DNA of 64,000 bases from Cudoniella acicularis (lineage: Eukaryota > Ascomycota > Leotiomycetes > Helotiales > Helotiaceae): the NCBI GenBank assembly GCA_013054445.1, contig JAAMPI010000050.1:18150-82149 (forward strand). Direction: 5' to 3'. The position numbers were made by a program, and so were the translations under genes. This document shows positions 1 through 64,000 of this stretch, in pieces. The notes under the pieces are model-generated. The model saw only the letters and a program-made list of their open reading frames with translations. It made no database searches and had not been told where the DNA came from. Position 1 is the first letter of the stretch. Every line of letters begins with the position of its first letter.

Positions 1-165
1 GAAAGAGAGCAAGCCCACTTCCCCAGAGCTTCTTAAATCCGTACGAGAAGAGCGTACCGAAGAATTCGTTTATAATGATGGTATGCGTTATGTTTTCGGA
101 TTCCTAGGGACAGACCCATGAGCTAATGCAACCACGCAGAGGATTGGATAATCACTTCAAGACCA

Positions 166-1320
166 ATGGTTCCTTTTGTGAAGGGCCTGGCGGGCCTGGA
201 TCATAGCGCGTACTACATTCCAGTTCAAGTTCCGTGGCCCACCCAACATCAGTCGATAACAGAATTTCACCTCTTCCCAAAACTTGTCCCGGAGATACGC
301 AGCGCAATCTGGGAGCTTGCTTTACCTGCTCCCCGAGTGCTACCCGTGTGTATAGGTAAATGGTATGCCTGGCACTTTCTCAAATCCTCAGTCGAAGAGA
401 TTGATGCAGTCTATCTTGACTCTACCGATTGTCTTCCGACCGAACCCCCTCTACGCCTAACATGCAAAGAATCCCGCCAAGTTTTCTTTCGCAACTACCA
501 AGTTTTGAAATGTCTAGACTACTTTGGCCCCGAAACCTGTGACCAGGCTCTTCTCTCGGAATTACCACATATCAATGATGAACATCCGGCGTTCGTCCTC
601 CGCCCCAATGAATATGTCTCTTTTCGAAGGGATACTATTCTGTTTCGAGAACCGACGTTACTAGCCCTCGAAAAGAAGAATGGCTTCTTGGATCTCGCGA
701 ACTTGGTACACCTTGCCTTGAATTACACAGAGGCTGAAGAAGAAGAAGCAGAACGCATCCTCCAGATCACCAAGACATGCCCCAAACTAAAGGCACTGAC
801 TCTGGTTCTCGGGAAAGACGTACGACGCGTCCACGCGGAATCTTGGCACTATCACCTCTTGGAAATCGACAATGGCTTTCTGGATATTCAGCACTTCCTG
901 AATGAGGAATTTCATGATGATGACGTGGATTCTCTGGTGGGAGATGACCACGTCGATATTAGCCCAGAGATCGAAGACTTCAACGACCTTGCCGAGACAG
1001 ACAAAACCACTCTCTGGCCCATGTTGCATGCAAATTTGCCAGGCATACAGCTTAAAGTCTCGATGATGGCGTACTTAGATCCATCAAACGAGCACCCGAG
1101 AGAATTATTGTGCTCCGTACGGGTTCCACTCATTCCTCGAGCTGAGAAATATTATTACTCGAACGTTGCCTATTACACATGGAGACCTTACCTACGGGAA
1201 GAATTGAGTACTCTCACGCTCCTGGATTTTATTAGCCATCATATCAAATGCTCATCAGATGGAAGGTTCATGACGCATGAATACAGTGGGGTCAGCAGGA
1301 TCTTTGAGGAAGTTGATTAA
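166..1320 (+). CDS. 2EXR domain protein, intact
   Basis: Single-exon gene of 384 residues from an ATG at 166 to TAA. Residues about 34-61 carry the 2EXR signature of fungal proteins (FxxFPxLxxEIRxxIWxLAxPxPR). A middle stretch (LANLVHLALN, then CPKLKALTLVLG) and a C-terminal motif around VPLIPRAEKYYYSNVAYY are shared with the decayed relatives at 14.8, 17.4 and 23.3 kb. The family is greatly expanded in Leotiomycetes and has no settled biochemical role. No signal peptide or membrane segment is visible. This is the only full-length undamaged member in the window. Confidence 0.85.
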   Translation: MVPFVKGLAGLDHSAYYIPVQVPWPTQHQSITEFHLFPKLVPEIRSAIWELALPAPRVLPVCIGKWYAWHFLKSSVEEIDAVYLDSTDCLPTEPPLRLTCKESRQVFFRNYQVLKCLDYFGPETCDQALLSELPHINDEHPAFVLRPNEYVSFRRDTILFREPTLLALEKKNGFLDLANLVHLALNYTEAEEEEAERILQITKTCPKLKALTLVLGKDVRRVHAESWHYHLLEIDNGFLDIQHFLNEEFHDDDVDSLVGDDHVDISPEIEDFNDLAETDKTTLWPMLHANLPGIQLKVSMMAYLDPSNEHPRELLCSVRVPLIPRAEKYYYSNVAYYTWRPYLREELSTLTLLDFISHHIKCSSDGRFMTHEYSGVSRIFEEVD

Positions 1321-1766
1321 GCGGGATATTTCCGTAGGGAAATGAAAAAAAGAGAGCGATTGGCTCGTCTTCGGAAATGCGAATGAAGTCACAATTACAG
1401 CTATCTAGGTGGCTGTCAGAAAGGTAGACGATAAGAGGAAGGTGAATTCGCAGGGTATTGTATAGATTTCCTTTTGATAAACTCCCTCCATCCGCAGGAT
1501 GTCTTCGAAGCTTAGGATTTCTCGCAATCCCAATGGGGCTGTGCTGGAGCTCTCAGATTTTTATTTGAATCGGCGATTCCATTTTCTCGGTAACGGGAAT
1601 GTATCTAGAGAACGGGAGATGGAGAGGGGAAGAAGAGGGCGGCGGAGATAAAGATGCACCCATGCCCAGTCACTTCAGGCTCAGCGTCAACCACTTCATG
1701 TGCTTACTTGAGTTTTTACTCTCTTTTTCTGTTTCCTACTATGTGAAACTTGAAGCTTCTGGACAA
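1321..1766. other. intergenic, nothing recognised
   Basis: Spacer between convergent genes. It holds a purine-rich stretch near 1610-1650 and no open frame that looks coding. Confidence 0.5.
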
Positions 1767-1859
1767 TTAAATAGCTCTCCAAGTATGTGTTATTTTATCT
1801 CCTTTTTTGCCTCCACATTCTACTAATATCTCACCTCACCACCAACCCTGGCACAACAA

Positions 1860-2855
1860 TCACTTACCTTCAAGCCCCAAAGTATTAAGCGTAAGCTTCC
1901 ACAACCGCTCTTCCTTCCCCTCATCATAAGCATACTCCTTAACCCCCCTAACACCCGGAACAAGCGGCTCAAAAGTAGCAACCTCACAATTCTCCAAATA
2001 CTTGCCACCTTTCCCCTCCCACTCCTTCCCCACAGCTGCCAACACTGTCGTTGCAGCACCCTGCTCAGGACTCTTCATCCAATTAACTACCATCGGATTC
2101 GCTGCATGTCCTTCTAGAACCTCCTTCGGAATATGCATTTGCAAACCCGATGCAATACCCCCTGGCATTAAGCTCAGCGCATGGAGTCCCTTTGGCCCAA
2201 AATTCCGGTCGACGAAATTGGCCATGTAGATTTGCGCGAGCTTGCTTTGGCCGTATGCCTTATCTGGTTGGTAGGCGTCTTCTTCTTTCAGGTTGAAATC
2301 GTCGAATTGGATTTCTGATGCGTGATGGCCGGAACTTGACACGTTTACGAGGCGGGAGTTGAATTCTGGTGTGGAGGATTTCAATAGTGCATCTTTCAAT
2401 AGCCAGAAAAGGAGGAAATGCCCGAGATAATTGGTTGCGAGTTGGGTTTCGAAACCATCCACGCTTTCTTCTCGCGTAGGCACCATCATAATGCCCGCAT
2501 TGCAGATCAAGACATTTAGTTTCGTGCTTTTCTCCAGAAATTGCGCAGCAGCAGCTCGAACTGATGATAAAGAACTGGTATCTAACTCCAAAAGTTCAAC
2601 ACGACCGGGTTCGAGGAATGAAGCACATGCTGCCTGTCCCTTCTTAAGGGAACGCACAGCAAGGAAGACTCGTGCGCCTGTAGATGCGATGGCGCGTCCA
2701 GTCTCGATGCCGATTCCAGATGAGCAGCCGGTTATGAGGAAGACTTTGTCGGTGAGGTTTCCGATGAGGTTTTCATCGGTGATTATTTGGAGGGCAGTGG
2801 GGCGGGCGTCGCCTGGTCCTGAGGTAGTTTTGTGGGCGAGGGCGTAGCGGGACAT
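1860..2855 (-). CDS. Short-chain dehydrogenase/reductase, retinol dehydrogenase/WWOX-like
   Basis: 331 residues from ATG at 2855. Classical SDR features are present: cofactor motif TGCSSGIG at about 42-49, NAG at 119-121, serine cluster NVSSSG at about 171-176, and catalytic YGQSK with Tyr201 and Lys205. The spacing is that of the extended retinol-dehydrogenase/WW-domain-oxidoreductase type of fungal SDR, an NAD(P)(H)-dependent oxidoreductase; the substrate cannot be read from sequence. The last codons overlap a strong donor (GAAG/GTAAGT, intron from 1867). Splicing to an acceptor at 1823 would replace the last residue and stop with about 16 residues ending at TAA 1767-1769. Both ends are possible; the unspliced one is listed. 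Confidence 0.85.
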   Translation of the reverse strand: MSRYALAHKTTSGPGDARPTALQIITDENLIGNLTDKVFLITGCSSGIGIETGRAIASTGARVFLAVRSLKKGQAACASFLEPGRVELLELDTSSLSSVRAAAAQFLEKSTKLNVLICNAGIMMVPTREESVDGFETQLATNYLGHFLLFWLLKDALLKSSTPEFNSRLVNVSSSGHHASEIQFDDFNLKEEDAYQPDKAYGQSKLAQIYMANFVDRNFGPKGLHALSLMPGGIASGLQMHIPKEVLEGHAANPMVVNWMKSPEQGAATTVLAAVGKEWEGKGGKYLENCEVATFEPLVPGVRGVKEYAYDEGKEERLWKLTLNTLGLEGK

Positions 2856-4513
2856 GCTGGTGTTGACAGTGTTTGGCTAAGGTGTTGGGGGTATGGTGTG
2901 TATTGATCTTTGAGATGATATGGATGTTGGAGGGGTTTTGAGGGTGGTGATTATTAGGGTATAGAGGAGTCTGCGGCTGAAGATCAAGACCCGACGCATC
3001 CGAGGAAATTGCTTAGCATTTGATTCTGGTCTTTGGCATTTGTGGTTGTAAGGATAAGGATCCTCCCATTTATCTTGTCAGTAACACTTGCTTTCAGCTC
3101 TCTCGTTCAATCACTCGAATCGACATGCTGGTCAGCTTATGAAGCCACATCGTTGAGTCATGATCCTTTTGATTTGTTTCTGAATTGCCGGATAAGGAAT
3201 TTTTCGTAAGCCAAGGCGACGCTGCGGGGATCTAGCTAAATTCTCGATCCATGGCGTGGCTTGCGCGATAGAACTCTCTCGTGTCAAGCTTAAGATGACA
3301 ATTCTGTATTTCGTGAAGGATTGCTCCGGCGGGAAGTTGTGTTGTGCCGATTCGGGGAGATCTTGGGTTGTTTTGCGATTGTTGAGGTGTTGTCGCGTCG
3401 TGATCGCCGGAGGTTTTGATGCCCCGCATAACTTGGGCATAAAGATTACATAATTTGCGGAGTTGCGCAAATAGATATCGCTTACACTACCCCGCTACCC
3501 CTATCCTTTACCCCACCATCTGGTTCTGCAAACTCAACTTATTTGTTTCTTGCAGGAAGATTTTAAAGATGTAAAATGTTTTGAAGTGTTGCACTCTTTC
3601 GCCTTTTTTGATTGGAACATCATAAGATTTAGATTCTCAACGTTGTCCATGACTCTAGGAATGCGGACGAGCGGTTGTTGCGCTTCCCGAAGTCAACTAA
3701 AACACTTTGAAAGTTCAACATGTCAAAAGAAAGAAATATTTGTGACATCGTTATAATAGGTAAAGCAGAAGCCAAGGTACGGATGGGAATAATTGTTTGG
3801 GACTTTTAATGTATTGTTGGTTTTTTTGCGTTTCGTGATTTTGGCTAGGAAACGGGACCTCTTAAAAGGCTTATCATTATTTGCTTGGATTATGGCTGTA
3901 GCTGGAAACTACCAAAATGTTGTACTTTAGAACATTGAAATGAATTGTCAATCCACTAGTCTTTTGTTATGTAGAAATAAAAATTGTATTGATTATACCG
4001 TGAAGAGCTTAGTGAACTAACTAGTCACTTGCCTTTTGTGCAACTGTTATAGCAGAATGTCTTATGGCTAATAATTATTGTATTTCAAAAATAAGCCTTA
4101 TCTAAATGACTCATCAATGGTCATATCTGTTTACTTACAGCCTATATCTCTTTCTAATTCACCGAGGAAGAGCCGTCAGTATCAAAAGCTATAATGAGGC
4201 TGAGGATGACTTCGTCAACCCTTGCAACAGCTCTGCACCTAAGAGGCTAAAAGAAATAATCTAGTCGCGATTGAATGCAAACACATTTCATCAGTTTGTG
4301 ACTTTGAAGGGGGAGAAATGCCTATTCAATAGAGAGTGGGAAGTCGCTGGCTATTGCAAAGCGCTTAGTGGTCTGCCTCTATGGGTCGCTTTACTTATAC
4401 TACCCTCTCGGTTGTTTTTCTTTACCTACGCCTTCCATAATAATAACATCGACACCGCCTTTGCCATTTCTAGCAACAGACACACCCGCTACACTGAACC
4501 TTATTGACGACCA
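2856..4513. other. intergenic, mostly AT-rich
   Basis: About 1.65 kb. The first 300 bases are the presumed promoter of the SDR gene. The stretch 3540-4200 is AT-rich and has only short frames. Nothing coding is supported. Confidence 0.5.
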
Positions 4514-5672
4514 ATGCACTGCATAGACTTTCACTTCACAGTAAGTACAAGGTCTTTGAGGACTCTCTACTTAACTAACAAGAGACTTTCAGTTCTACTA
4601 CCGAAAAGTCATGGGGGCCTTTATTTCTAAAATCTTTGGCACGCTTTGGAAACGACTTCGAGCCAAGTTAATGACAGAAAATAAAAATAACGAAACGACC
4701 ACGCAGCCACGCGTACTCATGCTCCCTCCGAAACTTCAACTGAGAATTTACGAAATCGTATCTACCCACCACGAAAATATCCGACCAGATCAATGGCTGT
4801 CTGGGAAAAATACATTCGTGAACAACCTTCCGTGGCGCTACCTTGGTGGTAGAATTATTCGCGACCCTGCTCGCACAAATGGACGCCTGCCTCCAGCGCT
4901 TTCAGCATTCGAGCTGTTAATGGCGAGTAAAACGATCTACAACCTTGCCAGTCAGGAGCTATTCTTCTACAAATGCAACATATTCGAATTCGGGACTCTC
5001 TTAGAAATGCTCCCGTACCTGATTGCCCTTACACCGGAACCTCGAAACGCAATTACGTCTATCGATGTAGGCTGGTTTGATTCTGTTGATATGGGCCCGG
5101 ATTTTCTTTTTCTCTCTGCTTGCGCTGGGCTGCGAGAGCTAACCGTAGACATCAATCATATGGGGTACTTCTTCGAACCCGGCGTCACACACCTCTCTCA
5201 AGCTGTAGGTTACGATCACCTGTTGAGACTTCGAGGGCTTAAGCACTTTAAGTTTCGATACCTCAATAGAGGCCCGTACAACCTCATCGGCATGGTCCTC
5301 AACCCCGTGCGTCTTTCCTACGACCCGGCAAGTACCCGGGTGGAAGTCCTTAAAGAAATCTCGTGGATTGAGGAAGATATCAACGCTGCCGTGACCAAGA
5401 ATAGATCGGAATCAGATCTTGTAATCTCTTTGAAAGAGTTGAGAGCAGCAGCAGCTTTGACGGATATTGAATCAAGAGACCAGACACTTCTTCCGACAAT
5501 TGCTGCCCCTGAGATTGTCATCCCCGAGCCGGCACCCGTTCCATGGATGTTGCGAGTCTGGGTCGATCCTGAAGTTACAGAGTGGATGGAAAATGATGGG
5601 CCTCTTGACCTTTGGGCCAACGCTGCTAACGATACACAAGAGGACCAAGACACAACTCAAGTCGAATGTTAG
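4514..5672 (+). CDS. F-box-like / DUF7730-type fungal protein
   Basis: The main exon (4593-5672) holds a 353-residue frame from ATG 4611. An excellent intron lies just upstream: donor GTAAGT at 4541, branch ACTAAC, acceptor TTTCAG at 4592 (52 nt). Joining a 9-codon exon starting at ATG 4514 keeps the frame and gives 368 residues; whether 4514 or 4611 is used is open. Residues LMLPPKLQLRIYEIV resemble the degenerate F-box/DUF7730 start of fungal proteins, followed by LLMASKTIYNLASQELFF, which fits the 'imported from cell context' helix of that group. Such proteins may act as ubiquitin-ligase adaptors, but no target can be inferred. The C-terminal 100 residues are acidic. Confidence 0.65.
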
Positions 5673-6764
5673 CTTTCAAGGTCACTTTTGTTGACAGAGG
5701 AATATTCCGATGGTTGTTGAGGAGCTGTCGCTAGAGACAAAATTCGGAGAGCAATTTAGTCTCTATCAGCGTGAACGCAAATAATATATTTCATCTCACA
5801 AAATTTTAGTATCTTGTGACTTTGTAAGTAACTTCCCACCTCGCCCTCATACCTCAACAAAGCTTGACATGTTTTGCAAATGGTTAATTTTGATTTTAAA
5901 TACAGGTTTTCTTGCACTATACTTACGAATACTTTCACTGGTCTTGTAACTTTCCATACTCGTGAGGGTTTTCTGGTAAAAATCGATGCTGGCTTCTTAT
6001 ACGGCGGTTCCTCTAACGAATTACAACAACAAATGTTAGAGGGGGATGGCTGTTGATAGGTGATATACTAGAGGGGGGGGAGCTAGGTTTTCTCCTTTTC
6101 ACTTTAGGAAGAGTGAGCAGGCTTTGGTTACAGCCGGCATGAGCAATTGGGTGATCTTGGATCAATTTCTTGGACCATCCTAGAGTTAGGTACTGCTAGG
6201 CACAGAATGAAAAACTTAAAAACGTAAAAACACTTTTGCAATTTTAAGCCAATTTGTCGAAGAAACCGCAATGATTTTGTGCCCACAGGGATGATGAAAC
6301 TGTATTATAGCATCGACCGCTTTGCAAGTCGCGAGATGCCACTCAACACTACACAAGAATTAAATAACAACAACTTAAATAGAATATCTGACTATCCGAA
6401 ACAATTATAAAGGCATCAATTATCTTTGGCCATATATCTCAAGAATATCGTATGTTAATATAGTGTTTGTTCTTTGAAGTGTTGTGAGGGGACTCACGAA
6501 CCGGGAAGCGATTGAAGGAATAAGTTAGGAAATTCAATGTGATTTGTGCCGGAAGCACAATGCGCTATCTCACACTAAAGGAATTAAAACAGGACGAAGT
6601 TGCACATTTAAATTAGGTGGGATTTAAATAAACCCAAGGAACTCTCCAAATCTCTTCAGACAAATGTATAAACCAAACCCAATTTTCTTATTTTAAACTT
6701 CCACGATAAAACAGCTCCCGCAAAAAAAAAAAAAAAAAAGATTTAACTATTTAGTTATATTGCG
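5673..6764. other. intergenic, AT-rich
   Basis: No coding frame. It ends in an uninterrupted run of A on the plus strand (about 6722-6739), 25 bases past the stop of the minus-strand gene that follows, so in that gene's sense it is a poly-T run. Confidence 0.5.
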
Positions 6765-8041
6765 TTACGCCTCATAATTCTTGGAGAATGTTAGCAAAGT
6801 TGAGAAGTTCTATAAAAGAAAATTAGACTCACCTCCCAATTTACCCCACCCTTCTGACCTCCCTCAGAAGAAATTTTATTACGGTACTCGGTACCCCATG
6901 CCCAAAAACCTGTGAGCGAAATGGAAAGAGCGATCGCGCAGACCCCAGCGAGAGATATGTAAAAGAGAGCAAGGATTTCTGCGCTTAAATCTCTGATCTC
7001 TCGCAGGTGGCGAATGACCACCGGGAACCCACCTATCGCACGAGGCCAACGAGACACAGTCGAGCTATTCGACGCCGAGTCACCAGTTTGGGATGGAGGT
7101 GGACCAGGTGGCACGTGTTTCTCTCTTTCAGGATTTGGCGGGGGCTTTGGAGCCGCGTTTTCCTCTGCAGCTTGTTGTTCCTCTGCTCTGGTGACTACTT
7201 CTCCCTGTTCTCGAAGTTCTTCCAAAATTTTGTGAGCCTCTTCTTCAGTATCTATACCTTCGAAAACTTCTTCTCCCTCCCATACACGTTCTTCCAGTTC
7301 AGCCGCCTCATTCAGCCGCGCAATTTGTTCACGGGCCTGAGCACGTACCGCAGCACTGTGCTCTCCACCTCCAAATATTTCATCGATAGCAGTGCAGATA
7401 GCTCCCATCCTATTTAGGATAGCTGGAAGAAGTTGCAGAAGGGAGATTCTAAGCGCTTCTGTTTTCTCGATGAAGTTCGATTGAAGCCTAAGAAGCGAAT
7501 TGTTTGACTCTACAAGCTGATTGAGAGCTTGTGCGCAATTAAGTATCTCGACGTGTGTGGCCTGATTCTGCTGGAAATTTCGTCTTGCTATCGTGTCTTG
7601 ATTTTCTGAGTGGATTCGTATGTCTTTGACCAGGCGTGCAATATCCTTAAGATTCGCTTCTTGGGTTTCCGCCCGAATTTTTAAGTCATTGACATCGTTT
7701 GCAATCGTTACAACGACGGCGCGACTATGTTTCGCAATCTGTATCTTTTCATTGTTGGCTCGATTGGCATTATCTATCAGACGTGACATATCCTCTCTTT
7801 CACCACGCTGTTTTTTCGATGGCCCCGACATGGGTGGATCATGTGCAGCACGTTCTCCTGCTATGAGTGGATCGTGTACAGTATCTTCGCCTGCTGTTGG
7901 CTGATCGTGCGAAATATTTCCGGTATGACCGCTAGGTGCTGAAGGCGCCTCTTGGCTGTGACCTTCCTGGTCATTTTGTTGAGGAGATTCTGAATTGTTG
8001 CCATTGTCAGGCATCCGTTCTTCATCCTGAGAGGAGCTCAT
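6765..8041 (-). CDS. Coiled-coil protein with one C-terminal membrane segment
   Basis: Exon 1 is 8041-6833. A donor GAG/GTGAGT, branch TGCTAAC and acceptor CAAG define a 53-nt intron (6832-6780). Exon 2 adds only four codons (NYEA) before TAA. The product is 407 residues. Residues 1-75 are polar low-complexity with repeats of the type H-DP-(L/P)-(I/M)-(A/S)-G. Residues about 85-290 are heptad-like and predicted helical/coiled coil. A Pro-rich linker follows, then one hydrophobic segment at about 356-382 and a short tail, as in tail-anchored proteins. No known family was recognised. Without splicing the frame would end in 13 unrelated residues. Confidence 0.65.
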
Positions 8042-8949
8042 TCTGTTAGCAAAAGATTTTACAATTGATAGGAAAAGATGGGTAGTTGAAAAATAGTCTA
8101 AATAGAAGATTGAGTGATGCTTGGAATTTGTTTTCGGTCAAAGAGTTGAGGAATCTGGTGGGGTCAGCTAAAAAAGTACAAAGACACCCCGGGTTACCAA
8201 TTGCTGCATTCTACAGAAGCCTCAAAGCATACAACCATTCTTTGTTGTTCTCTATATTTTATGCGTTTGGCAAAGCCTCGGCACATGAATTTTATCTAAT
8301 TTGTGGAATTTTCCGGGAGAATTTCTCTCTTACTGTTTACCGCTTTACCCAAGGCTTTAAGACAGTCGATTTGTCAGGGTTCTCATACTTAAATTATAGC
8401 TCGGTGCTAAAAATACGATCTCTGCTGGCCCTAAAATAAATTGATTACTAATACAAGATAAAAAAACTCGTTTACTTAATACTTAGACTTGGAAAAAAGA
8501 GAAATTATTACTCTTTTCTTCTCCAAGATTGTTTTACAGCCTTAGTTCGATTATGGGTGACATCGATTAGAATCTCTTCCTCAGAGCGGACGACTGAGCG
8601 AGAAGAGAGTTGGAGACTCTCCTAACGAGTCGAAACTTAGAGAACAAAGACTTCAGTGAAGAACGGATTTTCCATCGAGCTTTTTTAATTTATGAAAGAT
8701 TCACAAAGAGAAAAACAGATAAAGTCATTGTTTTTACTATCAAATCCTCTTCATGCCACCCTTTTTCTAACAAAACACATTGTTCATAACAAAGATTTCT
8801 ATCGGGAAGAATAAAGTGAGAACAAATACTCTGAACATGTTATAAGTCTGAAGATAAATTTCAATTTCGAAATTAGAATTTCATATCCTGAGAAACACAA
8901 AACCTCTCGAGCCTCCCTACGACACAAGGCTTTGAAGAGCTACGAAAAA
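8042..8949. other. intergenic between divergent genes
   Basis: The shared upstream region of the coiled-coil gene (minus) and the RING gene (plus). AT-rich, with only weak frames. No promoter motif can be assigned with confidence. Confidence 0.4.
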
Positions 8950-10224
8950 ATGGCCTGCAGGGACGTTCACCGATACTATCGAATTTGCGGCCATACTACT
9001 AGATTCATCGAACATGACACAGACTGTCAGCATCCGGACTCTTCCATTCCAAGTGCCGAAGGAGAACGAAATTGCTCGCCTCCGCTGTCACTACTATACA
9101 CACCGGAATTCATAAATGATCGATGTGGAGAACCAAACTGCCGTGAAGATTTTGTATCTAATGAACATACCGAAGTCGAGGTCTCTAAATTCAGGACAAT
9201 AGTTCGTAACTTTGAGAAGAATCACGAAGAAGAGTTCAAGTAAAGGGAAAAAGAAGACGAGATAGAAGGTCTGAATAATTGGCTTAAATGGGTCTATGAC
9301 CTGCGAGTCTTGCAAATTAAAGCGATACAAGTCAGGCTACCTCACCCGCTTGAAATTGTGAGGATAGATTCTGATACTCCTCGCAGTGAGATACTCAGTG
9401 GATTTGTGGTAGAAACTGAAGATCCTCCAGATACCGATTGTCCTATGTGTTCTACCAGCCTCCACGATCAGCCTTTTGATGAATGGGGGTATCCGTCTAA
9501 CGTGAAAGGTGGTGGGATTGTTCGCGCTTTGTCATGCCATCCAGAATATATGATGCATATTGAATGTCTAGTCAAATGCATCTGGGAGAATGACCAGTGT
9601 CAAATATGCAGGAAAAAATGGAATTTTCTGTTTTTCAATGGAACCAAGCCCCGGTTATATAGGTGGATTCCTAATATGGGAAGAAATGGTAACCATGAAG
9701 TCCAGATCGATGGTTTTATCACACCGACTGAAAGCCTTTTGAGCAATCGTAGAAATCTCAAGCTAAGACTGTTTCAAAGAGATGATAGATGGGGAAAGCA
9801 TAACGACTGGAAGGCACTTAATGAAGAACGGATAAATCAAGAAGAGGTAGATATCCGAGAATTGTTTCATAGCGAAGAAGGACAAATATGGCTTAATCAC
9901 GCAGGACAACAAATAAACCTTCAAGAATTGGGGACCAGGGTTCGGGGCCCTCTAAATTAGCCTGGAGAACCGGCAGGTCCTGTTGAAGTACCCGGAGAAC
10001 AAATGCAAGTACAAATCAGTAACGCGTTACACGTTAACGAGGAGGCTGAAGAACGGCCGGAAAACCCGGAAGCCCCCCAAAAAGCCCCACCTCTTGTTCT
10101 CGAAGAGCATGATTCCGAATATAGGGAGAGCTACCAACAAGAAATTCATCGGGTGCCTACAGTCTATAGTGGGGCGTCTACAATTGTAGATATACATGTC
10201 GAAGATGATTCTCCGCATTTGTAG
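8950..10224 (+). pseudogene. RING-type zinc-finger gene with two in-frame stops
   Basis: One frame runs from ATG 8950 to TAG 10222-10224 (424 codons), interrupted only by TAA at 9241-9243 and TAG at 9958-9960. Coding character continues on both sides of each stop. An N-terminal Cys/His-rich part (MACRDVHRYYRICGH) starts the protein. A RING-like cluster CPMC ... CH-x5-H-x2-C ... CQIC lies at about residues 163-220, so the ancestral product was probably an E3-ligase-like protein. Both stops are one CpA-to-TpA change from Gln codons (CAA, CAG), the expected RIP outcome. If translated as is, a 97-residue N-terminal peptide would be made, and the RING would be lost. Stop readthrough cannot be excluded from sequence. 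Confidence 0.7.
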
Positions 10225-11183
10225 GCCCCTGATTGGCTGAGATGAAATGAGAATAGGAGAAAAAACTGACAAGAAAGAGCTTCTAAAATTTGAAGGATCA
10301 ACTAGATAGAATACAAGGAAAACAAATTGAAGACAGTCTTGCATTCATTATATAATTCTTGGGTACAACCCTCAAACGATGTGTGATTTCAATAGCCGCG
10401 CCAGAGCCGGCTTTGGTCGCTAATTTACAGCGAGCTAGCCCCCGAAATTAGCGAACACCCGCCTATTGATCAGTGACCTTTCGCTCTGGGCCGTTTCTCA
10501 ACGCTTCTAAATCAAATATATAGGACTCCCCCCCTCCCCAAAAAGCATATTCTACTTAAAAAAAAGCGTTTCCCAAAGCGTTAAATTGTCGCCTAGTTGT
10601 ATAGCTTGTGTTTAGTCTGCGTTCAGTGCTCAGTAGAAATAAATCCGTGCTAAAAGTCGAGTCTCATTTTTTAAAAGTTTTAAACTTCGATCTTTTACCA
10701 ATGATCTGGGCGACTTCAAAAAGTTTTGTTATTGCTAGAGAAATATTATCGAAATGTTGAGTAGTGTCTTCGCAGTGGGAAAAGGGGAGAGTCATGTGAC
10801 TCTTGGCATGAAACCCACCCACGGACTTTCGCATGGACTTTCGAGGCATTTAGATATCTTAATTGACAGCTGATAAGAAACCTTCGAGCTGCCGAAATTG
10901 TAACAAACAATGGTGTTCTCTTAGGTTTCCCTGAATTCAAGGCGCACTGCGGCGCTCGAATTCAGAGAGTAGTTTGGGTTTTGCAAGACTGGACCAAGCT
11001 CATAAGATAGGATTGAAGAGGAATTTGACACTGAGGCTAATCTTTGGTTTGTTCTAATTATTCCTGATGATTTTGTTCTACACAGCCTTAAATTGAGTCG
11101 AGTTCTGTTCCCATCCGTTGGTCTTCAAGAGCCAAAGATATTCGAGTATCTCTTGGACGAAATATTATGAGGGCTACGTAAAG

Positions 11184-11227
11184 AGGCTCCAATTAGGTTT
11201 CCCTGCATCTTGTAAGTGATTGTTATG
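11184..11227. repeat. 44-base direct repeat, copy 1
   Basis: Matches 11473-11516 at about 39 of 44 positions, beginning GAGGCTCCAAT and ending AAGTGATTGTTAT. The copies lie 289 bases apart in the same orientation. Confidence 0.6.
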
Positions 11228-11472
11228 TATCGGCGCCGCACACGCTGTTTAAACTTTGGCCTGACCGGGTACGGGAGGCCGTGGTGTTCACGAACTTTTG
11301 AGAGAACTGATAGGATTCCAAGCCCTATTTTCAGAAGCGTGGCCACAGCGAGGTCGCTTGAGCGACGACGATGAAGTTATTGATAGAAGGTGCAGGAACC
11401 CAGGCACAGGGGAGCTAGCTTATTTATAGGCTAAGCGAGATCCAATCCGACCAATAAAACAGCTCCATTTAC

Positions 11473-11516
11473 GAGGCTCCAATCATGTTACCCCGCATCT
11501 TGGAAGTGATTGTTAT
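11473..11516. repeat. 44-base direct repeat, copy 2
   Basis: Second copy of the repeat at 11184-11227. Part of a decayed duplication or of mobile-element ends; neither can be decided from two copies. Confidence 0.6.
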
Positions 11517-12605
11517 CCGCTGCACAAAGAAGTTGGAATTGTGTTGCATCACAGTTTCAGCTGAGGGCCTGTAGGATTCGTCAAAACCTGCCTCATCCAC
11601 TGGAAAATTAGCTCAAGCGCCACCACCCACACCACTATCATCGACCCCCGCGTCTTTTGTTTGTTAGTTTTATCATCCACGTAACGATTCAGGATAAGAG
11701 GGGATCAATATGCAAGAGATCGCTGATTAGGAACGCCTTTTCAATTGGGGTCGAAAAACTATTCGTTATGAATAATTTCGAGCCTCCTCTCAAGATTTAG
11801 GCTAAATTTAGAGAGGGCTTGCTACTGACATAAAACCTTTGCCTCATTGTAGGTCTAAACCCAATTGAGTAGTGACTCGTGTCGAGTGGAGGAAAACATA
11901 GAGCCTCATCATGTCGCATTTATATGAACGGCAATTGAGATGAATTTTATAACTAGCTTACCATTAATGCATGAAGTTCCAACTCTCCATTTATAATGCG
12001 ATTAATTTGAATGGATGAAGCCCCGATGACTGTGTTATCTACTTGAGTCCAATGTTCAGTCGAAATGCAGTGAAAAGAACTGCTGGAAGACAGTTTGACA
12101 GTGAAAGCGAGACTTCCACACCTTCTAACCTTGGCTGCAGTTCTGGCTAGAAGGAGCTTCCGGGAAAAGCAACTCCGCTTGCACACACACATGATCTACA
12201 GTTTACGGCCTTGGGGCCATAAACTTATGTCCTTTTTGCGCAGAGCCTCGCTGTGAAACTGTTTTGTTTTTGGTACCCTAGCGTCGTCTTCCTGGCTGCA
12301 TATGTGAACACAAATAAAATGGCGGGAAAAACGCCTCAAAAGCATAGTCAAACAGTTATCTTCCATATTGTGCTTCATCGAGGAGGCAATGTATGATGCA
12401 CATCCAGCACAGAATGCATGGGCACATGTTGCAAATATTTTATCTTCCTCCAGCTATAAGATAGCCTTGACCCTTGGGTTCTTGGAAATTACTTTTGGTT
12501 CCCTGCTTGTCTGCTGGGTTCATACTCCTTCCCCCGCACAAAAATTACCAACAGCCTTACTCAAAATTCGGCCCTCACCACATGCAGATCTTCCATTCTT
12601 CTAAC

Positions 12606-13600
12606 ATGGCCGATCATGAGCAAAAGTCCTTCGAACGGCAACAACGGAGAGTTCATCATGTCCCGTTGCCAAAATGGTTTGTCGGTGTTCGCATCGCGCA
12701 AATCGTACTTGCCATTCTATGTGCAGGTCTCGCAGCTTATGTCACCAAGAATCTTCCATGGCTGGAGACCAGCGATCTGATGGTTTTTACTGTACTTCGC
12801 CCTTTCGTTTTTCATATCATTCCAATTTCTGAGACAAGTGCGCTTCTTGAATCATAATTCTTGTGGCGAGTTGAAGTCAATACTTCCATAGAGAGAGTCT
12901 GGGAGATCACTGAATTTCCCAAGTTGTCTTCTATTGCAAGTAAATCCAAACGCATGAAGCATCTACGACTATTCGCTCTTCGCTGGCGATAAGTAGCTAA
13001 TATATTACATACAGGGCTTCTGCACCGCGGTCGCTATCTTATACTTTATCCTCACAACATTCTTCTTCCCCGCCCTATACATCTACTGGATTGTATTGCT
13101 TTTCGAAATTTTATTTCCCTTATTTTGGGCACCAGCATTCCTCGCACTCGCATTCGAAATTGCTATCGTGACAGAGGCAACTCATGTCGCCACTGAAGTC
13201 GAAGACGATATCACAGCGAAGTATCTTGGTCATGAGTTCTCAATCGACCTGTTCAAACATACAAAGCTTGCAGGAGATGCTGCCTGCGTCTTGGCTGCGA
13301 TACTTTTGTAAGAATAAGATGCCTCCGAAACTTTCAAGTTTTGTTCACTTCTAATGAGTAATTAGTATACTCTGCTGCATGAATTTCGTAACTTTCAGCC
13401 TCCGACTAAGGCGCTTTCGCAAAGACGGAGGGAAGTGCTTCAAAGCCAGGTACAAGGGCTCACCACAGACTGTTTACAACCCTGCAACTGGCGATATGGA
13501 GAAGCAGGTCCAAATGGGAACACAGCCGATGGAAGGTGGCATCAACGAATACCAAAAGAATGGTGTTATCTATACCGAGACTCCTGAACTCCAGATGTAG
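12606..13600 (+). CDS. MARVEL-like four-TM membrane protein
   Basis: Three exons: 12606-12791, 13015-13307 and 13366-13600. Intron 1 (223 nt) starts GTACTT and ends TACAG. Intron 2 (58 nt) starts GTAAGA, with CTAAT and ATTAG. Both junctions keep the frame and restore membrane segments; the product is 237 residues. Hydrophobic segments: residues about 26-46 (after PLPKWFVGVRIAQ), 63-83, 86-112 and 152-172. The basic patch LRLRRFRKDG follows the last segment, and the C-terminal tail is polar and cytosolic. This layout is that of fungal MARVEL-domain proteins, which sit in the plasma membrane or vesicles. No RIP stop is present. Intron 1 is long for this window, so its donor is the weakest part of the model. 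Confidence 0.75.
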
Positions 13601-14822
13601 GATTAGTTGGAATTTTGACGAACACCGTCTTGGGATGAGAGAATGGAACGGCCTTGGATTTTCAAAGCATCAATTTTGATCACGAATTCAACGTTTGGGA
13701 TACGCTTGACAGGGACAGTGGGGCTTCTTTTCTGAAGGACTTGTCAAACTGACATTAAAATTGGATCATCCTCTTGTGTTTCCTGGGTCACAAATTTCGA
13801 AATGGGGGTCAAATTCTGGTTTTTTTTTAAAGGAATAAAGAATTATGTCGCGACTTTAGGTCTGCTGAACCATTTTACCGACATGTTATAGCGTATAGTC
13901 GCTTCAGCTCAACGTGTGAGCCCCTGTAACTTTGCGAGTAATTGCGCAAAACTCTGCCTCGCTGCGCAGAAACAACAACCCGTATCTTTCGCAAACTTGA
14001 TCGAACAACGGCTTTATACCAAAAAATCTACGCGGACTCGCGCAGTTATTTTCGCAATATTTATCAAACAGGATGTTCGTGTGTTTAAGCAAGCCGCCCA
14101 GAAGTACAGGAACGAGTAAGCAAAGTCTCAGTGGTTCAGGGGTTGCTCGCTAATTTGAGTACTTTAGCGAGCTATCCCTTTCCAAAGCAAAACCCCTTCT
14201 CTTGCACTTTTTTACTATTTCCCTCATTTTACCGCATTACGCACAACACTTTAGAAGCAATCAGCTAAATGATCGAAAATATTGTGCGAAATGTCTAAAT
14301 GTCTTCACACTTTTGTGAGAGAGACTTCTCCGCGCCAGGGGTTCAGGTTCACCGTTCAGGGGATCAAATATGGTCATCTCATCTTGGCTTAGCAGTATGT
14401 CGAACAATTATCGCTACCTAGCATAATATTCACGGAGAAGGGCACTTTTTTCCTACCCTTCAATGTCTTCGTGCTTCTGATCACATAAAGCAGCTAGGCT
14501 CTCATTTCCTTAGCTTCATAACCAATCAAATCTCGCACTCCTTGATTCACTAAATGGCTCGGTAATATGTAGTGTAGTATTTTGATTGGTTGTTGCGTTC
14601 ATGGACTTGGTCGCCTTTTTGTTTTACTTTACATGCAAATTCCATATAACAAATTCCTTCCAAGTTAAATTTTCCACTGAACCTGCGGTCATGACCCGCT
14701 AGATCCTCGGATATTATTCTCATGTCATCTTGTTAGAGCAGCACCATGTTACTAATCTTCTTCCCCAAGCAGAGTCCGAAATCCGTCAGAAAAACAATCG
14801 TAGGGTGTGAACAACCTTCCGT
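13601..14822. other. intergenic
   Basis: 1.2 kb. At 14145-14172 is a hairpin GCTCGCTAA/TTAGCGAGC whose core is shared with the inverted repeat at 10417. No coding frame is supported. Confidence 0.45.
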
Positions 14823-15683
14823 TCAGATCACACTCCGCTGTAACCTCAAGGTAGGGAATGTAAAACCAACCTGTCTCAAGGTTTCGAGGTTTGCGAGTAA
14901 GAAAGCTACGGAGGAATACTTTGGTTCGCGCGGTACCAAAGATACTCTCTCGTGCTCTACTAACACATCTTTCCCCTTATGTTCGTGCACAGGATGTTTG
15001 ACAGTCAGTACCGAGATCATAGTTTTAACTCCCTTCAACTGTGTAATTAAAATTGGAAAATAGTCTTTTTGAATAGTCTCGGCTAGGCTGATACACTCAG
15101 AGGTCATCGCGTGAACGTTCCGTCGATACCTGTCGCGATGGAGTCTTTGGTGATAAGTCGGAAGTGGGTTTTCTGGATATTCGATGATGGAGAAATCCGA
15201 GGTAATCTCCAAAAGTGAGGGGAAAACGTTGGATTTGATCATGCTGCTACTGATGAGAATAATACGTGATGCCGGCAAGGTATGTTCCCATACTTGCCGT
15301 CTTAATTCAGTCGAAAGCTGTGGGAAATGTCGAAACACGGGATCTTCATGAGCGTTCTCGGTCCCAATTGGCCACTCGACAAGTTGACTAACCCAGCGAA
15401 ACGGGGCGAGACTTCTGTCAGGATAATAGGCTATCGGCGAGTTGGTAATAATCCAGTCTACTTGGGATAAGTTAGCGACCTAACTGTTGAATCGTTGATG
15501 GCCCGGTTCTTCTCACCTTCATTATATATGAATCTTTCAGTTCGTCCATACTCCTGGAAATTTTGCAGTTGTAATGATTTAGCAATTTTCTCTTGTTCCT
15601 CAAACGCAGAACTGTCTAAATAAACGCCAGAATGTCGCCGGGTTTAGATTTCCGGACCTCGTACCTTCGTATGTGTCCTCCAT
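14823..15683 (-). CDS. 2EXR domain protein, short member, probably decaying
   Basis: Exon 2 (15457-14823) encodes 210 residues. A clear intron (15516-15458, GTGAGA, branch GCTAACTT, TAG) joins it to an upstream exon whose end reads GRTERFIYNE. The junction then continues DWIITNSP, matching the exon-1/exon-2 junction of the paralogue at 18.6 kb (EDFIYNP then DDWLLTT). The 2EXR motif FRHFPQLSTELRRQVWEHTL lies about 40 residues into exon 2. The C-terminal family motif (VPREPKYSSVAFLL) is present, but the usual middle part is short, suggesting internal loss. The 5' end is unresolved: the only nearby ATG (15683) is out of frame with the end of exon 1, and TAA 15646-15644 (possibly former CAA) lies in frame. 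Confidence 0.5.
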
Positions 15684-17425
15684 TGTCGTTATTTTAGGCT
15701 GATGTGACGAGGAGGGATTGTTGAATGCTTAGCTGGTCCGAATTTGTCATAGGCAAAGGGAGGGAAGATGTTTAGAGTTTGACTTGAGATCGAGTATGCC
15801 AAGGACAAGGGTGTAGAGTTGTGAAGAGGGGTGTCCTTGGGGAAAGAAGAGAAAGCAAAATGTCTGCGAGAGTCCTATGGATACGAGAAAGACGCGTTGC
15901 TATGTGACTACGCTAGTAAGCGAAGTTGAGGCGGCCAAACAAAGAACGACTATAGACTAAATTTAACTTGGCATCCCTCCGTATAGTTTGAATCTTTAGC
16001 GTGCGAAGCAGGAATTTCCTTTCTCAAGGCTCCTGTATCAAATTTCGACCGAAGCCTCGCGAAATTCTCTGTACGCATAGGACATAAATTCCGGGCTAGA
16101 TATATTCTGAGCTTTTCCTTCAGCCTCGAATGACAATTTGTCCTTTTTTTTATGGAAAGGAGGACCCATATTCTCCCCCTCCCCCCTCATCTCTCGCTTA
16201 TTCACATCGACTTAAGCAGCGCTAGTGGCGTGCAGCGAATCCGTGCGCGCACTCAGTGCATTCAATGTAAGATCTTACTTAAGAAAGATAGTTTACTTTC
16301 AGTGTGGTGCTCGCTCTTCTTGTTTGAATTCTTTGCTAAGAAGAATGTTTAAAACGAAAGCGCCTATTGCGCATAACGCGTTGTGCACCAGAAGAGAGTG
16401 ATGCTCTGTGCACGCTATATTGTTGGTGAGAAGTGCCCTGTAATACAGGCACTCTAGCGCAAACCTCAATTGGTAGAAGCCTGTAGATCGCTATAATTTC
16501 ACGAGGACGCTTTTGTGGTTGCGCCACTCGTTAAACAAAACCCTAGTGGGTTATACTGTAATTAATATCAACCTACTACTTTTATATCTTACAGTTTACA
16601 CATAATTAATTGATCGCAGTATATTTTCAAATAAATTGTTGCTGTTGCAGCAATTGTGGTCTCTCGCCCCTGATTCTATTCACGGTGCTAAGCGAGAAGA
16701 GGGGTAATTATTGGAAAAAGGGACAGAATATAGATTTCCGAATTCTTAAAAAGCTTAGATTTCAGGAGATTATGCGCGTATTCAATAGTCGAGGGTAGGA
16801 GAAACACTCTCAAATCATGATGCATAAGTCCAAAAGAACTGTCGAGAATAGGCAAATTCCGTAGTCTTGTGGGTACCTAGGAAGTGGTAGGCGCGGGCCG
16901 ATTTCTTACCATATGGGATTGAATGAAGAATTTCTTATTTTTTTAAGGATGAGCGAATGGCGCGTTTTTTCGTCGGTTTTTGAGAAGAAGGGCAGGTGAC
17001 TCTTTGGTTGTGGGGATGTTTTGTGTGCAGGGTTTGATCCAGTCAAACCACCAGTCTTTAGTTGAAAGTGTGAAATCACTTTATTTTCGCAAATTGACCA
17101 CAAATTCATTTCGCAGCATATACGATTGCATGAAAAATGGGTAAGGGTTATTTAGTAACCTATTTTGTTATAATCTTTAACACGCTTTATGATGCGGATG
17201 TTTTGAACCGCTGTGACCGATTTTTCGTGTTGACCCCTACCAAGAGATTTGGCAGGGAAGTTTTGATGACATCTAAAGAAAATAAAGATTCTGCTTTAAA
17301 TAGGAAACCCAAGGAATTATAAGAGATCTCACTTCATTGAAGGAATTGCTTTTGGCTTTAAAATTAAAACCAGATCTAAGAGGTTATGTAAGAGCTTAAC
17401 ATTTATGATTTGTCGTACAAAAAGG
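15684..17425. other. intergenic
   Basis: 1.7 kb. Presumed promoter of the minus-strand 2EXR gene, then low-information sequence. A frame at 16336-16527 has no recognisable motif. Short AGTGGCG/CGCCACT motifs near 16223 and 16524 hint at a small mobile element but are too weak to call. Confidence 0.4.
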
Positions 17426-18900
17426 TCATGGCAATGCCCAATCAGAAAAGCTTCCCTGCTGGTCACCCATATCCCGTAAATCCTCGTCCCCGAAAAGCTC
17501 TTTAAGACTCTCAAAGTCCATCAGTGGCGTCATAGGTGTTCCGTCAGAGTAAGCCAAGATCTCGAGGTTGACTTCCGGAAGATACAAAATCGCCTTGTCC
17601 TCGGGTTCCCCAGCTTTACTCAGATAGAAAGCGACATTGTAATATTTTGGATTAATCGGGATTAACTACTGATAGTAGTGTTCTGATTGCTCTTGGTAAT
17701 CACGCGTCTTCTCCGCAATCATAACCACCTCAAATTCAATGCCTTTCAATCGCTCTAATACAAGCGGCTAGATATCCTTCTTAACTCGGCTTGCAAGATT
17801 GCGGTAGTGTGCTAGTTGAGCTCTTATTTCCCCGAGTGATCGCTTTTCGTCATCCCATATGTGGAAGTCGTTTGTGATGTTGAGATTGCAGAATTCCTGA
17901 CCTAAGAGTCTTACATTGATGAGAACGGTTGAAAGATACTTTTTCCTCTGACGGAATTCATAGTATCCAAGGACAGTGCTGAGAGTACGAAGTTGCGGAG
18001 CAGATGATGCTATGTTCAGGATGGTTGTAATTGGTGTATCTCCTGTATGCCCGGTATATTGGAACGCAATGTGATAGAACCGAGAAAGATCTAGCCGGCA
18101 TTCCGAATTTTCAAGAGCAGTCGCAATGGACCTTCCTATTAGCAAAGTGTCTATTTGAGGTGATTGCAATTTCAGGAACCTTCTCCCCACTCAAAGGAAG
18201 CTTAGAAGGGACATTCTCATCCAAGTACTTCGGGTCAAATTGAAGTGTGATAGTGAGAGGTTTGCATTCTTGCAAAAACGCGTCATAAGACCCTCTACAC
18301 GTCAAAATAAAGCGCCACTCGTCCGATTCTCTTCGATAGCCTCCATTCCAAAATTTCAGAGTGGGAGTCTGAAGGTGGGTGCTGATTTGCAATTGCATCT
18401 TTCGAGGATCTGGCAGTGCAAGCTTCCAGATCTTGAGTCTAAGCTCTGGGGGGTCAAATTTTTTCGTGGCTTTCGTCTGCTTCGAAAGGGGTTCAATGAC
18501 ACATTCCTCAGAAGCCAATACTGGAAGATTTCTTCTGTTGGTAGAAAAAGTCCCATTTTGAAGTAAGAACATAGCTTCTGTTGTTAAAAGCCAGTCATCT
18601 ACGCAAGGTCAGAAAAAGTTAAAGTAGTAGTGTGCACTATAAAATTTACTCACCAGGATTATAGATGAAGTCTTCGTTGTCACCGTATTCGTAAAAATCT
18701 ATCAGAAGTGTGATGTTTTGTAGTTTGTTGAGTTCAGATGCGTCTTCGCAAGATGTCACAAGACTCAAATCAGTGGGAACATGACTGTCTATACCCTCTT
18801 CCGAAGTTTCAAGACCCCATCGCTCTGCATCCGGGAGTCCAGGGTTTGGTTTCCACTCGAGGACCGAGTTAGTGTCCCACTGTTGATTCGAATCTGCCAT
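17426..18900 (-). pseudogene. 2EXR gene, spliced, with frameshift and two TAG stops
   Basis: Starts at ATG 18900 (MADSNQQWDTN). Exon 1 ends at 18654; a 55-nt intron (18653-18599, GTGAGT..GCGTAG) leads into DDWLLTTEAMF. The 2EXR signature KFDPPELRLKIWKLALPDPRK follows. Near 18111-18190 the frame must shift by one base to continue into PQIDTLLIGRS and LDLSRFYHIAFQYTG. That frame then meets TAG at 17770-17768 and TAG at 17668-17666 before the conserved C-terminal motif IPINPKYYNVAFYL and the final TGA 17428-17426. Both TAGs fit CAG changed by RIP. It is the best-preserved broken member of the cluster and shows the full ancestral structure. Confidence 0.75.
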
Positions 18901-19831
18901 GTTTGACAAACTCGAGTTGGTGTGCGATATTCATGGGGTCCTGCTTAACGGTGCCGGAAATAGTTCGCTGCCGGAGGTCGTGTTTCGTTGAAGACCCGAA
19001 GCGTAATGGCAGGCTGCGATTGAGAAGTAGCTGGTCCTGGGAGTTGCCCTTTTATAGAGGAGACAGATTTGTCGCTAGTAACTAGGGCACGATGAAGCAA
19101 GTGAGAGCGGGGGTATTGAATGCGCCGATGTTGTCCGGGAAACAGCAATGGGCAATTCGCGGTGAAAATTGTATTATGACTTAGTGAATTGGTATTTCAC
19201 AAAGTTTCATGCTTTTGAATTATAAATTATTTTTATCGTTCCACGGCTGAGCCCAGATAGGTCTCCAAGGTTTAATAAAGGTTACCTAACACCTTATTGA
19301 ATTGGGAATTAATTGAAAACCTGCATAGTTCCTTCAGAGGAAGAAAAAATGGGGCCGACCAGGTAAAGAAACTACTGGAATAAATCTTGCTAGCATTTGT
19401 CATTTGGCTACCAATGCACCATGGCCTGCAGAGTGACTCTGACACCTGATGATGGAGAAAACACCCACCTGTGATTTTTCAATATCGAGTGGAGACTAGA
19501 AAGGCAAGGCTCTATGATGTGGACAATATATCTACCGGTAAAATGCCTCGCACACCGCGCCGAGGAGTGATTTCGGTTGAAATCGTCCGCGAAAAACTCG
19601 AGTACAGCAGTAGCTACGTGTTGAATTCAAACATTCCACAAAGACCTAGAACACTGGCTACCGAGAGATGTTTCGTACCACGACCTTCGAAGACTAGAAG
19701 AGCCAGGGAGCGGAACTGCTCTCATGATTTTCGTGTTCTGTAAATTCGAGACAACTGCTAGAGTAACTCAATATTATAATCTTCCACGCCTTGAGCTGGC
19801 CATAATAAAAATAAAAACCATTGATATTGTT
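18901..19831. other. intergenic; promoter region shared with the 22.6 kb fragment
   Basis: Bases just upstream of ATG 18900 (GACAAACTC.AGTT.GTGT and onward) resemble those upstream of the truncated paralogue at 22619, showing that the duplication included the promoter. The rest has no gene. Confidence 0.45.
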
Positions 19832-21912
19832 TCACTTCAACTCAAACTCCCTTTCATCATAGCTTCTTTGCAAGGCTTCGCCATCCATGATCCCATGGAT
19901 ATATGCTTCTCCAACGAATTCCCACATACCACAACTAGACACCCGCAACACGACAGGTACATCGCATCCATGAAGTACTACAATCACATCACCTACCATA
20001 GTCTTGTCCGGAACAAGTCCAAAGGACCCATCCTCCAGCTTTACCATCTTTCTATTCCATGTCACGGCCTGTACTCTCCTCAAGAAAACCCTGGTCAAGG
20101 CAGAAATTTCGTTCTCAGTCTCCCCCTTCAACGGAATTCTGAGAAGTGTGACTGTGTCGAGAGTGGAACTTCCTCTATAGAGTTCTTCGCAAGCGCGTCG
20201 CATCCAAGAAGGTGGTAAATTACCTTGCTCGTCCCTGTTGCCTATCAGAGTTCGCCAATACATGTCTTTCACATACTCGTCCTTGAAGTCTGAACTCGTG
20301 AAGTTGTCAGACCCGGATCCGCTACCACACCACGATGATGGAATAATACCGTCCACTGCGACTGAGTCGAATTTTACCAACTGTTCGATATAAAGGCCTT
20401 TGGCTTTCAATACGTATTGATATTGGCCTCCGGCAAACACTACAGAAGCTCTGGAGTTGGCCCCAGATGCCTTGTATGGGCATCGATCTGGAGGTCCAAT
20501 GAGGGGATCGGCATGGCTTCGTAGGTATATATCATCGGTCTTCTGGAACGGATATTGGGAGACTCTGGTGATCCATAAAGGGAGTGAGATGTCTGGTGCC
20601 CATGGCCGGCAAATTATATTGAGAGATCCGGACTCCAGTACAGCATCTTCAATCACCTCCTTGCAAACTTGAGCAACGGATTTCCTATAATCTGGTACAA
20701 TTCTCTGAGGGTCCTTTGCTAAGGACGTAATGGCAAACACCACGTCGCGAGGCTCTGTAACTTCAAAGGTTGGGAGCAAGGAGAGCAGGGTTTCTGTGCT
20801 ACAGAGACGGTCAAGGTCTCCATTTGACACGCCCTTTTTGCGGATGATTCGATCGAGATTTGTTACTAGGGAATGAGCGCCAACACCTCTAACTTGTCCA
20901 ATTGGGAATTGACGCTTTAGGTGGAGGTTAGCTCATTTCATGCCAAAGCACCCCGTAACACCCAAAAGCCGAAAAACTTAGCACTGAGTACAATGAACAA
21001 ACTTACCTGCCAGTAATACTTTGCACCTCTGATAATATCTGATTGCATACTCTTGGCGCCGTTGGTAGCGATTAGGGGCGGGATTTTGATCATTCCTCTC
21101 GAAAGAGCTCTTATAGCCACAGTGCCAAGCAGGAAAGCAGCCGGAACGACATACTCGGCAAATCTCCTTTCCCATTTATTGTTATTTTCCTCCCTATCGC
21201 GCAGTGCCCGGAACAGGGTGTTGATCTCATCGATCTTACTCTCAAAAAGGGTAACAGCTTCAGCAAACTGTGCCCATGAGACGGCAAGAGAACCACACCA
21301 AAGTTCCGCATTCCTCGCAAAAGCCACTTCCTGGATGATCCAACGACGACTGAACCAAGGCCTCCGCATAAGCTCCGCAAGCGCTCGCCACAAATCTCCC
21401 TTCTCCGAATCTTTTGCAAGACTGTCAAGCTCTCGCACCGATATATCCTGGATAAAATTCATCGCCGAATCACTTGCAGGGGTCGAATTACCGAGCCATA
21501 TTATCACATCAGAAGCTTTGCGGTAGATATTCGCCATTCTCCCTACTTGGACGGATTTCTCCTCCGCATTTGTTTGATTGATGCACAATGCATCTATCCA
21601 TAGTACCTTGGTTTGAGGACCCCGAAAATTCGATAGTGCGGCGTTCAGGCTGGGCGTGATTTTTATTGTTTTCGAGCTGTTACTTTCGACTGTGATAGGC
21701 TCGGACGGTACTGCATCGTCGCCTTTCCCCCAAACGTAGGAAAGTGCAGAATATCGGTATTGATCGATCTTAGCTTCTTTTATCGAGATCCAGATATCGC
21801 TATGCTTGTCGAAGTCTGATGAGGCTGATGGTGGCTCTGTACCTTTCGGGTGGAGATACACCAGTCGGATGTCTTTTGAGTCTGATAGAGGAGTATATTT
21901 ATATTCCGACAT
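19832..21912 (-). CDS. Heterokaryon incompatibility (HET) domain protein, intact
   Basis: Two exons: 21912-21007 (302 codons) and 20914-19832, joined by a 92-nt intron (GTAAGT, branch GCTAACC, acceptor TAAAG); the product is 662 residues. The HET domain shows its three hallmark blocks: YSALSYVWG at about 54-62, LWIDALCINQ at 104-113 with QVGRMANIYRKA at 122-133, and RPWFSRRWIIQE at about 180-191. The second exon carries the usual PRDVVFAITSLAKD block and a C-terminal segment (VGDVIVVLHGCDVPVVLR, then FVGEAYIHGIMDGE) common in HET proteins. HET proteins trigger cell death on fusion of unlike hyphae or on other non-self signals. It is undamaged although 2EXR copies on both sides are decayed. 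Confidence 0.9.
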
Positions 21913-22450
21913 ATTGAAAATGAATCCCGCGTTCAGCGGGACTGATTTTTCGGAGAGAACGAAGGTTGCCTTAGCCCTTGAGAAATGGCTCGACTTATTA
22001 TACCTGAAATACTAGATGCGTGCCGCGTTGTGGCTGTGTATCTTGAAGTTGGCCTGATAGGTCGCCTGATTACGCCTTCAAAACAAATATGGCTTGAAGC
22101 ACTATGACCACAAAATAGAAATAATTAGCGCCACGACTCTTAAGTAAATATCATAAGAACTTTGGGATCTATAATATAAAAATAGAAATTATATCTTATC
22201 GCTTATAAAACTAAGTTAATATTAAAAACTAATTTATAAGTTTTAATTTCTAAAGAATAAACACTTTATTATTATATTATAATATTAGAAGGTTAACAGA
22301 GAAAGCCCTTTTCTTTACTCTTTAATTCGTTGGCTCGCTTTTTAAAAAGTGTTTAATTAAGTGGTTATTTAGCAATTTTAACTGTTTTAGTCAACGAAGC
22401 AGGCCACGTTAGTAGAAAACCTATGTCACCAATTGCACAGAAAATCTTAC
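21913..22450. other. AT-rich block, likely RIP relic
   Basis: From about 22120 to 22290 the sequence is nearly all A and T. It lies where the rest of the truncated 2EXR gene (exon 1 at 22619-22451) should continue, so it may be the mutated remains of that gene or of an insertion. Confidence 0.5.
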
Positions 22451-22619
22451 CTTCTGGCGACGAAGAAGATTCTCCTTGCTGGGATAATTCTGCGGGTTGA
22501 ATCAGCCTTGGAAATAGTTTACTATAGATGGCTTTTTTCGAGTTTTCTATCTTACTGTCTTCAGAATCGCCGTGAAACTCCTGCTCCTCCGCTTCGCTTC
22601 CCGTGTTTGAAGCTGCCAT
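22451..22619 (-). pseudogene. 2EXR-family exon 1 fragment
   Basis: ATG 22619 opens MAASNTGSEAEEQEF, like MADSNQQWDTN of the 18.9 kb paralogue. Upstream bases are similar too. The exon ends in phase 1 at a donor GAAG/GTAAGA (intron from 22450), the same phase as in the paralogue. A TACTAAC branch site follows, but no second exon with the expected DW start was found. A truncated duplicate. Confidence 0.5.
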
Positions 22620-23275
22620 GACGGACAAACTCTAGTTCGTGTACGTAGATCTCATGTGCAGGTGTAAGTAAATCTTCTTTTCACTTTTGTAGTGCCTTGG
22701 TGCCGGTGTCAAAGGTATCGCCAAAGAATCCAATCGAGGGAACGTTACCAGACAAGTGTTGGATGAAAGTGGTGGTCGATGTCGAAGAGCGACTGTAATT
22801 GAGAAGGGCTGTCTGTTAGAAGATGTTCGCTTCATACTTGTCGACATGCACAAGCATGTAAGATGTCAAGAGCTAAGCCGATTTAGTTTAGTCAATAGGC
22901 TCTTGTCACCAGAGAAACCCCAGAGAAACCCCAAACAAGTTGGGATTGATGAGTCATACATTAAAGAACTCTAGTTTAGCGCGCGTGGGTCAAGTCTGGG
23001 GGTGAATTTGTGTTGGCAGTACATCAAGCAAAATCGTTGGATTAGATCAGGGAATTAAAGACTTCGTCATTCTATACATACTCTGAAATTAAAGGCAGGA
23101 AGTATCCAAATATTCACCGGAAATACAAGGCAGAGCGCTATTGCAAAAGTAAAGATAAATTCCTACATCGGAAAGTATCTATTGTGCAAAGGTTTCTGCC
23201 ATAATTTTGCTCAAGCTTCTCGCTACAGAGTTCTTCCTCTTAGTATTAGTAGAAAAGGATCCCTTGCGACAAGCC
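22620..23275. other. intergenic
   Basis: Presumed former promoter of the fragment below 22619, then non-coding sequence. No feature recognised. Confidence 0.4.
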
Positions 23276-23795
23276 TCAAAGCTTGTCGACTTCATCGAGC
23301 GTCTTATGGATATTAACCACATCAGACCTCATAAGTGTACCATCCGAGTATGTCCACATTGCTAAGTTAGGCTTAGGGAACAACACCCTAGCCAAGTCCC
23401 AGGGTGGTACTGGCATAAACGTAAAAAATGCAATATCCGAGTACTTTGGCTTAACAGGAACCAAATATTTCGGTTCAGTCCATCCACTGACTTTCGAGCA
23501 ATCTTCTCTTGTTACGCCCACTGTCACAGCTTTGAAGTCCACTCTACTGAAACGTTGTGAGACTAAAGGGGAAATTTTCTCCTTAATCTCACTAGCTCTG
23601 TCACAGAAGTGCACCTAGGTGTCTTTGTATATCCGAGCGTTCTCGTTGTCGTTATAGTCAGCTATTGATTTCGTTTGGTCGGAATAGTAAGGAGAACGCT
23701 TTGATATCAAGGTCTGCGAATTCCTTTCTAATTTGGTACAGTACGTTGGGGAATGTTTCTTCATTGAGGTCCTGAAATTCGTTTCGAAAAACTTC
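23276..23795 (-). pseudogene. 2EXR-family C-terminal fragment
   Basis: Two minus-strand pieces in different frames: 23795-23660 (EETFPNVLYQIRKEF) and, after an in-frame TAG just above 23614 (ACC TAG GTG, probably former CAG), 23614-23276. The latter contains VPVKPKYSDIAFF and YSDGTLMRSD, matching IPINPKYYNVAFYL and YSDGTPMTP of the 17.4 kb paralogue. The N-terminal half and the 2EXR motif are missing; the break abuts the start of a plus-strand acidic ORF at 23800. Confidence 0.55.
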
Positions 23796-23799
23796 GAGT

Positions 23800-24333
23800 A
23801 TGGATGAGGAATGGCGGAAGGACCTGCCCAATGGAATGATAGCGGACGTCATGAATATTCTGCTGAAACACATGCAAGAATTGCCCGAGGGTCTGAGGGT
23901 TCCTACGAGAGGACTTGGTGGATATATGGTCAATGTTATGGAGAATGTGGATAAGGATGTTAATGATGATCAAGCCTTCGCACTGCCAAATAGGGCCGAA
24001 AAGCAGGACGAGGCTTCCAATCCTGGAGACGCAGTGGGATGCAACGAGAAAGATGAAGAAAAGCAGACCGAGAATGCAAATGAGCAGCTGAAAGAGGAGA
24101 GTGACAAAAAGGAAGACGTGGAGATGATCAAGAATGACAAAGAAGAGATCAAGGAGGTTGGTAATGAGAATGGAGAAGGCAAGGAGATTTTCGAGTTGGC
24201 GATGTAGGAGGTTCTGTCTCAAAACGCTAAGGATGGCAATGGCAAGAATGACGAAAAGAGAGAAGATCTAAAGGAGGGCGAAGGAGACTTGGTGGGGGGT
24301 AAACAAGATAACGGAATTAAGCAAAGTCACTGA
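23800..24333 (+). pseudogene. Lys/Glu-rich protein ORF with one in-frame TAG
   Basis: ATG 23800 opens a 177-codon frame to TGA 24331-24333, with one interruption, TAG at 24205-24207 (ELAM, stop, EVLSQN). The stop is one CpA change from CAG. The first 60 residues are mixed (LPEGLRVPTRGLGGYMVNVM). The remainder is strongly charged (EKDEEKQTENANEQLKEESD). The bias to G/C in third positions supports real coding. No family was recognised. The protein may be a truncated but functional 135-residue form. Confidence 0.4.
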
Positions 24334-24730
24334 GGGATAGGGAAATAGCGAGAGCAAAAGCTAGGGGTACGACGAGAAAGTGCTCCTGAAAGCAACCGCA
24401 TGGGGGTGGATGACAAATATTTAGAACCAAGTCATTTGCAAAGGAAAAAATGGAGTATGATGTGTAAATTATCTAGCAGCAAAACTCGGCAGACGTAGAG
24501 GGAAGAAATACTTATCTGATCCCATTCTTGACGTGAGGTTCTTTTCCCCAAGAATTTGCGCAACAACCTACATGTTGATCAGTTACGTGGATAACGCTGT
24601 ACTCATAATGCAATCCCAAATCGAGGCCTGGGTTGTGCTGTTGGAATTGATCGTCTAGAGAGCCGACACAGTTTTAATAAACTTGATTGCCCGTTGATAA
24701 TCGGGACCTTTCATTCAACGCTCAATAGAT
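24334..24730. other. intergenic
   Basis: No gene or clear repeat seen. Confidence 0.4.
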
Positions 24731-26282
24731 TTATGCTGCAAAAGCATAGCTTCCTAGCATAGCATACACCTCCCAGGGATTGAGATCCGCTCCGCTCTGG
24801 AGAATCCGACACACGACGTCCGCCATACGAATGCCAAAATGGCTGCTCATATATTGCAACTGTTTAATGACCCACGGCTTTACGTCATCCGGCGAGCCCT
24901 TGGATTTTCCAGCAACGTAAAGAGGATATATAAGGGTATAACAATCCCATTTGTGGGATGGGGTATGTTTGTGGTCAAATCCATCACGAACAATTCCCAT
25001 CCATTGTTGATGGGAATTTTCAGGTCGATCGACCATAATCACCTGGCCATGAGCAGCTCCCCGTTACAATCGGTGTACTGCGCTACAGATGCGCAGATTT
25101 TTCGTTTTTGTCATTTTCGCTTTGATGTTTTGTCATTTTCGCCCCGTGGTTTTGCTAATGGCGTGAAAGACACTGCAGAAGAATGCCCCCCCAGCAGACG
25201 CAAAAAAAACAATAATCCCAGCATGAACTCATTTTCAAGAGAATTCTAACCAAACGCATAACATTCCATGTCTGGGTGACGTGCCGATCAGCATATGAAT
25301 CGAAGTGGTTGTCGTAAATCCTCTCGGACTTGTGATTCACCACAGTTGTCTTGTTTTGCCAAAAAGGCGACATGTCAGTAGTGAGTGCCTGAAGTCTTAG
25401 GTCAAGCTCAATTGACAATTCGATATACTTTTCAACAGATATCGACTGTCTCAGTATCTCGTTCCGAAGATTGGCATAAACAATCATGAGATCTGTCAAA
25501 TGCCATTTGGGATCAGCTGCGTTTAATTGTTTCCCAGCATAAGCGCGAAGGGTACTTAATCCGACTGGTACAGGTGAACCGCTTGCAACGCAAGATATGA
25601 GAAGGTTCGTGCTCAGCCGAACCAAAACTCGAAGTGCTATATCTCCCTGGAATTTATCAAGACCCCGCAATTTAACCAAAGCGAGAGCTCCATTAACATG
25701 ATTCGTCCACGCATTGCCGTTTCGAAGCTCGTCATTTGTAATTTTCTCGAATAGATCCAGAAGAAGCGAAGTGAGTAAAGTGGAGTCTTTCTTTGCCGTC
25801 TCAAGGTCTTTAAGAGCTTTGGTAGTCATTTGGAGTGCCGACACGTATTTTTGCCGACCAGCAGTGATTGCGGCAGGATAATTAACTTGGGATGAGAGAT
25901 ATGCCAGGCTCACAGCATCGAGACTAGACTTCAAGTGTTCTGGAGAGTCGACTGGATTGTAATATTTCGTCAAGAAACCCCACGGCTTCGTTTTACCGGT
26001 AACATAGTGAGCGAAGAAGGCGTGACGAGCCTGCAGCTCGAGCGAGAGCGGAAGAGAAATTGGTCCCTGTCGATTGGAGGCTCGAAGCAGACTCTGAGAC
26101 AAGGCTTTTTTCCGCACATCTTCGCTCTCGTCTCTAATTCGAAGCTGTTGTGTGTTTCGATATCCAGTGCATGCCACATTCGCTCGTAGACAACTACTGC
26201 ACGATCCCTGCCGTAAATCGCATCTCAATTTTCGAGTTCTGCATCGCTGACAGGCCTTGGAAGGCTTCCCACAAAAGACCAT
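24731..26282 (-). pseudogene. Zn2Cys6 transcription factor, C-terminal part frameshifted
   Basis: ATG 26282. The Zn2Cys6 binuclear cluster has Cys 11, 14, 21, 28, 31 and 38 (CX2CX6CX6CX2CX6C), followed by the fungal-specific regulatory region to HVTQTWNVMRLVRIL. At about 25233 the frame must change at an A run (TTGAAAATGAG) to continue NEFMLG. A TGA near 25115 and another frame change near 25045 precede the conserved tail CYTLIYPLYVAG, VKPWVIKQLQYMSSHFGIR and NPWEVYAMLGSYAF (24731-25042). The domain order is otherwise complete. A 22-base imperfect tandem duplication (TTTTGTCATTTTCGC twice, 25105-25150) lies at the damaged part. The 5' exon could still yield a 375-residue DNA-binding protein lacking the tail. 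Confidence 0.7.
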
Positions 26283-27080
26283 CGTATAAATATAGACATA
26301 ATATGGGTTGAAGTGTACTTGTATCTAAACTCCGAGCTGACAGCGACCCGTGTGAGTGTGGGTGCATCTCACAAAGCTGGCGAGTCTGGATGACGGGTCC
26401 TGCGCTAGACCGGATATGGTGACCATGGAGGCATATGCCACTATTCCAGAAACGACATGCTTTTCGATTCTTGGTGTGTGGATATGCGATGTCATTGGCG
26501 CGAGGGTGTTAGGGCTGGCAGAGTGAGGTCGGAAGAGGGCGGATGAAACCATTTCAGTACAATGGCGGTGGCAGAAAACCTATGACTAATCCGACTAAGC
26601 GTGTGGCGTGAAGTTTAATTCGACCATCAACATCTTTGACATCGTTTACGACAATCCTTCATCCACACTCTTGACCACTCATCTTCTTGTGCCTTGCATA
26701 TCAGCCCCAAGCTGCGGTCTGGTGCGTGCTCTTGGGCTGATTTTGCTCCGGATGCATTGATCCCAAGCACGATGATGTTGACCTTGAGGCCTCTCTCTTT
26801 GGTGAGCCGAAATGACTGAACTATCAGAAGCTAAGTCCGCTTAAAGCCGTTACCTTGGCAGACTTCTCTGCGAAAGTCACAGTGGGACCTGCAAGGCCAG
26901 GCCCTAAAGATTGTATCTGCCAAGTATAAGTATCAGCTCACTTCTCCAAGTCTGGAGAAAAGTCCACAACATCATCAGCATTAATCAAGTATCTTGTCTC
27001 CAGCCCTTTACTCACAAAAGCTCCTACACCAACTCATATCGTATAAATATCCAACACTTGTGGAATCTACGGTGTTCGCA
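26283..27080. other. intergenic between divergent genes
   Basis: Promoter region of the Zn2Cys6 gene (minus) and the SDR gene (plus). A stem ATCAGCCCCAAG / CTTGGGCTGAT occurs near 26700-26740. The head-to-head position would allow co-regulation, but nothing in the sequence proves it. Confidence 0.4.
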
Positions 27081-27965
27081 ATGTCTTTCCCATATAAGCA
27101 TGTCCTTTTGGTCGGCGCTACTTCTGGCATTGGAAAGTCAATGGCTGATCGCCTTGTTAAAGAAGGCGTGAAGGTCACTGGAGTTGGGCGAAGGAAAGAC
27201 CGGGTCGAGGAATTTGTGAAGAAACATGGGAATGACAAAGCGGACGGCATGGCTTTCGATATTGGTGACATTGAAAAAGCACCTCAATTTGCTGCCGAGT
27301 ACGTCTCCATTCCGGACCTTTCGGCTATTCATGCTGACATGTATTTTAAGTGCCATAAAAAAGTCTCCTGATATCGACTGTATTTTCCTCAATGCTGGCA
27401 TTCAAAATCCGTACGATTGGTCCAAGCCTGCAGAACTTGACCTGAAAGGTTTCCTCAACGAAATTAAGGTCAATTTTACAAGCTTTGTTGCCTTGACGCA
27501 CGCATTCCTCCCTCTTCTGCTGGACAAGAAATCTCAAACCAGCATTATATTGTGTGTTCCACCTTCCCTCCACCGAAAGATGAATACTCTAACACAAAAA
27601 GCACCGGCACCCATCTAAGCCTCGTCCCAGCTGTTACGCTCTCGGCTTACTCAGCATCAAAAGCAGCACTTGACGCCTTCATCCTCTGTTTGCGCGACCA
27701 GCTTCGCAAATCGACAGTGAAGATCATCGAACTTTCGCCACCTCCCGTTCAAACTGAGTTGCACGACTATGCTGGTGATGCCGGTCGTAGGATGGGCATG
27801 CCAGTTGACCAGTTCACTGATGAAGCATACACTGGTCTCATGTCAGGTAGTCCCGAAATAATTATCGGCAGTGTTGGCGGAAGTTCACGAGAGGCATTTG
27901 ATGAGATTATTATTAGGAGGAAAAGCGCTTTTGACAGATTGGCAAAATTGCTGAGAGGTGATTAG
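27081..27965 (+). CDS. Classical short-chain dehydrogenase, DltE-like, intact
   Basis: Three exons: 27081-27298, 27351-27551 and 27602-27965; introns of 52 nt (GTACGT..TTTTAAG) and 50 nt (GTGTGT, branch CTCTAAC, AAAAG). The product is 260 residues. After splicing it shows the cofactor loop VGATSGIG (about 11-18), NAG, the strand-5 block IIFTGTHLSLVPAVTL and the catalytic YSASK. This arrangement belongs to the DltE-like classical SDRs. Substrate unknown. Unspliced reading gives three unrelated short frames, so the intron model decides the gene. It is divergent from the damaged Zn2Cys6 factor. Confidence 0.85.
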
Positions 27966-28270
27966 ATGAGCAAATAGTTTCGTTAGACAGGAAGAAATGC
28001 TTGCCGAAATTCGTTCGTAAGATGAAATACGTGAAAGATTTTGAGGTGATAATCTATTATCTAAAGATGATTCGGATTTCTCGTATGAAATGGATACTCA
28101 TATACAGCCACTACCCCTATCCATCACCCTTGACTACTCTTCTCAGATTCACTCCTACACTTCTACAATATATTTACTGCCAGATCCTGAATGTAAATAT
28201 TACTATTTGACCACTTTTTGTGTCCCCATCTCTTCTTGACCTCGCCAAGGACTTCAAGAAGCAAGTCTTT

Positions 28271-28833
28271 TTACAAGTCCTTGATGAAGTTGTCGAAAAA
28301 AGGCGCACGCATCGAGCACGCCAGCTTTTGCACAGCAAGTGATTTCAGTGCGTCCACATCAGATGCAAATGTGTAATCCCAAAACTCCTGGAATGGACGC
28401 TCCTCCTTCGAATTACTCAGCCACTGAATAAGCAGCTTCATCACCTCGTTCTAAAACTTTGGCATCATGAGTTCGGCCCCCAATACCCACAATTGTGCGA
28501 ATTCAACTGGAGTGAATAGTGCAACATGAAATCCGAGATTGACCTCGCCGGTATATAGCCAGGAAGCCACCAATCCGAAACCCTCCCTGTCAACATCTTT
28601 AAGTCTTTTGGTATAGATCCGACCATGAGCCCATCGAATCTCAGACAGCTCATTCTTGAAGAATTGCGAGTGCCGACAAAGTAGGTCTTTATGAACTATG
28701 AATGGCTCAGGATTTGGCTCGACCACCACTGCAAAGACAACTTTGGGTGTGCTAATAGATGATATTGTTAGTTAATGCTTTTAAAATACTCCCCGGGGTT
28801 GGAAATCTACTCAAAATCCTCAAATTGACGCAT
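28271..28833 (-). pseudogene. BTB/POZ domain gene with one TAG
   Basis: Exon 1 (28833-28811) encodes MRQFEDF plus part of a codon. A 59-nt intron (GTAGAT, branch ACTAAC, ATTAG) leads to exon 2 with TPKVVFAVVVE and the BTB core FIVHKDLLCRHSQFFKNEL, then LVASWLYTGEV. TAG at 28453-28451 follows MMPKF. The same frame continues with NEVMKLLIQWL and further coding-like residues to TAA 28273-28271. BTB proteins of this fungal type have Q/NEVM-like residues at that place, so TAG is probably former CAG. Full length would be about 167 residues. The BTB fold itself lies before the stop and could still be made. Confidence 0.7.
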
Positions 28834-29849
28834 GATGTATTTGTTCCCGAGATTCTTCGGTTGCTAATAAGCTTTTCAGTATTCTTTTTGTCGCGCGAGG
28901 TTTCGTTAGTCAAGTGGCTTCGGTTCCTGTGGTGGTAATCTGGCTTTGACTTGCAATTAAGACTCCAGCCACTAGAGCTTCAGCTCTGCTTTACGGGCCG
29001 CATCAGTCTTTAAAAGGCAAGTTAGGCGGCAGCAGATGTTTCCCGCCGCTTCTTTTACTCAGAAATGCCCTTATGAAGCGATCTGTGCTATCTATGAATC
29101 CTTTGAAGGGTGTTTGCAGAATTCGCGACCTTCGAAACTCACATGGCTCCTTTCAAATTTGAAACTTTTTCCTTTTTTTCTTTTACAACAAACTTTTCGG
29201 GATAGTCCGTTTCATATCCCGATCAAATGCAGGGGTAGTGTCTTAAAAATTCTAGAAGTAGCTGATTCCTGTGGTCATGAAACAGCCAGAGATTATTCAA
29301 AGAAAATCCCAAGGAGCCTTGCATTTTTCAAAAGCTACCTGCCCTGCGTTCGAGCCAAGGTATCTCAGAGACATAAGGCACTCTGGTACTGCCCGTTCTA
29401 CACAACCCTCAACCTCTCACCAAGACCAGAAAAGGCATCCTCTATCTAAACCTTTTAAAGTCAAAATCCTCCCCCAAAAAATCCGCGATTAGGGAACCAA
29501 CACTAAAATCTAAAAAAAAAAATACCATGCAGAGCGCCANCTAGAGACATGACATCGAAAGCATTTCCAGTCAGTAAGTATCTCCCTCCAATCTACTGCT
29601 CCCCAATTCTCAACCTCAAAGCCGCCCCTAACCACCTCATCTCTCCAGCCAACCCCAAAAAATGGCAGCACTCATAACCGGCCGCTCCAACAACCCCTTC
29701 TCGGCCCGTTTGCTAGCCAGCCCATCCATAAACCCACGCACATACCTGGTGCCAACAACTGTCCACCTTTCGCCCCCCTAAACGGCCTCGCTAACAACCA
29801 TAGGGACCATGCTCCATTTAACCACAATTACCAAATCTCCAGCCTTACA
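28834..29849. other. intergenic, includes one unresolved base
   Basis: A 137-codon plus-strand frame (29036-29449) has no family signal. An A run (about 29510-29521) and an N at 29540 lie near an assembly weak point. No gene called. Confidence 0.35.
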
Positions 29850-30270
29850 TCATCTCGATCCAGCCCATCCATCAACAGGACTTTCAAAAGGAACCATCCC
29901 ATACAAGCCCCCTTCTAGCTCCGCAAACTGCCACTTTGGTATTAGGTTTTCTTGCCCCGAGTCGCTCGAGAACCACCATAGCTTTTCTACGAGCTCTTCA
30001 TCCTCAGTGCTCAAATTCTGTTCTTCATTTTTGTCACTTAAAATCTGTTCTTCGTCTTCGTGAATAAAGCTTCCATTCTCATTTTTTTTCAACTCTCAGT
30101 TCCAAGTCGCTTGTAAGAAACTCGATACGCTGTCGCCACTCAGACAACAACGACCCGTATTCCTCGACGTTCGAGGGTGATAGTCGCTGTTTTGGTGAAG
30201 GTAAGAAATCCACTACAGTGGTTAGCCAGAAAGCTTCAAAAGAATCTGCACCCCGTAGGGTATTGTTGTA
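29850..30270 (-). pseudogene. Hypothetical protein remnant with homopolymer frameshift
   Basis: On the minus strand a frame reads FEAFWLTTVVDFLPSPKQR and EYGSLLSEWRQRIEFLTSDL, then stops at a run of eight A (near 30090). One base less would continue into an acidic segment (HEDEEQILSDKNEEQNLST) and end near 29850. Residue composition looks like real protein. No family recognised. It sits beside two unresolved bases (30387, 30404) and a C run, so assembly error is a real possibility. Confidence 0.35.
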
Positions 30271-30524
30271 GCGGTCTAGTCGCCGGCTGGCGGCCGGCTA
30301 AGCGAGGCGGCTTTAGAAAATCGCGAACATCAACACAATCGCGACGGCGACCTCCCCCCCCGGGCAACACCGCAACGACAGCGATGNGCGCCCGGATCAG
30401 GGCNGAATCGATGTCGCATACGTGCGTAAGAGCTTCTTGATCGCTTATAGTACCCAGCTATCAACTTTAGCTAATATCCAGTGTAGGTAATAAGAAATAA
30501 GCACACAAATGTATGCTAGCTTAC

Positions 30525-31304
30525 ATTCATCGAAGGTAGGATAGTATTTAAAACAAAGCTAGGTTTTTTCTCTTCCATATACTTCCAAGCTTGCTGCTCG
30601 CTGGCTGTTTGAAGCCTCACATTAGTAAAGACAATCTTTAAGTTCAGCCCTTTTATACCTGTCTTTGAAGCTGCGTATATAAGATATCCTTTAACGATGC
30701 CAGGCAAGTTCGTTTGCATGGTTTTAACGAGATATGTAATTTCATTATTCCATGTATCGTGAGTAATGACCACGGTTGGCTCAAATGGCTTCGCAATATT
30801 ACAAGCTGTAGACGAGGATGTTAAAACAACGCGTTTGATTGTATGATTTGCAGCTGCGACTGAGAGTATGTTTATATTTGCAGCTACTGCAAAAGAGATA
30901 ACCTTTTCTGCGTTAGTATCAAAACTTAAATCTGCGGCCTTATACATGATTAGAAATTAAGTGTATAAATTTTGAGTAATACCCACGACATGAACGATGC
31001 CTGAAACGCCCTCGATAACATGATTGAAAGCTCCCTGCTTAGCGATATCTTCGATCACCACTGCCTCGAAATTTCCTGCGCTTGAACCATGTTCTCTGCG
31101 CCTTTTCGAGAATAGTATTTCAATCCACGGTTTTTCGTTCTGAATTGTGCCACGGACATTATATCCGAGCTTGAGAAGCTGGTCGACAACATGAGATCCA
31201 ATATATCCATTAGCACCCGTGACTAGAATAAGGCTTCCTTTAGGAAGAGCCGGAGATATTAGAGACATGTTGCTTAGATTGGAAAGGATAGTGAATGCGT
31301 CCAT
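30525..31304 (-). pseudogene. GRE2-like NAD(P) ketoreductase, 3' part missing
   Basis: ATG 31304. Three exons join in frame: 31304-30987, 30938-30659 and 30604-30525; introns of 48 nt (GTGGGT..TATAAG) and 54 nt (GTATAA..AACAG). The extended-SDR cofactor motif TGANGYIG is at about 29-36. Splicing yields VHVAADLSFD, KRVVLTSSSTA, the catalytic YAASK and FVLNTILPSMN, as in methylglyoxal/ketone reductases of the yeast GRE2 type and dihydroflavonol-reductase-like enzymes. A third donor (AAT/GTAAGC at 30524) should lead to the C-terminal 100 or so residues, but no matching exon is visible before the N-containing stretch, so the gene is cut off or misassembled there. Confidence 0.65.
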
Positions 31305-31521
31305 TCAAGAGATAATTGAGTTTTTATACGGAACAACTCCACTATAGCCGGCTGAAATCTATAAGCGAAGGTTGATCTTTCTACCGAAGAGGGTGTGATG
31401 AAATTGTCATCTATGTTCCAGTATCACGCTGGATTTATAATGTTCAGATTGGGGAAGCGATGCTAGCTTATCTGTTGTCATCAATCACCTTCACGCCACT
31501 GTATCAACCTGGCTGTAGTCA
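31305..31521. other. upstream region of the reductase gene
   Basis: Non-coding; ends at the foldback element. Confidence 0.4.
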
Positions 31522-31728
31522 GCTGAGAATCCAATCAATCTGACTACAACCTAAGGCAATAGAATCAGAAGAGCAAATAAGAGGAGAAGGAGAAGGGGAG
31601 GATGGAAAGGGGAGAGAGGGGTGACTTTTACTTACTTCCTATTTCCATCCTCCCCTTCTCCTTCTCCTCTCATTTGCTCTTCTGGTTCTATTGCCTTGGG
31701 TTGTAGTCAGATTGATTAGATTCTCAGC
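31522..31728. mobile_element. 207-bp foldback (MITE-like) element
   Basis: Two 87-base arms (31522-31608 and 31642-31728) are inverted complements at 83 of 87 positions, with a 33-base loop. The four mismatches are all transitions. The arms begin GCTGAGAATC and carry a purine-rich inner part (GGAGAAGGAGAAGGGGAGG). No open frame. Such structures are non-autonomous foldback/MITE elements or can arise by inverted duplication. Target-site duplications are not evident. It lies about 220 bases upstream of the reductase start. Confidence 0.75.
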
Positions 31729-32655
31729 GGCCTTCTATTTTGAACCTGGCATAACGGCATTCACCTGTGATATTAGGATAGCTTATAGCCTAGTGCGAGA
31801 AGCTTAATAATATAACAACAACAACAACATTTTATGGATAGCTATCAAAATCTGCCGCTTGGGACTAACAGTGTACCTCTCCACCCATCCACCTTATGGC
31901 GGCTTCTAGAGCAGTAGTAATCGTCGAGAGTTCTGCTTGGATACGGCTGCACGGTTTCCCTCTGCTGACGAACACGAATAAAGATCGCGTCTTTCTCAGA
32001 TGTGCCGTCAAAGGACCCTCACCGGCTACTGTCAAATGGAAGTTGGCGCGATGGATACTAAAGCTCGCGGTACTGTACCTGTTCCGTCTTGAGCTGTCGT
32101 TACAATCGAGTCGGACGATATTGGAGATCTAGAGAGTCCTCAGCATCATGTTCGCTTCTTTCCTCATCAATACAATACATTTCCACTGATTCAACCTCCC
32201 CATTTCCTGGGTCGAGAGTTCCAGCTTCAACCAGCATCTGGTAGTTGGTGGCCGTCTAAGACACAACCTCATATATATCCTGCTCGGACAAATCACTTAG
32301 ATTATGCTCAAGTTTAGATTCTTCGTACTCCCCCGGCAAAGGACACTCCCACAACATGGTTTCAGTTACACCCTATGCAATGCTTTTCCGCCAGGATGGA
32401 ATAATAAGACTCATGAGACTTTACTCAGGCTGCTGGGCTGTTGGCTTCGTTCGTTACGCTGCTCTTACAAGTACTTGAAATTGTCATTGTTTTGACCTTC
32501 GTCGAGAGCTGAGGGGTTAAAAGATTCATGTACATGCTCTCCCCAGCACGAGCCTCTCGTCTTCGCTTTCAATGCTATCTTCCTCTTCAAAATTTCTCAA
32601 TAAAAAGGTTTCGTAAAGATCGATCTTCGAATAAGTACTAGGCTTCTGATGAGAG
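31729..32655. other. intergenic
   Basis: No gene supported; a short ACA microsatellite lies near 31817-31830. Confidence 0.4.
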
Positions 32656-32659
32656 CGAT

Positions 32660-32887
32660 CAGTTAAGTTATAATCAACGGGCAAAATCTGAAGTAGTTAG
32701 TAACGTTTGCATTTATGAGCTTTTGCACTGCATCACTGAGATTTTCAGACATAAGAACGATTCCCCTTTCCGTCTGAAATGAACTATTATACAAGATACC
32801 GTCACAGTTCATGATACAAGACTCTGACGAGCTGAGGATTGTATTTACTATTATTATTGCTCTCAATCTGAAGTTGCATATTGAGAG
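32660..32887 (+). pseudogene. Rearranged fragment of the 54-56 kb gene family
   Basis: Plus-strand reading gives AKSEVVSNVCIYELLHCITEI, matching AKSEATTNACIYELLRCVTEI of the gene at 55.6-56.4 kb. After TVTVH it jumps directly to the part corresponding to MQDSDELRIVFTI (about 55.2 kb), so the roughly 500 bases between are deleted. It abuts the C-terminal end of the GH3 remnant on the opposite strand. Confidence 0.6.
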
Positions 32888-34257
32888 AAGTTTGGGTTTT
32901 TTAAGTGGGAGCGGTTCGTTCGCATTTTTGACAAGAACGTGGCCTTCAATGGCGCCATCAAGAAGTATGGGTTTGGATGCAGGATCTCGCGCGTTGACAA
33001 TCGCATGCGGGATTGTATAATCGAGTGCCATTCCAACTCCTGGCTCTAGGAAGCCCTCCTGAGTACGTCAGTCAGTAATTCTTCGTTTATAGATAGCCTA
33101 CCTTACATCTTGTCACATCTGATACCATGCAGCTATAATTCGAGTTGCCATGTCTGTGACTCGAGATTCAGCCAAGCTGCCATTATTAACCGAGATTGTG
33201 AGATTGCCTCCCGATTCGCCCCAGTAGACCGACTCTGGCATTACAACATCATGGCCCGCTTCCGCGGATGATAGCCCGGTATCTAAATCAAGTCAGCGAG
33301 GCACAAGAAATAATTCTCCCAACTAAAGCTCTGACGTTGTGCATCCCAGTCACTAATAACAAATCCTTCAAATCCAAGCTCCGTCTCTAACAGTCCGTTC
33401 AAAGTCTTGCTGTTTTGACAGGCATACGAATTGTTGATTCAATTATATAAGCACATGATGTAGCCATCCCCGGCATGAGCCGATCTACGAACGGCCAGAG
33501 ATACAATTCATGGATGGTTTTGTCGTCTACGTTTGATGAAACGGCTGAAACATTCCCACTTGGATTGCAGTTTGTTTCTTGTTCGTTCGTAACGTAATGT
33601 TTTACTGATGTGTTGACCTCTAAGATATGCTAAAAAGAGATAAACTATGTCTAATGCCAGGAACACATAACTTACGATCGTTGCTAGTCCCTTCCTAGTT
33701 TCTGCCTCCTATATCGACTCTGCCTAGCGGACCGACCACAGGTCCTGACGCCACATTAACACCCTTCATCTTGAACTCGGCACCTATGTGAAGAGCTCGC
33801 TGGTAAGCCAAATTGCGATTCAATAAAGCCCTAACATAAAGACCACTCGGCCAACTATTTACGAAATCGGTAGCTCGCAGTCCGTTTCCAGCATCGGAAA
33901 GACAGAGACCGGGCCAGCCTAGCCTTGGAACAGTTCTAGTTATACCTGAACATCCACTGTCGGGGGTATATCCAACGGTAATATTGGCTTTCTCCTTCAG
34001 GGTCATTTGAGAAACGAGAGCCACGGCTTTGGAATAAACTGCAGCCTATACACCCAGACCAGACATAGGTGCTGGGCATGAAATCAGTTGCAGATCTTCG
34101 GTGAACTAGTAGATTCTTACGTGAAGGGTATACTAGAGGAGATAGTCCATAGAAATATGTATCATCCGTAATATTCGCCTGGGCAGAGGCGCCATTCTGG
34201 GTGAAGGCGAGTGAGGAGTGCAAGAGGGGTTAGGTGCCATAACTTGACGGAGGCCAT
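32888..34257 (-). pseudogene. GH3 beta-glucosidase remnant
   Basis: Reads from ATG 34257 with a secretory-type start (MASVKLWHLTPLALL). After a frameshift it shows pieces in family order: [20 protein letters not shown] with [33 protein letters not shown], the nucleophile block [20 protein letters not shown], and ARDPASKPILLDGAIEGHVL ending at KKPKLLSI. The nucleophile Asp is kept, but several frameshifts, stops and lost segments separate the pieces, and the C-terminal third is absent. GH3 enzymes release glucose from beta-linked oligosaccharides outside the cell. The 3' side was replaced by the gene fragment at 32660-32887. Confidence 0.7.
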
Positions 34258-34510
34258 GATTGATGATCGGATGTCTTGCGGCGCTAAGAGCTGATTGGTT
34301 TTTAATACAACTCCAATAGTTGTATATCGGACAACCACCGATCCTATTCCCGCTGCATCGTGATCCTGTCCACTCCCCTGTCTTATGGCTCCAGCCAGTT
34401 TGGCTCTGACATATTTCTAGACCCCACCTGATTTTGTATGAGCGAAGTCACGTGTACGATGGTAATCTAGACATCTTACTCGAGGCTTGGAGGTTAGGGG
34501 ATGATAGCGG

Positions 34511-34990
34511 CTATAGTATACCATCGAGATAATATTCGAGCAGAATACTAGGTAGAATATTCGGCCTCTTAGGGAATNCCTGCTTCTCCAGCCATGCCTT
34601 TACGTCTCTAATATAAGAATATATTTTATAGTCGTTCTTTGTCAGAGCAAGTGCGGCCGCGTATATCTCTTCGTCTCCGATTGTATTTGGGCCGCTGTCG
34701 CCCTGGATTGACCCAGTCAGGTTGTAGATCTTGTCGTTATAAATAACTTGTCCGCCGTCGATGTTGGTATATACCACGCGATCAAATCCCTTGAAGCACA
34801 ACTTGCAATTTTCAAGGTCGTCATCATTATACTTCATGCCATAGCAAACGAGTATAGTTGCTCCTGGTTCAGCCTTAGCTGCAATGGTAACAGCGTGGTC
34901 TGAGGTAAATTGACTTGTAATGTTGTCGACAACACAGAGTTTTGGGACAGCGCTTGTATTCCGTAATCTATAGGTTTCGATACCCGACAT
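34511..34990 (-). CDS. Orphan ORF, 159 residues
   Basis: Open from ATG 34990 to TAG 34511 without interruption, in a region where nearly all other genes are broken. The start reads MSGIETYRLRNTSAVPKLCV. There is a central glycine/asparagine-rich part (NIDGGQVIYNDKIYNLTG) and a helical end. No signal peptide or membrane segment. One residue is undetermined because of N at 34578. No family recognised. It may be a small cytosolic protein or a chance survivor. Confidence 0.4.
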   Translation of the reverse strand: MSGIETYRLRNTSAVPKLCVVDNITSQFTSDHAVTIAAKAEPGATILVCYGMKYNDDDLENCKLCFKGFDRVVYTNIDGGQVIYNDKIYNLTGSIQGDSGPNTIGDEEIYAAALALTKNDYKIYSYIRDVKAWLEKQXFPKRPNILPSILLEYYLDGIL

Positions 34991-36570
34991 CTTGAAGACA
35001 GATGGGCGAGAGATTTGAAAGACCCGTGATTGAGATAGAATTTTTAAGCGTCCGAATGAGGTACTGTTTGGGGTGATGCGGATGACTTGAAGTCGAGGTA
35101 CTCTAAGGCAAGAAGTTCTTCTTATCTCTTACGGTACGAGATAGCGGTGGGATATTCCGCCGTTTGACCCGAGATCGGCGATCGACACCGCTCATTCCAA
35201 AGCTCCTTGCCCAATCATCGCACATACTTTCAAATCCCAGGCAACTTCAAAAACACTTGACCTTGGCTATATTGTAACTAATGTACATCTGGTAAAAGAT
35301 CCATCTATTAATTCAGTTACAATTTTTGCGCATGCTAGGACTAGATTATGACATCGAAAGATGTACTATACCGAGATATATGCACTTCACTTGGTTACTC
35401 TGTGCCCAGAGGAAGCTTACGGCTGCCGAATTCCTTGCGGTAGCGTCAGTTACTTTCGCAAGGTATTTATGGCCACATATCCAAGGATCAATATTATGAT
35501 CATGCCACCAGTATCGCAACCCAAGCCATTTCCAATTCTCTACTGACACTCGGAGAAGAAGGAGTCGCGCTAGAGGATTTGCTAGTCGCTGTCCACTTCT
35601 CCAGGGCCATTGCTCCATCCCTTCTTCTCATTAATGCCTTAGCCATCCACAAATAGTCTTAAGACCCTCGGGAATCTCAAAAGGGCCATTTACCTCGAGG
35701 TTTGAACAAAGGATGAGTTTTGGGATCAGCGACCGAGACTGCTCAATAACGATCCCGATATTTCGTGGTAGTTTGCTTGGTATTATATAGCTATTTGAAG
35801 CAGCTAGAAAAACTTATTGAGTCACTACGACACTTCTGTCATTGTCTCGGCCATCCACCTTTTTGATGTTACGTTCAGATTCAGGCCCAGGTTCTGACGC
35901 AGAATTCCCGTTTGAAAATAGATCTTGCCTCACCTGTAAGTATCATCGCCGAGCATTCGCCAGAACCGCATATTGCAGATTGTGGGGTGGGTGGATAAAT
36001 GGAGTAGTAGCATGGAAAGCTATTCGTCGTCATTTGAGCTACTCTAGTGTCCAGTTTTGCTACCTTAGGAGTTCCGGAGCTTTTCTTTCTTGTTTGGCAG
36101 CTATAAATTTCGTCCTGAGCAGTGCTACCTGCGTAGCAGATGGACTATGGCCTGCTGGAGCCCTATATGGACGAGGTCCGTCCCTAGTGCAGAGCATAAG
36201 TTCCTAATCCGGCTGCGTCCAGAGCGACGAGCTGCTGTAGTTGGCACCGGACATCCTTACACACCTAGTCGAAAAGGAAATTTCTACAAGGCATAGTCGA
36301 AGCAGCATATTTGTGTAACCAAGATACCTCCTAATAATAATATAATATTGGATTTTGGGACTAGTAGAAGGTGCGAAGGCCCAATATAACTATCCAAACT
36401 CAACACCGGCAAGACCATGTCCAACATCAGGTACTTCAAGCAACACACACCTTTCCATACCGTCATGGCGGGGTGGGTGTTATAAAAACCTTACATAACG
36501 AGGTTGTAAAAGTTGTAGCTCTTCCTCAGCCGTTCGAGTTGGCGGCAAAGTCTCAACCTCATACGATTTA
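34991..36570. other. degraded sequence, no identified gene
   Basis: Several frames of 60-120 codons on both strands (for example 35346-35618 minus and 35842-36207 plus) give no recognisable family. Probably decayed genes or repeats. Confidence 0.35.
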
Positions 36571-36985
36571 GCCAACTTACAAGCTAAGAAATCCTGCGCT
36601 GCTCCTGGTACAAACACTTCCCGTCTTGTGTCATCCAGCAATCTTCTGTCCACTCCCATGTTTTTGTCCCGATGGGGCCTTTGTATGTCATCCTTACGAA
36701 AGACAAAGATCGGGAGCCTTCGAGATTACATATCACAGAGTCCTCGCCCGCTAGATATTCCTTTAGAGATTTCAAGAAAGTCACTATAGCATCTGGTGAA
36801 ATAGACTAGGCGCCTTCGATACCAGCACCCGCAAAGTAGTTTAAGAGCTGTTGTGTCTCTTGCCTAATGCTAGTACCCCATTCTACATGACTTGTGTATT
36901 GTACACCACGTTGAGGTGTACCTTCGTCATCTTGCCCATTCTCTATTGGAGAAGGAAGGGGTTACGGATCGATCATATTAGCGTG
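36571..36985 (-). pseudogene. Small unknown gene fragment with TAA and TAG in frame
   Basis: A single minus-strand frame begins at an ATG near 36980 (MIDP, TAA, PLPSPIENGQDDEGTPQRG). It continues through HVEWGTSIRQETQQLLNYF, meets TAG before SISPDAIVTFLKSLKEYLAG, and ends SFVRMTYKGPIGTKTWEW to TAG near 36574. The two internal stops fit former CAA and CAG. Product unknown; composition is soluble and acidic. Confidence 0.45.
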
Positions 36986-37579
36986 TATTTAACGGATATC
37001 TGGTAGCCGTAAGAATTATGAGGGGGTGATTTTCGAAAGTCGAAATGAATTTCCTTGTGTTAAAAATAAATTCCATCAAAAAAATAAGTGTTGAAGGTTG
37101 CCTGATCCACATTCCCGCGTGACATCCGAGCTAGCTTTTCTAGTACTGGTGTGGGGGTCAAAATAAAACTGGAGCCGATTTCGAGATTCCGAATTTGTAG
37201 TATTCGTTAGATCTGAAAATTTATATTCTTCATGTTTTCTCGCAGATCAACAGCATCATTCTATTATTATTCCACGTGAAAAGATGTCAAATTAGAGCAC
37301 TGTCCTAGAAACCCATGATGAAAGCTGCTATAGTGCAGACATATTTTGAGCTATCTATAATAGAAGTATATATAAGTTATAAGTTTCTCTATACAATGTC
37401 AAGATAAATGTAGGACGCGAGACTAAGTTCTTAATTCTATATCTTCCTTATAAAACACCAAGTAAACACTTATCGGTAATATCATGATGATAGTATAGAC
37501 AAGTGCTCCTATAGACAAGTGCTCCTATCGACAGACCCGCCAAATCTCCTTTTTCTATGTTAACAATCGGCCCTGATAC
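36986..37579. other. AT-rich spacer with a short tandem duplication
   Basis: Bases around 37495-37530 repeat TAGACAAGTGCTCCTA twice. Nothing else recognised. Confidence 0.4.
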
Positions 37580-38390
37580 TTAGATCTTTGAACCTACGTA
37601 AGATAGAATAGCAAGAGATATTGCAAATGGAATGTAACATAAAATTGCTAGTAAGCAGATCCCACCCTTTATTATTTTATTTATAACAAAGCGTTTTATA
37701 AATAAACAGAAGAATAATGTCGCGGTAAAAACAAAAGCAAATCCTAAGCCAAAAACGAAAGGGCCTTTAATGTTTGCAGATGTAATCTTCGCCGTAATCC
37801 TCTCTAGATATCGGAATGGCTAGAATTGGCCATTAGTAATAGTTTAAATATCCTCAGAAAATTGTGTGACAGCCTCTGGTATCATATCAGAGACATTTAA
37901 CGGCAAACTAGTGCAGTCGGTATGATCGACAAATCCAACACAGAATTGACTTATACCAAGCGAAACATTCCTGGGAAGTAATGCTTCAATTGCGGTTTCA
38001 GCAGCGCTTGCAACCGCAGCGGTGGCTGTCGCAACCAAGCTTGCTCCCTCCGCAGTAGCTGTTGCAATAATGCTTGCTCCCTCGGCAGTGGCTGTCGCAA
38101 TCAGGCGTCTGAAGGGACCGGGAATGCCGCGTTGCTTGAGATGTACATCGGGGATATTGAGGATATCACTTATGTTGAACTAATATTATGAGATTATTAG
38201 CTAAATAATGAGAAAAGGAGTGTATGTTCTGCACATTTAAAGTTAAAGTTGCAATACCTGCTCGTTAGGTTTTTTCTTGGACGAGTAATAGAATTACTAG
38301 TACTACACAACAGAGAGTGACAGAAGACAAGGCAACGAGGGCCCCGATTTGGAGCCCACTTTTCTTTTTTTTAAGCATTTGACGTATTTG
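37580..38390 (-). pseudogene. Fungal membrane protein (SUR7/PalI-like layout) with in-frame stops
   Basis: Pieces on the minus strand: a hydrophobic helix GALVALSSVTLCCVVLVILL near 38300, an intron ending ATATTAG at about 38185, then FNISDILNIPDVHLKQRGIPG. A three-unit repeat of 11 residues (IATATAEGAS+) follows, then an extracellular-type segment with FCVGFVDHTDCTSLPLNVS. After TAA 37846-37844 and TAG 37822-37820 the same frame continues with ITAKITSANIKG and two hydrophobic segments to TAA 37582-37580. Both stops fit former CAA/CAG. The order (TM, loop with Cys pair, further TMs) resembles SUR7/PalI proteins of the plasma membrane; that family name is tentative. Confidence 0.5.
37998..38096 (-). 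repeat. 33-bp coding tandem repeat, three copies
   Basis: Three units of about 33 bases encode IATATAEGAS(I/L) and a more divergent third copy (VATATAAVAS). The units are in frame inside the membrane-protein remnant. Confidence 0.6.
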
Positions 38391-38792
38391 AAATTTGATG
38401 AGTTCGAACTCGGGTACTGCATTGCAAGTGCGAACATTAAATACTAAGTAGGCACGACTTAGGTAGGGAATTCCTTAAGCACTCTTCATATAGACGTTTT
38501 TGCCATCTAAATATATCTTTTCTTAAACGCCTCCGCTTTTAGACATGATGCTGACAGATTATGTTCAACTAGCTAACTATACTCTGCTTAGCGTCAGCAT
38601 AAACCGTTCACTATTTGTATTCCAACAGGATTGATGCATAGCGATAATGAATAGAATACGGGAAATAAATTGCACTGCAAACCGCTATATGGAAGATGGG
38701 GTCCGAGGTCAACTGAAAGCGGTGTAAGCCGAAACATACCATTCAATAGCGTCGAGAACCAGTTGTTTGCTGCTTACCATTGACCACTCGCT
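38391..38792. other. intergenic
   Basis: AT-rich, with no frame or repeat worth naming. Confidence 0.35.
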
Positions 38793-39540
38793 CTAAGAGT
38801 CGTCATCTGCCATCATAGACCGAGAAGTAGTCTCTCCAACTAAGGACCATTCACCATCTTCAATCATATTGCTAGTGTTTCCTCTAGATGTGAATAAAAT
38901 TATATCTAATAATGTACCCTGTCGAGACTGGGGAGGAGCTTGTGTCGAGCCTGACACGCAGCTCCCGCTCTTAAGGTGACAGATCATTGTAGATGGTTTA
39001 GCGAACCTCTTTTTGCATTTGGCGCTTGCTAGACAGATTATGGGTCTGCTTATATTGCTCTTTGTCCTCGGACTAACCGTGATGGCCTTTCGCTCACCAC
39101 CAATTAGTTTTTGGCTTCCTGTTTGACCAACCTGTGGCACATTGGCTCGGGGCTGGTGTGCCTTATGGTTTGTGAAGTGGCTCTATAGTCCTTGCGAAGC
39201 TTTGAACATCCGATCACAATCACAGCAATGAATGTTGAGAGCATTTTGACCATGGTACTGCCTTCCACAATTGCAGCATTGGTAGACATCCGCATGCTCC
39301 ACTGTCCGCACATGTTGTAGTTGAATTAAGCTTGTCGAGAAACAAAGATTACATTCTTTGCAATAACTATGGCCAACTTCCCTCTAGTGGCTCTCGAGTT
39401 GCTTTTGTCCAAGGAATCTCTTATTACAAGAACTACACATCGGATACTCCCTCCTTTTATGAGCTTTCAACTTCTTCCTCGTTTCAAAAAAGATATCGCA
39501 TATGGGGCAGGAAGGCCGCTCTAATGTGAAGGTTCCTATG
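38793..39540 (-). pseudogene. C2H2 zinc-finger protein remnant with two TAG stops
   Basis: A continuous minus-strand frame shows successive finger-like units: CPICDIFFETRKKLKAH, CSSCNKRFLGQKQLESH, CKECNLCFSTSLIQLQH, CCNCGRQYHGQNALNIH, CCDCDRMFKASQGL and KCKKRFAKPSTMICHLKSGSC. TAG at 39386-39384 follows LESH, and TAG at 39185-39183 follows SQGL; both fit former CAG (or TGG). The frame ends at 38793. Such multi-finger fungal proteins bind nucleic acid or protein; target unknown. The 5' end is not resolved. Confidence 0.6.
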
Positions 39541-40529
39541 TCGCCTCTACTGATTACTGAAACTGAACGGTGAAAGGACAGTACTCATAAGTTCGGAGGA
39601 AGTCGCTAAATACCTCCAGTTCTAAGAGGAATGATGGTTTCAATTTAGCTGCTAGGGGTTGGACATAGTGATATAGGATTGCTGTCTAGCAGTGATTACG
39701 AGGTTATCACCCGTCGCTAGCTGACGAATGCGTCCCAAAAGTCGCTGACTATATCACGTCTCATGAGATATGATATATGACACTTAACTAGTGTATCCAT
39801 GAAGATACTATAATGGTCTCAAGTCCTTAGAAAGCACTAGGTTGACCCGGTTACACTTCCCAGTATAGTGGAACTCGGTTTAGGAAAGATCTTCCACTAT
39901 AATAGGGCAAACGGAAGCAGTAATGAAGCAGGAGGTGATACTGGTACGGAACAATTTTCTATGCCCAACCAAATTGGAAGAAGCAGGGGGATTCTGTGAA
40001 ATTATTACAAGGTCTTGATTAACCTTTCTTGTTTGTCGTACAGTTGCTACTCACAGGGCATGGTGACAGTTTTGGCCGAAACATAACATAAGATTAAATA
40101 GGCAGGGTCCAATACTATTACGATGTACGTGATGAAAAGGGCTACTTAGCGATGCTCGGCGATGTTTAGCAAATCCTTAATGGGTATAAAGTATAAATTT
40201 TACATGTATAAACCAAAGGAACATGCTAGAAGCTATCTTCCTAAAATGTCAGCTTATAATGGTCCGTCACCGCCATGTGCAAGTCTTAAAGTATGTCATC
40301 AACGATATAAGCATAAGACAGCTACAGATAGAGTCTGTTATTAGCTAGAGCTAGGAATGCAAAATCAAAGCTTAGCTTTCGCTAGAATTCCGTTCGAATA
40401 AACATAATTATATAGCTATTTCCTGCCTGACTCTAAAATCAAGTATTTCAAGATTGGCGTGTTTTGAACTCCTAAATCCCCAACTACTCAAGTCCTTCAC
40501 TACCAATACCGAAAAATATAAGTAGTCCT
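39541..40529. other. degraded sequence
   Basis: A short frame at 40162-40344 (YKPKEHARSYLPKMSAYNG) may be a gene remnant but has no identified family. Confidence 0.35.
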
Positions 40530-42425
40530 TTGTCATGGCCGATATATCTGGCTCTTTTCTTACGAGTTGCTGCTGCCCCAAGCAATATCAGTGCTTCTCG
40601 CATCCCACATTATAGTAGAAAGTCTATCTCGACTGAGCTATTCGGTTTACCAATAGGCCATGTTGATGTCATTGGACGATCAAATGATATTATGGAAAAA
40701 AGGGAGAGATTCCTATATAGGCCGTCAATATATGGAAATGTCTCGTATTGGCCGACGGGATTCTTGGGAAACGCAACAACTAAGAGCGATCTTACTAGAT
40801 TTATAGTAGACTCGTAGTATAGCCAAGCAACGGCAAACCTAGACGAGACCGTGGCAGGAGTCCTCATAGCAGTATATAAGATCTAGAAAATGTGCGTGCA
40901 AACTATATTGATCAATAGTAGGCTAAAGATATCAAACAGCTTTCTGATTACCAAATTTTATATCAGAACCAATAGAAAAACAGTATACCTTCCGGAATTG
41001 ATCAAGGAATCCTCACAAATTACACTAATGACTTGATGTTCTCGATAGAGAGGCTTTCAGTCAACCTATATTCGATCAAACGATTACAGCCATCAATAGA
41101 CACAGTTCCATTTCAGATCGAAGAAACGATTGCCTATAAAGTCGCTAATACAACGGTCTAATCACTCTTTAAGTTAGGAAACCTCTTTTATATGGATTGT
41201 CGCTATCAGTCAACCTTATAAAGGACTGACAGATATATAGCGGCTTATAGCGCATATTTCTATATTCACCCTACGAAAGGAGAATTCCTTCCTTTAGCTA
41301 TTCGCACAAACATAGGAATTGACTTAGTTTATATACCTACACACTTAGTTAATGATTAGCTACTAGTAAAAATGATGTTTAATCTAAATGATTTATAGTA
41401 TTCATAATAGTATCATCTTTCTAGTACCTATAACGTTATCGAAATCGTATATAAAGCGGCCTATAAGACACTAAGTAGGGAGTATCCTATAGTGGCTCTT
41501 CTAGACAGACGTACGCTCTTCCCTATTCAAATCTTAACTGTTTGATCTTTTATATTTAACTTGTCTAGTAACTCCTAAGCTATTTGCCTATCGTTAAGTG
41601 GCACTCGAAGTGTTGATAAGGTTAGGAGGTTATATTAACCGGTTATTTGCTTTTAGTAGAAGTGCCGCTACACAGACTACTTTAGACCTTTATAACACAG
41701 GGATTTCTAGTGCCTTTCAAGCAAACTACTTTTACGAAAATCTCGTAAGTCGTGGTCTTATTAACATAACGTATAGTTCTTAAATTAAAAATTTCCTATT
41801 CTTCGAAGACGTATCAGTTATCTATACTACTATACAGGCATTTATAACAACTTTTATACACTCTTACTATACATATCCTATCATGTTTGTGTAGGATGAA
41901 GAGCTATAAGCTTGGATACTAGAATCTGTGCCTACAAATATTATAGATTTTCTAAAATCAACTAACCGAAGAACGCTCATCGATATTCTTACTCATATCG
42001 CCTTAGGTAGCGCGGTACACTAAACTCTTAATACAAATGACATTTCAGAGGCATCAGGCTCGCTACCGTTCTACCTATTCGCGCTATACCAACCAATTCT
42101 AATAGCCAAGGGCGTTAAAGATGTTATCCCTTTCTTGCCTAATTTAACCCAGTTAATTGGTCAGATCGCCTTGACTGCCCTCTTTACACGCCCCGAATAT
42201 GTCAATTGCAACCGATCTTTGACGCAAATGTTTAATGATAGAATAATACTAGTACGGATAAACAAGAAGACAGTAGAGGCAGCTCGGTTATTTCAGGTGG
42301 AGATAAAGAACTTTAGCAAGCTAGTTACTTCCAGGGCCTTTGATGCCCAAGGATTATGCCAGGGAATGCCATTTATTTGGAAAGTCCTTGATCCTGAGAG
42401 ATCTCTATATTATCTCACTGTTTGA
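40530..42425 (+). pseudogene. Fungal Mn-lipoxygenase-type gene, heavily mutated
   Basis: The N-terminal part has a hydrophobic secretory-like start (WPIYLALFLRVAAAP). From 41260 on, pieces match fungal lipoxygenases in order: HPTKGEFLPLAIRTNIG, the metal-binding helix YHLSSTYNVIEIVYKAAYKT (41411-41470), FQANYFYENLVSRGLIN, LTHIALGSAVH, LPFYLFALYQPI, FTRPEYVNCNRSLTQMF and GLCQGMPFIWKVLDP. It ends in YYLTV, the terminal Val being a metal ligand in this family. The second His of the H-x4-H ligand pair has become Tyr (TAT at 41429-41431, one CpA change from CAT). Many TAG/TAA codons interrupt the frame. Lipoxygenases oxygenate linoleic/linolenic acid; this copy cannot be active. Confidence 0.7.
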
Positions 42426-43180
42426 TCTTAGATATCCAGTACTTTTAAATCTTATTATAAAATGATATTCTAGCAAGGAAGATGTGTTTAGTGAGTTTGG
42501 TTATATGGTCAATTTTAGCAAGCACCGAAGGATGATTCTGATCGCGTCTAAGGATTCCAGGTGTCTAAAGCCTACTGGATGATAGGTGATTGGGTATAGC
42601 ATGTGATTATAGTTGATTTCAGTACTTTACGAACTATTTACTAACATTTCCTGTATTTAGCTTGCACTGGGACTGTTGGACTACCACTACCACTCGTCTA
42701 TAATGCCGCACCTCGCCGTGCCACCACTGGTGCGATCTTCGCCCCCGCCCCCTGCCACCATTTTTCGTGCGCTGCTGGAGGCGGCAATGGCATGAATAGA
42801 AAGCGCGGCTCCAATTGGAGCTTGTAGCAACTGCGGCGGCTGTGGAGCAGTAGATTTGGTGTTGGCCACTCGGCCCTCCGAAAACACAAAACCCACGAAA
42901 TACACGGATGGGGGAGAGAAATGTATACTAAGCTACCGTCTATTGATTCTTCTCGAGCTGCGGGGCCAATCGATATCAAAGCTCTCGGGCGCGGTCATGG
43001 AGGCCAGCACTGCAGTTGTCCGGCCATTACCCGCCGACGTATTTAATATATTTCCATTCCTTGCTTTTTCGTTCACATCGATTAGGCAAGATTTCTACAA
43101 TAGAAGTGTACTTTTCTTTTCAGATACAGCCTCTGGTTGATATGACTATATAAGATGTCGTATATCCTCTTGATATGTTT
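42426..43180. other. intergenic with a GC-richer island
   Basis: 42660-43060 is clearly richer in G+C and in CA/TG than its neighbours, and carries overlapping frames on both strands. No family recognised. It may be a late insertion that escaped RIP. Confidence 0.4.
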
Positions 43181-43189
43181 ATCACTACT

Positions 43190-44470
43190 AACTTACACCT
43201 GGCTTCAGGTTATTCTAAGCAACTTCTGAGCATTTCGGAATGCAATGTTCTCCCAATCTTGATCATTAACCAAACCTAAAGACTTGAGAGCTACTATAAA
43301 AGCCGTACCCAACTCATTTCCAGACTAAGGATAGTCGACTGAGTACTAAAACCTGATTAACTTAAATCTCTTCTCATTACAAGTTCTTCAGAAGAGCTTA
43401 CTATGATTCTATCTATAGCGGTAGTCCGCAGTAGCGTAGTGAATAGATCTAAGCTAAAGAACCCACTTGTCGTTACCCAGATGTTATTAGCATAAGCCTC
43501 TGGGATAGTAACTCCTGTGCTTTTAACCCACCCCAGAGTTAAATCAGCCCTCGCAATCATATATAGGAGCATTTCTCCTATGTGGCCAAGAATGATTTTG
43601 AGATTTAGATGCTTGTCAAATATTCCTGCTAACCAGAGTCGGAGAAATTATATGCCGGCATCGCTATGCCAACCCCAGCCGGCTGTAGCCAAAACTGACG
43701 CAGTATCTAAGGTGAAGCTATTCTGGTATAGTGTATAGAGACCTCCTAATGCATTAACCTCTGAGATTGGTAGATATGTCGGGTGAAGGTAAATAGGAAC
43801 GTCAAGCTTTTCAAGAGCAGACTAAAGAACTTCGTATTCAGGACCGTCATAGAAGGTGTTGTTAAGAAGATGATCGTCAACGAGAGCACTAACAAACTTC
43901 AACTACGAGACGCATCGTTCGAGCTCCTGTGCAGCGAGCTGAGGATATGCTATAGGGAGAAAACAGAAGCCACGGAATCGATCGGGATATAGCCGGATCG
44001 CTATAGCAAGATTATTATTTGCCTCTTGTGCGATTTCGGGATTATCGAGAGCTTATGGATTGGGGCCATTCGAGACAACCTATAAGATCCCTTTGTCTTA
44101 GCTGGGCCTAAGAGGAGAAAGATTGCTCAATATTGTGCTTTCAATATCTTCTACTACGAATCAGGATGACATAAAATACCTAGATACGAATACAATTGGC
44201 ATTCATGCTATCAATTCTACTTCCATCGATGTTCTCTAGCAATGTAATAATCGAGTCACCTTCCGCATCGATGAGCAGCTCGTAGACCGGGTTGGTTTCA
44301 TATAGCCTGATAGATTTTGGAACATAGTGCTCTTCTAAAGTGATAAAGCTAAGTAAAGTGGTCTCTGTGACAAGAGTAGGTGGATTGTTCGGATTTGATA
44401 AAGGCAGAGTCTTTGAATGTGCAAAGGCAACTGCCATGAAGAAGCTGGCAATGAATGTAGCAGCGCCCAT
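43190..44470 (-). pseudogene. Amidohydrolase-2 family decarboxylase-like gene, broken
   Basis: ATG 44470 begins a hydrophobic leader (MGAATFIASFFMAVAFA), then FITLEEHYV, the first metal-ligand strand of PF04909 enzymes. Later blocks: NNNLAIAIRLYPDRFRGFCF, FYDGPEYEVL, VPIYLHPTY, LATAGWGWHSDAGI, LRLWLAGIFDK, LKIILGHIGEML and YANNIWVTTSGFF, then VDYP and LVNDQDWENIAFRNA. TAG/TAA codons at least five times replace expected Gln or Trp (for example EVL-TAG-SAL, VDYP-TAG-SGN), and a short stretch near 43340-43390 is out of frame. The family includes 2,3-dihydroxybenzoate and orsellinate decarboxylases. A secretion leader is unusual for that group. Confidence 0.7.
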
Positions 44471-45188
44471 TCTTATTCTTTTACTGACAGATGAAGTCCT
44501 CAGCGTATAAAAGTTATAATCTTAGGATTGTTACTAGTTCGATCGGTTTGGTGGATGATGACAAAAAGAACTGGAGCAACTCACAACTTTATTACTGCAG
44601 ATATTTGCGTCTTGTTATCAATAATAACGCGAAGTGTGACATGATTTCAGTTTACTGCAGCAACGGCTAACTAACCTACACTAAATGTGTATGGTACTGT
44701 AAGGGGTTAATCCTAAAACGTGAGTGCATCTTATATTGATTGGAAGAGCACGATCATTTGAGACCCGGCCCTTGATATTCTAAGACTAAATTTACATATT
44801 TTACTCTATCGGGTTGTCAATAAAGGACTGAAATGTTGTATTGGCTGACTTGCCGCGGTGACAGAAACGCATAACGGGGCATTCCTCAGCTCCGTTTGGG
44901 ACCCCCTATGATAATTGTTCTTGGTGAGTTGCTGACTGATCTCTCTCGAACAATTGGGAAGAAGAGGGCTGGTGTAGCTCTGGAAGATCAATGATGTCCT
45001 TGCTGGTCAGCAGATTTACATTACCCATGACCGACACAGAGTTCATCAACGTCGAAGTGGGATTTGGGCACCCCGTCAGTTACGTGGTCTGGATCAACTA
45101 AACTTTAAATCCAATCCCAGATGGCTCAAAAGAAGTTCCCTCCGGAATAATTTCTGTGTCAAAGATTTCAAACCGCAGTTTTCCAATT
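44471..45188. other. intergenic
   Basis: No supported gene or repeat. Confidence 0.4.
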
Positions 45189-46424
45189 ATGAATACCAGC
45201 CCTCTCGTTGCCTCTGTGCACAGCGGCTGTTCTTGGCTAGACGAGCACATCGAGTCATGTGTTAAAAAGTACTCTCCAGATGTTGTTTTCGTAAAAGACT
45301 TAGAATGTTTTGTTGATAACGAAGCTGCTCTTTACCAAATTTGTGATAGACAACGTTGTAACACAAACGGATTTATCGTTCCATTAAAGAATCCCAACTT
45401 CTCGTTAATTAACGTATATCCCAACGACGATGCGTTAACAAGGAAAAATTGCTTGTCCAGGATAATCGAGTATTAGGTAGCTAAGCGGCCGGAATCTATA
45501 TTGAAAAGCCACGTCCCGATTACTGTTCAGCTCGATTTAGACTATGCAGAGTATATTGATTACTCACTTGCCGAGGCAGACTCCTTTGAACTATGTCAGT
45601 CAATAGAGGCTAATGGTAATAAAGAGCCTTCTACACGAGATTGGTGGATCCTTAAACCTGCTATGACCGATTACGGATATGGAATCCGGATATTCAGTAC
45701 CATGACAGATTTAGTAGGATGTCTTGAGTCACTTGAGTCGGAGGGGCGAAAGTCTCCGTCTATTGCCGAAGATCGAATTCCTTCCTTACTACTACAAGAA
45801 TTTGTTGCGCAAAGGTATTTGACTTCTATACTATTACTAAACGGGAAAAAGTTCCATGTTCGAGCTTACGTCTTGGCTATCGGTCGGGTTCAAGTCTTTG
45901 TCTATCGAGAATTGCTTGCACTTATAACGTCAGAAGTATACCGCCAACCGTGGGATAACACTACCTTAAGATCGTCACTGACCAACTCTTCTTTACAACC
46001 GGAAGATATACAAAGTAGTTCTGCTCGAAACTTTTGGTCATCCATCCTAGATGATATTTTGCCCGGAGATTAGAAGGAGGCGGTTTTTCAACAAATCTGT
46101 CAGACTTCTGCGGAGGTCTTCCGAGCAGCCTCGCAAACGGCGACTGAGGGGCTTGTCTTTTTACCAGGCTGCTTTGAACTATTTGCCCTAGACTTTCTCA
46201 TTGACATTAAAGGGTCGGTATAGTTGCTTGAAGTGAATGGCGGACCAGCCATCCCCAAAGAAGGGGAAGCAGGGTTATTAGCACTTGGGTTGTTTGAATC
46301 AATCACTAGTATTACTATGCGGAAACTTACACAGGTAAAGGAAAAGCCTTCAGCAGAGCAGCGAATGATTGAAGTGCTAAACTCTGAACTCAAGCGAAGT
46401 AGTATTAGGGAAATTGTGTACTAA
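45189..46424 (+). pseudogene. Tubulin-tyrosine-ligase-like (TTL/PBY1 type) gene with three TAG stops
   Basis: One frame of 412 codons from ATG 45189 to TAA 46422-46424 is broken only by TAG at 45474-45476, 46071-46073 and 46221-46223. ATP-grasp features of the TTL family are readable: WWILKPAMTDYGYGIRIF, LLQEFVAQRYL, KKFHVRAYVLAIG and, after the last stop, LLEVNGGPAIP. All three stops fit former CAG. TTL-like proteins ligate amino acids to tubulin or, in the yeast Pby1 case, are linked to mRNA-decay bodies. No frameshift is needed across 1.2 kb, so inactivation looks recent. Confidence 0.75.
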
Positions 46425-46755
46425 GGTGCACTAAAAAGAAAAAAGACATGGCTAAACATTTATCATTTAAATTTTAAAAGATCAATAGCGAAGCAGATTC
46501 TTTAGGGTGTCGTGAACAGGATCCAAGCTTTACTATTGTTCCCTTTGGAAGCATGTACATACGCTGTGTGAGTAAGTGCTAGGGCTACAGTCTAGCTCCA
46601 TCAGTTTCTTATACAAAGTTAATCAGCAATGCCAAGACAGTGTATCAATATATTTTCTATAGGAAGCAATCTCCATTAGCTGCTGATAGACGGAAACTAA
46701 GGTTAAGGCTGGTGCCAATTAGAATCGCGGTACAGATCGTTCTTTAGAAGAGTTT
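46425..46755. other. intergenic
   Basis: Short spacer between convergent genes; nothing seen. Confidence 0.4.
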
Positions 46756-47424
46756 TTATGCCACGTCTGCGCCGCGCAAGCAGGCCTGCGGGGCGAACTG
46801 GGCTGCTGCCCTCAACCGAAACCCCTCTAAAATCACCGCCACCTGAGACTCATTCGTCCATTTAATCTCAATTCTCTTTCCATCCCTCACGACTTCTCCT
46901 TTTCTACATTCCTCCTCTGTAACCCAATGAAACGCTTGATGCTCCTCTTCATCCAAAATGACTTCCACCCCCTCAATCTCCACTTCAAAGCTAAACTTAC
47001 ACCATACAGTTCCCTCTTCCACCCACTCATAACTCTCCCCCACCTGCCTTAGCACCTCAGTCGCTATCAAACCACTTTCTTCCCACAATTCCCTGACAGC
47101 GCCGGCAAGAATCGATTCATCGGGGTCGCAGGACCCGCCTGGGATTTCCCAGAGATTAGGCACGTAATCTGTAGCAGAGCGTTGGACGATGAGTACATGG
47201 GTTGAGTTAGAAGGAGAGAAGACCAGCGTGGCAGCGACTATGTGATGTTTTGAGGGGTGAGAGTTTAAGTAGTCTTTGACTTGAACATTGAAGGGGAAGA
47301 GGGTAGGGGAGGCGGTGAAGGATAAGAGTGCTCCTGGTGGGGGTTTTGGTGCCATAGTAATTCGTTTGGAAGTAGTAGAAGTGGAATGGCTCAACTTTGT
47401 GAATGTTTGATCGGTGCCAAACAT
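46756..47424 (-). CDS. Nudix hydrolase, intact
   Basis: 222 residues from ATG 47424 (an alternative ATG gives MAPKPPPGALL at residue 24). The Nudix box GX5EX7REUXEEXGU is complete at about 97-119, with Arg111, Glu112, Glu115 and Glu116 as Mg-binding and catalytic residues, preceded by LWEIPGG. Nudix enzymes hydrolyse nucleoside diphosphates linked to another moiety; the substrate class cannot be told from the box. No intron needed. It is undamaged between a TTL pseudogene and a GT90 gene with stops. Confidence 0.85.
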   Translation of the reverse strand: MFGTDQTFTKLSHSTSTTSKRITMAPKPPPGALLSFTASPTLFPFNVQVKDYLNSHPSKHHIVAATLVFSPSNSTHVLIVQRSATDYVPNLWEIPGGSCDPDESILAGAVRELWEESGLIATEVLRQVGESYEWVEEGTVWCKFSFEVEIEGVEVILDEEEHQAFHWVTEEECRKGEVVRDGKRIEIKWTNESQVAVILEGFRLRAAAQFAPQACLRGADVA

Positions 47425-47722
47425 CCGAGCTCGTGATCCGGTGGGGCTCTCCGCCTCAAGGTGGGGCGGAGAGCCTTGACTAGACAGGGGTGCTTATCCA
47501 TTCTCGACCCCGTTTATTATATTATAAAAGCCTGGGGGACCTAATGCCTTTCCGAATTCAGAATTTCTTGGTTGATTAGACGTCTTCGTCCAAACAAAAA
47601 TAGGCAGCCGGAAAGATGCTTAGTTAAAGGGGTGTTTGGAACATCTTAGAACGCATGCAGTCAATTGCTATTACTGTCAACGACCGGAACTCACTTAATG
47701 CTTTTATTGTCCTATCGCTCAA

Positions 47723-50433
47723 CTAAACTCGATCGTCTTGTAACATCCGGGCATACTCTAGTAAAATCCTTAACAGCGCCGCACTCAGATCTATTGGCCG
47801 GAGAATCCGTCTAGCCCAGTCGCGACTTTCCTTTGCAATTCTACTAGCAATCTTTTGCCCTTCTGGGTCCTTTAATAAATATCTCGCGGTCTCAGGAAGT
47901 TCTTCCATCCCTAGACTAATAGGCACATAATGCACCCAAGGGATCAGTCTGTCCTCATGCCACTCCCTGAAAAGATTTTGCATAAAAACCAGGCAGTTTG
48001 ACTTGAGAAATCGATAGTATCGACCGCTAAAGCTGTTCCCATCCAGATTGTACAGAACTTTATATTTGTATGAGTCCTTAAGTGTATCCTTGGGGGATTC
48101 TTGGAAGTATTCTCTCTGCTCGGAACAGGCTTTTCCATCACATTGAAAAAAATTCGAAAAGTTGACTTTGAATAGGCCGCCCATCTGACCGATAGAACTT
48201 TGGTATGTCATTCATTGTCTTCCGAGTTCAGTTTGATTCATGAGTTGGACCATTTGCGTAGGCGAGTTGGTGAAGTTCACAAATCGTTGCCGGTGTCCAT
48301 GTCGCCACGACCCATCATGCCATTGTCCTCCAGTTCCGCTGCCCCGCCAGTAGACATTGTCCCTCTTTTCTTCCCATGAAGAATCCCATGACTCGTTGTA
48401 TTCGGCAATGTCGCCTTGGAAGTAGTACGAGCTTGGAATCAGGATATCTTGGAAGCACGAGAGTTTTGCCGTAGAAGCAATGGGTACTCTTTGATGGGTA
48501 AACACGAAAGTACCTGGTGAAGATAAGAGCCCATGCTGATTGGCTATCCAAGCTGGATATTGGCAGATATCTCGTGCCTCAGTGATATTGGAAATGAAAG
48601 GGATGTCTGTATTGCTTTGATGTCTAGGATAAGATGGAGATCGTGCTGAAGAGTCAGGAGGGCACGACAACGCAATAGTCTCAAAGGTGTTTTGGTGGCC
48701 TAAGTCCGTGAATGAAAATGGTGTGGTTTCGTTAGCCAAAGCAGAAAGGTCTTGGAGATCTGAAGATTTTGAGGGTTGTGGTGGATTTAGCAAATCATGA
48801 GGAACAACAACTCTCGACTCGTCCAGGTCATTCAGAAGCATTCTCATGTCAGGAAGGAACTCCAGAACCGGTTTTAGAAGTTGGACAAGCTGTTCGTGTT
48901 GAAAATTACTATTATACACCGTCGCTTCATGGTCTTTAATCTCCAAGACTCCTAAGCGAGTAGAACTGGGTGCCATAGATGCGGCTACGTCGATATAATC
49001 TCTCAATACCTTCGGTGTGACGTGCCAATATGGGTCTGGGGAATGAGTCATAAAGTCGTATTCATCCACGAGCGTAATGTTATTCGCATTCATAAAATGG
49101 TACCATTTATCGAAACCTGGGGGAGGCTGACGCCCGTATCTCTGCTCGTATTGGGAGATTGCACTGGCCAAGGAACGAGACTGGCGATTCTGCATTGTCG
49201 CAAACTTTACCTGTGCCTCTTCTGCTAAGCGGTAAATAAGATGGTGTTGAAGACTGTGTTGTACACTATGGAAATGCAGACTGGGATATTCATAGAGCAG
49301 GAATATGCGAAAGGGAAATGCCACGAATGCCAGGATAATAAGTCTTGCTATACGATTACGTGAAGCGACGATGGTAATCAGATAGAGTGTAGTTACTGCT
49401 GCTAGGACGACTAGAAAGCTTCGACGTCCATAAGTGTGAAGATTGATTGCATTCGTGCATACTGCAAATGTTGTTGCTAGGGGAATAACCACGAGCTTGG
49501 ACCCAGATGCCTTTGTGGTGTTTAGGTGAGTGTCATCTACAAGTAGCATGGATTTGCAACTCACCAGATATAATACCGCCATCTATCGGATTGCTTTTAA
49601 AATTATTGCTACGCCAACATTTATCAATGATGGTATGCCCTGCCACCAGAGAAGAGCAATTGGGCCAGTGATGGCTATAATACGCGGCCCAATGTATGTA
49701 GCTGTTCGCAATATTCGATGTATAAAGATCGGAGCTGCTGATTCCGACTCTGAAACTCCACGATGGAGTACAGAATACAGCCCGACTTGAGAGAACAGCC
49801 AGCAGAATTGAAGATTGAAATTGTGGAAGAGCTGGTCGTCCGCCAGAATAAGGACAGCAGTGGCTGCTAGGAGACCAAGCCATAGAGTAGTTCTTTTGTT
49901 GATATTGTACCAAATAGATTGATGCTCTTCGACTTTTGGGAGTGGCGTATTAGAGACTCTGATGCGTTGTATTATAAACACGATGAAACTTAGTAGCGGT
50001 GCCTATATATCTAATTAGTGCCGAAGATAATATACATGATTTAAGATGACACGTTTACTAGAAACAGAGATTTTCTAAAGAAAATAATGTAATCATAGTC
50101 AAGGAAACAGTATCAGGGTAAAGGGGTACTCACCACGAACCAATTAACTACATTAATTGAGTTACTTAAACATAGCAATGTAGCACACAACGCGAAAGCA
50201 TCAAGGTTTGAGGAATTTAGGGCTTTTGACTGTGAATGTTCCTCCTTCGAGAAGAAGTAGAAGTATATAGCTCCGCATACAAGAATCAAGACCCAGCAGA
50301 AAATTTCTGATAGGATCTCCTGCTGGGGAGGAAGTACGTTCCGCAGGTACAGTGTCGAAACCAATACCAGCACCGTCGCGATAGATGCATAGCCAAGATT
50401 ATCTGACGTGCCTGGAGCACCGTACGGTAACAT
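47723..50433 (-). pseudogene. CAP10-like glycosyltransferase (GT90) with two in-frame stops
   Basis: Exons 50433-50134, 50002-49565 and 49510-47723, joined by introns beginning GTGAGT, give 841 codons. The N-terminal third has several hydrophobic segments (multi-spanning); a short Golgi-type linker follows, then the catalytic GT90/CAP10 domain: WYHFMNANNITLVDEYDF, YWRGSGTGGQWHDGSWRHGH, KYKVLYNLDGNSFSGRYYR and EWHEDRLIPWVHYVPISL. TAG at 49585-49583 (R-stop-M) fits CAG. TGA at 48214-48212 (Q-stop-M) cannot come from CpA change of Gln and may be CGA to TGA. The family transfers xylose or related sugars in the secretory pathway. The whole catalytic domain is otherwise uninterrupted. Confidence 0.75.
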
Positions 50434-51070
50434 CAACTCTTTAAATCACGAAAATTATATTTTGGAAGATTTAGTAGGAAAAGAGACCTAAGTCATTAAG
50501 GATCGGATGGAGATGAGATGAATGTATAGATAACCTCATTCTAAGCTGCCTTTGTATGGAGTATACAAATCTGATTGGAAGGACACACGCCGGGGGATTT
50601 ACCTCCTTGACATATGATGCTCATAATGCAGCAAGATATTGGCTCCGAATCATGAATGTATGAAATGCAATATGAGGGTCCAACATGTGATACTTCACGA
50701 TACGATCATATCAGGTCATCATTGACGCCCAGATGAGAACTTTGGTTGGCGTTTTCTGGGATTCCTGGTGTCGGGCAAGACGCTGACTTCTTTGAGTTTT
50801 TGCACCCTGATAAGTGTCAACAAAGAGGAATGCTAGCCAGCTGCAAACAGTGCGAATATGCATGTCCTCTGCTCTTTACCAAAAGTATATGCCAGCATTA
50901 TTCAGAGATCCCGAACTCGCTGGACCTGCGTGCTAGTGAGTTTTGCATCATCCGTTGTGAGACGTTGCAGTATTATGACGACTTAATGGAATATTGGTCA
51001 CAACATCAATTTATCGCCATCAGGCACGCAATTTAAGACGGTGCCAATATCGAACACAAATATAATGATA
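50434..51070. other. intergenic
   Basis: A 96-codon plus frame (50746-51036) with several cysteines (CQQRGMLASCKQCEYACP) has no recognised family and no good start context; not called. Confidence 0.35.
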
Positions 51071-51076
51071 TTCGAT

Positions 51077-51590
51077 CTATATTTGCCGATAGCCATCCCG
51101 ATAGACTTTGTGCACAAGACTGCCATCATTCGTAGTAGAATATAGAAGTGCTCCTGCCTCAACATTGAATGTATCATGGGTGATACTCCACTCTAAATAG
51201 ACAAGAGGTTTTGTCTCTCTTCTTAAAAGCTCAGTGACATATCTTAGAAGCTCATACACGCAAGCGTTTGTCGTTATTTCCGACTTAGCCCGATGTTTAT
51301 AGCTTGATTGATCACTTTGATCAGATGGAATGTAACTCTCAGAAGAACGGTCTTGGCGCATTTTCTTAGTCGGAGGTTAAATAGGGGAAGAAGGGAGCGA
51401 AGACAGCGAAGGAGGCTGCGGTGGTGAGGATGAGAGGATTGGGCCAGCTGAACTCGCAAAATGCTATATTCTCAACTCTCTCCGAGGATCAGCGCTAAGA
51501 GGAGTTTTAAGAACTTGTGCCAGGAAGGTGAAGAAAGATGCAAATTTGCCAGCGCGTTCGCTTAGCTGCTGATAGGTCTAACTACGCCAA
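51077..51590 (-). pseudogene. Second fragment of the 54-56 kb gene family
   Basis: Minus-strand reading RAKSEITTNACVYELLRYVTE and LEWSITHDTFNVEAGAL matches AKSEATTNACIYELLRCVTE and LEWTITQDTVTVHAG of the gene at 55.6-56.4 kb. It breaks off after HKVYRDGYRQI at 51077. Upstream, coding-like residues persist to about 51590 in shifted frames. Confidence 0.6.
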
Positions 51591-51708
51591 TTTTGATCGG
51601 AACCGGATTGTATGTCCTCCGATTCTTCTATCTATGCTATAGCGTCACCGATGTAGGGTTCGAGCAGCAGCGGAATTCTCCTCTTCGGAGGCTTTCGAAT
51701 TATCTAGA

Positions 51709-52240
51709 ATGTCGCTCATTCTTACAAAGTTCGGTACCTTTGACTCCTTCCTCCAGGTGGAGTCAACCGTTTCCGACCTCAAAGCTTGCACATACCTTCA
51801 ATTCGTTATTTCAGAGGCTTTGCGGCTCCAACCTGCAATTCCCATCAATTCTAGGACTGCCTTGTGCAGCACCACACTCCCACGAGGCGGTGGTGCTGAT
51901 GGCCAGTCACCTATATACCTCCGCAAAGGGCAGGAGGTCACGTATTTTGTTTACGCGCTACATCGGGATCCCACCATTTGGAGCGAGGATGCAGAGAAGT
52001 TCCGGCCTGAGAGGTGGGAGGGTCGCACAAAGGGATGGGAGTACTTGCCGTTTAACGGGGCCCGCGGATATGTCTTGGTAAACAGCTCGCGTTGATGCAG
52101 CTTTCATATACTATCATGAGGATAGTTCAACGCTACGAAGTTCTCGAGAACATGGATGAAGTGAAGCAACCGGTAGTGAAGGTAACGTTGACTTGTTCTA
52201 GCGGGACAGGTGTGAAGGTTAGACTGCGGACTTCCTAACC
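51709..52240 (+). pseudogene. Cytochrome P450 C-terminal fragment (CYP52-like)
   Basis: Residues LKACTYLQFVISEALRLQPA carry the K-helix ExxR (EALR). Then YALHRDPTIW and FRPERW (the PERF-type motif) follow, up to YLPFNGA. One base is missing in the G run near 52060; the next frame gives PRICLGKQLALMQ with the haem-thiolate Cys, then a coding-like tail to about 52240. The N-terminal two thirds of the enzyme are absent. The ALCSTTLPRGGG segment is typical of CYP52-type fatty-acid/alkane hydroxylases; the subfamily is tentative. Confidence 0.65.
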
Positions 52241-53776
52241 CTGGTAAAGTAATTTAGCTTTACTAAACTATTATGAATGGGTGGGAGCGTCGAGCGGTTG
52301 TGATCCTCGCATACTGCCAGAGGTCCAGCTGCGCATAAGCTACGCCAGCGAGATTTATCTGCCTCTTCGCTTCTCTCTTGTCTACCAACTTGAACCCTAT
52401 GTTTCTTTACAGCCAAAGCCAATGCTCTGAGCAATTTGTGAATAGCTCTAAGTTACCAGAACCTCGCCCTGGGTACCGTTTCTAGATGTATATGAGTATG
52501 TTGTGACTATTCTATCTTGTACGTCGCGTGAATTTAGAATCTACAACCTAAGCTTTTGGGAAAGGAGACAGTAGAGAGCTTGATCTTGCTATTGTCTAAT
52601 TAGTGTGAAAACATGTTTTCAACATTATCTTGTTGTTACTGCTAATGCCTAAGCCATCCGTAACGCGATTTCAGTATCGAACTGGGGGTTGGAGGGAGTA
52701 TGTTATCATTGTTCAACTTGCCACGGTGGCCTTGAGCTCCTAGTTCCCTCTCACCTGTGCCCCATCTCTCTGTCCATTAGCACTTTCTTCATCCTGTAAA
52801 CTAAGTTACGCTTCAAATCTGTACGCTCTTATGTCAGTCTAAGGTCTACACGTTACTTCCATTATCCCCGTTGTGGAAAAGGTGTTCGATCAGCAGCGTA
52901 TAAGTGTCTCGGTACAGGAAGGTGATAACCAGAAATGTACGAGAAGGGAGGTGAGGCGGGAGTAGGAGTGGAAATGAGGTGAGGACAGTGACGCGTGTTG
53001 AGTCGTATCCTCTCTGGTTGTTCTAGACGAGGTGGCGCACTAGGTAGAATGATGTGGAGAGGCATGTCACCTTGTGGTTGAGGAGAGCGAACGATGAAGT
53101 TAGTCGAGGTATGCAAAAGAATTGTCAACGAAGTCAACCCGCATATCTGCAGCTCAACCACCTCTACTTATGGATTGGTTTCGACTGGCAAATATCTGAT
53201 ACGCAGGTTCGACCCCCATGACAGGATAATTTGCTTCCACCTTATTTTCAATAGCAGAAACCATGTGAAATGCCCATGAACTTCCCATCTTATGGCACAA
53301 AGTTCGATGGGCTTCATATTTGTATTTGGGTGACCATGATCCGTGAGGCTGTACCACGTCCTCTTGGGACATTAAAAATCATTTTAACTTCATGGTTTCT
53401 ATAGAGTATTCTACCGCCTCAAATTGCAGCTTTTAGTAATGTAGTAGATTGTGCTGCTATTGATATGCCTAACGCCTAGCAGCTCAGCAACCGGGATCTC
53501 TACAGAAATCTCTCGCCCAAACCCGTTTTTGTCATCCGCTAGCATGGCAAGGTCATCATATTTTGATGTTCAGAGAAACAATTCCATTTAAACTCTAAAC
53601 ATCATGGTCCGCAATGTTAAGGCGTCATGATAAGATCAGCCACATCGTCAATGTTTGACAATTACTTACATGCTGACTAGTCTTTGATCACTGCCATAAG
53701 CCACAAGCATCACAGCACAATAACATCCTCAAATTTCTGAGCTTCAGCGGGCCAACAGTCAATATCCAGTTTCACA
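52241..53776. other. intergenic with unassigned frames
   Basis: Minus-strand frames at 53372-53154 (with SSWAFHMVSAIENKVEANYP) and 53161-52862 overlap and may be parts of one spliced gene, but no family or intron could be fixed. The rest is non-coding. Confidence 0.35.
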
Positions 53777-54344
53777 ATGCTAACCAGAAACTTGAGCTGT
53801 ATTGTTTTTAGCTTTATATTCAGCTCCAGATTTGCACTTGCTGGAAGCTGTTACAAGTACAAAAAAACTAGGTTATACCTAGACGCAGTTGTCCCAATCG
53901 ATAATGTATCAACTGCTCAATGTTGGGAGCTAGATGTAGAACCCTCTGTCCATTTCATCCGTTAAATATGTTCTAAAGACTCTACTAACATAAAACTTTC
54001 TCATATCTAGCCATATATCGTTTCTGATACTCTCGGGATTGTTGGAACGGCATCACTTAATCTCGGGAACGTGAGCAATGTACAATTGAATTATTTCCCA
54101 TCTGCCATGCACTCTCCTAAGCATAACGCCCCTGCCTACCAGTATGTGATAAGTTATTATCGTATTCTGAAACTATGTTTAACAAGCTCATAGGATTGTT
54201 GTTGTCCTTCAAGGCCGCGAAACTATGACAATGGATAGCAATGAAACTATCTTTGCTGAAACTGGCTCCATGTTCATTGGGGCCGATCCTGTAGGAACTA
54301 GTTCTGGCCATGCTAGTGATTGGTCACCGGTAGGTCTACTGTAA
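53777..54344 (+). CDS. Small secreted cupin-like protein, spliced
   Basis: ATG 53777 starts a signal peptide (MLTRNLSCIVFSFIFSSRFALA). Exon 2 begins at 54011 after TATCTAG with PYIVSDTLGIVGTASL and ends at 54141. Intron 54142-54193 (GTATGT..CATAG) joins to exon 3 (54194-54344): QIVVVLQGRETMTM, then GSMFIGADPVGTSSGHASDW. The strand pattern and the FxGADxxxxSxxGH block resemble fungal small secreted cupin-like proteins. The end of exon 1 is uncertain: donors keeping the frame are GTAGAA after residue WELD or GTCCAT after EPS. Function unknown, extracellular by its signal. Confidence 0.5.
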
Positions 54345-55080
54345 AGCAGTTCAATAAAAGCGTATCAGACTGATTCCTTCACTTAGAATACTGCCATTCT
54401 TTCCATCCCATTCTCTAACGGCCAGGTCCCCAAACATAATGTGGTTTCAAGAGATATGTGTCCTAGCAACAGGCAATATGAGCATATCCATGCGGCTTAG
54501 CAGGATGGCGGATGGCGGAAAGGGTGACGCGATGATGAGCTCCATAGAAATCTAGCGCGAAGCCACCTTTCAATGATGATAGCACAGGTCTCCTTAGTAA
54601 ATCCATACGGGTATTTTGGCTTGAGATGGGATTCGCTCTCACTGGGTACCTTGGCGTACTGCAGCGTAGCTAGTGTAACCCTGGAGGGCAAATCAAGAGA
54701 AAGATCCGTAACCTGATCACCCTAAGTCCGCGAAGAATTACACCAGCTGCTGAAGTCACCCCTCAGAGCATTATAGGCAATACCGAAATTTCTCGAACTT
54801 GAAAAGCAGCCATTGAAAGATCCTTAGAAGAACAAGTATAGATAACGTCTGGAACGAAAGACACGGACTGGGGCATGGTTCGAAAGACAGCTCCCCACTG
54901 ACCGAATGCTTGAATTTCTGAAAGAGTAGATAGTTGCATAATGGAAGTTCAAATGATCCGGATTTGACTGAAGATGGATAGAACTTTGAGATGCTACCAC
55001 TCACGTTATAAAGATTCTTTGCTGTGGTTAAAACTCCCTTACCATCCCGGAGAGTAGAAGCCTGCCGCATTTGATCACAA
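54345..55080. other. possible 3' exons of the next minus-strand gene
   Basis: Coding-like minus-strand pieces occur near 55070-55010 (ending at donor AAC/GTGAGT), 54930-54780 and 54690-54500. They may be further exons of the gene at 55.1-56.4 kb; the junctions could not be fixed. Confidence 0.35.
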
Positions 55081-55086
55081 AGTGAA

Positions 55087-56411
55087 TTGTTCTCAAATTC
55101 CAGGAATAAAGCTTGGTCGCATAATATATGTTACGCTTAAAAATATCTCAATGGATTTATATGCCGGCATTGACCATCAGCCCATTGGCCCGAGACTCTG
55201 CAACTTCAGGTTGAGAGCAACAATGATAGTAAACACAATCCTCAGCTCGTCAGAGTCCTGCATCTTAAACATGCCATATTCTTCGACTTTTGGAAACGCC
55301 ATTTGTTCTAATTGAGAGCCATCATGTAGATATTGCTCGTATTCCTTTGGAAAGTTACCAAGCACTAATGAGAAAAGGTTTTGGGCGCCAGACACTAGCG
55401 GTACACTATTTTCATCAGCAAGGACTGATTATCGCCATAGGAAACTCACACTAAATCATGCTGAAGTTCCTCTTCAGCACGTATATGCTGAGAAAACATA
55501 GCAACTAGGTGTGCAGCTTCTTGAGCTTTGACAGTACGAGGTTTTTCTAAGGTGTTATGCCAAGACTTGGCCTTCGTACATAGAATGCGTCAGCATTGGA
55601 GTCGGAGGGATATCAGCAGTAAGCTTACCTCGATGGAGCAATATGAGTAATTAGAAGCACGTTGCCAACAACCCATGCGATGAGCTTTATGTACGAAATT
55701 GCCATCGTTTGTAGTACAGTATTCGTGCGATCCTGCATGAACTGTGACAGTATCTTGCGTAATAGTCCACTCCAGGCGGAAAGGAGAATCGTTCTTGTTT
55801 CTAGAAATCTCAGTGACGCAGCGCAAAAGCTCATAAATGCAAGCGTTCGTGGTTGCTTCAGATTTTGCCCGCTGATCATGACTTGACTGGTCGCTCTCAT
55901 CAGAAGGCCAGTAGCTACTCGAAGATCGATCTTTGCGGAACCTTTTATTAGGAAATTCAGGAGGGGAAGATGGCATTGAAGGCGAGGATGAGAGACCCGT
56001 GCTGGGGAGAGCATGTGCGTGAATCTCTTGACCTCTCAGCTCTCGACGAGGGTCAGAAACAATAGCAGTCTCAAGTACTTGTGAGAGCAGCGTAACGAAC
56101 GAGGCCAACGGCCCAGCAGCCTGAGTAAGGTCCTCATGAGTCTTGTTACGCCAATCCTGGCGGAAAAGCTGGAGGACTGACTGCATAGGTACGCTTTCTC
56201 GTACCCGAGCTGATGCTTCCACGAAGTGTGACTGAAGCCATGTTGGGGGAGTTTCCTTTGCCAGGGGACTACGAAGAATCTGGAACGTGCCTAGCTCGCG
56301 GACGTCCCAGGAACTTCCGGCGGGTATGCGATCGATTCTACGGGATAGAGAGTCGTCTGGCCATGATGGAAAGATTGAGTTGAATTCATCCAAAAAGACC
56401 GGGGTAGACAT
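55087..56411 (-). CDS. Unknown fungal gene, three or more exons
   Basis: ATG 56411 (MSTPVFLDEFNSIFPSWPDD). Exon 1 to 55629 encodes 261 residues, including a Ser/Pro-rich nuclear-type linker (SSSPSMPSSPPEFPNKRFRK). An intron (55628-55572, GTAAGC..CGAAG) leads to AKSWHNTLEKPRTVKAQEAA. A second intron (GTGAGT..AAATAG) leads to VPLVSGAQNLFSLVLGNFP and KMQDSDELRIVFTIIVALNL. The reading then meets TGA near 55180 although residues after it still look coding. The family was not recognised; partial copies exist at 32.7 and 51.1 kb. It is divergent from the gene at 56674, whose start is about 260 bases away. Confidence 0.55.
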
Positions 56412-56673
56412 GATGAGATATCCGTATTTCTGGAGTGGCTCGAGAGGATAGCCGAGGTTCAATAATGGGAGGAAGTCAAGATACCACCAGTACAAATGCG
56501 AAGAGTATGCTTAGTCATAACACGTGACATGCTTACCTGAAGCGGTTCGCGTTATTCGAAATGTTGGGTTTTTCATCAATCAACCTCGATACAAAGAACG
56601 ATTTTTGACAGCACATCCGGATTACCATCTACATCCCTTCAATCAGCCATGCGCAGCGGGCGCACGGCTCAGA

Positions 56674-57561
56674 ATGTCATGGCAGTCCTCTGTTCGCAGT
56701 CTTCTTCGCGATCTGAAGCGCTCGAAAACCTCCACCCCAAGCGAACTGCAATTAGAACAACTGCATGTTGAGGCCTACGAAAGCGAGGGAGAGATTGCGT
56801 GGGACAACATACATCCTATCGGGGACATTATCGGGGGCGAGAAGGGCCGACTGTCGACGTTCTTCATGGACCTTGCCTTGCGCGACGCAAAGACAGCTCG
56901 GTTCTGCTCAGAATACGTGTCGTCAGTCTTAGTTGGTTGGATTACAGTCCTGTCACAGCAGACTACAGAGACGATACAAGTCAATCGGTGAGCATTTCAA
57001 ATCCTTTTTACCACGCATGATGCTGATGTAGGGGGTTTAGAAATCACAAACTCCACCTCAAGAACGATACATACTCCCTCGGTGTCTCCGCAGAGTTGAT
57101 CATGTCCTATCCCTCTGCAGATGCTGTCACAACATTCCCGCACAACATAACAAAGTCAATTCCATTCTCTTCAGTTCTTATACGAGAAAGGTGCCGGCCA
57201 GATTCTTCACTTACAACGGCGGAGCTCTATTTTGTACTTGCTATGGCTGCAAAACATCGTATGCTATTCGACATGAGATCTATAAACGTGGGTTCTTGAA
57301 CGATTTGCTCTCTTCTAAGCTAACCCGTTGTAGTTACGCCTCTTGATAGTATACTCGCATTGGGTCCAAGTTCTTAATGTGACCACGACTGTACCATACA
57401 TTGCGTCAATTGTTGATGGGCAGGCTGACATTGCGGACAAGATGATAATTCACCAAACATCATGGTTCAATTTTCTGGATGCGTCTGGGCAGCTACAGGC
57501 CTTACTGTCAACATTTGAAGGGATTGAACTGGAACCTAAAGTGGAACCAAAAGAGCTATGA
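56674..57561 (+). CDS. Unknown conserved-looking fungal protein, three exons
   Basis: Exons 56674-56987, 57032-57287 and 57334-57561, with introns of 44 nt (GTGAGC..GATGTAG) and 46 nt (GTGGGT, branch GCTAACC, TTGTAG), give 265 residues. The frame is also open upstream (to about 56524), so the start could lie earlier. Regions such as GEKGRLSTFFMDLALRDAKT and ADIADKMIIHQTSWFNFL suggest a soluble, mainly helical protein. No family recognised. No stop or frameshift is present although the retroelement LTR begins 185 bases downstream. Confidence 0.6.
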
Positions 57562-57745
57562 GGACACAAGTGCCTCTGCAGGAGATTAAAACCAATGCTC
57601 CAAGGCAACGATCGAAGCGTAGTCTTGACAATGGGGAGGAGTTGGACAATCAAAGGTCGAAATCGCAGAGGGCTTCTTACAAGCAAGCCAGCCGAGGGTC
57701 TCAAGATGTTTCTTGAAGGAAGTGTATCACGGCGGTTTAGCTAAC

Positions 57746-58179
57746 TGTAACGGTACTGGGTCTACTTAACTAAAGACGGCGCCTCAGGTAAGCAGGAGGA
57801 CTGTCGAATTGGTAGTATAGAAGTGTGAGCAAGGCGATACTGTTATTGGTTGCTAACTAGGAAGCTTAGCACGTTACAAGCAAAGATAAGTCAAAGTATG
57901 ATATAGGATTGCTAAAGTAAGTTGAGCACGAAGCTCCTATCTAGTAAGGAAATCCTTCTACTTATATAGACCTCCTTATTACATGGGCCGTAGGCGGCCA
58001 GATAGGCCGAAGGTCGTTCGGTCCTCCCGCCAAGCCTCGGTCCTGGACTCCATCACTTGACTAGTCACATGACTGGTCACGTGATTCCTCGTGACTTAGG
58101 ACCCTGGTTCTCTGTGCTGTTTCCGATGGTTACAGCCGAGCCTTAGGCCAGGGCCTGCACGTGATCCTGATTCATGACA
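57746..58179 (-). repeat. LTR of a Ty3/Gypsy element (3' LTR in element sense)
   Basis: 434 bases bounded by TGTAACGG at the low end and CATGACA at the high end, i.e. TG..CA on both strands. Next to the high end is CTATCCCCTATTAG, whose complement is a purine-rich stretch (CTAATAGGGGATAG) fitting a polypurine tract immediately before a 3' LTR. It contains several CACGTG/TCACGTGA-type palindromes. It is rich in CA and TG, so it is not RIP-mutated, unlike the element body. The partner LTR lies outside the window, so the ends rest on motifs, not on alignment. Confidence 0.6.
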
Positions 58180-58273
58180 CTATCCCCTATTAGTTATAGC
58201 GTAGTTCTACCTACTTAAATGACTATATCGCCACGTCACTGTTTAGGCAAAGTCCTTTCTTCCCTCCTTCGTC

Positions 58274-58810
58274 ATGACTAACGACTTATATACTAAGCTT
58301 AAGGAGTGTCTAAACTATACTCGCGATATCGAAAATACTAGAACCGTTATGTCTCCCTATTCTTGTTATGTTAAAGAAAACCGGAAGTATATTATAAAGA
58401 AAGAGAGGAGCGTGTGTTGTTTCGAGTGTGTAAGGGCTAAGGTTTCCTATAACGTAAGGATCTCTTTGACTAATCTCTAGGAATCTAAAGTCCTATCTGA
58501 TACTAACCGTAAGGCTATCACGGTATAGCGGAATCGCCTAAAATTAGAAGAGGAGAAGGCCTTCGCTAAAATTCTTTATCTTTAGAAGTAATAGTAATTC
58601 TTTGACTAACGAGAGGCCGAGATGTCCGCTCGTAGTCTTCGCTACTTAGACGAGTTAGATATTATAGAGGTAGCTGAAAAACAAAATACTAAGGAATAAT
58701 AGAAGTTAGTTAATAAAAAAGAAGAGGAGGATAGACAGTAGCGTAAACTCTATACTATCCTAGATAGCGGCCTTGATAACGACTTCCTCGGCCTCGACCT
58801 AAACTATAAA
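58274..58810 (+). pseudogene. Accessory antisense ORF of the retroelement
   Basis: ATG 58274 opens a frame with NDLYTKLKECLNYTRD, MSPYSCYVKENRKYI and CCFECVRAKV, and after several TAG codons LDELDIIEVAEK. It lies between the LTR and the integrase, opposite in sense to pol. A Cys-containing basic ORF in this position is seen in ascomycete Gypsy elements. RIP stops begin after about 58480, so damage rises from the LTR inward. Confidence 0.5.
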
Positions 58811-61583
58811 CTAGGCTAGGGATCCTAGGACTACGTCTAAATTCCTAGTAGAACGCTATAAGCTTCTTAGGACAGTTAATTAGGTTTTTCTAAGGTTCTT
58901 TAGTGTCCTCTGACTATAGGTAATCCTTCTATCTTATTAAATACCTGATCTTATCTCTGACCTATCTAAAGCTTAAGATCTGATCGACCTTATATTCGAG
59001 TTCTAGGTTAACTAGTTAGATATCGACATAGGGTATACGTAGTACCTCTAGTAGTGCTTTCTCGAGTAGAGATATATAGAAGACTAGATAAATGTTTATA
59101 TTTTTTAGTAAGGCTAATTTAAACGTTAGTAGTCTTCTAGTAGTCTTAATTATATAAGGTCTAATTTTCTTATAGTTAAGCTTATTACTTAGTCGTTTTA
59201 TATTAATGTTTTTTCTAAGAAGATAGACCTTGTCTTCTTTTTCTAAGGTAAGCTCCTGACTACGTGTCTAATTATAATAGAAAGTATTCTTTTCTATTAT
59301 AAACTTAAGTTCTTTTATAAGTTCTATATAGAATAACTTTATCTTATCGACCTAGATTTAGGCGTATTAGTTTTTAACGTCTATAAGTCCTAGTTCTCGA
59401 TATACTACTAGCTTATAACTATAGTTTATATAAAATAGTATAATAAGTATTATATCTATTATTAAACTATTATAAGAGAACTATATTATAAATAGTATTT
59501 CTATCTAGTTATTCTATTAATAGTTTATATAATATCTTAAGTATATCTCGACTATTTAGTTTATTCGTTCGGTTCTTCTATTCGTCTAAAGGTAAAACGC
59601 TATTAACATTTTATATTTAACCTTTAGGTAGGCGGTTAGTACTATCTAGAATTTTAATATAAAGAGTTTATCTTAGTCTAATACGATCTCTTTAAATAGT
59701 CTATATTAAGTAACTATTTCTTTTAAGAATATATAGGCTAGGTCCTCGACTATATTATTTTCTATAAAAGATAATAGAATTATATACTTTATAAGTCTTT
59801 TAGTAATAACTAAGATAGAGTTATACTCTACTCTTATTATACGATTAAGAGACCTTAGTAGCTTAACGATAAAGTCTTATAATATTGTTTTCTATAGTAT
59901 AGGTAATATAGATACTATATTTATCTGTCTATAAGAAGGATAGTAGCTTAGTTTGTTTCGGATATAGGTGTTATAGTCGCCTATTACCTGATTTACTAGT
60001 AACCTTAGCTTAAGGTACTAATAATTCTTTATTATCTTCTCGTAGGTTCTTCTTATTCTCTAGTAGCTATATACCGGTAGCGAGTACTAGTTAGCGATAA
60101 AGTCTTAGATTATTATTAAGGGGATAAACATTTTTCCTATCTTAGCTTATTATAGAGTTCTATCTTTTATATATAATTCTTTATTAAAACGTAGGTTATA
60201 CTTAACCTCTTACTTAATAGCTTCGAGGATCTATTCGATCTATAGGCTAAGGTTATCTATAGCCGCGACTTCTCTAATTACTAGCGTAAGATCTCCGTTT
60301 TCTAGGGTATAGAGGATCGCTGTTTCTTTATATTATTTATCGTTTTTATACTCTAGTTTCTGACTAAAGGCGTCCGCCCTAGTATTATCGGTTTCTTTTA
60401 CGTGTTTTATCGTAAGGTTATAGCCGGCTAATTCCTCTAACTATCTAACTAACCGTTTATTATCTAAGACTTTCGTTATTATAAAGGTTTATAGGTTTAT
60501 ATAGTCTATATAGATAGTAATTAGGAATTAGGCTTTTTAAAGATAAACTCGCTAGTATTATAATACTTCTACTATTATAAGTAGTTCTTTCTTATAAATA
60601 TTATAATTTTGTTTAATAGATAACATTTTCTATAAAAAATAAGCTATAGGATATAGCTTATCGTTATCGTTATACTAGAGGTATATCGTTCTAGTCTAGA
60701 TATTAGATATATCGGTTTTAACGATACTTCGCTTATTATTATAATAGCTATATAAGATAGGTTTTTCTTTAAATCGCTACTTAATCTATTTAAATACTAG
60801 ATCTGTTTCTTTATTTTATACGAACTTAATGTTTTTTTTTTATAAGTTACGTAAATAGTTTTATTAGCCTTAAATACCCTTTAATAAATATCTAATAAAA
60901 GTTAATAAATCTTAAGAATGTTTAGACGTCTTTAATATTCTATAATATTATCTATTCTATAATTATTCTAGTTTTTTCTAGATCGACGACAATTTCTCTT
61001 AGTCTTATTATATAGCCTAGGAATATCGTCGTCCGAACCCCGAATTAATACTTTATTAGCTTAAACCTAGAATTAACTTTTATAAACGCCTATATAACCT
61101 ATTTTATATACGTTTTATAGTCTTCTTCTTTCTTAGAAAAGACTAAGATATCGTCTAAATAGTATATAACTATAACACCTAGGTATTTATAAAGAATCTT
61201 ATCGTTCTGTTATTAATAAATAGCTAATACGTTCGTTAATCCGAATAGTATTATCGTATATTCTTATAATCTTAAAGGTAAAAAGAATACTATTATCTAC
61301 TCGTAGCCTTTTATAATCCTGATTAAGTTAAACGCGTTTCTTTAGTCTAACTTTATAAACACGATAGCCTTAGCTAGCCTATCTCGTAGATACTATACGT
61401 TAGGTATCGGATATACGTCTCTGATTATCGTAGTATTTAGCCNNNNATAATCTATATAAGGTCGTCTANTNAGNTCGCTCTTTTTATATACTAATAGTAT
61501 ATTAGTANTAGCGAGCGACTTTAATTTTTATATCTTATGACAGCGCTAACAGTAAAGTAGTTCTATTACTTAGAATACTAAGG

Positions 61584-61677
61584 TGAAGAGCTCAGACGAG
61601 GTCTGAAACGAGGTTATATATACGATATGAGGTCACGTGATCGGTCCCGACCAGACCTCCGAACCAGGTCTGTGACA
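61584..61677. mobile_element. 94-base unmutated island inside the RIP-saturated element
   Basis: Starts TGAAGAGCTC and ends GTCTGTGACA (TG..CA; complement begins TGTCACAGACC). It contains GGTCACGTGATC and normal CA/TG content. It interrupts the retroelement at the start of the RT region. Probably a short solo LTR or similar insertion that arrived after RIP; no clear target duplication. Confidence 0.5.
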
Positions 61678-64000
61678 TATCTAGCCTTTCTTCGCTATTT
61701 CTTTTACGTATCTCTCGAGCGTCCCTAAGGTTTATAAATTATATCGTTAATACTTTTTAGATATTAGCTTTATTCTTTCTTTAAGCCTAATTATATAATC
61801 TTATAGCTTATATTCCGATAGAGCCTTTATATCTTCTAGATTATTAAATAATTTCGCGAATTCTTAATATTATAATAGTATACTTAGTTAATCTACCTAA
61901 TCGCTAGTATCAGCTTACTCTTATTAGTAGCTCTATTGCTTAAGGTTATATATACCTCTTGTTTATTAGTTAGTTATTTAACCTTCTTATACTTATACTA
62001 TATAAAGTTTATTATACTTATTATCTAGTCAATATTTAGATTATACTGTTTAATCTATAGTATTCTAAAGACTATTAGGTATCTCCTAAGTAGGATAACG
62101 TCTAGGTTAACTTCTTTATAATAACTTTTAGTTATAATTAAGGGTAGCTATTTAGCCTCTCTTTTAACCTATCTGTTAATTCCTACTTCCTTACTACCTA
62201 ATAAGATAAGCTAATATAGTTCTTATAAAGGTTTTATAGGAATTAGCTAATTTATAGCGAAGTTAGGGTCGATATAGTTCCTTTATACTCCTAAATAAAT
62301 TATTATCTATATAATAATTCTATTAAGCTTAATTCTAATAATAAGTTATCTATAGCTAGTAGTTATAGCAGCTTTATAGACTCTTGATTCTATAATAGTA
62401 TTTTCCGTAAATAGGTTTTCCTATACTCTATATTAGTCCGTAGCTTTTATTAGTCGGTATAGAATATATAATTATAACTTATTTATCTCTATAATCTAGT
62501 CCTAGACATAGCTTATCCTTAAACTAACTATTAGTTAGTCTTTTCCTAGATTCTCTTGTTATTACTTACCTTGACTATTTCCTAGATACTTTCTAGTTTT
62601 GTTTTATTATTAAAGATTAGTAGTTGTTTCTTATAGATTAGTATAATAGCGATATAATAGTGTTCTTCTAGCTCGTTATATTAGGCTACGAAGACGATTC
62701 TTCGCGTGTCCCTATAGGTAATCTAGTATAGTTCCCCGAAGGCTAGCTCGTTCTATATACCCTTGTCCTCGTTAAAGTATAGCTTATCTACTATTTAATT
62801 TAGTCTGTTTCTAATAAATAGTCTCTATGTTCGTATATTGTTTTCGATATAGGTAAGCACCTAATATTCGCCGACTTCTAGTAGTAGGTCTAGTTTACCT
62901 AACTCCTAGTCTAAATTCTTATAATTCTTCTAGCCTAGTAGTATACCTACCTATAATACGATACCCTACTACTTAAGTTAATTATAGCTAACTAGTTAGA
63001 GGTCTCTTAAGCAAGTACCCCCTCCCTCGCTCTCGCTATTACTCGATAAACTATACTAGCTTAATAGTAGGTCTATCTACGTTAAGATTCCCTACTACTC
63101 GAGTTGTTCGTCTATAGTAGTACTTAGGTCTCTTATCGAAGTGTCTATTTCACTACTATTTTTACTAGGTTTAATAAGTCCTAACTAATTAGGTACTCGC
63201 TTAGTTATTCCGAACTCTCGGGTTTACTTCTTCTATAGCTTCTTACTTTTCTTTTTTTAGGCCGCCCTTCTTATAGTCCCTTTACTATATATCTCGCTGT
63301 TCCGTAGGTAAAGTATAATTAGTTCTTAAGTCACTATTCTTTTTCTTTAGGCGAGAGACCTAGTCTCTCGGTAGCGGCGACTTCTCTTTTATTAGGGTAG
63401 GTTCTCTTAGGCTGTCTATCCCTAGGGCTGTTATATCCTAACCGACCTTTACTTGTACTAGCTTAGTCGTATATTCGTTTATATAGTCGGTTATCGACTT
63501 ATATACTAGTATTAATTAAGGTATTAATATTAATAGGCTAATAATCGAATTAAGTAAGCTTATTCTTTATATTATCTTTTAGTCTTTAGTTATAATAACT
63601 TATTAGTATATCTATATCTTATCTAGTCTTAATAGTATAGTTAATTACTAACCTAGTCTAGTAAAGTTTAAATAGCTTTTATATAGCTATCTTTCTTTTT
63701 ATCGATATCGCTAAACACTCTTCTAATCTTAGTCTTAAACTCTTTAAAAGATCTAAAGATCCTAGCTAATACTTCTATCCTTTATACCCTTATTATAGTA
63801 GAGAGGTAGTTCTTTAGAAATAGCTTAATTTATTTTATAGCTTCCTCTTAAAGGTATAAAGTAGCCTAGATACTATAAGTATCTATAGTCTTAAATTTAT
63901 TATTATAGAATCGAAAGTATATTTCTATCTAAAGTATAAAGGTCTTAAGGTCCTTACGCTTCCTACTATACTTATCTAGGACAGATACCTTTAAGCCTTT

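What the first reader, a model, noticed from the sequence alone, without database searches (positions are those of the whole stretch)
8950..49585. Many otherwise readable genes are broken only by TAA/TAG where CAA/CAG (or TGG) is expected
Seen directly: RING gene (TAA 9241, TAG 9958), 2EXR (TAG 17770, 17668), acidic ORF (TAG 24205), BTB gene (TAG 28453), unknown gene at 36.6-37.0 kb (TAA and TAG), membrane gene (TAA 37846, TAG 37822), C2H2 (TAG 39386, 39185), TTL (TAG 45474, 46071, 46221) and GT90 (TAG 49585). The frames continue with coding character after each stop. TGA is rare among these lesions. Established: RIP changes CpA to TpA, which makes exactly these stops. What is odd is the very low density in single genes from unrelated families, unlike the saturated retroelement. 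Alternatives: weak RIP leaking from repeats, recent RIP of segmental duplicates, or programmed readthrough. Intact genes here end at TAA/TAG/TGA, which argues against a changed code.
Basis: partly seen in the sequence, partly recalled or inferred. Interest (0 to 1): 0.75.

Follow-up and report, generated by a model that had tools for sequence, protein, structure and literature searches.

The report
Scattered broken genes, mostly ordinary decay
Several genes in this stretch of a cup fungus's genome carry premature stop codons; they look like ordinary gene decay, with one gene lightly hit by the fungus's own repeat-mutating defence, rather than a special way of reading stop codons.

Summary
The stops are real: all 14 listed codons are there, and none of them lies in a consensus-type, frame-preserving intron. 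The window is from Cudoniella acicularis. Relatives have Trp at all three TTL TAGs and at GT90's TAG and an unlisted GT90 TGA. Distant paralogues suggest Gln at the BTB TAG and one C2H2 TAG, but Thr at the other C2H2 TAG. The remaining sites could not be read.

This genome shows strong CpA-biased RIP. Only TTL carries a RIP-like fingerprint: 10 of 19 lineage-specific residue changes are CpA-type, and its index exceeds all 57 long open segments examined. GT90 (2 of 26) and six other broken genes look like intact ones by these measures. DNA searches found no duplicate of the broken genes beyond one short match. The window has no excess of in-frame interruptions (29 seen, 37.4 expected), and TGA is common in family stops elsewhere.

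Best reading: a background of sporadic pseudogenes plus one weakly RIPped gene. A-to-I correction of UAG to Trp is disfavoured but not excluded for TTL and GT90.

The parts
45189..46424 (+). TTL (tubulin-tyrosine ligase family) gene with in-frame TAG at 45474, 46071 and 46221; light RIP-like load
   Evidence: Pfam PF03133; Trp at each TAG in relatives; 19 derived changes, 10 CpA-type; index above 57 of 57 segments; ends checked
47723..50002 (-). GT90 (glycosyltransferase family 90) gene with TAG at 49585 and TGA at 48214; the TAG at 47725 is probably its natural end
   Evidence: Pfam PF05686; Trp at both sites in relatives; no CpA excess
28274..28771 (-). BTB-domain gene with TAG at 28453; the same frame has a further TAA at 28273 and reads on
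   Evidence: Pfam PF00651; Gln in 4 of 5 fetched paralogues; TAA
38796..39584 (-). C2H2 zinc-finger gene with TAG at 39386 and 39185
   Evidence: Pfam C2H2 families; one paralogue shows Gln and Thr
8935..10206 (+). So-called RING gene, TAA 9241 and TAG 9958; no Pfam family found; public model splices both stops out
17425..18190 (-). Second part of the so-called 2EXR gene, TAG 17770 and 17668; not tested against relatives
   Evidence: index like intact segments
23776..24330 (+). Acidic open frame, TAG 24205; not tested against relatives
37700..38130 (-). So-called membrane gene, TAA 37846 and TAG 37822; not tested against relatives
36560..36963 (-). Unknown frame with TAA 36964 upstream and TAG 36808 and 36586; not tested against relatives
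32878..34293 (.). Duplicated stretch whose copy on contig C217 is RIP-mutated: positive control for RIP in this genome
58001..64000 (.). RIP-saturated AT-rich block; a reverse-transcriptase domain at 61006-61485 has 4 TAG and 5 TAA

Best explanation
The stops mark sporadic pseudogenes in a RIP-competent Helotiales genome, not one process. Shown: the TTL gene carries an unsaturated RIP-like load of stops and missense changes. Inferred: it was hit lightly by RIP, either while a duplicate existed that has since been lost, or by spill-over. Shown: GT90 has two nonsense codons where relatives have Trp, and an otherwise normal spectrum of change. Inferred: GT90 and, by analogy, the BTB, C2H2 and other genes were inactivated by single point changes, mostly G:C to A:T, which most easily turn Trp and Gln codons into stops; the low density reflects few hits. 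Comparable interruptions occur elsewhere in the genome.
For: TTL: 13 of 19 derived changes are C-to-T or G-to-A, 10 in CpA, against 5 and 2 of 26 in GT90 (Fisher P 0.002 and 0.001). With the stricter 75% rule used for TTL, GT90 gives 5 and 1 of 15 (P 0.08 and 0.008). TTL changed more than its sister, 19 v 7 (P 0.014), or 16 v 7 without stops (P 0.047). TTL index 0.08, highest of 57 segments -0.12. RIP shown in the genome. No local excess of interruptions. TGA is 19 of 45 stops in 37 of 150 2EXR hits and 4 of 14 in 12 of 150 HET hits, against 3 of 442 in reverse transcriptases.
Against: All five stops in the two genes with good relatives are at Trp, probability 0.004 if Trp and Gln codons are equally exposed; 5 of 7 with BTB and one C2H2 site, 0.03, the Thr site left out. 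No surviving DNA duplicate of TTL was found. TTL stays below the formal RIP thresholds. TAG is over-represented in the window at some thresholds. Family stop counts include stops in introns and only the best 150 hits.
Confidence: 0.7

Rival explanations
1. Region-wide weak RIP hit all the broken genes: leak from repeats, a large duplication later lost, or the DIM-2 route reported to act on single-copy DNA flanked by repeats.
For: RIP is strong here. RIP-positive tiles lie at 41001-42000 and 58001-64000. An inverted pair of copies at 32.3-32.9 and 55.2-56.3 kb flanks the membrane, C2H2, TTL and GT90 genes. Leak and the DIM-2 route are described in PMC7296669, PMC7882544 and PMC12543289 (passages).
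Against: Seven of the eight broken genes indexed show no elevated RIP index; GT90 shows no CpA excess and has a TGA.
Confidence: 0.12
2. A-to-I RNA editing corrects UAG to UGG (Trp) in TTL and GT90, so their TAGs are tolerated.
For: Four of 4 TAGs in TTL and GT90 stand where relatives have Trp. Fungal editing prefers U before A and corrects UAG (PMC11156358, passages). In the predicted folds the A lies in a hairpin loop at 4 of 7 TAGs.
Against: Among 500 other TAGs of the window 193 (39%) lie in such loops, so 4 of 7 is no clear excess, and none of the 7 folds more stably than shuffles. BTB and one C2H2 site look like Gln, GT90 has a TGA, and TTL has C-to-T missense changes. Editing was not found in Botrytis apothecia, and the Sclerotinia Ame1 did not replace the Fusarium one (PMC11156358, PMC7306014, PMC11087585, passages).
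Confidence: 0.05
3. Ordinary mutation alone, without RIP even in TTL.
For: No DNA duplicate of TTL; the other broken genes show no RIP signal.
Against: TTL's CpA share and index.
Confidence: 0.1
4. Some stops lie in real introns (most plausible for RING).
For: The public model P0141 removes both RING stops with introns 9240-9386 and 9847-9960.
Against: Donors are not consensus; 0 of 15 sites have a strict intron. For TTL the model's intron 45414-45476 removes a stretch kept by 14 of 14 covering relatives.
Confidence: 0.03

Closest known systems
Repeat-induced point mutation (RIP) of genes in Pezizomycotina
   Same: CpA-biased C-to-T changes giving TAA/TAG and missense changes in TTL; RIP shown in duplicates and retroelements of this genome
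   Different: TTL is far from saturated and no duplicate survives; the other broken genes lack the signature
Premature stop correction by A-to-I mRNA editing (Fusarium graminearum PUK1 and others)
   Same: In-frame TAG where Trp is expected; a predicted intron hides the stop, as first happened with PUK1 (PMC7306014, passage)
   Different: No RNA evidence; Gln sites and a TGA also occur; class in which editing has not been found
Ordinary unitary pseudogenes and decaying members of expanded fungal families
   Same: Few lesions, no RIP index, normal spectrum (GT90); many interrupted 2EXR members elsewhere
   Different: All five stops in TTL and GT90 are at Trp codons

Membership tests
RIP-mutated sequence (TTL gene) | Excess of C-to-T in CpA | tested here: met
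   10 of 19 derived residue changes, v 2 of 26 in GT90; protein-level inference, no orthologue DNA
RIP-mutated sequence (TTL gene) | RIP indices beyond the usual thresholds | tested here: inconclusive
   TpA/ApT 1.05, substrate 0.97, composite 0.08: above 57 of 57 segments but below the thresholds I applied (1.1, 0.75)
RIP-mutated sequence (TTL gene) | A repeated copy in the genome | tested here: not met
   No DNA match; protein paralogue about 39% identical. A lost copy cannot be tested
RIP-mutated sequence (GT90, C2H2, BTB, 2EXR, RING, acidic, membrane genes) | Elevated RIP index or CpA excess | tested here: not met
   Indices -0.5 to -1.28; GT90 2 of 26 CpA; no orthologue spectrum for the other six
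RIP-competent genome | CpA-biased mutation of duplicates | tested here: met
   128 of 169 changes in the C217 copy; 439 TAA/TAG v 3 TGA in reverse transcriptases
RIP-competent genome | RID methyltransferase | tested here: inconclusive
   Three contigs match the DNA methylase family, matched parts without stops; which is RID was not determined
A-to-I premature stop correction | TAG at ancestral Trp | tested here: inconclusive
   4 of 4 TAGs in TTL and GT90; BTB and C2H2 look like Gln, Gln and Thr
A-to-I premature stop correction | Edited A in a hairpin loop | tested here: inconclusive
   4 of 7 v 193 of 500 control TAGs; folds no more stable than shuffles
A-to-I premature stop correction | A-to-G in RNA of sexual tissue | not testable with these tools
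   No RNA data
Programmed stop readthrough | CARYYA or CTA after the stop (motifs recalled) | tested here: not met
   0 of 15
Intron-borne stop | Consensus donor, strong branch point and acceptor around the stop, frame kept | tested here: not met
   0 of 15 strict; weaker candidates at 5

The most novel reading that the evidence does not exclude
UAG inside certain Cudoniella genes (TTL, GT90) is turned back to Trp in the RNA: the first premature-stop correction by A-to-I editing in Leotiomycetes, possibly of separate origin from that in Sordariomycetes.
Probability: 0.05. Interest if true: 0.8.

Novelty: new member of a known kind. Interest (0 to 1): 0.25.

Why it matters
At least one public gene model (TTL) splices around a real premature stop, and a second (RING) may do so, so pseudogenes of such fungi can be counted as genes. 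TTL is an example of an unsaturated RIP-like load in a gene with no duplicate found. The Trp bias at the stops that could be read gives an exact and cheap RNA test for editing in a class where it has not been found.

Tried and rejected
A codon-usage score across stops had too little power and was dropped. A strand asymmetry in TTL (8 of 10 CpA-type changes on one strand) is not significant once opportunities are counted (P 0.14). A solved-structure search with the BTB gene gave four weak hits (E 0.3); the two alignments shown end before the stop. Eighteen of the 37 interrupted 2EXR domains (those picked carry TAG or TAA; two also TGA) were fetched: three have a stop at the conserved Trp column (TAG, TAG, TGA), and close pairs add one Trp and one Gln, but most stops lie in variable columns, so I offer no rate. 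TTL and GT90 were first polarised with different agreement rules (75% and 60%); one search gives the common rule. One of GT90's two stops (49585) fell outside the columns used.

The control is 180 kb from 18 loci on long contigs, not a random sample, and includes RIP-positive tiles (31 of 190 one-kb tiles of L009-L027). The 57 segments are open stretches of at least 250 codons, not verified genes, and include part of GT90. Kinase hits were listed but not counted, because stops in introns could not be told apart. Whether Ame1 occurs in this genome was not searched.
Full report
What the window is. The window is bases 18150-82149 of an 82,149-base contig in a 53.2-Mb genome. A protein search with the TTL gene returned a hypothetical protein of Cudoniella acicularis (G7Y89_g1323) from a contig of exactly that length, 100% identical where it aligns. 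The species is in Helotiales, Leotiomycetes.

Are the stops there? Yes: all 14 exact coordinates hold the stated codon, and frames read on both sides. A strict frame-preserving intron explains 0 of 15 sites; 5 have weaker candidates. The public proteins skip stops: G7Y89_g1323 uses a 63-base intron that removes a stretch kept by 14 of 14 covering relatives and ends at the second TAG; G7Y89_g1312 (RING) uses introns of 147 and 114 bases with non-consensus donors. RING has no relatives in the search, so I cannot say whether its introns are real.

What stood at the stops? TTL: Trp at all three TAGs (14 of 14, 13 of 14 and 13 of 13 covering rows; the exception, P0012, is out of frame there). GT90: Trp at the TAG in 2 of 2 and at the unlisted TGA in 9 of 9. 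BTB: Gln in 4 of 5 fetched paralogues of 29-33% identity. C2H2: Gln at one TAG and Thr at the other in the single fetched paralogue, read by eye. So 6 of 7 readable TAGs fit one CpA-to-TpA step; the Thr site and the TGA do not. All five stops of TTL and GT90 are at Trp: probability 0.004 if Trp and Gln codons are equally exposed, and 0.03 for 5 of 7 when BTB and one C2H2 site are added and the Thr site left out. The plain explanation does not predict this bias. I chose these two genes because they looked conserved.

Is RIP present? Yes. The copy of window 32878-34293 on contig C217 has 169 changes in the RIP direction, 128 in CpA, against 27 (3 in CpA) the other way and 25 transversions. In reverse-transcriptase domains, 61 of 66 hits have stops: 242 TAA, 197 TAG, 3 TGA. 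Three contigs match the DNA methylase family, with no stops in the matched parts; which is RID was not determined.

Did RIP hit the single genes? TTL probably, and lightly. Polarised against a sister and nine further relatives, 19 residues changed in the Cudoniella line: 13 by C-to-T or G-to-A, 10 of these in CpA, including the three stops; the sister changed at 7. GT90 gave 26 changes, 5 of that type and 2 in CpA, with 18 in its sister. CpA share: P 0.001, or 0.017 without stops; with one agreement rule for both genes 10 of 19 v 1 of 15, P 0.008, and without stops P 0.04, while the C-to-T share as a whole falls to P 0.08. TTL's composite index is 0.08; the highest of 57 long open segments is -0.12; seven other broken genes lie from -0.5 to -1.28. 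DNA searches of window 8801-28700 and 30101-50100 found one match inside a listed gene, 139 bases at 73% in the membrane gene; bases 28701-30100 were not searched, and the tool skips simple and very common words. TTL's protein paralogue elsewhere is about 39% identical and has no stop in its matched parts.

Is the window special? Hardly. In the first 57.5 kb, 29 stops have at least 60 open codons on both sides, against 37.4 expected from 180 kb of other loci; at 80 and 100 codons the window has slightly more than expected (11 v 8.3, 5 v 4.5). Shuffled sequence gives 7.7 at 60. Many of these will be introns and gene ends, which I did not sort. TAG is over-represented at 60 and 70 codons (P 0.03, 0.05) but not clearly at 50, 80 or 100. 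In 2EXR, 37 of the 150 scored hits have stops: 17 TAG, 9 TAA, 19 TGA; in HET, 12 of 150: 7, 3 and 4. Both differ sharply from the reverse transcriptases (P 5e-19, 2e-5), so stops in these families are mostly not of the RIP kind; some are in introns.

Editing and readthrough. Fungal A-to-I editing prefers U before A and corrects UAG (PMC11156358, passages). That fits the four TAGs of TTL and GT90, but RIP on the other strand gives the same context. The A lies in a hairpin loop at 4 of 7 TAGs, against 193 of 500 control TAGs, and none of the 7 folds more stably than shuffles: no clear signal either way. Against editing: Gln-like sites, a TGA, TAA stops, C-to-T missense changes in TTL, and reports that editing was not found in Botrytis apothecia and that the Sclerotinia Ame1 could not replace that of Fusarium (PMC11156358, PMC7306014, PMC11087585, passages). 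A search for RNA editing, A-to-I and Leotiomycetes listed five papers; I read passages of two, and neither reports editing in that class. The readthrough motifs I know follow 0 of 15 stops.

Conclusion. The most likely account is sporadic pseudogenes plus one gene with a light RIP-like load. The Trp bias leaves a small chance of correction in the RNA, which an RNA-seq experiment would settle.

Noticed in passing
window 45414-45476; 9240-9386; 9847-9960: Introns of the public gene models that remove in-frame stops (G7Y89_g1323 and G7Y89_g1312); the TTL one removes conserved coding sequence.
   Followed up: partly
window 32382-32813 and 55736-56169: Inverted duplicate pair with 55 transitions and 7 transversions in 429 positions; 46 of the 55 leave T/A in the 32-kb copy, yet only 13 of 38 with known context are CpA, so this is not classic RIP.
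   Followed up: partly
window 32878-34293 and contig C217:11303-12765 (L029): The C217 copy is heavily RIP-mutated while the window copy is nearly spared, an unusual asymmetry.
   Followed up: partly
window 31522-31728: A palindrome of about 207 bases, 87% self-complementary.
   Followed up: no
window 30274-30445: A repeat of about 172 bases with 14 matching places on other contigs, perhaps a small mobile element.
   Followed up: no
L048 (contig C286:13595-14195): The nearest C2H2 paralogue is itself broken by a TAG and a change of frame.
   Followed up: no
   Followed up: no
protein P0012: This TTL relative runs out of frame in its last third, so the gene may be decaying in other fungi too, or the record has an error.
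   Followed up: no
contig C1283:11080-11550, left of the window: A protein-kinase match with one TAG inside.
   Followed up: no
genome-wide: A paper reports that no functional seven-transmembrane ste2 pheromone-receptor gene could be annotated in C. acicularis (PMC10569646, passage).
   Followed up: no
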